In this document: positions 1-64,000 of the stretch, piece after piece
Position numbering within the stretch: position 1 is the stretch's first letter
Layout of the letters: each line of letters starts with the position of its first letter
Origin: Bolinopsis microptera
Taxonomy: Eukaryota > Ctenophora > Tentaculata > Lobata > Bolinopsidae
Reading direction: 5' to 3'
Length of the DNA: 64,000 nucleotides
NCBI RefSeq assembly: GCF_026151205.1
Contig: NC_087074.1
Coordinates: 4,462,001 to 4,526,000, forward strand
The notes under the pieces: model-generated
The model's input: only the letters and a program-made list of their open reading frames with translations
What the model was told of the DNA's origin: nothing
Databases searched by the model: none
Position numbers and translations under genes: made by a program

Positions 1-1232
1 TGAAAATAAGTTCTCACCCCACCTCTTCCCAAAATACAGTTACCAGAGCAGGAAACTCTTCTTCCTCCTCTTCTTTCAACACAAACACAATCAGGTTCCA
101 GCTACTCTCCTCCTCTGCAGCCACAATCTTATCTCCTTCTTCGGAGTTTTACTGTTGCAGACTGTATCACTTGCACTGTTCTATTGCAGTACTCCTGCAC
201 TGTAGCTCTGTGTCCCTGACTACACCGTGGTTTACACTGCCCCTAAACTGCAATCTTAAGTAACTTTAGTTCCGGCACTCTTTGGCCATTAAAATAACCA
301 ACTCCAATGAAACCCCGTGTAGCTACGTTCTGCTACATCCATGCTAGCACCACCCAGCTACCACCAGTTTACTCTAAATCTAGCTATTTCTAGCAACTTT
401 TCAATGCTATCTCCAGCTCTATCCCGACCCTGGCAATGACATATGGGGGTTATTCGAGGTATATGGCATAGCAAACGAAGCGGCATGCGCATTCACAATA
501 CAAAAAAGCCACAATGGATGATGGAAGGTATATTTACACTCGCTTCCTATACCCCCCCCCCTCCTATAATACCAGGCCTCTTGCGAGTTGCGAGAGTGAC
601 AAAAAGTGCACAGTTTAAAGAAACCCCTGTGAGAAATCGCATTTCTTGCACAACTGGGTCTAATTATAGAGGTAAATAAGAGGTCCGGTACATTCAGATA
701 CCCGGTATAGATTGGCAAGATTGACAGAGGTTTTGATCATTGAAATCAATAAAATGATAGTACAGCAGGTAAAATCGGTTCGATCTTAAATGGTCCTTTT
801 GTGCTGTTTCTTTATGTGGAATTTGATAAAGCTGTATTGTAATTAGTTATGAAACTCTAATATTGTGTGGTTAACCTTTTTCAGGTCCAGCCCTTTCCGC
901 TAAACTATTCCTAATTACTAAAATATGTCGAGATTTACTGAACTCCAACTTCAAATATTGATGATTTTAGTATTCCCCAATCTAAAAATCTTCGAAGTTT
1001 TTCTGCAAAGCATTTTTATCCACGTTTCATGCAATTCGATCACTTTTGGCGGAAAAAATATTTTCAAATTTTCAAACTTTTTTTTCAAGTCTCGAAAAAA
1101 AATTTTAAGTGAAAAATTTTTGAAGTTTTTCTAAAAACTACATTTCTCCGTGTTTCAAACGATTTCAATCATTTTAAGCCAATAAAAAATTTTCACTTTT
1201 TTTTGGTGATTAACTAATTGGTAATTATCCAA
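1..1232. other. No supported gene; AT-rich spacer
   Basis: I see no credible coding exon here. Short open frames on both strands lack splice signals or family motifs. From about 920 to 1160 the DNA is a string of A/T homopolymer clusters. A phrase similar to part of it (a GAAGTTTTTCT-like core followed by a cacgtttcatgc-like stretch) recurs near 31960-32015, so this is probably old interspersed repeat. Minus-strand positions 25-150 hold a Glu-rich frame, but it cannot be joined to a plausible splice acceptor. Confidence 0.5.
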
Positions 1233-3179
1233 TTAGCTGATTGTCCGATGTAAAAACTTTTGATACAAAAGTTTTACTCCTTGATAAGATAAACATTCTA
1301 GGTTATATTGCAGCCTTCTATGATGTTCACAACTAAAGATATTTGGCAAACCAGAAAGGTGGTACAAAGGTGGTAAAAAGTGGTAAAAGTGGTGTTTCCG
1401 TTGAGATACAAAATTGGCAACAAGTCTAATTATGTTCGTAGGGGTCCTAACTACCATATTCCGTTGAGAAATCCTTGTGAACATTCGAATCCAACGGAAT
1501 GCCACTTTTCCCCTTACTAACAGGAAATTTTGCTTACAAACATAACATTTACCACAAGCATGGCACCCTGGGTCGACAGCCCCGGGAACCGCCCTTAGAC
1601 TTTCGGAGTCTGGTTCCTGGATCTGGCTTGCAGTTGTTTCTCTCTCATTATCACAGTTTAAAGTTCCACTGGCACGGTACTTATTGTGTACAAGCATGCC
1701 ACCGATAGTTTGATTCTTTCGATGACTCACGAATACACTGTCCGCACGTACCAGCTTCTTCAGGGCCGGATCAAGGTTGAGAAGGTGCTTATACTTATGG
1801 ATAATGCCTCCCATGTTGGGAAGTGCTGGATTTTGATCCATCACCATGGGTATTAAACAGGCAGTCGACTCATCCTTGTCTTTAAGGGTATACAAGTTTT
1901 TCCTATTAGCTATATCACTAAATTTGTTAAAGGCATCTTCTATAATACTGGAATGATAACCTCGGGCTAGAAGGTAACGTGTATAGACCTCTCTCTGCTC
2001 CAAGAAGTTAGTGTCTTCACTGTTGTTCTGTCTCACCCGCCTCGCCACTCCAAAAGGTATGTTTTTTACAACATGGTTCCTATGGCATGACGTGGGGATA
2101 AGGTAGCAGTGGGTGTCACTAGGTTTAGAGTAGAGTTTGGTGTGGACAACATCACCAACAGCATAGACATAGGTGTCTAGAAACTCAACGCCGTCCCTAG
2201 AGTAGTCGTAAGTAAACAAAAGGTTTGGGTGGATACTATTGAGCCATTCCATGAATTGTAATAATTTCTCAGCAGTACCGGGCCAAGCCATATAAATGTC
2301 ATCACGTAATCTACCCCAGAATGCTGGTCTATGAGGCGGGCCATATTCTAGATCTCCTTCGTTAACTAAAATATCAATCTTATCCATAGCACAATCAGCA
2401 TACTCACATGAGTTCTTAGGACCCATCGCTGCTCCACGCTCCTGGCGGTATGTTATACCGTTAAATGAAGCAATGTTGTAATCAAGAGTAATTTCTAGTG
2501 CACTAATAATGCATTCTGTACTAAACAATTGATCACCACTACTCCTTTTATTCAGGTGTTTAGTGCATTGTTGGATCCCCATATCCCTAGGAATGTTGGT
2601 AAACATGTTAGATAATATATCGATGGCAACATGTATAACCTCCTTTCCCAACAATATGCTAGACTCGTTCAGGCTATCAATCTTCCTCAGAAAGTGAGGG
2701 GTGTCAATAATTCTATAATTCAAAGTAGCCTTCTTCAATTCATACGCAGTCAAGGCAGAAAGGTTTTCAATGTATGAACCACAGCCGATGGTAATCATCC
2801 TCCCAGGATACAAAGGTGGTTTGTGTGCCTTGGGATTCAGGTACATGTTTCCAGGCTGGTTAAGCTCAGTACATGGAATAACCCACTCCTTGACCTTCTT
2901 GGACATACCTAATTCATCTTTAAACTCAATTGTCCAATTCGAAATTTTATCAATCAATTCTACAACTAAATCATCTACATTATTTACAATACTATATACA
3001 GATCTATCATTTAAATGTACACCTATTCGTTGAATATAATCTTCTTCACTAAGAAGGAAGAATCCTACTCCTTTATCGAATGGTCTGATTACAATGTCTT
3101 TCCATATATATATATAGTATTTAGATAAGAGATAAGATAAGAGTACATTTTTAACGGCTTTCAGTTTCTTTTTTAAATT
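1233..3179 (-). mobile_element. Penelope-like retroelement (reverse transcriptase part)
   Basis: The minus-strand frame is open from 3179 down to 1233. It encodes a reverse transcriptase of the Penelope-like type. An IVIRPFDKG motif lies upstream of the first usable start-like codon, followed by the KAHKPP region, a GAAMGPKNSCEYA segment and a catalytic RLRDD box. Near the C terminus is a C-x2-C-x2-C-x2-C cluster (CHACGKCYVC), which in several Penelope-like families sits just before the GIY-YIG endonuclease. I cannot recognise a GIY-YIG domain after it, so this copy is probably decayed or truncated at its 3' end. No ATG is seen at the start of the open frame and a TGA lies just upstream, so the N terminus is also incomplete. 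Family assignment rests on motifs only. A (TA)n run interrupts the frame near 3103-3118 without shifting it. Confidence 0.8.
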
Positions 3180-3394
3180 TCAGTTCATCAGATTTTCCCA
3201 CTGCTTTTAGTTTGTATTTATTCTCAATTGTATATGATTCGTATTTGTTGTAGTTACTTTAATGATATAATTTCTCAGAATTGATGTAAATAAATGATGC
3301 AAAGACTTTCGACGATCTAATCACAACCGCTTTCTTTTATTGTGTAGAAGTCCAGCCATGAAATATATATATATATCGTCTCGCTTTATATATA

Positions 3395-3483
3395 TAGTAA
3401 GATTGTGTCAAAATTACACTAGCGTTATAATTCGGAACCCCCCCCCCCCCCCTCAGCTGATTACGTAATATGTGAACGACCCC
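3395..3483 (+). mobile_element. Partial MITE, GTCGTTCACATATTACGTAAT family (right end)
   Basis: The block runs from TGTCAAAATTACACTAGCGT through a C15 tract to GATTACGTAATATGTGAACGACCCC. It matches the right arm of the complete element at 44001-44665. No partner arm is visible just upstream, so this is an end fragment. It lies next to a short dispersed block (TCGTCTCGCTTTATATATA, about 3377-3395) that also occurs at 27873 and, diverged, near 29550. Confidence 0.7.
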
Positions 3484-4431
3484 CTATATAAAATCATAAC
3501 AAATCATTGTCCATCATAAGATGTTAAAAATTGACTTCTAAATGAAAAATGTAAAAGCCGAAACAAACTAGCATTTCAAAAAGGCGAACATTAAATTAAA
3601 AAACTGATAATTGTAGCAAATTATAAACATTTTCCGACCTCTAAGTATAATATTGTTAAGAATTAAAATTTTAAAATTTTAAAATGAGGGCATAAAGCCT
3701 AAACAAACTTTTGATAAAGAGAAAGCATTAACATTTAATAAGAAACATTTACTGAAGTTATCGACGAACACTGAACATAATATAATCGTACAAAATAAGC
3801 ATTTGCTGCTATAAAATTGTGATGTTTGTTATTTTCATGAACAAAAAGTTTGAAAACTTTCAAAGTTAGAATTGAGTTTACTTTATACTCACATATTTTC
3901 CTCTTCCGGCGTTACCTCTTCAGCAGGCTTTGCCCCCAACAGCGTATCAATTGTTTCAATTTCTTCAAACTGCAATTATTACTTGGATGTATCTTACGAA
4001 AAATATGTTATGAATTATAGGGGTGGACTCTGGTGGGGAGGTGAAGCATATTTGTTTACTTTAAAGATGATTACGTGTTCGATAGATTTCAATGGTGAAT
4101 GGTGATGCACATTTTAAGTCAATGACATTCCTGACATTCCATGTGCTCATGCGGGGGGGGGGGCATGATTTATGATTATAATAGTATTTCAGTATCGTTC
4201 GTTTTGTGAACTTTGAATATTAACTTTCAGAAAACTAACAAAGAAATAACTGGGTACAGTACCGTAACGAGATCTACATCCTTCTGCCTCTTGCTAAAGA
4301 TTCTGTCTGGTTTCGTTATCTTTTCCTTTTGATCGTTCAAGAAGAAGTAGATTATTGTCGTCAGGATTGCTAGAGCTGGGAAAGAGTGTGTTACAGATTA
4401 TTACTTTATCGCAGGGTCATGTGATGAATAA
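3484..4431. other. No gene seen
   Basis: AT-rich spacer. An open frame at 3872-4105 has no recognisable domain or splice context. A G11 tract lies at 4151-4161. Nothing else is supported. Confidence 0.4.
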
Positions 4432-4629
4432 GGGGTCGTTCACATATTAAGTAATTAGCCGAGGGGATGGGGGGGGGGGGGGGGGGGGAGGGGGTAATAT
4501 GTGAAGTTTACATATTACGTAATCAGCCGAGGGGATGGGGGGGGGGGGAGGGGGTAATATGTGAAGTTTACATATTACGTAATCAGCCGAGGGGAATGGG
4601 GGGGGGGGAGGGTAATATGTGAACGACCC
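4432..4629. mobile_element. Tandem MITE hairpins, GTCGTTCACATATTACGTAAT family
   Basis: The block starts with GGGGTCGTTCACATATTAAG and ends with its reverse complement TAATATGTGAACGACCC. Between them are three successive copies of a half-element: CACATATTACGTAATCAGCCGAGGGG, a G-run, then GGTAATATGTGAA. The outer ends have the terminal repeats of the family and the internal junctions are tail-to-head fusions, so this looks like a multimerised MITE. The G-runs are 9-20 bases long. Confidence 0.7.
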
Positions 4630-5401
4630 TTATATTAAGTAGATTGGTGAAGAAAAACCGTCAACATACAACGAAAGTCGACAGACAATAGTTTACTGAA
4701 CAGAAATATAGGATGGCAACATTGAAAAAAGTAAAATAAAAATAATAAGTCAATATTGAAGTTACCTGTAAACATAATACAGAGGGTCTCTATAGGTAAG
4801 TCTTTGAAGTGTTGTAGGGGCAGAAAAATCGAGATACCCAACGCCATGACTTTATCTATAGGATCTATATTTTAATAATGAGCAATTTTTCATGGAAAAA
4901 TCCATCCGATATAAATGAATTAAGAGGATCTATTCGTATAATACATAAAACAATATTAAACAATACCTTTAATTGTCAATAAATAATTGATATCATGATT
5001 ATAGAGCACACAATTAATCCCAGGATCAAAATAATTAAAAGAATATCAAACATCTAAAATCAGCTCATGCATAAAATCAAATCTTTAAGATACATAAATT
5101 ATTATTTCACCCCTCTTTTATATTGTAATTTGTAAAATAAGTTAAAACAGTTTAGTACATAATTTAGGTCATGCTTCGGTAAAATTAATCTTTTTAAATA
5201 ATGCATCAGAAAAAAACAATTTAAACTATATAAAAATATACCCACGATCTGATATTGCGCATAAAAAATATAAACCTGGTACACACTGTTTATACATACT
5301 AACAATCACACTGCCATAATCAACTTATACTCTCAGAATATTGCACATTTATAATATGTCCTGAACAAAGACGTTGCAAAAACTAAATTTAAATTACAGT
5401 T
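4630..5401. other. Spacer, probably 3' flank of the zinc-finger gene
   Basis: AT-rich with no coding signal. It lies immediately downstream of the minus-strand C2H2 gene and probably includes its 3' untranslated region. Open frames at 4635-4847 and 5102-5305 have low-complexity composition and no family signature. Confidence 0.4.
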
Positions 5402-6600
5402 CTAGTTATTTGCTGAGGAAGTACCGTCACTTTTACAGAACTTCATGTGATGTTTCAACCCACCCTGCTGAGTGAACCTTCTCTGACACTGAACACACTG
5501 GTGGGGTTTCAACGCATCAGAGGCTTCTTTACTAAGAACAATATCATGTTTATCTTTCAGATGGCAAACAAGATCGCCATGCTCACATGTTTTGAACAAA
5601 CAAAAAGTGCAGTGATATTCCTTTCTATGACAAATCTTATTGTGCTTGTTTATCTCTGTTTTACTTGTAGTTTTGAATGAGCAAACAATGCACTCCCGCA
5701 TATGTACAACGAGATGTTCTGTAAGAGAATTCTTATCCACAAACTTTAGCTTGCAGTTCCTGCATTGAAAAGGTCTTGCGTCAGTGTGATTTCTTCGAAC
5801 ATGTGTGCTTAATACCGTGGATGTCATAGCACTGTACTCACAGAGGTCACATGAAAATGGACGCTCTCCTGTGTGGGTCCGTTGGTGTCGAACTAAACAA
5901 TTTTTAAAGGAATATGTCTTTTTGCAAACCTTACAAACGAACCGACTCACTTCAGAATGTTTACTCATCTGATGGTTCGTCATTGACTTCTTATATCGGG
6001 TTGTGAAGTCACATTCTTCACATGACAGAGTTTCTGTGTGATAGTGCTTGTGCTGTTTGTGCTTGCTTAACACTGCAAAACTATTAGACGTGAAGTCACA
6101 CTGAGAACAAGAAAATACCTCACTTCCATCTGAATGGTAAAACCGTTTGTGGTCTTTCAGATTACCTTTGTAGTGGAAAATCTTGCAACACTCCGAACAG
6201 GGGTACAACTGTGAACTGTGTTGTGTTTTGTAGTGATTTCTTAATCGGTAGATGGACTTTGATTTGAAATCACACCTGGTGCATTCACGTGAATAATTTA
6301 TCTTATTTCGGATTGGATATAAACGTTTGACAGTGCCTTTAGTTATTGAGTCTTCTTCATCGCCTGAGCTATTTCTAGGTGAATCAGTTCCCGTGGATTG
6401 AACAGACGTTTCCAGCTCAATGTCATCTCTCTGGTCAGATAATAGCAGATCACAAGGTTCATCCTTGTCAATCCTTTCCATTTTAATATCCTCCTTTATA
6501 TCAAGACAAGGCACCAACTCTGCTGTTTGGAACACATTTTCTTCCTCTTCCTCTTCGTCTTCTTCCTTTACATCCATAGATTGAGCAACACATTCCATTC
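5402..6600 (-). CDS. C2H2 zinc-finger protein, about ten fingers
   Basis: A 398-residue protein, probably a nuclear DNA-binding regulator. Residues 1-100 are acidic, with a run of about nine Glu/Asp, and carry three psi-K-x-E/D matches (VKEE, IKED, IKME) that could be SUMO sites; that role is inference. From about residue 105 come ten finger modules (C-x2-C ... H-x3-5-H), for example CKVCKKTYSFKNCLVRHQRTH followed by the classic linker TGERPF. The last finger ends H-x3-C instead of H-H. Several fingers have the CDF.. start and longer H-x4-H spacing seen in REST/ZFH-like proteins, but I cannot assign an orthologue. The ATG is at 6598. Two bases upstream is a good splice acceptor (TTTTCATTAG), so a 5' untranslated exon or a further coding exon is likely outside the region I can define. 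Confidence 0.88.
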
Positions 6601-7065
6601 CTAATGAAAATAACGAATTTAGATTATAGATCTATATCATGATATTTTGTGAATAGTAAAGAAAAAATAGCTCATTTCCTTTCACAAGCTTTGTCCAGAA
6701 TGATTTTAAGCATTTTCTGATTGATATATTGAGTGAGGAGTATTGAGTGAGGAGTATTGACGAGGGTAGGATGCATCAAATTTAAAATCAACATAAAAAA
6801 TTTACACATTCGTGATATTTTTGTCAGAATATATAAAATTATTAAAAGCACTAAATTGAATAAAGACTTAAAATCCCAAATTCTTCAATCATTTAACTCA
6901 AATTTGGTAACAAGTCTCAGTCCAAAATCATTGATAAATTAAATAAAAAACATCAAATTTTAAAAATACCGTCAATTATACGATTTATAAACAAAGTTCC
7001 TAAGACAAGATTGGAAATCGTAGTAGGACCTGGGAGAAATTTTGCTCAGTAATTGTTTAAAACGA
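6601..7065. other. Intron or intergenic spacer, nothing recognised
   Basis: AT-rich DNA between the zinc-finger gene and the TBC1D7 stop codon. It may contain the 5' intron of the former and the 3' UTR of the latter. A tandem 15-bp duplication (ATTGAGTGAGGAGT) is at about 6729-6759. Confidence 0.35.
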
Positions 7066-8516
7066 TTAATTTTCGGCCTTACTATTTGGAACGGTTTTGT
7101 CAAAAGTCCTTCTACAAGATTGATGGGGCTGAGTAACTAAAATAGTCGACTTGATCTCCTCAGCCAGATCAGCAGGAGCGGAATTACGATTTATAACTGC
7201 ATTCTTCATCACAATCTCTACCCCGACACTGACAAGACAGGAAGCATCTCGTTTGGCTATTAAAGTGTCCATTAACCGCCCAAAACAGCACGAAGGCAGC
7301 GCTTTTACAAAACAAGTCCGAACTGAGTTACATAAAACACGTTTTACTTCGGTGCTGTGAAACTTTTTGGCGAGCGAGGAATCAGTTTGTGATATTTTGG
7401 AAACAATTTTCTCGACTACAACATCATACTTGTTGATAGAGGAAAAAAGAAGGAGGATTTCGTGGATGATGAAGTATTGTTCTTTGAGTTTTAGCGATTC
7501 TAAGAGGAGTATAATGTTCTTGACGAGAAGGACGCTACATTTGTCGAGAACTTGGTTTCCACAAGTTATGTCGTGTTTGTCGTTCATCAACGACAGTTGC
7601 CCTGAAAAGGTACAGCATGCTTAATCTGAAAACTGCTAAAGTGCTAAGGGACGAAGTTAAATTCAAAACGGGAATAAAAGCTAACAGTCGGCGTTAAATT
7701 TCACGTGATAAAAACTCATGGCTGAGTAGTCACGTGACAGAATGACTTGTACCACAGCACAGAACACATTAACTACTACACTGTAGACTCGTACAGTACA
7801 GTAAACCACAGTAAGTTATCATATGTACTATGTACTAATGTACTAATGTACTATGTAGTAATGTACTAATGTACTAATGCACTAATATACTATACACTAT
7901 GTACTAATGTACTACTCTCACCAGTATGTATGAGGTGTAGAGCGTACAAGTAGTGAGTAGTGTCGTGATCAGATGAGACAGAGAGAATGAGCCGCGCAGC
8001 GTTCTCTATCACCGACCACTGCTCGTCTAACTGCTCCTGTGTGTGGAGACGCACTGTCTTGTATCGTGGTGTGATGCCTACAATTAAACAAGGTAACACT
8101 GGATATTGAGGGTAGGTTATCGAGTTTACCATGGAAATACTGAGTCATGCAGACCCTCCCCCCCCCCCCCCCCCCGGCCCCAGCAATGTTTAAACACTTA
8201 CGAAGGAGAAACTGCCATATCTGGGCTCTGTTGTTGAGTTTATTTGAGGGTGTAACTAACAAATAGTGCTTTATTTTATCCAAGTCAATCTCGTCCGCGT
8301 GGATGTCCAGGATTTCCGTCTTCCGAGATTGAATTCCTTAGGTTTAAAATGTTGTCATAATATAATGTAAGACAGAAACAGTGAAGCAAGTTATAACATG
8401 AGCCAAACCTAAAACTACAGCCTGGTTTAGACTAATGATATGTTTAACATGACTCACCTTAACCATGACTCACCTAAACTTGTTAAATACGTCGCTCGAT
8501 AATCCTTCTCTGACAT
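7066..8516 (-). CDS. TBC1D7: TBC1 domain family member 7 (TSC complex subunit)
   Basis: Four exons: 8474-8516, 8202-8336, 7922-8077 and 7066-7601 (stop TAA at 7066-7068). All junctions are GT-AG with matching phases and give 289 residues; human TBC1D7 has 293. Family landmarks in order are the N-terminal MSEKDYRATYLTS stretch, KTEILDIHADEIDLDKI, and the TBC core entry RAQIWQFLLRITPRYK, equivalent to the R-x-x-W-x-x-L-L-G region. Next come a helical segment, and the C-terminal block RTCFVKALPSCCFGRLMDTLI...VGVEIVMKNAVI, which aligns with the human RCFAGCLPESSLQRVWD...VAVEILL region. In animals TBC1D7 is the third subunit of the TSC1-TSC2 complex, which restrains Rheb and mTORC1, and it stabilises that complex rather than acting as a strong GAP. 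Intron 3 holds a minisatellite whose first unit lies about five bases from the 5' splice site. The assignment rests on remembered family sequence, not a search. Confidence 0.93.
7824..7916. repeat. Minisatellite (TACTAATG-type) at a splice donor
   Basis: About eleven imperfect 7-9-bp units around TACTAATG fill the start of TBC1D7 intron 3 and end within about five bases of the donor of exon 3 (GTGAGA at 7921). Units vary in length and one carries TAGTAATG. Confidence 0.75.
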
Positions 8517-9350
8517 GATGTCTGACCAATTACTACTTCCTAATCAAGTGGAGATGTTTTAGACTGTGATATTTTGGTTTAGTGAGGTCAACAAATTAAT
8601 TGAATCAATCAATTAATTGAAAACAGCGTAATTCAATAGCTAGTTTAAAAGCAAGGACTTTATAAAACTAGAAAAGAAAAATTTTACAGGGACTTTGAGA
8701 AAAAGGTGAAATCCATCCGAATGTAAGCGTTGAACAATTATCAATGAATATTTATAATGTACATTTGAGTAGTATGAAATCTAAATACGTCAAATGTATG
8801 AATATCTAACATTATAACAATAACATGATTATAACGTTCACAGCACCCTATCATACTATGAGGATGAGAGAGCATTGAGCAAGTGCCTTCAACAAGCTCT
8901 GAACATTGGCAATTCGATGAAATGAAGAATTTATTTTGATTATATACTAACAATCTAACCAGCATTATAATCATTAAAACGGTTTACCTGACACTCAATT
9001 GCTCATAAAATGAAATTGTATCTCACAAATCAAATATAGTAAGATAGTGTAAAATAGGCCGACAGAATGCTCCAATTCATTCTTTAAAACAGATAGTCAA
9101 TAAACACGAGAGCTTCTCTAGTTTTCTGGGTAAATTTACAAAATAATCAATCAATTATTACTCAACCTAACAATCTAAAACTAATTATTCCATCGATAAT
9201 CTTGGATACTGGTGAATAAACAAAATGTATCAAACTCACAAGTTCAGCACAAAAACTGATATTCTAATCACGTGACATGCTCTACTCATGTACATTGTCT
9301 CTGTTAATGTCTCTGCTAGTAAAACACCATGTTTCTAGAACTGTGACACC
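8517..9350. other. Spacer between TBC1D7 start and ZFYVE19 stop
   Basis: Presumably TBC1D7 promoter plus ZFYVE19 3' UTR, since both genes read leftwards. No coding exon or repeat family is recognised. A frame at 8741-8974 lacks supporting signals. Confidence 0.4.
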
Positions 9351-11672
9351 TTATAGCTCCATGTTGTACTTCTTGTGCTTCTCTGTCTTCTTGAATATCG
9401 CAGGCTTGTGGTCTTCTAAATCAAACTCATCGTGCCCCTCCCTGTAGAAATGTAATGGTAACGTTCATGCATTGGTTTCAGTGATAAAATGTTATACAAT
9501 TAATAAGCCAGCACTGTGATCAATTGACCAGTTGCTGGATTTAAGGGGTAACCAACTCACTTGAAGCATCGTTTGCAGTACAGATCATTGTCGCACTCAG
9601 AACAGCGCACCTCAGCATCCTCATTGCACACACAGCACCAGGGTAACTCCTCCTCCACCTCCTCTCCGGGTAACTTCTTCTCTTCCTCTTCTGGGAATTA
9701 ACATTGGAAACTTGCCAAAATTACATAAAGTTATATGTATAATAAAGGTGCAGGTCAACTAATAAGCAATAGAAAGTAACTATTCAGATGTGTAGGTCTT
9801 GAGAGCATGACGATTAGTTGGTTATTATCACATCATCATTATTCAATATTCATTGTAGATAACTGATGTTATTGATTGGAAGCAGAAGTTCAGTTTCTAA
9901 GAATCACCAGCACAGCTTGAAGCTAAGAAATGTAACTTCTTACAAGCTCAGGAGTTCATCTTACCGGGTGACTTAAACTCAACTCCGGCTCTAAAATCTA
10001 TCTTTGCCTCCTCCTCCGTCATTTTAATGAGATATTCAACCTGCTCCTCTTCAGTAAGATGTGATAGGTCTCGTAGTTCATCTTGTAGTCCATCTTTCGA
10101 TTTTTTGCTTGAAGTGTGCATTGCTGAGAAATATGGCTCAATTAAAATCTCACCTCATATCATTTATCAATTGTCAGGGACCATTCTGTCCAAAAAGATA
10201 ACTATTTCACGGTAAACTTCAACACGGATTATACTATATTATTATGATATACATGTACATTAAGTAAATTGAGCACATTTAAGTACATTTGAGTACATTG
10301 TATGTATATATACAATATACATTATACAGACAATGTACTCAAAATAGTAATGTCAACATCGAATATTGAGATAAGTAGAAAATAATGTACACACATTATA
10401 CAGTTAAAATGTTACCTATCAACTCAGAAGTGCCGTATTTGAGAGCTCTTGCTCGTTCCTCTAGGTCCTCAACGCCAGTGGACATGGTCCTACTACCAGA
10501 GGGACCAATTTGGGAATCTATTTTGAATTCATCATCAACTTGAGTCACCAAATCGTCAACCTTAAAGCAAGATACATTTTAATTATACCAGCTCTGGTTT
10601 AACTGATTGCTTAAAGTGTAGATTGCGCAGTTCAGAGGATTATCCATCATGGAAGTCTTTAAAATTATAAGATGTTAAGCCTACCTGGTCAGATATGGGT
10701 TTAATGTTGACATAGAGTTGTATGACAGGTTCCTGCACTGGGGGTGGACGTCCAACCATTTTGTTCAGTTTGGACTGAAGTTCATATTCTGTTGGTCGTT
10801 TGCCTAGGACTTTCTTTCCTGGTTCACTTTCTAAACAGTTTTTTAGTCAAAATATATCAATACTAACAAGAAATATTGTTTCGATTACATTTTCTTTTCA
10901 TGGATTTGGTCATATGGGAACATCATAAACTGAAGCAAAACAATTGGCATCAAGAAAGATGTTGTCTGTATACTTACTTTTCAAAGCATCCAATCTCAAC
11001 TGAATGTCAGCATCTGTAATCTGTTTTTTTAATGGTGGTCTCTTTTTTGCTGGACCAGGTGGATCTGGTAAAATATAGTGATATCAGACAAGCAATGCTT
11101 GCACACTACAATGATTCATAGAGTTGTTAATGCGCTTTTTGTCATGGATGTATACTTACACTCAATTCAAATCATTCGTAATACAAATAAAAAGCTATTC
11201 ACTATGTTAATGCTTTAAAGTGCCCAAACAGAAACTTATGCAATAAACTGTAGATATTAAAATTCTTAAGTCATATTTTATTTAGATAAATTACCCTCAA
11301 GTTTCTGGAGAAACTTAGGAGGATCCAATATTATAGGTGCCACTTTTGACTCTCTTTCCCTTTTACATTCAAGACAAACTTTAACCTTGGCTGAACTTGT
11401 GTCATCAACAGTTGATTCAACAGTACACTTGCCACAAATTGAATGCTTACACATTGAACAACAGTTCTGAAAAAATTTTATTCATATAAATAAGAACCAA
11501 AAGATCGTTATGAACTAACACATAGTGAGAAGTCTACTTTTACATGGCTTAAAGTGAATCTTAAAGTTTGAAGGATTTATCTTTTAATTCGAAGACATAT
11601 CAACTGAACTCCACAAACCTCTCTGTTAAAAAGAGTAAATTTTCCTGAGCAAACAAAACATCGCCCATCCAT
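9351..11672 (-). CDS. ZFYVE19: Abscission/NoCut checkpoint regulator (ANCHR)
   Basis: Eight exons join in phase: 11619-11672, 11295-11466, 10978-11064, 10685-10830, 10416-10560, 9965-10123, 9561-9690 and 9351-9441, giving 327 residues (human about 400-470). The N terminus [18 protein letters not shown] followed by [13 protein letters not shown]...CLEC is the variant FYVE-type finger of this family. The middle has the two repeated helices [11 protein letters not shown] and [18 protein letters not shown], equivalent to the human EIEARLAAL repeats. The C-terminal zinc module [28 protein letters not shown]...[11 protein letters not shown] matches the family closely. Known role: binds PI3P, ESCRT-III and VPS4 at the midbody ring and delays abscission when Aurora B reports chromatin bridges. 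Exon 1 uses a less common GTTTGT donor. A coding exon further upstream of 11672 cannot be excluded, but the chosen Met aligns with human MESRCYGC. Confidence 0.92.
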
Positions 11673-11991
11673 GATTTCTTCTTTTTTAGACACGCTATCG
11701 GATTTTTCTTATATTCATTCTGGTGAAATAAAACTCCAATTTATATCAAAGTCTGGGAACATTATCAACTCACTGTCATCTAGATTATGATTCAAAAGTT
11801 TCTATAAAATATAAAATATACAATGTACGACTACCAGTGGCGTATCGTTGCATGAAGGCACCCGTGCCCCCCCCCCCCCTGAAAAATGCCCCCTGTTGGC
11901 ACCCCTCCCTTCTTAAAGTAGAAACGCAAAATTGGACAAATTATCCCTACACATAAATCGAGTTTGTATGGTTCAATTTTATTTTAAGGTC
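11673..11991. other. Spacer with a hAT-type end fragment
   Basis: Contains the probable 5' flank of ZFYVE19. At 11834-11900 a CAGTGGCGTATCGTTGCA sequence with GGCACCC and a C12 run resembles the left end of the CAGTGGCGTAAC hAT family found at 19957, 25806 and 26963. No right end is seen, so it is a fragment. Confidence 0.5.
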
Positions 11992-12642
11992 CTATAGCAT
12001 TATGCACTTGCCAGTATTTAAGTGGAAATCTGGGCTCTTATAGTAGGCTGTATATTGTTTGTTCACAGAGAGAATTGAATGGATTGCTCTTGCTGTGGCA
12101 GGATCTAGAGTTTTGTTGGAGAGCAGACCGGCTAGGTCAGTGATGTTTTGGGGATGGAAGTTGAATTTTTCCCTAACTGAGGAGTAAAGCAAACAGTCAA
12201 TTAATACGTGACTTTCGTCCTCAATAGGCTTGAGCCCTTGGCTGAAAAAGCAGTAAGTGCACCAGTGTTCTTCTCTTGGTACAAGGGGGGTTTCGTATCT
12301 GCCCCTTTCGATGTAGAGGTTGTGGCAGCTGATACGAAACCTTGTCAAACTTTTTCGAACATCAGGTATTTTGATAATTCGTAGATATGCCTCTGGTTCA
12401 AAAACATGTTTAATTAGGTTATAGAATTCTAGTTTTGGGCGAGGAGGCCTTGGCAGATTTCCAGGTATTCACGAATTCTTCCCTCATATTATGACTGATT
12501 TGTGTGGAGAGCTTAGATTTTGAGGAAAATGAGTGGGGGAAGTTGTATTTGGTGAGAAGCTTTGAGATGTTGGTGTACCAAGGAAGACGCATCTGTCTTT
12601 TCTCAAAATTGTCTTTTCTCTCCTCTGCTTGTAAAATGCAGC
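11992..12642 (-). mobile_element. LINE A, C-terminal coding remnant (3' piece)
   Basis: The minus strand encodes the end of a non-LTR retrotransposon ORF2. It reads QMRLPWYTNISKLLTKYNF, a spacer, TRFRISCHNLYIERGRYETP, then a zinc knuckle with HWCTYC...DESHVLIDC (C-x2-C-x~19-H-x4-C). One frameshift lies near 12434: a frame ending KASSPK joins LEFYNLIKH in another frame. The upstream continuation is not next to it but at 19690-19948 plus 25067-25137, because younger elements have inserted. The microsatellite at 12643 marks the junction. It is non-functional. Confidence 0.72.
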
Positions 12643-13067
12643 AGAGTAGAATTAGAATTAGAATTAGAATCAAATTTACACAGCAATACAATAAGAATAA
12701 AAAATAATTTAAGAGGCTTCAATCTGCTGTGCAGGACATTCAAGTCAGTCAAAAACTGTTAGCAGAACACCCTTCTAGGGACATAAGGATATAGCATGTA
12801 AAATAAGTAAATTGTAAAACAAAATAAGTAATAAATTAATGAGTGGTAAAATAGGATATGATTTAACAGTGAACTGTGGGCATGAAGGTAACAATTAATG
12901 TTGAAAATTACATAGATGCCCACTTTGGAATTTCGTAAGTAATATTATTTACAGTTATACACAGAGAAGTATAGAACAACATTAGAATGGCAATGATAAC
13001 AAATGGGAACGAATAAAGGAGATGTTTAAAGTTCTATACTTCTGAAAATAGGTCATATAATGCAGGG
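12643..13067 (-). mobile_element. LINE B, 3' UTR with ATTCTA microsatellite tail
   Basis: Read on the minus strand, the segment ends in GATTCTAATTCTAATTCTAA (12643-12672 region), a tandem hexamer like the 3' tails of CR1/L2-type LINEs. It directly abuts LINE A coding sequence. Upstream on the minus strand it continues, after removal of hAT1 and one copy of its 8-bp duplication, into 19285-19660, which encodes the LINE B C terminus. I infer a single 5'-truncated LINE B inserted in LINE A in the same orientation. Confidence 0.6.
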
Positions 13068-13075
13068 GGCCTTTC

Positions 13076-16000
13076 CCCATATCCAAAAAATTTTTAATTT
13101 CCTACATTCTCAATTTTTTCGTTTTCTGTGGCCCGCTCGCTTCGCTCGCATAAAAAGTCTCTGTATTCGCGCGGTTCAAAGATTTTTCATGGCGGATTCC
13201 AGATTCTCAATTTTACTTTTTTAGGGCCCGGAATGCTTTTTAATAGATAATCCTAGGTTACTTTTGGGGGCGAAGCCCCCAAAAATTTTGGAAATTTAAA
13301 CTAGATTTGGCCTCCTGGAACGAATCTGACAATGGAGAACGATTTTAGCATACTATTTTCTGATTTTAAATTTTTATTGGGATAAATTGTCTGGATTCTA
13401 GAATCCCTAAACACTTGGCTTAACTAAAGCACGAAATAGGAGACAGCATGAAGTATCAACTATCAAGAGTTTATAATTTTGGCAAAAATGTTTTCTCATC
13501 TACTACCATCACTTTCTGCTTTCAAGCTATAAACTAATACAGGGTTAAGGGAATTTGGAGAAGGAAGCAAGTATGAGACCAAATATTCAAGAAACAAGTT
13601 ACAAGGAATTTAAATTTTCCAAAAATATAATAATGACTATTAGTATTTACTATTTAAATAAGATAGGAAACGCAACAAAGAATGCTTATGCATTATGCAT
13701 GTTTAGACGTATTACATCAACTCATAATACTATATAATTTTCTTTGAACTCCTGACATAAAGTTATTACAATTGCATTGATGACCGTTCACAACATTACA
13801 TGATTGATAATGCTATTATCAAAACTGGAATGGTAGTCTATATTGGGATTTGCAGAAGTTTTCTATAGCCGCCCCCATCCCCCCATGGGTGGTTTTTAGA
13901 AAAGAGTGGTTTCTTGCCATTCTCGTAGCAACCTGTTGAACAAGCTTTTCACCCTCAGCAGAACATGGTGATGGGGCCATCAGCCTAATCTGGAGCTCTT
14001 TTTGCACTCTTCTGTCATCCCTATCTGTATTCTTATAACGTAAGTGTAATGCATCTATCAAAGATCCCTGACTCTCTGCAATGGCCTCACTTGTGGCGAT
14101 AGTCAGGATCTTTAAGAATCCATGAAGTGTTCTCTGTGGAAAATCATTATAATGTTTGATCAATAGCACCCGGAGGATATGTTGAAAGTTGGAGGACTTG
14201 ATTTGTGTCACAATCTTGTTTGTAACTTCGCACAGTTTTTCAACAGTATACACCACAGATTTGACTGGGCATTCGAACTTGGCACCCAAGTTTTCAGGAT
14301 TGTACGTACAGCTATGTGTATGGGGGGAAACCTGTGAAAGCAGCGTGTTCATGAGCCCAGCATATGACTGCAAGTGGTCGTTTTTTGTCATATAATCTAC
14401 TCGCTTGCAAAAACCCGTCAATATTGCTGAGACAAAAAGTTTGAATCTTTTAAAAATATTCTCCTGGACAAGCGGCTTATAGTGAGCCCACAGAGTGTTT
14501 CGGCCAACTGATGGTACACCCATGAACTCTCCTGATTCTAGGTCTTTTTTAGCATCTCTAAATAGTTTAAATGCTTTTGAATCTGGTACCGTCTCCTTTT
14601 CAAGACAGTTTACAAGATTTTGTAACTCATCTCTGAACATTGAGATCTCGTTAAACATGTCATTTATGATACTATCGTTCTCTTGGAATTTCGACGAAAT
14701 GGCAGAAAGACGCCGACACGTGCAAGCCAAAAATGTCAGCGACTGAATAAATCCATTGTCCGTGATTTGTCTTAAATAAGACTCAGCATCTGAATCAGGT
14801 AATTGTTTCTGCAATGTACTGACAATTGCCTTGTAATTATTGAAAAACGCTACGTACACACGTTCACAATCGACAACAAACTTCTTACTCTTAAAAATTT
14901 TCGGTTTTATCAACTTTTCATTAAGTTCCTCCGCAGACTTTATGAGTGTCTCAAATGACTTACCGAATTTGATGTGACTCAAAACTTTCTGCAACGTATC
15001 GACGTGTTTTTTCAATGGTGGTACTTTCTTGAAACCGTCCAAAATTGCACGCTCTAATACATGAGCTGGGTCCCACACTTCTGCTGGATGACATTCAGTT
15101 TGATCTATTAAGTTAAGTTTCAAGATGTGTTCCAATACGTGTAGATCAATGTATTGTCCATCGACAGCTGTTCCGGAAAAGCACAATTTTATCAGCCTGC
15201 TATGAATACCAAAAGATTTCAGTAAACTGGTTATATCTCTAGCTAAGGCTTCTCCAGTATAAGCAGTGCAAGCGGGATGACCTAAGTACAGATTAACAAA
15301 CAGAGGCTCGTCTTCATCAAGGCTTTTCGATAAATTGATTGTTCGAAGAGAAACCATTTGTCTGGATCTCGATCCAGATGTGACCTTATCAGCGATTACT
15401 GAAAAAGTGGGTGGATTTCCTGTTTGCTCTAACGGGGTAGTCATAAAATCAGTAATCTTAGAGTTCAAAATATCAGCTGTAATGTCCACAACTTCAGGAG
15501 GTACGCTGTAGGAGTGATTTTTGGACCCAATAAACGCTCCTGCTTTATGAACATTGGCAAGTCTTGGAGTTATGCTATCAAATGAATCACCCAATTTGAT
15601 GGACACAAAACATGTTCTTACAACATTGACGGCAGCATTTAAGTTATTGCTTTCAGAAGCTCGTTTGCGGGCTCTAGTTTGGGTGAAGTGATCTGTTGCC
15701 AAACTATGCATTTTACTTTCAAGCAAATGTTTCTTAATGTTTTGTTTTAGGCTCTTAAACCATCTATTTGTGCGATTCACATCAGGTATGGGCTTGGTGA
15801 TGTCCTCAAGAACGGGTACAATAAAATTCCCTGTCATACTATAGATATCCATCCTTGCTTTATAGTCAGAACAAGTTTTACAAATAATACTGGCTCGTTC
15901 GCAATCGTCCTCATTCTCAGAATAGCTTAAAGAAGGGGCCACCAGTACGTCAGACAAAGACTGAGCATCTGCCACGATCCTGAAAAAATAACACAATTTC

Positions 16001-19000
16001 ACATAACGCACGATTCGATCAGCTATTTGAATTGTACTTACAAGAGCCGTTAGGTATTTATGAAAGCGGAGGAAAATGCACAAGATAAATGATGATATTG
16101 GCATTGCATAAAAGATCGAAAGCTATTGAGTGTACTATGACTATGTATCCGTAATCCGTCACAAAAAATGTTACAAAAGCGGCACTTTGTAATCGGGCCC
16201 CTAAAAATTCACTCTAGATATCGCTTTTTTAGTTGGTTGGGAGATCTAAGGCTGTTTCAAGTTTGAACCATTGAGCTTGTCAAATAACAGCTCCCAAAAT
16301 CTATAGAAATCGGAAACGATTAAAACTTCGTAACCATAAAATTAGCAAACTTGGTAACCTTCGGGTAAATTTCGGGTGCACGTACAAGGCTCTAGTTGCT
16401 TTGAACTCTCAACAACTTGAAGTTTCAACGCAATTGAAGATGCGTACACATAAACTTCTCAAAGTTTGACAAAATCATGCAATGGTCGTGACGTCATCAG
16501 TTCAACTTTATTATATTTTGTACCTAGCCTATTACACCCATCAAACAATTATCTTTTAGACTTGGGGTCTGAGGATACTGTATCTTTCAATCTTTTGGAA
16601 TTAAGGAGTCCCCAAAAAGTGGCAACTTGAACACAATTATTTTGATAAAGGAGCAACGATTTCGAATTCATGCACGTCTTATAATTTATCCCTAAATTGA
16701 GCATTTTAACATGGAAAAATGGAGTTTTTAAAAAAGTTTTCATTCTCATTAAATTCGCAAAGAAAAACGGCTAAGTGCTAACTTGCTTAGATCGTCACCT
16801 TGGTACTTTTATTTAAGACGTTAGGGGGCTGAGGGCTCGTTATAGTCGCTGGAAGGCCAATCTTTAATCAGCAATATCTTTTGATAGTAATTGGGATGAG
16901 AAGTGAATCGAAGGGGCCCGGATCCTGGGAGCTTGCCAGCTCCCGGATAGGCTAGATGAAGTGTCTTTGCCTCTCCCAAGTGTACTTGTGCAATATTAGG
17001 GAAAAGACAAAAAATGTGACGTCTAATGTTTATGCCACTACGAATAACCAATTACTGGCAGTGCCGCTATTATAATGAGAATAAAGAACAAGTAACAGAT
17101 TCGCTGTATCATTTAATCTAATACCTGGCCTCAGATTTAGGACTGTCTTTTGAATATACGGTTTGAGTGATATGAGCAGTTTGGTTGGATTCAGGCAATT
17201 TTGAAGCTGGCTCTTCTGAGGATTGAACAGTTTGTGGAGACCTGAAATGGCAGAAATTTTTCCTCTGCAATGAAAAACGGAGCAATGCAAATCTATACAA
17301 CTATGTAATGACAGTATGACTGTAATGACAGTATGACGTGTTATATTTACTAAAAAATATCACTAAATAAACCGCGGCAAGAATTTTGAAAAAATCATGG
17401 ATAATTAATGTAATCAATCGTTTAGATAAACAAAATTGACTAATTGTTCCTAAACTCAAAGTGCCAAGCTCAACTAAGTTAACAGTTAAGTGAACTGAAG
17501 GACTAAGAGTAAACTGATGAGTAAAATATGTGATTCAAATTTCAAAATATTGGTACTGCATTCATTACAGTCCGCAGCCGATTTCATGCAAGGGTCATCT
17601 CCGATTCTCCAAGAATGAAATTCACATGTCGTCTGACAGGTTTAATGAACTAATGAATAATACCTTTAAAAGTTTAAGAGGAATTATGATATATGAACGA
17701 GTCGTTAGAATCGATAGATTTTATCAATACAGTTATGAAGTACGGTGTAAAACAACAATAAAACTAAGAAAGTTATGAAGATTGAGATTAACCAAAATGG
17801 TAAGGTGGACTGTCGTATCTTCGAGCAAGAATTAGTTGGTCTGGGTTCAAGGAGGACCTTATCATGTTGAGCCATGTTGCTATTTTTCAAGTAGATTCGA
17901 TAGCTGCAGACCCGCTATTCAGTGCAAAATGAAAACAATGAACATGTATAAAGTGCAGATCACCTAAAAGGCAAAGTACAAACAAGCGCAAACTGTAATT
18001 TTAATTTCGAAGGAATAGATGAAATGACCGTAGCCGTGAAGATAAGTCGTGTTTATTAATATCTCAATCAATTTCACTGCCAAATGACAGTAAAGGGCTG
18101 GAGTCGCCACATAATCGATAACTTGTTATTTTATTTAGATTAAAAACAATTTGAACGTACATGAGCACATCTGTACTGGTTCTCAGTGAGTTCTCATTGA
18201 GTCCAGACCCTGTATTTTCTGCACTCAAGTCAATGTTTGACGTTACTTTAGTTGTATCACGTGCTTTCTGAAAACTGTTACATGCGATGTTTTAACGATA
18301 AATACGGGATTGTAAATTTTGCTCATACTTAAAGCTCTTGATCAGTTTTATAAATTCTGAGTCAAGATCAATCCAAGATATGTATATTTAGCAAAGTGAT
18401 ACCTAACTAGGATCAGGAGCATGTAAAGATAATTCATGCAAAAATGATTTCCACCCAATTAATGTCTTAATGTAATAGCTACCTCAACTTAGGTTGATTC
18501 GGTATGAATTCATAGGGCTGATGCCCTGGGTGACACCTCTTAAAATGAACTTTTAGATTATCGGCTCGAGTACAAACTTCTTTGCATATACCGCATTGGA
18601 CCTCGGATTTAGACTTGAACTTTAGACGATTCATGATTAATAGGAAGTTCAACAACCCAATGTAAGCAACAAAAGCAAGCGGGCAGAGCGACTAATTAAA
18701 AAACTAGAAAAAGTCCAATTCTCACGCCCATTCTAGCATCATCGTACAGATTAGTTAAAACGCTCTGTTTTTCTGATATTTTCTCACGCCACACGAATTT
18801 GGGCTGGGTGTGTGCAGTGTGATACACACATTGAAGACGTGATGTGTATATGCTACTGCTTGCCAATACAGATATCGGGTGACACTGTAGGCATATCCGG
18901 TTTCATAGACTAGATAAGTAGATAGTAAAATGTTAATAAAGTAATAATGACAACTATTTATGTCGTGTACGCGAAAATGCCCCAATAATTAGCATCTGGT

Positions 19001-19276
19001 TAGTGGTTACTTGATGCACAGATTTTGTAGCTAATAGCAACAAACTTTGGTCTGTGAAACGAAATTTGATAGACTGGATCAGTGGATCCCTGACTGAGGA
19101 CATTTAAATAACGGTCCAGCAACTTTTAGTCTGCTCTTTCACTTAAATTCCTACAGAAATATTATCGAAAATTCTCAGAGTTGGCTCTCGAATTTCCTAC
19201 TATTTGTCAAAAATTTCCTACTTTTAAAAATTTCCTACATTCTTAGAATGCGAGAATGCGGGTTTTTGGATATGGG
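13076..19276 (-). mobile_element. hAT1: apparently complete 6.2-kb hAT transposon
   Basis: The ends are CCCATATCCAAAAA and its exact reverse complement TTTTTGGATATGGG. They are flanked by identical 8-bp direct repeats GGCCTTTC at 13068-13075 and 19277-19284. An 8-bp target duplication is the hAT hallmark. Inside, the minus strand carries a spliced transposase gene with no stop or frameshift (13819-18634). Near the left end, at 13131-13150, is a CGCTCGCTTCGCTCGC motif that the unrelated hAT2 also has near its left end. The element sits in the 3' UTR of LINE B. The perfect duplication and intact ORF suggest a young and possibly autonomous insertion. The TIR is short and starts CCC rather than CA, so the boundary could shift by a base. 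Confidence 0.8.
13819..18634 (-). CDS. hAT-superfamily transposase with N-terminal zinc finger
   Basis: Four exons join in phase: 18483-18634, 17793-17879, 17125-17241 and 13819-15979 (stop TGA), giving 838 residues. Exon 1 starts MNRLKFKSKSEVQCGICKE and holds a C2H2/BED-like finger (CGIC...HFKRCH). Exon 2 ends ...KIRQSTLPF, a phrase common after such fingers. Exon 4 carries the hAT/DUF4371-type core: FSVIADKVTSGSRSRQMVSL (Asp about 316), the WDPAHVLERA block (Asp about 422, His about 425), and a C-terminal SEAIAESQGSLIDAL helix (Glu about 750-754). These could supply the D-D-E triad; the residue choice is inference. The protein resembles KIAA1586/ZNF862-like hAT relatives. The frame can also be read past the exon 4 acceptor into the intron to 16104, but that 5' extension is hydrophobic and unlike the family. 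Flanking TIRs and target duplication argue that this is a transposon gene rather than a domesticated host gene. Confidence 0.82.
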
Positions 19277-19284
19277 GGCCTTTC

Positions 19285-19660
19285 CACCCGACAAAAACTC
19301 CAGCACCTTAAAAATTGTTTCAGTTGTCACATAGCTAGAGTGTAGAAATATTCGAAACTATTGTTTATTTCATAGGATGAGACTCCTTGAATTACATCTG
19401 ACATAAATTTAGATTTCATACATTGTGAGAAATTTACACTACATTCTATAGTCCTTATGTTCTCTGGAATTGTATTCCAACATTTTGCACCTAAATATGT
19501 AAAGGTTTTGTGTGTTCTGGATTTGTGAATATAAAGGTTGCACCTCTCAGCATCACGTGATCCTCCGGATACATAAGAAAATTTACCGGTGAATGATGAT
19601 GGTGCAGCCTCATTAAGAATTTTATACATATACGTTGATAGATGGAGTTGTCGTCTTAAG
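19285..19660 (-). mobile_element. LINE B, C-terminal coding remnant
   Basis: The minus strand reads KWLPLHLRRQLHLSTYMYKI, then a block with FTYLGAKCWNTIPENIR and SQCMKSKF. This is the typical C-terminal module of CR1/L2/Jockey-type LINE ORFs (WLPL...R..., Y.G...WN.LP..IR, F...K). It is fused without a stop to LINE A residues (...VHWQEPSVKYVYRN), so the breakpoint lies somewhere about 19660-19690 and is not sharp by eye. Downstream it continues into the 3' UTR interrupted by hAT1. Confidence 0.6.
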
Positions 19661-19689
19661 TGTAAGGGTAACCACTTCATATTTCGATA

Positions 19690-19948
19690 TACATATTTTA
19701 CTGATGGTTCCTGCCAATGAACATCCAGTGCAATTTTTGCTACTTTCTTGTATAATATATCAAGTAGTTCGTTTTCAGTGCTTTCAAGGCGACTATAGTA
19801 ATCTATTGCAAGTTTGCAGGCTTCAAAGAATAGGGGGTGGCGCCCGCTTTCGCCCCAGCAACCTATATTTGATGCTTTTGAATGGACGGACAAAGACCAC
19901 TTGATAAACTTTAGGTGGAATTTTTCATAGTGGTCTAGTGAAATGTAC
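19690..19948 (-). mobile_element. LINE A, upstream coding piece, interrupted by hAT2
   Basis: The minus strand encodes KFIKWSLSVHSKASNIGCWG, then ESGRHPLFFEACKLAIDYYS and related residues. The G-E-x-G-R-x-P-L phrase is typical of the region after the RT in several LINE clades. If hAT2 (19957-25058) and one copy of its 8-bp duplication are removed, the frame runs unbroken into 25137-25067 (KTMRYLSKIDDKVSLQHTLK joined to YISLDHYEKFHLKFIK). Its natural C-terminal continuation is the remnant at 11992-12642. Confidence 0.72.
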
Positions 19949-21058
19949 TTCAGGGTCAGTGGCGTAACGTTACTTTTTGGCGCCCCCCGCTCAACTCAAA
20001 AAGCGCCCCCCTTTCTGGAGCGCGCTCGCTTCGCTCGCTAGATTTGTCCGAGGGCCGTTGCCATCACAATTTTTTAATTTTAAAACGGAACATAAATGTG
20101 TGCCAATAAAATTTAAATTTGGAAAGTGAGAAGCCGCGCGCAAATAATTTCACATGTAAGCCGCGCGATTTAGTAATTAAATCGCCAGTAATTTGCGCAT
20201 GATTGTTTTCGCGTTGGATAAATTGTCAGAATCTTGTTCGCGTTTCATTGTCGTTTGACATTAGACATTACATTCGAAACAGCCGTTAGGTAATTTGTCA
20301 TTTGTCTGATTAGTGGTGGTACTGTTAATTTGTGATAAACAATTAACAATGAAACAATTTTGTGAATTGTGTGTTTCATATTGTTAGTGTAACAAGGAGA
20401 ACTGTTTTAAGCTGCTGTATATGTTACAAAAATTTATATTATATTAAGGTTACCGGTTGTTCATGTAAATTGTAATCATCAATGGGGTAAAATATCAAAT
20501 ATGCCGTACTTAGTTTACGCGAACATTATGCGAATGTATGTTATTATAAATATCCTCACAGCTGGTCGAATATGTAGAACTGCATTGGGAGTATGGGCGG
20601 TGTACAATCAATATTTACTACTGAGTTGTTTTAGCAGTTTCTACGTTCTTACGTTTAGCTCAGTCTTTATTACGAGGAACTGATTCAGTGGAGATAAGTC
20701 AATTTTGTAGGACTCATTTTAGTCGAAGTTTAGGCAACGATGCCGTTTCTTACTTGTCCGCAGGTTAATATTATTCATATGTTATTGATAATGATAACTG
20801 TGTTCAATGAGGAGTGTTGGTTGGTGTCTTCTAGATGTGTGTAGTCTGTAGTTGATAACATCGATAGAATAATACTGAATATTATAGGTACTGATCATGA
20901 TTGGTAGTACTCTTAAACTTGGTACCTAGTACTCTTAAACTGTTTGCGCTTCAGTGTTGAGAAACACTGAGAAATTATGTAATGTTGGTTGTTAGTTAAT
21001 TTCGTTCTGTATTGAATTGGTAAGTTTGTCAGAAACATAATGTAGCTAATAGGATATA

Positions 21059-22698
21059 CAGGGTGGCCCATAAGTGACTACCCACACGCAACCTCTTAAT
21101 AACTCACGTAATTCGTCTCCAAATTGCACCAAAATTTCAGAGATTATAGATATGGGTCAAACTTAGATTTCCTGAAAGTTTCGTAAGCCACGCCCAATTA
21201 CAGTGGGCGTGGCGTGACACTCCCTCTTTTTCACTATTGTCTTCATAAAATGAGAACGCTTTAAGCTAAGAACTCGAAATTTTTTGCACACATTTGGCTT
21301 GATAATTGAAAACTTTTCCAAAAGTTTCAAGTTCATTGGTTTAAATATGGCTGAGTTATGACCATTTTAAAATCCATCGGATATGTGATCCGAGCACTCA
21401 GTCAGTGATATTTGCACTCAATTAGTGATCTCGTCACCCAATCTGATCAAGAGTAAGGCGTTAGCGTGTATTAATGAGGTTCATTAGGCTTTGATTGGAT
21501 ACCGATGATGACTTTGCTAGAAAGGGAAACACAAATTTTTAGGATAAAAAACAGATCGTGACCTTTTCAGGAAAAGCCGTTCTCTCCACCACTATAGCTG
21601 GTCTAGTAGAGTCCCAGTGAATTGCATTCTGGGAGTTGACATATCCGTTTATATGGCCTTGTCGCTGTACCAGATTTCGTCCTCAAAGTAGGGATCCACA
21701 TTCTGCTTGGACAGGAATGTGTTGGCGAAATCTATCCTCGATTGGAAATCACGGTCCAAAAGTTTGTGTTTCTTTGTGATTCGGTAGGCCCGGTTAGAAA
21801 GGTCTTGCTTTAGGATTCGCTGAAGGGTTCTGCTGATCTCTAAGGCAGGAGCTCGTTTCCAGGTGCCAATCTTAGGTGTGTCCATCACGTCACCAACAAC
21901 CATCGTGATGTTTTCTACAGTCCTCGCAGTTCGTCTTCTGCCGACTCTTTGCCGATCGTGTGCAGAAAACGTAAACTTGATCTTGTGATGAATGTCAAAG
22001 CAGCTTTTCCGGCAAGGGGGTGGTCGGTTGAATTTCATCTGAAATTGTCGTTTAATCTGAGGGTAGAAATCCCCACTTTCTTTCTTCAGGTAGACGAACA
22101 ATCGTTGTTCTGCAGTAAAGGGAGGATAGTGAACCATTTTCGATGATTCAATGGATGGTTCATTCCTTTTTATTGATTGTAAGGAACCTGTGACTAGCAG
22201 GGCTAACAAGCCCTGAAATGGTGACACCACCATAAATTCGTGTGATAGCGTTTTAGGTGCAGTCAGCTGTATAGGCCGGCCCATAAGCAGGCTGCAACCA
22301 ATCAAGCGGTGCATGTGAGCCAAACAGGCCATTAACCAAGTGACGAGATCACTGACTGAGTGCTCGGATCACGTATCCGATGAGTTTTGAAATGGTCAAA
22401 ACTTAGCCATATTTTAACCAATGAACTTGAAACTTTGGGAAAGGTTTTCAATTATCAAGCCAAATGTGTGCAAAAAATTTTGAGTTCTTAGCTTAAAGCG
22501 TTCTCATTTTATGAAGACAATAGTGAAAAAGAGGGAGTGTCACGCCACGCCCACTGTAATTGGGCGTGGCTTACGAAACTTTCAGGAAATCTAAGTTTGA
22601 CTCATATCTATAATCTCTGAAATTTTGGTGCAATTTGGAGACGAATTACGTGAGTTATTAAGAGGTTGCGTGTGGGTAGTCACTTATGGGCCACCCTG
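21059..22698 (-). mobile_element. Mariner/Tc1-like element with ~370-bp inverted repeats
   Basis: It is flanked by TA on both sides and starts CAGGGTGGCCCATAAGTGAC, ending with the reverse complement GTCACTTATGGGCCACCCTG. The inverted arms run about 21059-21440 and 22330-22698 and are nearly identical by eye, including the GCCACGCCCAATTACAGTGG segment. The interior encodes a broken transposase on the minus strand. It sits inside hAT2. Confidence 0.85.
21539..22332 (-). pseudogene. Mariner/Tc1-like transposase, broken
   Basis: The N-terminal frame (from about 22140) shows the helix-turn-helix start PPFTAEQRLFVYLKKESGDF, then PPPCRKSC, VGRRRTARTVENI, the second DNA-binding block LQRILKQDLSNRAYRITKKH, and FEDEIWYSDKAI, which is the first catalytic Asp box. 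A frameshift and stop follow. The next frame continues with the conserved INGYVNSQNAIHWDSTRP and ends at VTICFLS plus stop. The second half of the DDE domain is missing, so the protein cannot be functional. The 5' extension MACLAHMHRL... overlaps arm sequence and is probably not coding. Confidence 0.8.
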
Positions 22699-22709
22699 TA
22701 ATAGAACGT

Positions 22710-23842
22710 TACTCGTTTTATTAAGCAAATCGTCGAGGAAACAAATATTACACACTGACTGTAACAGTAAACTAATGTATGGGACACACCTTAGAAACAC
22801 TTAATAATCGATTTATAATCGATCATATCCTTGACGCTCCGTTGGGACAGTTACCATGGCAACATACGGGGGATTCGGGGAATGGTTAAAGAATTCTACT
22901 GACAAGCTTGATCAGTAAAACATTACTGCCGCTAGATTACAAGTATGCCACGTCATTTCAAGGCAATGAGATAGATCGGTGCACTTTATACGCATTCAAT
23001 TATAGCATTACTTGGTTAGCAAATCACGTGATATCTCTGGAATTATCACCATGGTTACTGGGTAGGTGTTCAGACTCCACAGATGTAATATATCAACTGA
23101 CCTCTTCGTTTTAACATCCATGTTTAACGGATAAATGGAGCTTAAATAGTTATTAGTTGGTACGATCAAATGTAATCTTTACACAAATGGTTTCGTGTTA
23201 TTAAGCAAATCGTCGAGGAAACAAATATTACACACTGAGTGTAACAGTAAACTAATGTATGGGACACACCTTAGAAACACTTAATAACTGATTTATAACC
23301 GATCATATCCTTGACGCTCCGTTGGGACAGTTACCATGGCAACATACGGGGGATTCGGGGAATGGTTAAAGAATTCTACTGACAAGCTTGATCAGTAAAA
23401 CATTACTGCCGCTAGATTACAAGTATGCCACGTCATTTCAAGGCAATGAGATAGATCGGTGCACTTTATACGCATTCAATTATAGCATTACTTGGTTAGC
23501 AAATCACGTGATATCTCTGGAATTATCACCATGGTTACTGGGTAGGTGTTCAGACTCCACAGATGTAATATATAAACTGACCTCTTCGTTTTAACATCCA
23601 TGTTCAACGGATAAATGGAGCTTAAATAGTTGGTACGATCAAATGTAATCTTTACACAAATGGTTTCGTGTTATTAAGCAAATCGTCGAGGAAACAAATA
23701 TTACACACTGAGTGTAACAGTAAACTAATGTATGGGACACACCTTAGAAACACTTAATGTAGTGATATACTTAATAACCGATTTATAACCGATCATATCC
23801 TTGACGCTCCGTTGGGACAGTTACCATGGCAACATACGGGGG
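22710..23842. repeat. ~480-bp tandem repeat, 2.35 copies, inside hAT2
   Basis: The TTAAGCAAATCGTCGAGG block recurs at 22721, 23201 and 23673 (periods 480 and 472). The first two units are nearly identical, including a duplicated 68-codon open frame at 22908 and 23388 that I regard as spurious. The third unit breaks off after CATACGGGGGA. The unit also holds the palindromic-like series TAATCGATTTATAATCGATC. Confidence 0.9.
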
Positions 23843-24689
23843 AATGGTGAACTTATACATTATACAATTGAAAAGTGCGTGTGTGAGCTGTACTCACTGT
23901 ACTGATTGTCCATTATCTAATGCTGTTAGCGAGTTTTTATGGTAGTAATAGTATGGACTATGGTTGTTACCAGATGATGATGTTAAACATTTAAATGTAT
24001 ACTTTTCTATTTATTGGTAGTTGTTCGAATGATTATTGTTATTTGTTAGAACTTGCAGTTGTAGCCGACTTTGTTTTGCTGCCAGAAGTAGTAATGATTT
24101 GAAATGGCTGTTGTATGGTGTCACAACTAGTAACTACAAAGAGTGACCTATTTTTGTAGGAATTGTTTCCGTACGTTTTAAAAAAATGTATTAATGAACA
24201 AACCTTTACATTAATGAAATTCCCGGATATAGCATGTGTTTATATGAACTACATGCCGAATGCCGATATGTGTGGAGTGTGGTTGCTCACTGTATATGCA
24301 GAGTTGGGATGTGACTGAAAACATTGAAGTAAGTATTGAGGTTTATTTTGAATCATGTAAATTGTAAATAGCTTTAATATTGTGGCATCTGTGGAGTTAT
24401 GTTAGGTATTAACTATTATGCCATGTGGTGAAATTTGTAGAAGGAAGTGGTTTACAGATTTATTTGTAAATTAACATCAAATTTCCCAAATCAGGTTTCG
24501 TTACCGTTGGAAGATTTCATGTACATAGTACATACTATGCAAAATGTGGAGTCAATTGTACGCTGACGAAAGCTGCAAAACAACTGAGCCAGCTCCACAA
24601 GCACGACCTGACTGAAGAATTAAATCTTATTTGTCTGTGAATATTTCGCTACGTAGCTTGTCAGCCTTCAAGTTCATTTTGGTGCCAAT

Positions 24690-24755
24690 CTGAATAACTG
24701 TACAGCCAGTGCTGAAAAATCCTTTAGCAAACTGGAGCTATTTAAAAACTCCGAA
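24690..24755 (+). pseudogene. hAT dimerisation-domain relic
   Basis: A short plus-strand frame reads LNNCTASAEKSFSKLELFKN, matching the hAT C-terminal signature (T-x-A-E-R-S-F-S-K-L-x-L-I-K). Downstream, frameshifted phrases resembling M-G and L-A-I-I-S follow. It dates the element as hAT and gives its orientation. Confidence 0.75.
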
Positions 24756-25066
24756 GCACAATGGGTAACTAAACGATAGATTAAGCAGTTTACAGTTTAG
24801 CCATCATCTCAACAGCAAGACAAGTGCTTGCTTTGCACTATATTTAATTTTAGAATTTTACAAATCTTACAACAGTAGCACGATATTTAACAACTTTTGG
24901 ACCTTATATACCAAGTATTTTATTACCAGGGGCGCCATATTTCTAGGGGGCGCCAAATTATGAGGAGGGGCGGCAGAATTTTGGCGCCCCCCTCTCACGG
25001 CGCCCCCCCCCCCCCCCCCCGCATAGCGGGGTCTGCGGGGCCTTACGTTACGCCACTGTTCAGGGT

Positions 25067-25137
25067 GTGCTGTAGGCTGACTTTGTCATCTATTTTTGAT
25101 AGGTATCTCATGGTTTTTGAGTGGGGGCATAAGACTT
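25067..25137 (-). mobile_element. LINE A, 5'-most piece, with poly-A-like boundary
   Basis: The minus strand encodes VLCPHSKTMRYLSKIDDKVS and runs into the piece at 19948 across hAT2. Just upstream on the minus strand lies ATAAAAAAAAAAA (25136-25148), which looks like the poly-A tail of another retro-insertion truncating LINE A. Confidence 0.65.
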
Positions 25138-25805
25138 TTTTTTTTTATTTCAAAATTCAAATAAACTTTACATCAATGTATTACAGTTATATTCTATAAA
25201 AAGACCACAATATCTCCTGTGAAGCAAAAAAATGGAAAAAGAGAGCTAGAAAAATATTCATGATACTCAACACTACCAGACTCAGCTGGAGTGAGAAACA
25301 ATATGTAAAAACATCAAAGTAAAATTTATTTCGGCTGAACCAAAACACGGTGGTAAGACCATAATAACATTGGTGCCGTAAATAACATTGGTGCCGTAAA
25401 ACATTGACAGCCATAAAGCAAGATTGGTTTTTATTAAGGAGTCAAATAGAATATTAAGGGCACGGTGAAAGAAGGCATCCTTAATTATATTGCCTTTGAA
25501 TATCAAATAAACTAAACTATCGAGAAAATGATCAAATATTAAATTAAGATATTTAATGATCAAAAACATTACATCAAATGGTTAAAAACGCCCAAATCGA
25601 TAGGAGAGCTTTTCAGCATTTATTACAATCATGATAGTAATTATAAAAAGTATCTTTTAAGTTTGCTTTGGATATCAATTTTATCAAATTAATAAAGTTT
25701 CTAAGCAATTTCGCCACGGTAGTAAATGAAATAAAATAAACTTGATTGACGATTTCCATGTCAATCCGATCCTTCGCAGCTCAGTGCAGCTTGGCCCAGT
25801 GGTTC
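25138..25805. other. Repeat-rich spacer, no gene
   Basis: AT-rich sequence beginning with the A-run that bounds LINE A. It contains a 15-bp tandem duplication (TAACATTGGTGCCG at about 25366-25396). No coding exon is recognised. Confidence 0.4.
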
Positions 25806-26077
25806 CAGTGGCGTAACAAAGGGCTCCACTGACCTTGCTGTGCGAGGGGCATGAACGACGTTTAAATGTGGGATTATTTTTAAAAAGCGCTCATAACTAA
25901 AATTTTAACTGCGCGTTTTGTCCTAAAAACAAATTTTGCCGGCGCGGCGTATCCAATATCCTCTAAAATTACTTAATTTGTATAATTTTAGGGAGGTACG
26001 CTAAAAGGGCTGGAGGGGCTGGTGCCAACAGAGGCGCTTTTTCGGTGGGGGCGCCAACATGCAACATTACGCCACCC
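25806..26077. mobile_element. hAT MITE with CAGTGGCGTAAC ends, degraded
   Basis: Starts CAGTGGCGTAACAAAGGG and ends GCAACATTACGCCACCC. Internal GGGGCGCCAAC and GGAGG...GGCTGG blocks match the copy at 26963-27251. The flanking octamers AGTGGTTC and AGTAATTT agree at five of eight positions, as expected for an old 8-bp duplication. Confidence 0.65.
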
Positions 26078-26449
26078 AGTAATTTGATTAAAAAAAAAAA
26101 CAATTTAAAATTTTATCCTTTATTTTACAATCATGATATAATAATATTTAAAAGCTTCCGTTTTGAAAGTTCTAATTTTAATATATCCACATTTTTATTT
26201 AAAATTTAATTTTATGTATAAATCAATAACTGGCCGCCAAAGCCGCGCATTCTTGAAAACAAGATTAACTTGTTTATAGTTATACTTGTATCACGTTGTG
26301 ATCCCCACGGTCGTTTCACTTTATATTATAAGGAGTAATAAAATTTCAAGGAATACAATATATATATAATTCAAACAATTGAAACAAATCAAATTGGCGG
26401 GCAAAAGATCCGCTTCATGATATATTTAAAACAATACCAATCATCAGTG

Positions 26450-26735
26450 CTGCTCCTGCTGTTTCTACAAGGACGTGCCTGCACACACGAAGAATAGCTT
26501 TAAAAAGTATGGAATTATCACTATTCATGGAATTATCGTTAAGAACGCACTTATATTAATGCACAGAATGAAATACTTCCCTGAAACAGTGCCAAAATCC
26601 AACTCCAGCCGTGAGACTAGCTCTGACTGGCTTCTTACATACGGTAGTAACACTTTTAGACAATCAGTATTTTTCAAAGGTCCACTGCTTGCCATCACTG
26701 AAACAATTATTTTCAATAAACATTTACAAGTCTAA
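26450..26735 (+). mobile_element. LINE ORF2 remnant
   Basis: The plus strand encodes KNSFKKYGIITIHGIIVKNA, LILMHRMKYFPETVPKS and later FRQSVFFKGPLL. This is a recurring motif set in the C-terminal part of CR1/RTE-like LINE proteins (F-K-x-L-x-I-L-T-x-H-G-x-I-x-K-N). It is too short to be functional. Confidence 0.6.
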
Positions 26736-26962
26736 TGCAAAACGTGTGCTATTGGAACACCATTCAAGAGGCAATAACGAGGAAAGCTAGCAAGCCTTTT
26801 TACTGAATAATATTCCAGGTTTAAGGAAATCTCAACGGCCACAAAATCACACCTCACAACATAACTTAGTAATTAGTATTAGTAAACTATCTAAACAACA
26901 TGAGGCATACCACAAAATAATTAAAAACGAGCCACATTCAACAAACATCTTAGTTACAAAAG

Positions 26963-27251
26963 CAGTGGCGTAACGAAGGGCCCTGCTGACCCCGCTGTGC
27001 AGGGGGGCGCCGTCTTAGGGGGGCGCCAAATCGTCGTTTGAATGTGGGACAATTTCGAAAACTTAACTAAACTACTAGCAAAACTACGCGTTTTGCTCTA
27101 GATACACACTTTTTTAGAGATTTTACCGGCGTATCCTCTAAAATCACCTAATTTGTTCAATTTTAGGGAGGGGCACCAAAAGGGGAGGGGGCGCCAACAG
27201 GGGGGGCGCCTTTTCGGCAGGGGGGCGCCAACAGGCAACGTTACGCCACTG
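26963..27251. mobile_element. hAT MITE, 289 bp
   Basis: The ends are CAGTGGCGTAACGAAGGG and GCAACGTTACGCCACTG. The flanking octamers TACAAAAG (26955-26962) and TACGAAAG (27252-27259) differ at one base. GGGGGGCGCC blocks are repeated inside. It shares termini with hAT2. Confidence 0.85.
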
Positions 27252-28679
27252 TACGAAAGCACTTCAAAACTAATAATTACCGGCCTCTTTTGAAATCAGA
27301 AAATGTTCACTGCCAGACCTGCTACTAGTTTACTGATAATACCCCTGACCATCGCTCAATCAAAGCCTTATCAGTACAACACGCACAATCACATATCATC
27401 AACTTTATCTCAGCACATCATAACAACAGCCACGGGCACGGACTGTCACCGCTCACTTCAGACACACACACCCACACACCCACTTACCACTACACAGTAC
27501 CACACAGAGCTCAGCAATCAATTCTGAACGGGTAGCTGATTTTGATAAAATAACATCGTGATCCTGCGTGATCAATTATTTTAACTAGCAGGAACCCGTC
27601 TAACCCTAAAATGGTGTCAAGACTGAAGGGACTAAAACAATTATTACCTATTTAATTCGCGTTTTTGACACCACTTGGGGTACCAAATTTTGGGCTCTAA
27701 AACTCCTATTTCTTGGCCTATTTTTTATTTTTTCATGCTGATTTGGAGGCCATTAAAGCATTTGACCCAGTCAAAAAAGATTCAGTTGTATATCTTTGAC
27801 TGTTTTTGAAGAAAACCGCGTTAAAGTTGATGCCGTGGTGTCAGTAAAATGGCACAGATAAATATATATATATCGTCTCGCTTTATATATAGTAAGATTG
27901 AAGTTCAACGGCTGCACCCCTGACTTTTTAACTCAATGAAACAATAAGTTTTGAATTAGTGTGAAAATAAAAGAGATATTTTAATTGAAGTTCAACGGCT
28001 GCACCCCTGACTTTTTAACTCAATGAAACAATAAGTTTTGAATTAGTGTGAAAATAAAAGAGATATAATTTATTTTATTATATCATATATAATCTTAATT
28101 AAGTGACAGTAAGTATTATTATTTTAACTACAGATTATATTATTTCAGTTAGTATCGACATGAATGTTACGATTGCAGTTTATTTATATATTATATTGTA
28201 CTCAATAAACCGGTTTCAAAACCCTTAAGGGTGGCCCTTGGGTCTTTAAAACAAAAACAAGCATGTATATCGATTGAAATTATCAAGTAATTTTGCAGTG
28301 AAATTCTTTTGCACTTTAGCGACAGTGAAAAGAAATTATTATAGCGACGAATCTTTATTTATTATTGTGGAACTGCGACTGCTCTTTATTGTTTTAACTG
28401 TTTGTATGTTTTGAGAACCTTGATATTGACTGAGATCTGACCACATAGAATAGTTGATAACAAATGTGTAGTATTTTGTAATCAAGTCCATATGTTGCAG
28501 CCACTATCAGCAATGCAACAGTTTTAGAAGTCTAACGTATCGTATAATTTCAAAGATAGTACTTTAAATGGATTTTACAAATTATGTAAATTATAGTTCG
28601 AGGCCTTAATGTTACATTCATTCCTCACTTTGGTGTTTGATGAATATATTTATTAACTTATTATTTTCCAGGAGGAGAT
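27252..28679. other. Spacer with an 87-bp tandem duplication
   Basis: No gene is recognised up to the first coding exon at 28680. At 27901-28068 an 80-bp block starting AAGTTCAACGGCTGCACCCC is present twice with an 87-bp period and is almost identical. Just before it, TATCGTCTCGCTTTATATAT is the same dispersed phrase as at 3377. Confidence 0.6.
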
Positions 28680-29863
28680 ATGTCTCATAACCATGAGGAA
28701 TGTGCTGATACCCATACTCCCCGCCATTGTGTCGAAACTCGCCCTCCTACAGCTTTTATCATAGAAGAATCCACATCAGGTAACCTGGGGGGGGGGGGGG
28801 TAAAAGTCAGTACCCATACGTTGGCCTTAATAGCTCAGTCACTGAGTGCCCAATTGAAATAATTCTTTTTGGCATGACTTACTACCACCACTGGTTCGAG
28901 GGATTTGTCAAATCGAAAAATATGTGTGTTATTTTTTCAAATGAAGGTTCATTTTCGCATTTATTTGATAGTTTGGATAGTCGGATCGAGTCAAATTTTA
29001 TTGAATGGTGTTTGGCCATTTAAATTACGTTTGTCTTGAAAAAATGAGAGTTCTAGCTTCTCAGATGACCAAGATATGAAGCATAACGAGTTTGTTCACT
29101 ACGTGTGATCAGATGATTGGGTTGAAGCTAGATACGCATTATGGGAATCGTGCAGAGAGCCCAATTACGGTGTCGTAATTGGGTAATCATTGAGTACCCA
29201 ATCAATTTTGCTAACGAGATAAACAAATTGCTTGATAACTTCATCATTTTAATTTCGTTTTCGCACCATCTTTCAGATTATATTTCGGATTAAATGACCT
29301 ATTACAATATGTTAGTACAACGGAGTCTCTAACATGTTCACAAACACGAGTATAAGCAATTCAATGTTGATTGGGTGTGGCCTCCAAAAATCGAATTTTC
29401 AAATTTTTGTGACGGAATCCTCGTACAAGTAGGTACAGTATGTCATCTGCAATTTGCAAAGCAATAACTCTCAAATATAAAACACAGCGGTGGTATAAGA
29501 CCCAACGTATGGGTACTGACTTTTGGCCCCCCCCCTGTATATAATAGATATCTCGTCTTGCTTTATATATTTAGTAACATTCGTAAATGCACCTAGCCTG
29601 TCGACCGTACAAACATAAAACATTTTAATTCTTACAATCCTTTAGTTCAAAAGCGGCGCCGATTGACTTTTCCGTTAAGTGGAATTGGAAAAAACTACGT
29701 ATCTGAGTTGGATGTTGAAGATGCAATTCGTTCCATTAATCCCACTATTAAAATTGGAGTTAAAATCACTAGCTCCATGGTAGTTGAGCAACTTGGTATT
29801 CTCGTCGACATAGACCGAAAAAAGTCCTTAAACAAAAAACTGAATAACTACGTGAGTGATTAA
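28680..29863 (+). CDS. Small two-exon gene, unknown function
   Basis: Exon 1 is 28680-28779, after a good acceptor (TTATTTTCCAG) and before a GTAACC donor. Exon 2 is 29646-29863, after TCCTTTAG. The phases agree and give 105 residues: an N-terminal His/Cys-rich stretch (MSHNHEECADTHTPRHC), a basic patch KRRRR, then FPLSGIGKNYVSELDVEDAI and KITSSMVVEQL. I do not recognise the family. The acceptor before exon 1 implies an upstream non-coding exon. A strong GTGAGT donor inside the last codons means the C terminus may instead splice on to an exon I cannot identify. The C-terminal part shows a loose resemblance to the gene at 32829-33635. A mariner-type MITE fills most of the intron, starting only a few bases from the donor. 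Confidence 0.5.
28783..29537. mobile_element. Mariner-type MITE, copy 1
   Basis: It shares ends and interior with 62385-63150. It contains AAAGTCAGTACCCATACGTT near the left end and its reverse complement near the right, followed by GGCCCCCCCCTG and TA. The left terminus has degenerated into CCTGGGG with a G14 run. It lies entirely within the intron of the small gene at 28680. Confidence 0.75.
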
Positions 29864-31038
29864 GTTATTCTCAGTGAAAGCAGTATTAATGACATTCTCA
29901 CTTTTCAGAACTAAGTGCCTAATATAATTAAGATAGAACATCTAAACAGTTTTATTCCTGTTCCATATGATCGAGGATAGTCAGGGCTACAAAACCTGAC
30001 CAAGTTTAGCTCAATCCAGTACTGCGCGTTCAAGATATGAGGTTAAATATACCAAAAATAGAGGTTTTCTGGTGTGACATCATTGTAAATTATTTGGAGT
30101 ATAACCTCAATATCTCACAAACTATACATTTGTGGTCTTTCTGAGTTACACTATCTGTTTCCTTTGGCAATTTCGGTTCAGAGTCAATTAAGTTTGAAAC
30201 AAAATCTCAGTATATGTGAAAGGACTGAGGATATCAAGTTTGTAAAAGCGCGCGCGCGCGCGCGCGCGCACACACATATAATGACCTCATATCTTCCACA
30301 TTTAACGATTTTTTATAGAAATTCTTTCACCATCCTGTAGCACTCATGTGCTGAGTAGGATAGCATTCAAATCATGTCTTTAAAAGATTTAGATAGATAC
30401 TGAGGGAGAAAATTCATGTTTGTAAAAGCGCGTGCGCGCGCGCGCGCGCGCGCATGGCCCAGACTATATCAATGGACGGCCACGGGAGGATAAAAGTACT
30501 TTCATACACACCAGCATGCTCATTGATGGCTTAAAATGAAGCTAAGACATACTCCTATCAGATCCACCATAAGTTAGATACCATAATAATCATTAAATGT
30601 GTCTAAAATGAGGAAGCTTTGACAAGTGCGAGTGGTTTTGGCAAATTTTGGTATAAAATGGGCCCTGAGATCATATTTTTCTCATTAAAATCACATATAT
30701 CACGAATATTTATGTGTGTTGGGTGTATCCTCATTGGTATCAACCATTTCAATCATCTAGAGCAGCTTTCCTGATTCTTTATCTCATGAAAATGGGCAAA
30801 AAAGCTCATAAATAGTCCAAAATCGGTCATTTTCGCCGCTTTAATAACCTCATTCCTGGCACCCAGAACACTTTGGGTACTCAAAACATGATTTTTCGGA
30901 TACCTCAGACCCCTAACTAGCACATGGAGCCAGAAAGAACAGCATGTAGGGACTTCTAAATTTCCATGGTTGAGAACCCAATGTCACACTATTCGTTCAT
31001 TAATCCTGCTTTCACTGTTCTTCGTTTTCAAGTTAAGC
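29864..31038. other. Spacer with twin alternating CG tracts
   Basis: No coding exon is recognised. Two alternating purine-pyrimidine tracts, 30248-30280 (CG)n(CA)n and 30428-30453 (CG)n, are both preceded by TGTTTGTAAAAGCGCG-like sequence 180 bp apart. Such tracts can form Z-DNA. Confidence 0.6.
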
Positions 31039-31047
31039 CTATTATAT

Positions 31048-32693
31048 TAGGGCCTGTCATGATATCATGGATCGCTTAGGTTCCACCAGGATCTGGTAGT
31101 CCTCATAATTTTGCGGCCTCTATGTATCGTTAACTCGCACAACTCCGTAAGACCCTTGTGAGTTTGGCATGTGAAAATTTGCAGCCTTCCAGACATTGAT
31201 TAGGTTAACGAGGTGTCGTACGTCACCTCAAGATCGGGTGACAGGGGGCTGACCAGGCCAGAACCCAATTGATTGTATTGGGTCTGAGGTCACGTGATTA
31301 TGAGCCTGAGGGCACGTAACTGTGACGTCACCAGAGCTTGTTCTCCATTTCCTGCTAATTGGACCAGGTGAGCTTTCATGCTTGAGAATGTGGGTGTAAG
31401 TACAGCTGTACTGTAGTTTATATCTAATCACTCCCTATTATAGAAACCGTAAATTTATTTTCTGACAGAAGCTAGAAATTTACCAAAATATCGACATTGT
31501 TATAAACTTATTTTGATGACCATTCCTAATAATATATAGCTAAGTTAGATGTCATAAATTCGTTAACTAGCTTGTGAGTATAGAATATAGATAGATTAGG
31601 GAGCGACAGGCTCGTTAGGCAAAACAATAGCGTCTACATTAATAATCTTAAGTATTAAGATCTAAACAGACTCTTCTTCATGATGTTGTTACACGAATTA
31701 TGAATTAGGGATGAACTGGTTCATAGGATTAGGGTAATAAAAATTACTAGTTGGTTTGTGTGTAGATAGTAGCTCTGTGCGGCTTCTAGTGATAATAGAA
31801 AATTATTATAATTATTACGTAAGAATTATTACGTAAGAATTATTACGTAAGAATTATTATAAAAGTTATGTTTATATAGAAACAAGGAGTGTAACTTACA
31901 TATTGAGGCACTTTTCTTGTACCTATCGAGAATGACTCGGACCGAAAATTTTCTAAATCGAAATTATTTTCAAAGTTTTTCTGGAAACTACTTTAGTACT
32001 TTTGTTCATGTTTCATGCTTCCCTGAGCATTATGAGCCAAAAATACTTTTTCGGACCGTACCTACATTCGAAAGGCTGTGGATGTGATAAGTTCAATATA
32101 ATTATAAAGAACGTGATATTTTGCCCTCGGATTTATATATATATATATTAAAGGAAAATGCGCAAATTTGGTCCTCAGAGAACTGGAATAATCGCAATTT
32201 GTCGCGAAGATCTGTTTGTCTATCTCGGCAAACGTCAAAAATCGCGATTTGTCGCAAGGAGTGAGAAAATCGCGATTCTGCACGTGCCGCGATTTCCTTT
32301 TGATCTTGCCACTCCTGTCTCTTGATTGATAGATTGATGATTCATGCTTATAATGATGATCAGGAACACATCTGGTCCAATTAGCGGGAAACGAAGAACA
32401 AGCTCTGGTGACGTAACAGTTACGTGCCCTCAAGGCTCAGGCTCGTAATCACGTGACCTCAGACCCAATCAATTGGGTTCTGGCCTGGTCAGCCCCATGT
32501 CACCCGATCTTGAGGTGACGTACGACACCTCGTTAACCCAATCAATGTCTGGAAGGCTGAAAATTTTCACATGCCAAACTCACAAGGGTCTTACGGAGTT
32601 GTGCGAGATAACGATACATAGAGGCCGCAGAATTATGAGGACTACCAGATCCTGGTGCAATCTAAGCGATCCATGATATCATGACAGGCCCTA
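31048..32693. mobile_element. Long-TIR element, MULE-like (9-bp duplication)
   Basis: The left end TAGGGCCTGTCATGATATCA is repeated inverted at the right end, and the arms continue for about 340 bp (31048-31390 and 32355-32693) with roughly 90 percent identity by eye. Flanking both sides is the perfect 9-mer CTATTATAT (31039-31047 and 32694-32702). Long arms with a 9-bp duplication are typical of Mutator-like elements. The 960-bp interior is AT-rich, with a 14-bp AAGAATTATTACGT tandem at about 31812-31858, and shows no transposase, so this is a non-autonomous copy. Confidence 0.75.
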
Positions 32694-32828
32694 CTATTAT
32701 ATTTTGATGGGAAATCTTTTCTTTGATTGGTGTGGAATTTATTCGTGTCTGATTGTGGTGATGTTTTAATTCATTATTGCAAAAGTTTGTGTAAAAGTGT
32801 GAATGCGACTACTGTCCAAATAAGGGTA

Positions 32829-33635
32829 ATGGCTAAGGTGTGGTTTGTTTTTGCCCGATTAAGAACTGCCAGTTGCATTCTAGGTTCACTGCGTTAACAA
32901 GATTAAAAATATTCAATTTTCAGCTAAGTAAAAGAAAAAGATTGAAGAAACATATTACTGCCAACGAAAATGTTACGGTCTTGACAGAAACAGATGGAGT
33001 GCGAAACATTCAAGTGAGTTCGCTGGATATTGGAAATTGTTGTATCTTTGTATGATATAAATTAATGACTTAGGTTTTGAGAGTTTACTACCACGTCTAA
33101 TATGTTTCAAGATGTTTTAATGGTTTAACATCATCTTATTTTAGAACGTTCAACAGAAAGAAGACGAAAATGAGATGGAACAAAGCTTCAGTACTTCCTC
33201 AATTGAAAATGTTTCGGTAACATGCGCCATAATTGGCCCAACACGAATACCTTGGGACCGGTTGTCTCCTAGCGGGAAAACAAAGCGAAAACAGAAAATC
33301 GGACGTAAAATAGCTGATGCTATAAAGGAGGTAGTTATTGCCATTTTGATTACACAAGCTCATTACTTTGGTACTACATTTTTTACAAAATTAAAATTGA
33401 TTAGTAGGAAAAAGTTTATATTAAATGTTATATAGTCTAAAGTACATTTTAAATAAAATAGAAAATAAAATTTATCCATCTCCAGATTTCTGAGATTTCT
33501 GAGGGGGTGCTGAAAACGGGAGATGTCGTGAAGGAGGTGATAGCACAGTTATTACCTGATTTGGAACTTGTGCCGAAGAAGTCAAGGGATTTGAAACCCG
33601 AAGCTACCCTTGTACACACACAGAATCAGGACTAA
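32829..33635 (+). CDS. Small four-exon gene, unknown function
   Basis: Exons 32829-32837, 32924-33013, 33145-33330 and 33486-33635 all join in phase 0 and give 144 residues: a basic start (MAKLSKRKRLKKH), an acidic Gln/Glu stretch, IPWDRLSPSGKTKRKQKIGR, then a C-terminal helix-rich part with TGDVVKEVIAQLLPDLELVP and KKSRDLKPEA. The nine-base first coding exon is the weakest part; the real start may differ. The C-terminal half loosely matches that of the small gene at 28680 (D-A-I-x-x-I, V-V-x-E/Q, KKS). Basic patches suggest a nuclear protein, which is inference. The stop lies 308 bp before GINS3 on the same strand. Confidence 0.5.
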
Positions 33636-33943
33636 TGAGCCACAGAGATATTCATAATTTGATATATGTCACAACTTTATGGATATATTTAAGGATTTAC
33701 ATTTTACATTAATTGTTATGTTCATTTCATTAAGTTAACAATTTAAACTTTTTTTCGGGTGTACCGAGCTAGCTCGTATTATTGCATTATGTTTGTGACA
33801 TTGACAACTGCAATACACAAGTATTTGTGTATATCTAAAATTGGTGTATAATTTTAACATGATATCTACAATGACTAATGAATGGATTAACTTACTTAAA
33901 TACGTTTTCATAAACTTCAAACATTATAGGTAATAGTTAAAAC

Positions 33944-34919
33944 ATGTCTATCAGCAGCCAAAGTCTTGTCGATGGAGTTGTTCCAGAGGACTATTTTAGT
34001 TTTGAAAGTATACTGGCGGAGCAGCAAACGATTGCATGTGTTTTAAAAAAGTCTATGTTCAGACTGGGTAATTGGTTCAGTGAAATTGAAAATTTTCTAT
34101 TAGAAGTTAAATTCTATCAGATACGTTTTCAGTGTTTTGTATCAATCTTGTTAACGTTCCTTTATTTTACCAAAGCAAGCACACCACAATGATCATTGAT
34201 TTTCTAATATTTGTTTCTTCAGGTTTTTTAGATCCAAGCAATCAGAATGAAAATCTTGTGTCTGGTAGCAAAATGGAGCTCCCTCTGTGGATGGCATCAT
34301 ATCTGGCCAACAAGGAGTTTGTTGCTTGTGAGCTTCCTAAACCTTATCAGGAAACTTCCAGAAACATTCTCCTAGCCGACTCCTCAGTTGTTGATCTTTT
34401 CAAACAGGTTGGATTATAGAGAATTTAGATTCTGTTATGATTCATGTTTTAAATTGAAATTTATAATGTATCACATACAATCCGTTAGGGATTGATTTTT
34501 CTGCTTGACATTGTATTTTAACTTTTTTTAAATACCCACACTGTTTTGTTAAATCGTCGGTTACTTCAGCGGAACTTTATTATCAATATTTATATCTTAA
34601 TGTTCAGGTGATGTATTTCTACGAAACAGGAACTAAACTGATCAAGATTCCACACCCGGAGTGTCCCCACGTGTCCGTCTCTCTTGTCAAAACGTTTGTG
34701 GGAAGATTCAAGAAAATAATGGACAGTTCACAAAACTGCAGAAACCAGGATCTCAGTAACATGTGCCAGAAACTGGACGTGGACGAGAAGAAACTCTTTG
34801 AAATAAACAGACTGAGCGTTGAGCTGTTAGATAAGTGGGAGAGAAGGGAGTCTAATATTATTGTTCCCTCTAATTTGGTGCTGCAGAGCAGGAAACGTAA
34901 ACGTGACCAGGTCTTTTGA
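33944..34919 (+). CDS. GINS3: GINS complex subunit 3 (PSF3)
   Basis: Three exons, 33944-34067, 34223-34407 and 34608-34919, join in phase and give 206 residues (human 216). Recognisable blocks are PEDYFSFESILAEQQTIACV near the N terminus, the SGSKMELPLWMASYLANK block equivalent to human GSKLELPLWLAKGL, CELPKPYQETSRNILLADSS, and the strongly conserved FVGRFKKIMDSSQN. PSF3 is one of four GINS subunits in the CMG (Cdc45-MCM-GINS) helicase, needed to start and elongate DNA replication. All motifs of the helical core are present and no disruption is seen. The C terminus ends in the basic SRKRKRDQVF, as in other animals. Confidence 0.96.
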
Positions 34920-35438
34920 GATTGGAATCTTTGAGTCACTTTATTTGAAATGATGATATACAGGGTGAGTTGAAAATAGTGTGTGGAATGTCCAAATTTT
35001 GAAAGGGGTATTGCTATTAGTTCGTAAACGTTACACATTTCATTGTTGCATCTCATTCGATTCTAACTCATAATTTGGATGATTTTTGGCAGTTTTCAAA
35101 AAATTCGTAAATTCGTCTGGGGTTCTCAAATGTATATTCGTGATTAACTAGTGAATTTGCTTTAATCTTCTGATGGTTCTGTTCTTAAGAATGTATCAAA
35201 TAAAATTCAAGATTTTGGGAATTTTGCCGTCAATTGAATAGTTTAATTGTACTATTGCAAAAGTAAAATATGGTTTCGTATCTATTTTACATTTTCAATT
35301 ATTCCATTAATAGTTAAAATGTAGTAAAATCATATCGTTACTTTGAGTTATGAAAATTTATTTGATTTAGTATAATTTATCAATCATACGTCATATCAAA
35401 AACTAATTTTGTACTTAACATATTATATTCTTTCTAGT
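34920..35438. other. Spacer after GINS3
   Basis: AT-rich, presumably GINS3 3' UTR and the upstream flank or first intron of the next gene. At 34960-35000 a phrase starting ATACAGGGTGAGTTGAAAAT resembles a mariner-type terminus, without a partner. Confidence 0.4.
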
Positions 35439-38400
35439 ATGTTCGAAGATACAACTATTGATCTGGAGAATGTAACAGGTGGGGGTGATACTGACTCTTA
35501 CATATGCAAATCTAACAAACATAGTCCTGACATCTCATCAGAATCATAAGTCAATGTAACTGGAGAGATGTACTGTGTTTTTAGGATAATTGGTAAAAGC
35601 TTCAATATTATATTGGGATTTTCTGTTTAATCCTAGTTGAATGTTCGTCACAATTAGCTTAGAACAAGTGAAACTGATATACTTTGTGCACCAAAATAAA
35701 GATAATGTTTTAAAGTTAACAGAAAATCTTCAATAAATCTTCAATACGTACTATAAAATCAAAATAGCACGGTCTGGCATATATGAGTTAAATATATAAC
35801 GTTATGTTATGAATGAAACGACAGTTTTTATAATTTAGTTATTATATCATGCTTGCCACGACTATTCTCTATATTCTGTAAAACGAATCAAGGGGGTCAA
35901 ATAATTCGAATTTAGTCGTAATGATGTTCAATACTCATAGTGCACATTTTTTCATGCAAATTTTTTGTTTTCACTAAATCTTTCTGTCTTATAATTTTCA
36001 TGCATCTCCCAGGAATTCGTGCATTTTTCAGGCAAATTTTGATCGTGTAGTTTTGGATACTTGCGCATGCACGGTTTGATCTAATACAAATATGGCTATC
36101 TAGTTTTTAAAATTTTTTGATTTTTTCATGCAACATCAATGATTGACTAAAATCATGTAATATCCAAGAAATCGGACAACATGCAGTATGCATTATGGTA
36201 GACAACTTTTGGGTTGGGGTTAGACTTAAGGAACCCTTTAAATTACCTTAACCTTAAAAAGTAGTCTACTCTCTGCTAATGTTTAAAAAGAGTTACCAAG
36301 CTAAATCCATCCAAGTCCTAATAAAATCTCAACTGTGCTCTGGCGGTGAGCTCTACTTGCAACATGAAGTTATGACAATGTCAGTGTTCCAGTCGTTTCT
36401 GGCGTTTGAAGGACCACGACCCGAATGGCACCCTATTATGCTGTCCCCAAAAGTCGCCGCTTGCGTATACCCGTTTGAATTTCTGTATGTCCAAATCGCT
36501 TTTGTCCATCCCTGATATCTTGTGAATCCATCCGGGCAACTACCACCGCTGCCTAAGATACAATACGACCCCTCCGGCCAAGAATCTTCTTCCACTTTCA
36601 CCGTCAAGTCATCTACTTCACTCTTGAGAGACTCTACCTCTGTTTGAGACTCGTTCTTGAAATCTTCCATCTGGGTAAGAGCTGTAGCCAGCCCGCTCGT
36701 CAGCCCTATAATTTCCGATGTAGTTCCATTCAAGTTCTTGTCTTGTTCGGTCTGTCCCTCTTCTAAAGCCCCGATCTTAGCAGAAAGATCGCTCGTCAGC
36801 CCTATAATTTCCACTTTAGTATCACTCAAGTTCTTGTCTTGTTCGGTCTGTCCCTCTTCTAGCTTGTTGATCTTGCTTTTGAGCTGATCGATTTCTGTTC
36901 TGGCTTCAGTAAGTGAGGTTGTGATGGCACTGACTTTGGTAGCTTGTTGGGTTGCCAGTTCTGTCAGGGTGATTGTGTTTTCCATTGATGCGAGAAGGAG
37001 GTCCTTCAAATCGTCCACGGGTAGTGCAGGGTCCTGTAAAAAGGTCCTGGTTATTTGATCTTACCATCTTAAATGACTAAATTTATTTTTGCTATGTATA
37101 CTTATTCAGAACCTGAAAGAGGGAAAAGTTGTCTGACAAGTTAAAAATTATTTTGACCTAAATAGCTTTAAGCTTACCTTGCTAGGTTTGCTAGTTGCTA
37201 GTGCAATGTAAGCAAAAAGCACGACCAACTTAATCAAACTCATACTGTTTTGTTGACTTAACTGAGAGTTTTAAAAATCATGTAAACCATATTATACCCG
37301 ATATTACAATGAATCTCAATATAATATTCTTCCGATATTTGATCAATAAATTGCATTTGCAGCAAGGGGCCATTCCCATATTACTTGAGCCAGATGTTGA
37401 TCTTTTCAGAGTCCCTCGGCCTCTCCCACCCGTATTTTGTAAGCTAATTAACACACAGCTATTGTAACTTTTCCTGACCCCCTCCCACTAGGCTGGCTCA
37501 AATAATGTGATAATATTATTAGGTTCAGTAGGTAGGTATGCTCAAATAATGTGGTAATATTATTAGGTTCAGTAGGTATGCTCAAATAATGTGATAATAT
37601 TATTAGGTTCAGTAGGTAGGTATGCTCAAATAATGTGGTAATATTATTAGGTTCAGTAGGTAGGTATGCTCAAATAATGTGGTAATATTATTAGGTTCAG
37701 TAGGTAGGTATGCTCAAATAATGTGATAATATTATTAGGTTCAGTAGATAGGTCTGCTCAAATAATGTGGTAATATTATTAGGTTCAGTAGGTAGGTATG
37801 CTCAAATAATGTGGTAATATTATTAGGTTCAGTAGGTAGGTATGCTCAAATAATGTGGTAATATTATTAGGTTCAGTAGGTAGGTATGCTCAAATAATGT
37901 GGTAATATTATTAGGTTCAGTAGGTATGCTCAAATAATGTGGTAATATTATTAGGTTCAGTAGGTAGGTATGCTCAAATAATGTGGTAATATTATTAGGT
38001 TCAGTAGGTATGCTCAAATAATGTGATAATATTATTAGGTTCAGTAGGTAGGTATGCTCAAATAATGTGGTAATATTATTAGGTTCAGTAGGTAGGTATG
38101 CTCAAATAATGTGATAATATTATTAGGTTCAGTAGGTATGCTCAAATAATGTGATAATATTATTAGGTTCAGTAGGTAGGTATGCTCAAATAATGTGGTA
38201 ATATTATTAGGTTCAGTAGGTAGGTATGCTCAAATAATGTGATAATATTATTAGGTTCAGTAGATAGGTATGCTCAAATAATGTGGTAATATTATTAGGT
38301 TCAGTAGGTAGGTATGCTCAAATAATGTGGTAATATTATTAGGTTCAGTAGGTAGGTATGCTCAAATAATGTGATAATATTATTAGGTTCAGTAGGTAGG

Positions 38401-41400
38401 TATGCTCAAATAATGTGGTAATATTATTAGGTTCAGTAGGTAGGTATGCTCAAATAATGTGGTAATATTATTAGGTTTGTTCATAAAATCTGAACTGATA
38501 AAAAAGTCAATAATCTTGGTTTTCAACACTAAGTCTCGCTTGAATGACTTAAATGTACATCTTTGTTGGGTATATTTTAATGTCGAAGCGTGTAATAAAT
38601 GTTAGAATTTATTTATTATTTATTAGGTTCAGTAGGTAGGTGTGTGAACGGTCAACAAGTCAAAATATAACTGAACATCTAAAACGAAGTAAAAGAGAGA
38701 GTAAATGATAACCTGTTAAAACTGAAATTGGTTATAACATATTATGTCAGTTCGACGGAAATGCGGCAAGTTGATTAGCCTCCTCGTGGGCTTACAAAAT
38801 TAAACAAAATTAAACAACTTTTAACAAAATTATCGGCTATAAGAAATTCAGTGAAAACGGCTATTAGCCGGTTATAAGCCGGCTATAAGCCGGTTATAAG
38901 CCGGCTATAAGCCGGTTATAAGATATTAACTCAGTTCAGTACGATATCTAAACTTTCGATACCTAAACAGCTAATAGCCGGCTTATAACCGGCTAATAGC
39001 CGTTTTCGCTGAATTTCTTATAGCCGGCTCCTGACTATCGTTCAGTACGATGAAGTTGAGTTAATATCTTATAACCGGCTTATAGCCGGCTTATAACCAC
39101 TTTCGATACCTAAACGGCTAATAGCCGGCTTATAACCGGCTAATAGCCGTTTTCACTGAATTTCTTATAGCCGATACCTAAACGGCTAATAGCCGTCGCT
39201 CAACAACAAATGTAAGCGGCTACTAACCGGCTATAAGCCGGCTTATAGCCGGCTATAAAAATTGTAGCCGGCTATAAGCCGGTTTATAGCCGGCTTATAA
39301 CCGGCTTATAGCCGGTTGGTGATCTACCAATTTCCCAATTATCCCTCACTACATCATGTGGCCAGGTCAAGATTCATGCGAGATTGGGAGTAAGGCTTAT
39401 CGCACAAAATTTGTAAATAAACACAGAAAAAATGTAACAAGAAAATAAATAAGAAAACAGAAAAAGTTTAATTTAAAGGTTGAGGGACACAATAATTAGG
39501 AGCTTAACATGGCGTGCGATCACGTGTATTTTATCACTTGTTTTAAATATTGTGAAAACTTTGACGTAACGCGCGCGAGTTTTATGCGAGATTTTTGCAA
39601 GATTCGTCTAAATCTCATCCTCAGGCTCGCGATGAGGCGAGTCTAACCGCGAGCCTAAGGTTTGCTTAGGCGGCCTAGTGGTTAGAGCATCTGCGCAGAA
39701 GCTCAGAAGGTTTAAGGTTCGAATCACAGTGTCACCTAGTCTATGGAGTAGCTAAGGATCCATTGAATCTATGCGATCTCCCCGTTTGACTCAGTCGAAT
39801 GATAGGAAACTAAATTTACGGTTAAATGAGGAGGGTCACTCTCAGAAAGGGCGAAAGGAGGAAGGATCTGGAACAATTTTTGAAACATTTGTTTTAAGGA
39901 ATGAATTCTCGTAATAAAAAAAGTAAATTTGGACTACAAGGGGCGAATTTCGTGCAGTTACACTGCAGTTTGACAGGATATATGGCAAATGAGGCCACAA
40001 AAGTTGCCCACACCCCCCCCCTCCGTGACACGTGACAATCGCACTTTAAAATGCTCAAAATCCAGTCTCATCGCACTTTCTCAGGAATCTTTCTATGGGA
40101 TCATGTGAGTCTAGAGATGTAATCTATACTACTACTACTACTATGTCGGAACTAAGTCCGATCTACGCCAGATAACACCTCCATATATCCCTGTCCCGCA
40201 TAATCTATAGAGATTAATTAAACAGCACGGAAATAGTTATTACCATGGACCATGGTAGCTGTAACAGAAATTCGTGACTGTAAAGTGCGTATTAAAACAC
40301 AACATCGGATCTCGGCACCATTGGCCATGTTTCACTTACATTCTCGAAAGAACTATACAAATATATTTCTTGATTTATTCTGTTTTTCATACCAAGAACA
40401 ATCCGGTAGCTTTTAAACCTTCATTTATTTATCAGGTGCTGAGTTTTACGATGCCGAGACAACGCTCACAAACTCTTTCCAGTCCTTTCTAACGCCCAGG
40501 ACTCTCGCTGAGACTAAAACAACGTTAGATCACACGGTAAGAATCAAACATTCTCATTTATTACTACGAGTAGTTTTTTATAACGATTTACTTAACCATG
40601 TCTATAAAACAACTAAGAAAAACGTCACTCAAGTTATGTGTGATGGGTATATTATATATAACAGGGATGTAGTACAACAGATATGTAACAGATATGTAAC
40701 AGATATGTAACAGATATGTAACAGATATGTAACAGATATGTAACAGATATGTAACAGATATGTAACAGATATGTAACAGATAATCAGATATGTAACATTT
40801 ATATAACAGGTATGTATCAGGTATGTAACAGATATGTAACAGAAATGTAACAGGTATGTAACAGAAATGTAACAGGTATGTAACATGTATGCAACAGTTA
40901 TGTAACAGGTATGTAACATGTATGTACCAGGTATGTAACAGGGATGTTACGGGTATGTAACATGGATTTAACAGTTATGTAACAGTTATGTAACAGGGGA
41001 TGTAACCAGGTTGTAACAGGGATGCAACAGGTATGCAACTGTATGCAACAGGTATGTAACATAGATGTTATCAGGTATGTCAGGTATATTCAGGTAATGT
41101 TACTGGTATGTAACAGGTATAACAGATATGTAACAGGTAGTAACAGTAATGTACATGATTGTTAAACAGTTATGTAACAGGTATGTAACAGGTTTGTAAC
41201 AGGGATGCAACAGGTATGCAACAGGTATGTAACAGGTATGTAACATAGATGTTTACCGGGTATGCTCAGTATATTCAGGTAAGTTACGGTATGTAACAGT
41301 TAGTAAGGTTCAAGATATTAACAGGTATGTAACAGGTATGTTACATGATGTAACAGTTATGTAACAGGTATGTAACAGGTATGTAACAGATATGTAACAG

Positions 41401-42902
41401 GTATGTAACAGGTATGTAACAGGTATGTAACAGGTATGTTACATGATGTAACAGGTATGTAACAGGTATGTTACAGGTATGTAACAGGTATGTAACAGGT
41501 ATGTTACAGGTATGTTACAGGTATGTAACAGGTATGTTACATGATGTAACAGGTATGTAACAGGTATGTAACAGGTATGTTACAGGTATGTAACAGGTAT
41601 GTAACAGGTATGTTACAGGTATGTAACAGGTATGTTACAGGTATGTAACAGGTATGTAACAGGTATGTAACAGGTATGTAACAGGTATGTTACATGATGT
41701 AACAGGTATGTAACAGGTATGTTACAGGTATGTTACAGGTATGTAACAGGGATGTTACAGGTATGTAACAGGGATGTTACAGGTATGTAACAGGGATTTA
41801 ACAGTTATGTAACAGTTATGTAACAGGTATGTAACAGGTATGTAACAGGGATGCAACAGGTATGTAACTGGTATGTAACATAGATGTTACAGGTATGTTC
41901 AGGTATATTCAGGTATGTTACTGGTATGTAACAGGTATGTAACAGGTATGTAACAGGTATGTAACAGGTATGTAACAGGTATGTTACATGATGTTACAGG
42001 TATGTTACAGGTATGTAACAGAAATGTAACAGGTAAGTAACAGCTATGTGACTGGTATGTTACAGGTATGTTACATGATGTAACAGGTATGTAACAGATA
42101 TGTAACAGGTATGTAACAGGTATGTAACAGGTATGTTACAGGTATGTTACAGGTATGTAACAGGTATGTAACAGGTATGTAACAGAAATGTAACAGCTAT
42201 GTAACAGCTATGTAACTGGTATGTTACAGGTATGTTTGGAGGACCTACCCTCGCCCCCCAAGATTCCACCCTCACGATCTGACAGTGTGAAGTCACGTGT
42301 TGATCAGTTTAATAAGTGGACTCATCTCTCGCGGACGCTTGCTAAGGACTCATTTGTAGACGTGAGTTTAAATTTTGAATTGATCTTTTTGATAAGCTTA
42401 AAATTTGAATCAAGAAACTGGAAACATCCATAATATATTGCCAAGAATAAGTCAATTTGATGTTAAGTTCACATGTATCTGGTAATATTGGTTAGACGAT
42501 GTGTTTGATTATCTCCGTCTAAACCCTTCTGAACCTCTCTGAACCGCCCCGCCCCCGCGCCGGCCCCTGATCGTTTCTCCCTCACAGGACACAACACATT
42601 CACCTCTACGTAGATCAGCCCTCCGTGACGTCACCCAGGACAACACCTCCCCAACAGGCTGCAAACGCAAACTCAAGAAACAAGTCTCGTTTGTGGAGCA
42701 CAACGAGAGCAACATCTACCTTTACACCCCTGCTCCTTGTACCCCCCAACAATGCGCTGCTAGTAACATGGTCCACTCTCCCCCGCCTTACGAACAGATT
42801 GCTGGACTAATCGCTAACAGGAAGAGAGCCGGAAGAGGGAGTTTTAATAGATCTGACCAGTTCATTGATGCGACGTCGTCTTTCTCGCACAACATTCGAT
42901 GA
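35439..42902 (+). CDS. Unknown protein with a PP1-docking-like motif
   Basis: Four exons, 35439-35478, 40436-40536, 42230-42361 and 42588-42902, join in phase (1, 0, 0) and give 195 residues. It starts MFEDTTIDLENVT and contains SFLTPRTLAE, LPSPPKIPPSRSDSVKSR, KRKLKKQVSFVEHNES and a basic tail KRAGRGSFNRSDQF. KQVSF fits the [RK]-x-[VI]-x-F docking motif for protein phosphatase 1, and TP/SP sites are frequent, so a phospho-regulated disordered protein is plausible; this is inference. I do not recognise an orthologue. An acceptor one base before the ATG suggests a 5' non-coding exon. Intron 1 (about 5 kb) holds the nested ApeC gene, a 44-bp satellite, a palindromic satellite and a SINE. Intron 2 is almost wholly an 11-bp minisatellite whose last unit provides the acceptor of exon 3. 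Confidence 0.6.
35479..36352. other. Intron sequence, nothing recognised
   Basis: First part of the large intron of the 35439-42902 gene, up to the nested ApeC gene stop. AT-rich; no repeat family or exon is identified. Confidence 0.4.
36353..37243 (-). CDS. Secreted coiled-coil protein with ApeC-like C-terminus
   Basis: Two exons, 37178-37243 and 36353-37033, join in phase 0 and give 248 residues. Exon 1 encodes a clear signal peptide (MSLIKLVVLFAYIALATS). Residues about 25-165 form a long coiled coil with a duplicated LEEGQTEQDKNL unit. The C-terminal 80 residues, starting WPEGSYCILGSGGSCPDGFT and ending DIVITSCCK, match the second half of the ApeC domain of apextrin-like proteins (W-P-x-G-x-Y-C-I, C-P-x-G-F, C-C). 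Known ApeC proteins of lancelets, echinoderms and cnidarians are secreted or granule proteins that bind microbial glycans; a role here in recognition or matrix is inference. The gene lies entirely inside an intron of the plus-strand gene at 35439-42902, on the opposite strand. Confidence 0.75.
37495..38476. repeat. 44/40-bp satellite array, about 22 copies
   Basis: The unit is TATGCTCAAATAATGTGGTA followed by ATATTATTAGGTTCAGTAGG and an optional TAGG. The optional 4 bp gives 44- and 40-bp units mixed along the array, and a G/A switch (GTGGTAAT versus GTGATAAT) marks two unit types. A further stray half unit (TTATTAGGTTCAGTAGGTAGG) lies at 38621-38641. It sits in intron 1 of the 35439-42902 gene. 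Open frames through it are artefacts. Confidence 0.95.
38477..38854. other. Intron sequence between arrays
   Basis: Unique-looking AT-rich sequence with the stray half-unit of the 44-bp satellite; no exon is recognised. Confidence 0.35.
38855..39318. repeat. Palindromic (TATAAGCCGGC)n repeat with inverted arms
   Basis: Runs of TTATAAGCCGGCTATAAGCC and variants alternate with spacers that also appear inverted. One example is GAAATTCAGTGAAAACGGCT at 38904 and its complement AGCCGTTTTCGCTGAATTTC at 38988-39018. Another is GATATTAACTCAGTTCAGTA, which reappears reversed near 39040-39070. Each GCCGGC-centred unit is self-complementary, so single strands can fold into stacked hairpins and cruciforms. 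Confidence 0.85.
39660..39800 (+). mobile_element. tRNA-derived SINE
   Basis: TAGTGGTTAGAGCATCTG fits an RNA polymerase III A box and GGTTCGAATCA a B box, spaced about 35 bp apart as in tRNA. The folding sequence is too degraded for a functional tRNA, for example in the acceptor stem. The following body is unlike any tRNA. It lies in intron 1 of the 35439-42902 gene. Confidence 0.6.
40676..42229 (+). repeat. 11-bp minisatellite (ACAGGTATGTA)n filling an intron
   Basis: About 140 units of TAACAGGTATG or TAACAGATATG run from shortly after the exon 2 donor to exon 3 of the 35439-42902 gene. The final unit, GGTATGTTACAG, supplies the acceptor. On the sense strand most units contain CAG-GTATGT, which matches the consensus 5' splice site exactly. 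Some zones (41040-41320) are degraded. Higher-order blocks with ATGTTACATGATGTAACAGG recur at about 41440, 41530, 41690 and 41980. Confidence 0.95.
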
Positions 42903-44000
42903 TCAATTTTGGTGAATTAACGCTTTTAGGGGTTGTTATTTAGAATTATTAATTTGCCAAATTTTATATAAATTGTTTAACGTTTGTCTGTTATTGAACA
43001 TGTTTTTAACTATCAGATTCCAGAGATTTTAATCAGAAGAACCCAGACTGTTTTAAAGCATACTGCGAAGTACAACTATCAGACTACTATTTGTTTTCAT
43101 ATAATGAGTTGATATTCAAATTCTGTGACCCATTTTTGTTCCGATAAATACCAATATCAGTATTGATGATACCTCCAGCCATCTCGTACTTTAAGAAGGC
43201 TGGAATCTAAATGATAAATATTCTTGATATCGTATTTATAATATTTGTAACCCTTGTAATACTTTTATAATATTTCGATATACATAATTATATTGCATGA
43301 CACTTTTAGTTCGAACCACTAAATTTCAAGTGATTATTTTACGTCTTGTTGTAAATCATATTCGTTAATTTTTGTTGAATCTTGCTATAAATTCATCAAA
43401 TGCCACTAAAAGTTCAAGATAAGCTGCAGCACTTTTATGTTAATGTTTCTGCAATAGAAAAGTTTTTAATAGAGCTTTTATTTACCGCTCTTCGAAGGAA
43501 GAATGATTAGCACATATGATATTTACATTTGGTAACTATTGGCTTCGTAAATATAAGTTAAAGAAAGTTAAGGCGATCAGAGAAAAGTGTTCTTGATTCC
43601 TATCTAGTATTATTATTGTGTACTGCTATTATTTATAAAATCATTAGTTATTTCTATCAGAGTCTGATAATCTTATCTACATAAATTCAGTTGCTGGTTA
43701 TATTGAATTTCATTGGTGTCATATCATTCTGTTCAACTAAAATTTCTACACTTATCATAGAAGTCTATTATTTGCTTAGATTCTTGTGAAATACTATTTC
43801 TTGAAGAATAAAAAATCAATTCTTGAGACCATTTTATGAGTTATTTAAAGGAACTCAAAAAACCCACAATTAGTAGTCCTGGATGAAAGACGTATAAATA
43901 TGAATATTCTGATATACAGTAATGGACAAGAGGATTCAGAGACATGACAGACCTTCTAAACAGGAATAGCAGAACAATTAAAATCCAGTAACAAATCTAA
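42903..44000. other. Spacer, no gene
   Basis: AT-rich flank downstream of the 35439-42902 gene, presumably its 3' UTR followed by intergenic DNA. I see nothing coding or repeated. Confidence 0.4.
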
Positions 44001-44665
44001 GGGGTCGTTTACATATTACGTAATCAGCTGAAGGGGTGGGGGGGGGGGTTCCGAATTATTACGCTAGTGTAATTTTGACACAATAGTTAATAGCTATGTG
44101 TAAAACTGATTAAGGAGCGATTTACGTTTCATCTGACATATCTGATAAGGGTTCCTTTGTACATCCAATGGCAAAATCAATATCAATATCATGATTGGTA
44201 TTCTGAGCGGTCGTCTCCTATCGTATGAGTCTTGATCGTAATGGCGCAAAACCGCCAAATCTATCTGCGCGCGTGTAACTTACTGCACGAAAAACTCTTA
44301 ATTTAACCCCCATCTCACTCTAATAATATTTAAAATAAAATTGTGCGATAGGCTGGTGGACTTGGAGGGAACTACCTAGTAATCTAAAATATCGGGATTT
44401 ATTTTAACAGAGATTACCATGGATTTTGATAGTATAAGTTTGAAGTTAATTGAGGCCATATCGTTTACAATCATATTTAATTTTATGACCTTCCAAAAAT
44501 TAATGTGGTCGTTCACATATTACGTAATCATTTTTGGAACATTTTTACCCCCCCCCCCCCCTCCGTAATAAGTTTTTCGCATAGCTATTTTGTCAAAATT
44601 ACACTAGCGTAATCATTCGGAACCCCCCCCCCCCTCAGCTGATTAAGTAATATATGAACGACCCC
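44001..44665. mobile_element. Complete MITE, GTCGTTCACATATTACGTAAT family, 665 bp
   Basis: The left arm GGGGTCGTTTACATATTACG...GGTTCCGAATTATTACGCTAGTGTAATTTTGACA is matched inverted by TGTCAAAATTACACTAGCGT...ATATATGAACGACCCC at the right, so the arms are about 90 bp. A third internal copy of the outer 25 bp (TCGTTCACATATTACGTAAT) is at 44511. Poly-G/C tracts lie at the inner edge of each arm. The flanks show TA, so a TA or short A/T target is possible. Confidence 0.8.
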
Positions 44666-45837
44666 TATATATCTCCTGTACTGTTCTCGAGGCAAGTGCT
44701 ACGAAGTACTAGTAGCGCGCGACGGGATAGTCCATTAACAATGGACAAAGTCATTTGCAGCAGTCAGCTCCAAAACAATCAACAAAAAATGTCAACTTGA
44801 CGAAAACCGTAGCCATTGCTATTTTTCACTAATTGCTAGGTGGTACGAAATTATCAAAACACCGATAGAGAGATTGATGATAAGTGAGACTGTGGTTTGA
44901 AGACGTTGTCCTACTGGGTGGATCATACTCCGCATGAGGGCGGGAATAACATAACTACAAACTAATCATCCTTTCATCTCTTCTGCTATTTATATATCAG
45001 GGAGTTTAACTTAATCTACTGGTATGTGGTAGGGCCTCATGAGCTCATGTTTTGACGCCTCATCATCATCAAATATTCCACATCTTTACAAACTTAGAGA
45101 TAGCTGTTACTGAGCTTTACAAACTTATTGTTACTGAGCTGGCAAGTAGTTTGGAAGTTTGCCAAGTCTGGAAAGTTGGCAACTCTGCACCGATACAACT
45201 GGAGTACTATAACATTACTACAAACTAATTATCCTTTCATCTCTTCTGCTATTGTCTCCGGAGCTTACTTAAATTAACAAAAAGGTTGGTAAATATTTAA
45301 ATTTGTTCCTAACAATCACTGGTTGACTGTATATTTATATACCAAGGAGTTTAACTTAATCTACTGGTAGGCGGGCCTCATGAGTTGTTACTGAGCTTTA
45401 CAAACCTATTGTTACTGAGCTGGCAAGTAGCAGTTTTATAGAGATCTTAACAATTGGATCTTACTATAAGAGCACCGAGGTAGTTAAGTTTAGAAGTTTG
45501 CCAAGTCTGGAAAGTTGGCAACTCTCAACTCTGCACCGATACAACTGGAGTACAATTAAAGAGGAATTTAGTAAAGGCTAATTTAGTAGAGGCTAAATTT
45601 AAGAGATTGACTACTATTATAGGTGGTGGGTGTTCACGGTTCAGTGTTCGTATATTTCATGAAGAATGCAATGATTATAGTGTCACTTATGAGGAAAGAG
45701 TAATATATTTTATATAGGTGATAGAGGAATACTACTTAAAATAAACCACCGAATTTTGACAATTGTTTTCATCACAGATTACATATTAATAATGTTACAT
45801 TTTATATCAGTATTGACCATAAGTCAACTCTTAACTA
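44666..45837. repeat. Spacer with an imperfect ~300-bp tandem duplication
   Basis: Blocks CTAATCATCCTTTCATCTCT (44962), GGAGTTTAACTTAATCTACT (45000), GCTTTACAAACTTATTGTTA (45113) and GTTTGCCAAGTCTGGAAAGT recur in the same order at about 45233, 45346, 45392 and 45489. The second copy has insertions. No coding exon is recognised. Confidence 0.7.
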
Positions 45838-48800
45838 GGTGTCGTTCACATATTACGAAATCAGCCGAGGGGAGGGGGTTTCCAAATGCTTACGGTTGAT
45901 TAACATTTTTTTTAACCCTCTAGAATGATAACAATTTGACAATATTTTAATTCAAATTCCACTCAATTTCACTCTAATAGTGATCAAATTTAGAAATGAT
46001 TACGTAATATTGCTGTCAGGAGGGGGGGGGGGGGTTGGGTCTTGATTACGATTGATTACGGAGGGGAGGGGTACGTACGTTTTGGTACGTTTTGGTGAGT
46101 TTGGCAGGGCGTGCTCAGGACAACTGCATCGAGTGCGTCCTCCTCCAGCTCAGCATTGAGTTATCGTTTGTCGGAGTGTAGCCCGGAACCGGTGGTGTGT
46201 CTGGGTACTGTTCCATAAATCTGCCTAGACCAACTTTGAAACTGTCTAGCAATGTGATACTCCGGAGCTCCGATGGGAGCACGTTGAAGAGCTGAGCTGC
46301 TCTAACTCTAAAGCTGTTGTCGTAATCTGTTCTTACCGACAACTGTGCGCTTTTGTTCATGGCTGGGATCTCTGCCTTAATACCATGCCTTTGATGAGAC
46401 TTGAACTCGAAGCCCGTATCGTTCGGAGCATGTTCATTAAGAATTTTCCATACATGAATAATAGAATAACGCTCTCTCCGCCTCTGGAGGGACATCAACT
46501 TAAGCTTCTTCAGCCTGTCCCAGTACTGGAGATCACGGCAGCCAGATATCTTTCTAGTAAAGGATCTCTGTACAGTCTCCAGCTTTTGTATCTCTGTGAC
46601 TTTTGTAGGGTTCCAGACTGGACAGCAGTACTCTAGCTTGGAGCGAACCATGCTTTTGTATAAAGTCAGCATGACTACTTGTGACCGGTCTCTAAAGGCA
46701 CTCAATGTCCAAGCCGCCATTTTTCTAGCTCCTTGAACTGTCTTCTCAATGTGAGGACCCCATGACCTACTGCTGCTAACATACACTCCAAGGTCTCTGA
46801 CAGTTTCCTGTGGTGATATTGCGTGTCCTTTTGGTGTAGTATACTCAACAGTCTCTGGGTAGAACGGGAGCTCTCTTAGAGCTTTTGATCCATTCAGGGG
46901 GTAGTTTACAACCTCAAACTTCTGTTCGTGTAGCTCCATGTTGTTAACACGTGACCACTCGATGACTATGTTGAGATCATCTTGCAGTAACTCCACACTA
47001 CTCATTCCTCGGATAGCCCCAATCAGCTTTGTGTCGTCTGCAAAGCTGAATCCGTTACTATAGCTAATGCTGTTCAACAGATCGTTGATGTACAGGATAA
47101 ATAGGATCGGTCCTAGGACTGTCCCTTGTGGCACCCCACTTGCCACTGGCTGGAAGGATGATTTGCGACCTTCAACAACGACTGTTTGTTTTCTGTTTAG
47201 CAAAAACTCTTTGATCCACCTTAAAACCTGACCACCAATTCCGTATCGACCAAGCTTGGCTAGCAGCACTGCATGGTCGACCTTGTCAAAAGCTTTGGCA
47301 AAGTCGAGGTAAATCACATCAACTTCTTCATCATTGTTGAGTGATTTGTAGATCTGTTCGATGTGACTGAGAAGCTGCGTCATGCAACTCCTCTTTTTTC
47401 TGAACCCATGCTGGTTCGTATTGATCATCATGTTCTCTTCCAAATGACGAACCAGGTTTTTTCTGATTACACGCTCAAATGTCTTTATGATGTGCGAGGT
47501 TAAAGACACTGGTCTATAGTTTGCTGGGTCCGTTCTGTCCCCCTTCTTATAGATAGGGGTGATATATTGGGTCTTTAATTCCGCTGGTATATACCCACTG
47601 CTGAACGATTCCTGCCAGAGGAGTGTAAGCGGGTCTGCAAGTTGTTCTTTGCAGGCTGTGAGTATCCTAGCAGGAATCTCTCCGTCAGGTGCGGCCGAAT
47701 AGGGATCCAGTTCTCCTAATGCTTCAATGATATCTTTTCTTGTGAAGCTTAGCTCGTTGAATCCGGAATCCAGTCCCTGAGGTAATCCTTGACTCTTCAT
47801 ACATTCATCAATATCGGCACTCATAGGGTTACTAAATACCTTCTGGTACTGCTTCTGAAGTAACTCTGACTTGATACTGGGGTCGTCCACTAATGCCCCA
47901 GTCTCATCTCTCAACACCGGGATCGTAGATCTGGTCTTCTGGAGACGCTTGGCATACGAAAAGAAGTATTTGGGGTTCTTCTTTATTGCATCGACTGCCC
48001 GGAGTTCTTTTTTGTTCAGTTTCTCAAGGGTCCCTTCCTGTATGGAGTAACACAGCAGTGAAACCTCCGTTTTCAGTTTAGGGATTAAACTCGAGCTAGG
48101 ATTCATTTCCTGTAATGCACGTATCCTAGCATTCATCTTCCTTCGTCTTCTTTTCATGACATAAACGTGCTTATTCCCTCTTCTCTTTCTTGAGGTAATC
48201 TCCGCTGCACTCTCTTTCTTTGGGGAGAACTCCAAGGTTATCTGGAGCACTGTTAGCTTGAACAATTCCAGAAAAGCGTTCAAGTCCTCGTCACAGAGTT
48301 CCCAGAGCTTCAGCCAGTCGACTTTCTGAAGGCAATCACTGATTGCCACAAAATCGGCTTTGTGATAGTCAACTGCCCTGAAAGAGTTTGGGTCGATCTT
48401 GCTGGTTTCGTTCTTCTTTCTTCCAGTCATATTAAAACCAAGCTGAATTTCGACCAAGCTGTGGTCTGATAAAGATGTGGGGTTCACCTTTACTTCTGCG
48501 ACATACCTAGGAACATTTGTAAGTACAAGATCTAGGGTGCTACCTTCTCTTGTCGACTGGTTTACGACCTGTGTTAGAAAGTTACGGTCTATAAACTCTA
48601 TAAAATCATGACACCTGGCTTCACTTCTTAAGCCTCCATGTTCCCAGTCTATCTCTGGATAGTTGAAATCTCCAACAACGTATATGTCTGGCACCGTTGT
48701 ATTTTCTGAGATCGCGTCTATTTTGGCTTGCAGTCTGTCTAGTAAGTTCTTCCAGCCTGAAGTATCTGCTCCAGGGGGCCTGTAGACAGTAGCAAAAAGG

Positions 48801-49222
48801 GTGTTGCATGACTTAACATAGCACATGACCATGTTATTGCTTCTATCCTCGTAGTGATCGGTTTCTGTCACCACTAGCTGGTCATGAACATAGAGGAGGC
48901 AACCTCCTCCTACTCTCTCTGGTCTATCAGATCTAAACGATTGATAGTCTTTTATCTGCACCTGAGCGTCAGAGATGTAACTCTTTAGCCATGACTCGGT
49001 TATGGCTATGAATGGTGGGGGGCAGCTACTTCCTTCGATGATGGTTTCCTGGATGTAGGGTAGTTTCCATCTAGAGCTGCTAGTAGCTGCCGGAGATACG
49101 CTCTGCCCATTTAAGAGGACAATGGTGGAAAGTTCTGGCTGAACCACTGTGGTGCCATCATGTACGGGTATGGGGGGTAACAAATTGCTAAAACATTGAT
49201 TACGTAATATGTGAACGACCCC
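45838..49222. mobile_element. MITE of the GTCGTTCACATATTACG family split by a LINE
   Basis: The left end GGTGTCGTTCACATATTACG at 45838 and the right end CGTAATATGTGAACGACCCC ending at 49222 are inverted copies of the MITE family. Just inside the right end, TTTTAGCAATTTGTTACCCC resembles the inner arm at 44530-44565. Between them is a complete LINE ORF. The simplest reading is a LINE insertion into a MITE; the alternative, a chimeric element mobilised by its terminal repeats, is not excluded. Confidence 0.6.
46115..49183 (-). CDS. CR1/L2-like LINE ORF2: APE endonuclease + reverse transcriptase
   Basis: An uninterrupted 1022-residue frame. Residues about 20-250 are an AP-type endonuclease (LLNGQSV, ITESWL, VVGDFNYPEIDW, STLDLVLTN, SLSDHSLVEI). 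The reverse transcriptase follows with ITPIYKKGDRTDPANYRPVS, HGFRKKRSCMTQL, VIYLDFAKAFDKVDH, SGVPQGTVLGPILF and a catalytic FADD box at about residues 714-717, then the C-terminal domain with YGA-free WNPTKV and SELRSI blocks. No stop or frameshift is seen, so the enzyme could be active. The open frame begins at a TTG at 49183 that lies in flanking MITE sequence, with a stop just upstream and no ATG at the start, so the authentic N terminus is uncertain and the copy may be slightly 5'-truncated. No ORF1 is present. Confidence 0.9.
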   Translation of the reverse strand: MLPPIPVHDGTTVVQPELSTIVLLNGQSVSPAATSSSRWKLPYIQETIIEGSSCPPPFIAITESWLKSYISDAQVQIKDYQSFRSDRPERVGGGCLLYVHDQLVVTETDHYEDRSNNMVMCYVKSCNTLFATVYRPPGADTSGWKNLLDRLQAKIDAISENTTVPDIYVVGDFNYPEIDWEHGGLRSEARCHDFIEFIDRNFLTQVVNQSTREGSTLDLVLTNVPRYVAEVKVNPTSLSDHSLVEIQLGFNMTGRKKNETSKIDPNSFRAVDYHKADFVAISDCLQKVDWLKLWELCDEDLNAFLELFKLTVLQITLEFSPKKESAAEITSRKRRGNKHVYVMKRRRRKMNARIRALQEMNPSSSLIPKLKTEVSLLCYSIQEGTLEKLNKKELRAVDAIKKNPKYFFSYAKRLQKTRSTIPVLRDETGALVDDPSIKSELLQKQYQKVFSNPMSADIDECMKSQGLPQGLDSGFNELSFTRKDIIEALGELDPYSAAPDGEIPARILTACKEQLADPLTLLWQESFSSGYIPAELKTQYITPIYKKGDRTDPANYRPVSLTSHIIKTFERVIRKNLVRHLEENMMINTNQHGFRKKRSCMTQLLSHIEQIYKSLNNDEEVDVIYLDFAKAFDKVDHAVLLAKLGRYGIGGQVLRWIKEFLLNRKQTVVVEGRKSSFQPVASGVPQGTVLGPILFILYINDLLNSISYSNGFSFADDTKLIGAIRGMSSVELLQDDLNIVIEWSRVNNMELHEQKFEVVNYPLNGSKALRELPFYPETVEYTTPKGHAISPQETVRDLGVYVSSSRSWGPHIEKTVQGARKMAAWTLSAFRDRSQVVMLTLYKSMVRSKLEYCCPVWNPTKVTEIQKLETVQRSFTRKISGCRDLQYWDRLKKLKLMSLQRRRERYSIIHVWKILNEHAPNDTGFEFKSHQRHGIKAEIPAMNKSAQLSVRTDYDNSFRVRAAQLFNVLPSELRSITLLDSFKVGLGRFMEQYPDTPPVPGYTPTNDNSMLSWRRTHSMQLS

Positions 49223-49698
49223 TTAGGGTGGTGTCTTAGGTAGAGTAGAATTAGGTAGAGGCATGGGTTGTACAGTGTACACACGGGTGCATGATGACCG
49301 TTTGAGATCACTGATCCGGATGGAAGTTAGTTTTACAGCGACCTTACCGGTCTCAGTCCACTGTGCAGCATGGTGGACTGAAGCTCAACCCGCCCATCAT
49401 TTCATGTTAATTTATGAACATTCAACATTGGTTGTCCAAGAGGAACACTTCGATAGAACGTAGACTAGGGACAAGATTTAAATGCATTAATTTGTGATGT
49501 AAAAAGGTGACTTATTAATAATTTAATATTATATACTAACATTTAATTCAGAAAAAACGGACTAGTGTACCTTACATGGGAAAAATCTTAATAAAACATT
49601 TCAAAACTCTCGATAGAACATATCTAACATAAAAATAATAAATTAAAGAAAAGTAATAAACAACTAAAACCTATCCCAATTCCCAAGACCAAAAATGG
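49223..49698. other. Spacer, nothing recognised
   Basis: AT-rich flank between the MITE/LINE and the OPRT stop. I searched it by eye for exons of an orotidine decarboxylase domain on the minus strand and found none. Confidence 0.4.
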
Positions 49699-52600
49699 TT
49701 AAAATAATTTATTCTTCTGGATAAAATCCATAGTTTTCTCAACAGTTTCCTGATCAATATCACCTTCCTTCTGAAGGCTCTCCAGGATTTCCGATATGTT
49801 GAACACACTTTTAATGTTGAACTTGTTGTTGGCCAAGTTGATGTGACCCCCTTGCTGTCGGTCCAGTAACACCACACCCTCCGTAGCTTTCAGACCTGTC
49901 GGTTATCAAATATAATCCTCGGAAATGGCAGTTGTAGATTAAAATCTATTTAATTGAAATATATTATGCACGACAAATTTCAACGTTGGACAGAGAAATT
50001 TCATGGTACATTGGGGTGCCAACTACATTGTGTAATTGTGTATACTGTATAAGTAAAAGTAGAGACAAGGATTTAAACAAACCAGCTTTTTCTAGGACAT
50101 CGACAGTTTCAAGAATACTCCCGCCCGTAGTAATTACGTCTTCAATGATAAGACAGGACTCTCCTGCTTCGAATATGCCTGGTGTTGTGAAATGTTCTTA
50201 TTTACTGAATCTCAAAACTACAAATTTAACATGTCAAACCATAGCAAATACTATGCAATCAGCAATGGTTTTTTATAAATGAGTAGGCATATGTGCATGG
50301 TAAAAATTGACGATTTATTTCACCAATGCAGCGTCGCGCATCAACATTTAATAAATGCAGAAAATTGCGGAAAATAACTTTGCGAAGGAGGAATTTCACT
50401 GTAATTAATTAACACATGGCTAGCGTCGCGCGCAGCATAACACACGCTTAACTATACACTTAATTATAGGGGTTGATTGCCAGGGGTTGATTGCCAGGGC
50501 CCTCCGTTTCTACAACGTCCCCGAGAATAACCTTCCGAATACCTTCTCCGGGGTATTCGGAAGGTTCTCCTCAAGAACGGTGACATCAGACTGGCAGCAG
50601 TTTGAGATAGGAATCTTCATGGGGTGTGTGATATCAGTCATCTTGTTTGTCTTGTGCATGAACCTTGGGCATGAACACCTAAAGTCTAAGGTTCCGAGAA
50701 GCATTGAGTACATCAAGGATGACACACCGATACCAACTCTGAAGCTGTTTATGGACGATAGCTGTCTGACGACCGCACGTGCAGAGGATATGCAAACGTT
50801 ACTCAATGTGTTTCAGAAGTACGTGGACTGGTCCAGATTTAAGTTAAAGTCCTCCAAGTCCAGAGCACTGGTGTTGAAGAAGGGAGTGGCTGTGAGGTGG
50901 GTTGAGGAGGTAGTGGTAGGAGAGGAGGAGGTGGAGAGAGAAGAGGTGTGTTTGCAGTTGGGTGGTGAGGTGATTCCGAATGTGTCAGAGAAGCCGATAA
51001 AATTCCTTGGGAGATGGATAAGAGTGGAAGGAAATGACAAATCAGTCATCGACTCAACCAAGGTCGACCTTAACACTTTTCTTCGGAGACTCGATGAAAG
51101 TTCCCTTACTGGACTCCAGAAGTGCTGGGGATATCAGTACATGGTCCTTCCAAAACTGAAGTGGCCTCTTGCCATCTATGATATTCCGATCACAACAGTT
51201 ACCAGATGGGAACAGAATACCAATAGTTTCCTCAGGAAGTGGTTAGGGGTGGGGCACACTCTGAGTGGTCTTTGTCTGTTCAGTCAATCATCCAGTGTGG
51301 CCTTACCGGTGAGCAGTTTGACAGATACATGGAAGATAGAGAAGTGTCGACTGTTGCAATCCTATCAGACATCTAAGGATGACCTGATTAAAGCAGTCCA
51401 GCCCCAAGTTCGTTCTGGTAGAGTTTGGAGGCCTGAGACAGAACTGGAAGAGGCCAGAAGAGATTTGGTCTGTGAATCGGTGCGAGGGATGGTGCAACCT
51501 CAAAAAAGAGTTGGCATCGGTTTTGGTGACTGGAAAAAACCTTGGGAGAGGATGGATGAACGGGAAAGAGAGAGGGAGGTTATGCTGAGAGTGAAGGAGA
51601 ACATTGAAAGAGAGAGGGAGGTGCAAGTAGGTTCTCTGGAGATGCAGAGCAGGTGGGGTGAGTGGAGAGAGCTCGTAATGAAGACGGATTTGAGCTGGCA
51701 TACACTTTTTAAGTATGGTGACTCACTTATTGGGTTCATGCTAAGTGCTGTGTACGGCACCCTCTTAACCCCCTCTATGGTTTCCAAGTGGAGTGAAGAT
51801 GAGGATGGGAAGTGCAAGTTATGTGAGGAGAGGATGGGCACCATTCAGCACATTTTGGCTGGGTGTAAGGTGGCCCTTAGTCAAGGAAGGTATAGATGGC
51901 GGCACGACAAGGTTCTGAAGCAGATCTCTGAACAGGTTGTCTTCCATTGTGATCGCCGAGTGAACACTTATAAGAACAAGGCCGGCGATGGAAGGCAGTT
52001 CATTGATTTTGTTCCTGCTGGGAAAAGGAAAGCAGGTACAGACGACCGGAAGGAGAGTCGTGGGTTTGGGATCCTGAGTGGGTATCGGGATTGGATAGTG
52101 CTGTCAGACCTTGAGGGGCAGCTTAAGTTTCCCAGTGAGATTGTGGAAACACGGCTGAGGCCGGACCTTGTGATATTCTCAAGGTCGGCAAAGACAGTTA
52201 TTTGGTGGGAGCTAACAGTACCATCTGAAGAGCGGATCGCTGAATCGCACGAGTACAAGCTCGACCGATACAGCGGTCTGCAGGCTGAGATTCAGGCGGA
52301 AGGTTGGTGCTGTTATAATGCCGCAGTCGAAGTTGGAGCTAGGGGAGTGGTTGCGCAGAGTTTGGAGAGAGCTGCGAGGAGGATTGGTTTTAGGGGAAGA
52401 GAGCTGAAGAAGCTGGTACGGGACAGTGGGAAAGAGGCAGCCCACTGTTCCAGATGGATCTACTTGTTATCGAGAAAGAGGGAGTGGGAGTTCAGGAAGG
52501 TTGGAGCTTGAGAGTTCACTATAACATCTAGAGGTACCATAAACGTTATCTCGTCGCCAATTGCGAGCTCTAACGGGTCTCCTCAAGTGACTCTCGGATC

Positions 52601-54511
52601 AGATGGTGGTTCAAGGGTGGACTGCTGGGGCGCCTGACAGGAAACCGTATTGCGATTAAAGCCCCGAAACGGTGTCAGGTTGGTAACTGATGATTCTGAT
52701 CCATGCTCCTGTGAGTTTGCTGTTGTATCTCAACTCACTAAACTGAGGCATCTCCGCATCTTGGGTGAATATGCGTACATCTTCATACTAAACCCAGGTG
52801 TGGCATGTGTCAGTGAATACGGGCGAGCGGATGCAATAGCGAAGGTGGTGTGACAAGGCCTAAAAGACACAGTCAGATAGTTGTCAGCTCGCTGACTGTA
52901 AGGGAGAAGGTATATCCGTATTTCGCTGCTACTGATGCAGTCCTTGATCTGGCAATCAAGGCTTCTCTGTTTTTCGTCTAACTATGTACCGTTGGGCTTG
53001 TGGAACCCGTCAGGGGGACATACATAGGTTAGAATGGTTTTGTGCACCAAGAGGAGTGAGGGAATGAGGGTTGAAGAGAGAGAGCTAGAGAGTTGTTAGG
53101 GTGGTTAGGATCAGTAGGTGGAGTGTTTGGTTGGAGCGTTCTGTTTTTGCTGTATAGCATTTTAGTCACTCCGCAGTTTATTAACTGTGTCTCAACTCTG
53201 ACTGGAAAAAAGTGCAACATATTTACATACTATGCAATCAGCAATGGTTTTTTATAAATGAGTAGGCATATGTGCATGGTAAAAATTGACGATTTATTTC
53301 ACCAATGCAGCGCCGCGCATCAACATTTAATAAATGCAGAAAATTGCGGAAAATAACTTTGCGAAGGAGGAATTTCACTGTAATTAATTAACACATGGCT
53401 AGCGTCGCGCGCAGCATAACACACGCTTCCTATACACTTAATTATAGGGGAGTGGTCTATATTGCGAAGGAGCAGACTTTTGTCGACATCGTAGGACCGT
53501 CGGGCCACCTCATATATCCAAACCCGATTACTTATTCCCTACGATCTTTTTGCCTTCGGCAAGAGTAGGGAAAAAAATGAGCATCACGATAAAGTTAATA
53601 CAAAAAAATACAATCTTCACCTTCAACCATTTTCTTAGTGCCGTAATCTTTCATCTCTTTTCTGCGGATAACCATAGGTATATCGTGGTCCACTGAGATG
53701 ACAGTTGCTATGGGGAGGGCAGTGTAGGGGACCCCGCAGATACATGTGTACTTCATACCATGTGCTGCTTCGTACAGTAATTTAGAAGCGTCCCTCATAA
53801 GTCCTGACAGTTGGGTGGTAACAGTAAGTTTTAACTTTTAGTTTAGGAACGTATAATTGTGATTATACATATTAGCGACAAGAGAAACGCCATTGTTGGA
53901 CGTGAGGAGAGTGAGGACTCTTCAAACTACATTAAATTAATTCCTTCTGTAACGTCCTCAATAATGTTAAAGATTTGTAGTGTTGTAATTAGTTTAAAAT
54001 GATATTTTCACTCAATCGGAAATGCAAAAACTGTTGTATTTTCCTAATATCCTAAGTGATTAAAAGTTACTAACGGGGCAAGGAAACCAGAGCTAAGTTA
54101 CTAACGGGGCAAGGAAACCAGAGCTATAAGTTACTAACGGGGCAAGGAAACCAGAGCTAAGTTACTAACGGGGCAAGGAAACCAGAGCTATAAGTTACTA
54201 ACGGGGCAAGGAAACCAGAGCTAAGTTACTAACGGGGCAAGGATACCAGAGCTAAGTTACTAACGGGGCAAGGAAACCAGAGCTAAGTTACTAACGGGGC
54301 AAGGAAACCAGAGCTAAGTTACTAACGGGGCAAGGAAACCAGAGCTAAGTTACTAACGGGGCAAGGAAACCAGAGCTCTCAGATCGAAGTAAACCGGACT
54401 CATTATCCCGCTCTTTAGTTTAAACTCTCCGAACTTGATGGCCCCATGTGAGTAAAGCTCCTTCACAAACTTCACCTTGTCTACTGGCTCATCTATCCCT
54501 CTTGTACACAT
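49699..54511 (-). CDS. Orotate phosphoribosyltransferase, no decarboxylase domain
   Basis: Exons 54358-54511, 53621-53803, 50083-50178 and 49699-49895 join in phase and give 209 residues. The protein matches the N-terminal OPRT half of animal UMP synthase (human UMPS residues 1-214): [20 protein letters not shown], the [14 protein letters not shown] loop, [16 protein letters not shown], the PRPP-binding motif [13 protein letters not shown], and [10 protein letters not shown]. It makes orotidine 5'-monophosphate from orotate and PRPP. The stop falls right after [10 protein letters not shown], exactly where the linker to the decarboxylase begins in fused UMPS, so this is a stand-alone OPRT. Exon 1 uses a GTTAGT donor that, with 21 bases of coding sequence, is copied in a 31-bp tandem array downstream. 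Intron 2 (3.4 kb) contains a LINE on the opposite strand. Confidence 0.9.
50248..50472. repeat. Left 225-bp direct repeat flanking a LINE
   Basis: From ATACTATGCAATCAGCAATG to ACTTAATTATAGGGG. The same block is at 53227-53450, with one substitution (GCGTCGCGC versus GCGCCGCGC) and one small indel (CTTAACTAT versus CTTCCTAT). The two copies precisely border the LINE at 50473-53226. Confidence 0.92.
50473..53226 (+). mobile_element. Restriction-like-endonuclease LINE, 5'-truncated
   Basis: A 2.75-kb insertion in OPRT intron 2, opposite to the host gene. It starts with a short duplication of GGTTGATTGCCAGG, encodes the 674-codon ORF at 50487-52511, and ends with a roughly 700-bp 3' UTR in which a phrase such as CCCCGAAACGGTGTCAGGTT may be structured. 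There is no poly-A tail. The 225-bp direct repeats on both sides look like an extremely long target-site duplication. Confidence 0.75.
50487..52511 (+). CDS. LINE reverse transcriptase (partial) + restriction-like endonuclease
   Basis: A 674-residue frame. The N-terminal finger motifs of the RT are missing. Residues about 35-100 hold the palm: [20 protein letters not shown] and a catalytic FMDD at 88-91. The thumb region follows ([16 protein letters not shown]). At about 455 is a zinc knuckle (CKLC...TIQHILAGC), then a conserved [11 protein letters not shown]. The endonuclease motif is [20 protein letters not shown] followed by [20 protein letters not shown], matching the PD-(D/E)-x-K fold of R2/NeSL/Hero-type LINEs (E-L-T-V-P). 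The ORF is open to the end, but without complete RT fingers it is probably inactive. A 15-bp perfect inverted repeat lies within the first codons (50529-50566). Clade assignment below restriction-like-endonuclease LINE is not attempted. Confidence 0.85.
   Translation: MIARALRFYNVPENNLPNTFSGVFGRFSSRTVTSDWQQFEIGIFMGCVISVILFVLCMNLGHEHLKSKVPRSIEYIKDDTPIPTLKLFMDDSCLTTARAEDMQTLLNVFQKYVDWSRFKLKSSKSRALVLKKGVAVRWVEEVVVGEEEVEREEVCLQLGGEVIPNVSEKPIKFLGRWIRVEGNDKSVIDSTKVDLNTFLRRLDESSLTGLQKCWGYQYMVLPKLKWPLAIYDIPITTVTRWEQNTNSFLRKWLGVGHTLSGLCLFSQSSSVALPVSSLTDTWKIEKCRLLQSYQTSKDDLIKAVQPQVRSGRVWRPETELEEARRDLVCESVRGMVQPQKRVGIGFGDWKKPWERMDEREREREVMLRVKENIEREREVQVGSLEMQSRWGEWRELVMKTDLSWHTLFKYGDSLIGFMLSAVYGTLLTPSMVSKWSEDEDGKCKLCEERMGTIQHILAGCKVALSQGRYRWRHDKVLKQISEQVVFHCDRRVNTYKNKAGDGRQFIDFVPAGKRKAGTDDRKESRGFGILSGYRDWIVLSDLEGQLKFPSEIVETRLRPDLVIFSRSAKTVIWWELTVPSEERIAESHEYKLDRYSGLQAEIQAEGWCCYNAAVEVGARGVVAQSLERAARRIGFRGRELKKLVRDSGKEAAHCSRWIYLLSRKREWEFRKVGA
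53227..53450. repeat. Right 224-bp direct repeat flanking a LINE
   Basis: Partner of 50248-50472, ending ATTATAGGGG before GAGTGGTCTATATTGCG. The near identity suggests a recent insertion. Confidence 0.92.
54064..54376 (-). repeat. 31-bp minisatellite copying a splice donor, ~10 units
   Basis: The plus-strand unit is AAGTTACTAACGGGGCAAGG plus AAACCAGAGCT, with an occasional TA between units. Read in the gene sense, each unit is the last 22 bases of OPRT exon 1 (coding L-V-S-L-P) followed by its GTTAGT donor. The exon-proximal unit is the real exon end. Read-through into the next unit meets an in-frame TAG at once. Confidence 0.95.
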
Positions 54512-54896
54512 TATCCTGTATGAGTTGAGGTCATGTGGTTGTGGGGGTTTGGTAAAATACAACAAGTATTACTCGCAGTTCGATGATTATTTTAAAGTAG
54601 AGTAGATAAAGGATGTCACATACAAAATTATCTTCAGGTCAAAAAATCAGAGTTGTTACAATACGAATGAAATCAGAAAACGAAATAATATTTAAGATCA
54701 TAAAAATTCGAAATTAACAGAGTTCTATCTAAAAAGATTAAGAATAAGATATTCAATTAAAAACGTCTCTAGTCACAATACAGTGATCAATACGAAAAAC
54801 ATCATAAATTTAAAAACAGAGTTTGCAAAAAATATCAAATTCCAATGTCCATAATAAACTTAAAGTTCACATTATATTGATTCTACAGATCAGTCA
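54512..54896. other. Spacer between NHLRC2 stop and OPRT start
   Basis: 385 bp between two minus-strand genes, probably NHLRC2 3' UTR and OPRT promoter. AT-rich; no motif is singled out. Confidence 0.4.
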
Positions 54897-57800
54897 TCAA
54901 TCTATGTTTATAACTAAAGGATCACTCGCTTTCAGCAGAACTCTTTCCGCTGTATCATCCACAAAGTTGATTCTGTGAATGTACTTATCCATAAAGCATG
55001 CACCTTCCTCAGAGCAGGTGAACAACTGAGAAATGTAGAAAATTGGTCACAGAAGACCTAAACTTGGTCACAGAAAACTTGGTCACAGAAGACCTAAACT
55101 TGGTCACAGAAGACCTAAACTTGGTCACAGAAGACTTAAACTTGGTCACAGAAGACCTAAACTTGGTCACAGAAGACCTAAACTTGGTCACAGAAGAAGT
55201 ATTCTTAAACGCTTTTACGAAGAATTCTGGCGAACTTATAATACGCTGTTTTAAAACAAACCAATAGCAAAACAAGTAGTTGTACTGGTTTAAGATGACA
55301 TACCGTGATAGCAAGATCTGCAGCCCCAGAAGCTACAAGTGGAACCTGTACCACGTGATCAGTAACGGGTACCTCGTGACTCTCCCTTCCGTGTGTCGTG
55401 TAGTGGGTTATCTTGATGATACTAGGAGCGGAGGTGTTAAGATGCTTGGTGAAGGACAGGGAGAGTGTCAGAGATGTTGTGTGCTCCTGTGGGATTCAGG
55501 ATTAGGAGATTAGGGGGGGGGGGGGGGGGGGGGGCACTGGTAGTAGACAACTGACAACTGGGAAACATTGAAAATTCCTATTTTCATAAACTTATCTTAA
55601 ATAATAGAATACCACCTTAATTTCAAACTAACCATCAAAACAAAACAAATGTCAATCTAAGCAAAACTCAATTCGATATTGGCTGAAATAAACTTCACCT
55701 CAGTGAGGACCCAAGAGACCCCCGTACTACTGGATACCCTGGCTCGGTCGACTACTCCCACCTCCCAGCTCTCCGAGTTCTCCCCTAACTTCACTACTCT
55801 TACTGCGTGGTTGTTAGTGTCCGCTACGTACACACACCCACTTTGTGGGTCGTGGGTGAGTCCTGATGGCTCCGACAGACCTGTAGGTATACTTGTATGA
55901 GGAGCATTAAATAGAAATGTATGTTATCTTATGTTAACTTTTATGTAGACGTTAAAATTGTAAACGCTGCTAAGATGGAACAGCAATGGAGTGCAGCAAA
56001 TTTCGCAAATTAACAATTTTCTCAACTTCTTTCTTTACGGAGGAAAATATCAGAATCTAGTAAGATCATATTACCTACCAGTTATTTGAGAGCAGGTCGA
56101 AACGACGCGAGATTTGGTTTGGATTTGCTTTATCTTGTGATTGTAGGAGTCAGCTACCAGAAGAGTCTGGTTACCATGGTTACCAGTGATTGTTATTCCT
56201 ATCGGGTGTTGTAACTTGGCTGTCGTTCCTGGTAGGAGGAGGATCGTCAGTTGTACAAGAGGGAAAGTTGTTTGACTCAGATTATTTTGGAAAATTTCTC
56301 ATCTTATTGTTCAATGGACTTACTCGAACAGGCGCTCGCTAACTTTCAATTTTGTTTCCTATAAAATTGGGTGCAAATTGTTCTAATAAGTCGTAGAATT
56401 TACAAATTAAAGAAACTAACTATTTGACAATAAATTATAACAGTACCTTTTCCGTCCACATCTCCGTAAGAGAAGAGGTCGGAAGGGTCTAGGCCTCCCC
56501 CAGCCACGTTCTTCACAGCAAAAGAAGGAAGTTCCACGGATCTTACCGTGCTGCTCTCGCTGTCTGCCACATACACGAACTTACTACCGTCATAACTTAG
56601 TCCTGGCGGGGGAGATGGTTTTACATTCGGGTTTAAACAAGACTGTGGGGGGCGGGGAAGATGGTTTTACATTCGGGTTTAAACAAGACTGTGGGGGGCG
56701 GGGAAGATGGTTTTACATTCGGGTTTAAACAAGACTGTGGGGGGTGGGGGAGATGGTTTTACATTCGGGTTTAAACAAGACTGTGGGGGGGGGGGGGGGA
56801 GGGGGGGGGGGAGATGGTTTTACATTCGGGTTTAAACAAGACTGTGTGGGGAGATGGTTTTACATTCGGGTTTAAACAAGACTGTGGGGGGAGATGGTTT
56901 TACATTCGGGTTTAAACAAGACTGTGGGGGGGGGGGGGGGAGCTGGATCATCGCTGATATGATATGTATATAGGGTTTCTATTATGAGAACGGAAGTGTG
57001 ACAGTTTAGAATTTCAGTACGTGTCGAACTACAGTGCGTATACCCTCCAACATTAGAGTTTAGAGTAGAGAGAACAACATGAAACAAAGAAATTACATTC
57101 GTCGTCAAAACAAAGGGCCACTTTGTTTTAAAATGTGGTAGTTTCTTAGTTTTTATTGCGATCTATTTACACATTAAATTATCCAAATTATTTGAGACAA
57201 TGGATATAATGAGGTCGAAAGAGCAGTTTCCTTTGTCGGCATGAAAACAAAAACTTGCTCCATGTTTCATACATGAAACGTATAGTTGGATACATAAGTT
57301 TCGTTTGCTTTGTCGGTGTCCGAAAGCAACCTTATTTTACTTCAAATCAAATCCTCTTATTGTTGCTTTAATGTAACGTCCAGTCCCTAAGGGCTACGGA
57401 TCGCTAATTGATTGACGTGAAGAAATTATCATTTTGCGCGTGAAGTGATTGATTTGCTTCAGAAGTCTTAAACGTTTGATTATTTTAAGTAGAAACTGAA
57501 GGTCGATCCATCAGTGCATGACCAGCCAAATTAGTCTGAAGTCCAGCTCCCTGTTATTTGCTTAACCTTAACCGGGGCAGGAGGTAATCATAACCCTAAT
57601 TGGGGTTTAATTGTGTTAATATGTTAGGGTTATAATCACTTCCTGTAATAGGGTTATGATCACTTCCTGTGTCGGTTCTCTGCAAAAAGGGGGTCGAAGG
57701 GTCCCTACTTTATCACTTTCCTCGTTCTATTCTTAAAATTCAAAACGTAGGAGGCATCCTTAGTATTTGTAGTTCCTACTTCCACGTCACCTTCATTTTC

Positions 57801-60800
57801 CAGGTCACCCTATGTTTACATAGAGTTTCAGTGTACGTGCGTGTTGGTATTATATGTTTATTATATTTTAGCACATCAGTATTTGCTGCATCGAGATATA
57901 AATCAATAGTACTGTCAACAGCTAAAAATATCAAAATTTGTTGTCTATTATTTCTTGAATCTTCATTCCAAGACAAAATGGAATGTCCGTATGGAAGGAA
58001 GTTTAGCAGTACTCAACAGTCAACTTCGGTGTACGCTTTCTAATGATTCATATATTAAGACGCAATGAAACTACCGGACCACGATGTCCGGTAAATCCTC
58101 AATAAATCCTCAGTAAATGTATTTGTTTTTTGAATTTTCAACAACATTGGTAGCTTCTTTGATTTGTCCTACAATATTTCCTACCAGAGGGTTGAGCGAA
58201 GGAGGCTTTGTGAGGGTAAGAGTTGTTCTTGTTAGCTTCGTCCCCACTGCCAGCCAGTCTCCACGTAGTAGAGGCTTTATATTCAGTATTCTTACCTGAC
58301 CAGGGTTCGTGTTAAATGTTAAGATTATATCTGGTCGTCAGAACCGGTTGGAAAAACAAAAACAAAAGTCGGTCCTTTCTACTTAGGCATTTACTCAGGT
58401 ATTTGTTAACCAATGAATGATTTGAACTTCCTGCATTCTTTCCTGTTGACATTTTAGAATTATTATTGGGATAATGAATCATTTATGGACATTCTATCCT
58501 ATTTAGTGGCAGTCGATGGGAAGCACAGTTTTGTAATATAGCTACATAATGAAGTTATGAAATCGTAAATTGTTTGAGTAAAGGAAAGGAGGATACATTA
58601 TCACAATAATAATACTATCTGAAATGTTAACAGGAAAGAATGCAGGAAGTTCAACTCATTCGTAATGATAAGATAATTTGAACTAACAGACAGAGGCGAT
58701 ACATAAGTGCGGTGGGTGCGGAATTGACCAAATACCGCATTTTTTACACATCATCCGTTATTCGTTCTAGCAGATCTAGATTTGAGGTTATTTATTTATT
58801 TATTATACACAGAACCAGTGGCTACACAAGATTAAATTGCAAAGTTATTGGATACATCATTGCCCATTTGTTTGTTAAACATTCTATGAGGGCAATTCTA
58901 AAGATTTATACATCCTTGCCCATTTGTTTGTTAAACCTTCTATGAAGCAATTCTAAAGATTTATACATCTTTTACACATTGTGGGTAAAAGCTTAATTTG
59001 TTGCTAACTACAATGTCTAATTGTGACGTGCTTAAGTGACTCAATTTGAATCTGTTAGGAGTGTGATGAACACGAGTTGTTGATCTGCAGTCAGGCTTAT
59101 CTGTTGTTGTTATAAGTTGCCGCGTTATCAGCTCGACACACCATACTATTGATAATGGACACTCTAGGTTTTCACGGAACTCTGTGAGCGACATCGTATG
59201 ATACATTATATGTTCGGCGCGCGTACATCCTGGGTTTGGACAAGATATGCCCGCTCAATAAATGCAATAGATTTGTAGTGTTGTAATAAGTTTAAAATTA
59301 AAATTTGTTGTTTTTTGTTTTTTTATGTGCGTCCTCGTCGGACGCATCAGATTAATTATTACATTGCACATCAGATTTAAATATGATACGGTCATATTTC
59401 GAGTCTGTCTCCATTGGATTCAGCTGTATACACTCACTCTTTATACACTCACTCTATATACACTTTTATAAGTATTACTAAATAATAATTCTCTAGGAAA
59501 AGAATAAAATGGATTCTTCCGATGACGAAGCGGTCCAAGGAACGAACTTCACCTCTGATGTCAACAAGTACACAAAGCTAGGAGAGAAGAAAATCCAAAG
59601 ACTCAGAAACCTGGATTTGTTCGTGCTGGACAATACGATGAGGGAAACGACAGTTGGTTCCCTCCGTGGTCACACTCTGGAGAACAAGAAACTTATCTAC
59701 GAAGAGGTAAAGAAGTGCAAATTTCAATATTTCGTGATAGAGTCCTTCAACCACGAAAACAGGGTGGGGGATGTCCTGTTGAAGGAGCTAATCGAGAAAG
59801 GAGAGGATATGTCCTATGCTGTCGGATTCTCGGAGGTTTGGGAGAGTATAGTTGAGAAGGTGCCTCAGGACGAGCCTATTCCGATTGGAATGCGGAAGTG
59901 CAAAGAGTACGGTGTAAAGCACGTGATATTCGAAATCGATCTGATGTACTACAAAGTGGATTACGAGACGTTTAACATGACTGAAGTCTGTAAGATGGTG
60001 GGGAACCGAATCAGATGGATGAGAGAAAACGTGGCCAAGGATTCAAAGATGTTTTTCAACTTGAGAGATTTTGGGGATACGATGACAAATCACCCTGACC
60101 GAATCTGGAAGCTGACAAACTTCCTTGCAAGTCTTCCAGCGGAGGAGAGGATCGCTGGAATAGCCTTCGAAGACGTGGGAAAGTACCACAAGGATCTGCT
60201 AGGAGGCTGGACAAAGGCGGTGAGGAAAGAGATGCAGAGGTGCGGGTGGAAGGACGGCGAGCTGATATTCCACCAGCACGAACAGTGGGGTACAATGCAT
60301 GGTGACGTACTGGAGGTGTTGGCGATGGGAGCCACCGGAGTGTGGTGTGGGTTGTGTGCAGAGGGTGCCGCAATGGGACACGCTGACTCCTGCACTACCA
60401 TACTCAATCTCATAAGACTTGGAAACAAGAAGGTGCTGAAGAAGTTCAACTGCAAGCATCTCCGGGATGCTGCTATAAACGTGACGAAGATTGTGACGGG
60501 GCTTCCACCATCTCCAAGACAGCCAATTTACGGTGAACGAGCCATAGACATGGTTTTCGGATTTGTCTTCTCAGGGGTAGCGGATGATGCTTCTATTTAC
60601 ACTGACGGGTTTGACTTGGCTGAATTCTTGGGGCTTGAAAAAACTATACGGATATCGAACATGGCCAACCCACCAATGATTTTGGAGAAGTTGAAAGTAA
60701 CATTCGGTGAGGATCCTCAGTTCACGATGAAGATGGCAGAGGATATGAAAGACCAGATACTAGAAAACACAGTAGACGAGAAACGTAAAGAGGAGTACAA

Positions 60801-63800
60801 CAGTCAAGCTGGACTAGCCATGTTGTTCGACCAGGCAGGTGGCCAACTTACCAAAATCATGTCTGACATTATAATCGAATCCACCAATAACACCCTACAT
60901 ATAAACGACATAATAGCACAGATCAAGGAGGATTGGGAGGTCTGGGATGTTAAGGACGGAGTTAAAGACAACCAGATTACCTTCGATCACTTCTACAAAG
61001 GGTTCATGGCGCCCTATTTCGGTTGCTACACATGTGAGGATAGCCAGGTAGCTCTGGGATGTCTGGACATAGACACTGACGGGAATATAGATTGGTTTGA
61101 GTTCAGAACATTCTTAGTGTGGGCTGGTAGGCAGTATCCTGGAACTAAAGATAAGCAGGAGTTACTGGACCATGCCTTCCGTCACGGACTAATTCCGGCC
61201 ATGAAGGATGAGCTGGATAAAAAGAGGGAGGAAAAAAGAATAGCTAATGGTAAGTGACCATGCGTGAAAAACTGTTATAATAAATAAATGTAAATCAGAG
61301 TTACTAAAGTTTAATTGCATTTGATTTTGACTTTTGAATTTCGTTGAGTGGAAAACTGTGACTCAGATACTAAACATTTTATTTTTGGAACATTTTGTAT
61401 ATTTTTGGATTAATCTTAGGAGAAGGTTTTGTGTTGTATAAAATTTATGTATAACTCATTGAGACTAGGCTTCAGCCACACTTTCAACAGTTACGTAGCG
61501 GTATTTGCTTAAAGAGTGCTCTGGACACCTATTTGGACTTACTACTTTACTTCTTAATTAATATTAATAAAAGCGTGTTTCATTTGTAACCACAACAGTC
61601 AACAGGGAAATAAATTTCACAGGTGGAAAATAAATTTTGAAACGTAGTTCATAAACCAGTTAGTAATTATAACTGTTGATATAAACTGTAAATATAAACT
61701 GTAAATATAAACTGTAAATATAAACTGTAAATATAAACTGTAAATATAAACTGTAAATATAAACTGTAAATATAAACTGTAAATATAAACTGTAAATATA
61801 AACTGTAAACATAAACTGTAACTGTAAATATAAACTGTAAATATAAACTGTAAATATAAACTGTAAATATAAACTGTAAATATAAGCTGTAAATATAAAC
61901 TGTAAATATAAACTGTAAATATAAACTGTTAATATAAACTGTAAATATAAACTGTAAATATAAACTGTAAATATAAACTGTAAATATAAACTGTAAATAT
62001 AAACTGTAAATATAAACTGTAGATATAAACTGTAACTGTAAATATAAACTGTAAACTGTAAATATAAACTGTAAATATAAACTGTAAATATAAACTGTAG
62101 ATATAAACTGTAACTGTAAATATAAACTGTTGACTGTTTATACCTCTGTGGGTGATAGAAACATCAGTGAGCGCGTAGCCCCATATCTGATGGGTACCCG
62201 CCATTGCTATCATCAGCAGGTTTCCATGACAACCAGTCACACTCTGAAGAGGAATCAGCTCTATATCCCAGGGACTGCTTATCTCTTGTTCAGGACCTAG
62301 CGAGAATTAGTTGTCAAGAAGCGCTGTTTCAAGGTTCTGGAATGAGATGTGTATTCGTTATCAGTCGCTATAGTTCTACTAATACAGGGTGGGCCAAAAG
62401 TCAGTACCCATACGTTGGCCTTTATAGCTCAGTCACTGAGTGCCCAATTTAAATACTTCTTTCTGGTATGAGTTAGTACCACCACTGGTTCGAGGAATTT
62501 GTCAACTCGAAAAATATTCGCGTTCATTTTTTTCAAATGGAGGTTCATTTTCACATTTATTTGATAGTTTGGATAGTCGGATCAAGCTAAATGTTATTGA
62601 ATTGTGTTTGGCCATTCGAATTACGTTTGTCCTGAAAGAATTAGAACTGTAGCTTCTCAGATGACCGAGATATGAAGCATAACGAGTTTATTCATTACGT
62701 GTGATCAGGTGATTGGTTTACCTAATCACGTGATAAGGTCCCCCGTTAACTACCCCGTTAAACATTATGGGAATTGTTAAGGGTGCCCAATTAAGGTGTC
62801 GTGTCACGGTGTCACATAATCACCCAGTCAATTTTGTTAACGAGATACAGAAAATGCTTGATAACTTCGTCATTTCTAATCCGTTTTGCCTCATGTTTTC
62901 AGATCATATGCAACATTTGATAATCTACCGTCTCTGAAAAAATTAGGCGTTCAGCATGTTCAGAGAAAACAATATAGGTGTTTTAATATTGAATGGGCTT
63001 GGTCTAAAATATTCGAATTTTCAAATTTTGACGACGGAATCCTCGAACCAGTAAATACAGTATGCCATCTGCAAAGCAACAGCTCTCAAATATAAAACAC
63101 GGCGGAGCTGTTAAGGCCAACGTATGGGTACTGACTTTTGGCCCACCCTGTAGTAAACTGGAAAACTCCAATTATTATTTAATATTTAAATCGAACTTTA
63201 CACAAACCTAAAGTAGTCAACAATAAAGATCTGATAAGTCTACAACAACATCAGTAAAACGTATTAAACTCCATATCTCCTAAACAAACAATGTCCGCAC
63301 AATGAAACATACCAACTTTTCCTCCCTGGAGATCGTGTCCCTGGTTACCAGTCCCACAGACCACCTCCAACACCCCCCTCTCCAGCTCCATCCTCACTAC
63401 CCGGTGGTTGTTAGTGTCACACACGTACACCCACTCCTCGTAAACCAGTAATCCCTGGGGACTGTTCAGGGTGGGGGACTCTGGGGAGGGGTACTTGTGC
63501 AGTATCTCACCACTACTGTTCGTCTGGTGGGGTGGGATCAGGTTATGTGGTAACTAGGTGGTAACTAGGTGGTAACGGAGTAGTAACTAAGTAGTAACGA
63601 AGTGGTAACTAGGTGGTAACTAGGTGGTAACGGAGTTGTAACTATGTGGTAACTTGGTGGTGACTTAGTGGCGACCAGGTGGTAACTAAGTGGTAACAGA
63701 GTAGTAACTAAGTAGTAACGAAGTGGTAACTAGGTGGTAACTAGGAGGTAACTAGGTGGTAACTAAGTGGTAACAGAGTAGTAACTAAGTAGTAACTAAG

Positions 63801-64000
63801 TGGTAACTAGGTGGTAACTAACCTGTAGAACACGATTGTTAGCAGTATCGGAGATAAAGAGAGTGTTGCTGTCAGAGTGATAGAATATCTTTCCGGGGTA
63901 ACTCAGTGTCTTCTTCTTCGAGTTTAAACCCTGAGATATTGAAAATGTATAGCTTAAATCGCAATTAGATAATCCCATTTAGTTACCATAGATACCACAT
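54897..64000 (-). CDS. NHLRC2: NHL repeat-containing protein 2, partial (C-terminal part)
   Basis: Eight exons in consistent phase: 63823-63930, 63313-63523, 62144-62284, 56447-56602, 56079-56228, 55699-55880, 55304-55486 and 54897-55025 (stop TGA), together 419 residues. The N-terminal thioredoxin-like domain lies beyond the right edge. The beta-propeller blades show the family repeats [40 protein letters not shown] with VVCGTGNQG, and [14 protein letters not shown] with [13 protein letters not shown] (the hallmark A-M-A-G-x-H-Q-I-W). They continue with [30 protein letters not shown] with [14 protein letters not shown], and [22 protein letters not shown]-terminal beta-sandwich and a Cys-containing tail follow ([10 protein letters not shown]). 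Human NHLRC2 is essential and linked to fibrosis with neurodegeneration; its biochemical role is unsettled. Its largest intron (56603-62143) houses a separate plus-strand gene, and four introns carry minisatellites. Confidence 0.93.
55042..55200. repeat. 21-bp minisatellite in NHLRC2 last intron
   Basis: About seven copies of ACTTGGTCACAGAAGACCTAA start about 17 bases from the acceptor of the last exon. Because 21 is a multiple of three it reads as LVTEDLN repeats on the plus strand; this is an artefact of the intron, not a protein. Confidence 0.93.
55512..55536. repeat. Poly-G tract in NHLRC2 intron
   Basis: About 20 consecutive G on the plus strand (C on the gene strand), 25 bases upstream of the acceptor of exon 55304-55486, where it would serve as the pyrimidine tract. 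Confidence 0.85.
56612..56940. repeat. 46-bp minisatellite with G-runs, ~7 units
   Basis: Unit GATGGTTTTACATTCGGGTT plus TAAACAAGACTGTGGGGGG and a variable G-run. It starts about 10 bases from the acceptor of exon 56447-56602. The last units have lost part of the G-rich segment, and one has an expanded run of G interrupted by A. Confidence 0.93.
56941..59508. other. Intron sequence, no gene; small inverted-repeat element
   Basis: Left half of the large NHLRC2 intron. At 58427-58656 inverted arms TTGAACTTCCTGCATTCTTT and AAAGAATGCAGGAAGTTCAA border a 230-bp MITE-like block; no clear target duplication is seen. At 58860-58965 a 65-bp segment containing GCCCATTTGTTTGTTAAAC is tandemly duplicated. 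An acceptor (TTCTCTAG) just before 59497 implies a 5' UTR exon of the nested gene somewhere in this region. Confidence 0.5.
59509..61257 (+). CDS. DRE-TIM (HMG-CoA lyase-like) metallolyase with EF-hand
   Basis: A single 582-residue coding exon after an acceptor (AATTCTCTAG) in the 5' UTR. Residues about 30-350 form a TIM-barrel of the HMGL/isopropylmalate-synthase type: [16 protein letters not shown] carries the D-x-x-x-R-E signature (Asp41, Arg45, Glu46), and [15 protein letters not shown] carries the metal-binding H-x-H (His255, His257). These suggest a divalent-metal lyase or condensing enzyme acting on acyl-CoA or 2-oxoacid substrates; the substrate is unknown. Residues about 435-545 form an EF-hand-type module with one good loop, [12 protein letters not shown] (520-531), and a degenerate partner near [13 protein letters not shown]. 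The product ends at GK after a charged helix. There is no signal peptide or obvious mitochondrial presequence. The gene lies inside an NHLRC2 intron, on the opposite strand. Domain calls are by motif, so exact relatives are unverified. Confidence 0.82.
   Translation: MDSSDDEAVQGTNFTSDVNKYTKLGEKKIQRLRNLDLFVLDNTMRETTVGSLRGHTLENKKLIYEEVKKCKFQYFVIESFNHENRVGDVLLKELIEKGEDMSYAVGFSEVWESIVEKVPQDEPIPIGMRKCKEYGVKHVIFEIDLMYYKVDYETFNMTEVCKMVGNRIRWMRENVAKDSKMFFNLRDFGDTMTNHPDRIWKLTNFLASLPAEERIAGIAFEDVGKYHKDLLGGWTKAVRKEMQRCGWKDGELIFHQHEQWGTMHGDVLEVLAMGATGVWCGLCAEGAAMGHADSCTTILNLIRLGNKKVLKKFNCKHLRDAAINVTKIVTGLPPSPRQPIYGERAIDMVFGFVFSGVADDASIYTDGFDLAEFLGLEKTIRISNMANPPMILEKLKVTFGEDPQFTMKMAEDMKDQILENTVDEKRKEEYNSQAGLAMLFDQAGGQLTKIMSDIIIESTNNTLHINDIIAQIKEDWEVWDVKDGVKDNQITFDHFYKGFMAPYFGCYTCEDSQVALGCLDIDTDGNIDWFEFRTFLVWAGRQYPGTKDKQELLDHAFRHGLIPAMKDELDKKREEKRIANGK
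61258..61667. other. 3' flank of the nested metallolyase gene
   Basis: Probable 3' UTR (AATAAATG at about 61281) and intron DNA before the 13-bp array. Nothing else is recognised. Confidence 0.4.
61668..62135 (-). repeat. 13-bp minisatellite (AAATATAAACTGT)n, ~35 units
   Basis: The array runs to within about ten bases of the donor of NHLRC2 exon 62144-62284 (GTATAAAC). On the gene strand each unit reads TTTATATTTACAG, which itself resembles a 3' splice site. A few shorter units (AACTGTAACTGT) break the periodicity. The 1.5-fold frames across it are artefacts. Confidence 0.95.
62385..63150. mobile_element. Mariner-type MITE, copy 2, 766 bp
   Basis: TA-flanked, with ends CAGGGTGGGCCAAAAGTCAG and the exact complement CTGACTTTTGGCCCACCCTG. 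The inverted similarity continues through CCCATACGTTGGCC. The interior has no transposase. It lies in the NHLRC2 intron between exons 62144 and 63313 and is the better preserved of two copies. Confidence 0.88.
63538..63822 (-). repeat. 11-bp minisatellite (GTGGTAACTAG)n spanning an intron
   Basis: About 25 units of GTGGTAACTAG/A fill practically the whole 299-bp intron between NHLRC2 exons 63823-63930 and 63313-63523. On the gene strand the donor reads CAG-GTTAGTTACC and merges directly into the array. Confidence 0.93.

Follow-up and report, generated by a model that had tools for sequence, protein, structure and literature searches.

Minisatellite-like duplications that extend across exon-intron boundaries have been described in amphioxus under the name of mirages, and passages of two reports (PMC3087553, PMC3902484) place them in Adh3, TnC, the globins BflGb6 and BflGb9, and PGBD5. 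The same passages describe repeated splice signals within these structures and copy-number differences between haplotypes. A literature search restricted to open-licence papers, and therefore a weak indication of absence, found no report of mirages in ctenophores. Here, duplications of this arrangement, likewise at both donors and acceptors, were found in a 64,000-bp stretch of DNA from the ctenophore Bolinopsis microptera (C3:4462001-4526000, hereafter the window) and in a set of independent genes from elsewhere in its genome, where copy number differs in one pair of contig copies and is equal in another.

Minisatellites and rebuilt exon edges of the window

The exon edges of the window were rebuilt by homology, and the arrays were called with TRF (Table 1). 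The NHLRC2 model is based on matches to PDB 6g7w and 6gc1, and its seven exons join into a single open frame of 336 codons; the PDB match does not reach the last exon, which was placed by reading frame and splice score. OPRT/UMPS matches PDB 2wns (E 6e-31). The identity of TBC1D7 is weak: its PDB hits are TBC1D7 in five cases out of five, at E 0.02-0.32, and its RabGAP-TBC match (E 4.5e-5) scores 23.7 bits, below the cut-off of 25.2. A Pfam search with the putative gene at 35439-42902 gave no match, and its exons are presumed, with no homology basis.

Table 1. Arrays of the window and their position relative to rebuilt or presumed splice sites
Array	Position	Strand	Relation to splice site
TBC1D7 intron 3, 8/15/23 bp	7822..7914	(-)	start 7 bp past donor 7921
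TBC1D7 exon 1 donor duplication, two-copy, 16 bp x 2.3	8444..8479	(-)	donor 8473
About 143 units of AACAGGTATGT	40676..42235	(+)	extends into presumed acceptor of 35439-42902 gene
OPRT/UMPS intron 1, about ten 31-bp units	54064..54377	(-)	donor G at 54357
Before last NHLRC2 exon, 21 bp x 7.9	55039..55197	(-)	end 13 bp from exon (55025)
NHLRC2, 46/40 bp	56605..56931	(-)	end 2 bp from exon at 56602
NHLRC2, 13 bp x 35	61663..62113	(-)	start 30 bp past donor 62143
NHLRC2 intron, 11/77 bp	63547..63821	(-)	donor 63822, next exon from 63523

In OPRT/UMPS, each unit is made up of 20 nt from the coding end of the exon, then the donor GTTAGT, then 5 further intron bases, and the units of the 46/40-bp NHLRC2 array include both a C-rich run and ACAG. 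The initial annotation had placed arrays against at least seven exon edges of the window. The arrays themselves are real according to TRF, and four of the edges were borne out, namely those of TBC1D7 intron 3, of OPRT intron 1 (whose array encloses the donor), and of NHLRC2 near 55042 and 56612; of the three others listed, one belongs to the presumed exons of the 35439-42902 gene, one is 23 bp from its array and one is no exon edge. The distance of 23 bp applies to the NHLRC2 edge put at 63538: the exon start lies 23 bp from the array, while the other array end is 1 bp from the donor, so that the array occupies most of this 299-bp intron. The candidate edge at 61668 was rejected: the following NHLRC2 exon begins only at 58295, and the other array end (62113) is 30 bp from donor 62143. 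The duplicated donor of TBC1D7 exon 1 was absent from that annotation. A further array, at 37496-38477 (44 bp x 23, within what would be intron 1 of the 35439-42902 gene), lies far from both presumed splice sites and is a counter-example to edge placement.

The suggestion that chance placement was unlikely agrees with the counts. In the 11 homology-based introns of the window, six of the ten arrays are no more than 20 bp from a splice site, against 3.0 expected under a stringent null (P=0.011), and over the entire window the figure is 6/30 arrays against 1.6 expected (P=0.004). Since the window is the discovery set, the statistical weight rests on independent genes.

Other features were observed nearby. 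An intronless open frame of 586 aa (59497-61257, plus strand) lies antisense within the NHLRC2 intron 62143-58296; it gave no match in a Pfam search, and similar DNA (66-67% identity) occurs at five other genomic sites. In another ctenophore, Hormiphora, genes nested within introns are reported (PMC8527503). Long reverse-transcriptase open frames occur at 46115-49222 (minus strand, RVT_1 and an endonuclease domain) and at 50424-52511 (plus strand, RVT_1), and the latter appears to lie within OPRT intron 2, judging by a motif of the following exon that matches near 50150.

Excess of arrays at the splice edges of independent genes

The source genome comprises 264.65 Mb in 232 contigs, of which 13 hold 97.5% of the bases, the largest having 26.2 Mb. 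Nine Pfam families (CCT, proteasome, class I tRNA synthetase, DEAD, adaptin, AAA, mitochondrial carrier, kinase and Ras) were matched exon by exon. The 93 loci obtained are groups of clustered exon matches picked by hand from the listing of each family, and are thus a non-random sample; DEAD, AAA, kinase and Ras candidates were scored in part, those of Ras from the matches listed. Reading frame, protein-model continuity and splice score served to fit the GT-AG junctions. This kept 105 of 147 exon pairs, the other 42 having failed the fit, gap or score limits, and after exclusion of five kept pairs (contig copies or wrapped models) 100 introns from 67 loci remained, with a median length of 231 bp. 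Arrays were defined by a TRF score of at least 50 and a period of at least 7. As a separate observation on the Ras family, at least 16 near-full-length, single-frame matches are clustered on one strand of the genome (G000) at C1:12430829-12459122.

The 100 rebuilt introns contain 31 arrays, distributed over 22 introns, and in 12 introns an array lies within 20 bp of a splice edge. Random placement within the intron would give 3.18 arrays at this distance and 0.91 within 5 bp, against 13 and 10 observed, and the excess was stable over the TRF thresholds tried. The 13 edge arrays divide into seven at donors and six at acceptors, so both types of splice site are affected; the 18 of 31 arrays that lie away from the edges count against growth from the edge. 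Under a more demanding null, in which a duplication of unit length may start anywhere touching the intron, 5.46 edge arrays are expected (P=0.0003-0.0006), and the excess at 0 bp taken by itself is borderline (6 vs 2.89, P=0.05).

Unpaired exon edges, for which arrays were counted in a 300-bp flank, had 11 of 30 arrays within 20 bp (4.07 expected) and no excess at 5 bp (2 vs 2.68 expected). In a replicate on E2 enzymes, with settings fixed before the analysis and 28 of 41 listed matches used (two contig duplicates among them not being counted), five of ten arrays lay within 20 bp, against 1.67 expected (P=0.013); the eight paired E2 introns held no arrays. Altogether, a splice edge is no more than 20 bp away from 29 of 71 independent arrays, where the straddling null gives 11.2, and none of 200,000 simulations reached 29. 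A comparison of array-to-splice-site distances with a control, proposed by the initial annotation for the whole genome, was made here on a sample of other genes and gave an excess; the window observation, which is largely right, holds outside the window as well.

It might be argued that the exon edges are wrong, having been picked because the arrays are rich in GT and AG. The unpaired edges were indeed placed by splice score, and every edge was predicted from DNA. Against this, introns whose joined exons fall within 3 nt of the protein model show the excess too (8/26 vs 2.39, P=0.0006 under a simple null), and the alignment of the spliced OPRT/UMPS protein is ungapped at the junction. We therefore regard such an artefact as extremely improbable.

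A more serious alternative is passive: duplications would arise everywhere, selection would clear them from coding sequence, and arrays would pile up at any coding boundary, with short introns helping. The introns are short, and at 40 stop codons two of seven arrays lie within 20 bp where 0.76 are expected, which in this small control does not differ from the splice edges (Fisher P=0.69). The stops belong to kinases presumed intronless from single-frame matches, so that some in-frame stops may fall within an unseen intron. The edge excess may hence be common to coding boundaries of every type. However, for introns the effect is already built into the straddling null, which the observed count exceeds 2.6-fold, and arrays of at least five copies occur at 12 of 163 splice edges and at none of the 40 stops, though with P=0.13. 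The passive account is on balance unlikely, while deserving more weight than any of the other alternatives.

The arrays might also have been selected because repeated splice sites, branch points or pyrimidine tracts aid exon recognition or regulate splicing. Many units do carry splice-site-like sequence, and a C. elegans minisatellite is over-represented near alternative splicing regions (PMC4039745). Yet the units vary between genes, and sites with arrays do not differ in splice strength from those without (7 vs 93 donors, P=0.91; 6 vs 94 acceptors, P=0.34), so that the earlier idea of a use in splice recognition is left unsupported. Weak splice sites as a cause of the arrays were rejected on the same comparison, which involves seven donors and six acceptors with arrays. 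Branch-point-like words are biased towards the sense strand in only three of six acceptor arrays, with one opposite and two ties; this strand bias was set aside, six arrays being too few. A selected function thus seems quite improbable.

Exon DNA and silent variants within the arrays

Nine arrays in eight genes contain a coding exon end together with its splice site. What has been duplicated in tandem here is the splice junction itself, as in the mirages of amphioxus, and since these arrays contain the exon end with the splice site they have grown from the exon edge. Stages of two to seventeen copies were observed, with two-copy stages in L058 and TBC1D7 exon 1. In the mitochondrial carrier gene L044, the last 34 matched exon codons and the donor are present 17 times over 3 kb; translation of these copies was ruled out, because an in-frame AAG TAA follows each of them and the first part of the exon is missing. 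Some donor arrays begin at the GT: L047 has about seven repeats of GTATGTTTACTGTAACTATG from the donor, and L112 about six of a 35-bp unit that includes its donor. At acceptors, L105 has about ten units, each with the E2 stretch FSVPLFHPNVY and CAG, and the units of L102 carry the stretch VMFIGDPP. The edge arrays beyond the nine only touch the splice site; both arrays of L006, for example, adjoin the acceptor without exon DNA. The initial suggestion that splice-site DNA seeds tandem duplication is thereby supported in part, by the edge excess in independent genes and by the coding exon ends within arrays. Junction duplication at exon edges is what is observed, as opposed to a splice-specific hot spot.

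A dispersed repeat or mobile element inserting at splice junctions would predict shared units. The word AGTTACCA does recur in 8 of 154 arrays from five sources; shuffled units gave four to six arrays, however, in the ten shuffles listed, and three of the eight belong to one locus. Moreover, nine arrays are made of their own exon end, which insertion would not give, and a mobile minisatellite is accordingly very improbable. The motif AGTTACCA/TGGTAACT was noted in the window array at 63547 and in L008, L017, L044 and L051, slightly above its frequency in shuffled units. L044 and L051 are mitochondrial-carrier genes about 20 kb apart (C9, about 1.287 and 1.309 Mb), both with coding-containing arrays.

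The coding copies of the nine arrays, in segments picked by hand, hold 18 synonymous and 6 replacement variants, where 5.75 synonymous ones are expected (P=2e-7); one of the arrays has no variants. Without the L044 donor array the counts are 9 synonymous to 5 replacement, against 3.25 synonymous expected (P=0.001), and without L058, whose two differences are both at the border of the duplicated segment, they are 17 to 5. Across the 17 copies of L044, the nine variable sites all fall on third codon positions: none of 1156 cells varies at positions 1 and 2, whereas at position 3 the figure is 38 of 578. In the intronic 11-mers that separate the copies, 19 of 1265 cells vary, which differs from positions 1 and 2 at P=5e-6. 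In L051 and L107, some differences are fixed between the exon and the copies, which may mean only that the exon changed silently after copying. Intronic copies should drift freely, yet they carry mostly silent variants, which points to recent and repeated descent from the exon or exchange with it. Read from the sequence, the coding copies would be recently and repeatedly derived from the exon or swapped with it, and selection on the exon would filter them.

Copies of a Ras gene on two contigs (C7 and the 43-kb C51), which are either alleles or paralogues, differ in the acceptor array, with 2.0 and 3.7 units. In a second contig pair (C13 and C27), the array size is equal. In the carrier-gene copies L049 and L091, on two contigs, the arrays are equal and one intron is 770 bp longer in one copy (1582 vs 2352 bp), owing to an insertion outside the arrays.

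A proposed origin and its relation to known systems

We consider it probable that these arrays are mirage-type minisatellites, born as junction duplications and exchanging with the live exon. A short tandem duplication would arise over or against an exon-intron junction, taking in exon, splice-site and intron sequence together in the clearest cases. Were the exon-proximal copy spliced, the message would stay intact and the remaining copies would become intron, after which slippage or unequal exchange could alter the copy number. The first copy, being the live exon end, would keep exchanging with the array, and the intronic copies would for this reason carry mostly variants that have passed selection on the exon. 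Which splice site is used, how exchange proceeds and what causes the preference for junctions are here conjectured from the structure of the arrays.

A broader possibility, put forward tentatively and with some doubt, is that a large share of introns are fed by their exons. Exon ends would keep exporting tandem copies with their splice site and exchanging with them, so that intronic repeats would record the selective history of the exon, as mostly silent variation, and keep ready-made junctions permanently available from which introns could grow, slide or be gained. The share is 12% in this sample, and its genome-wide extent is an extrapolation. At about one in eight sampled introns, mirages would be a general mode of intron evolution, beyond a cephalochordate oddity. 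The silent-site bias provides a direct sequence test of outward array growth and exon exchange, and with junction-duplicating arrays, intron-gain models can be tested by comparing individuals and related species.

On the evidence of DNA sequence, the structures described here are of the same kind as the amphioxus mirages. In the passages cited above, the latter concern few cephalochordate genes, with units of 10-160 bp, whereas the present cases come from a ctenophore and affect 12 of 100 sampled introns. Unlike the amphioxus reports, as far as those passages extend, the present analysis adds counts against null models and the silent-site bias in coding copies. The Rogers model of intron gain, by tandem duplication of AGGT, likewise involves tandem duplication with splice signals, and is discussed for mirages in PMC3087553; the present data, in contrast, show arrays at introns and not intron gain. 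CeRep25B, the intronic minisatellite of C. elegans, is over-represented near alternative splicing regions (PMC4039745), but it is one repeat family, while the arrays in this ctenophore are local copies of each junction.
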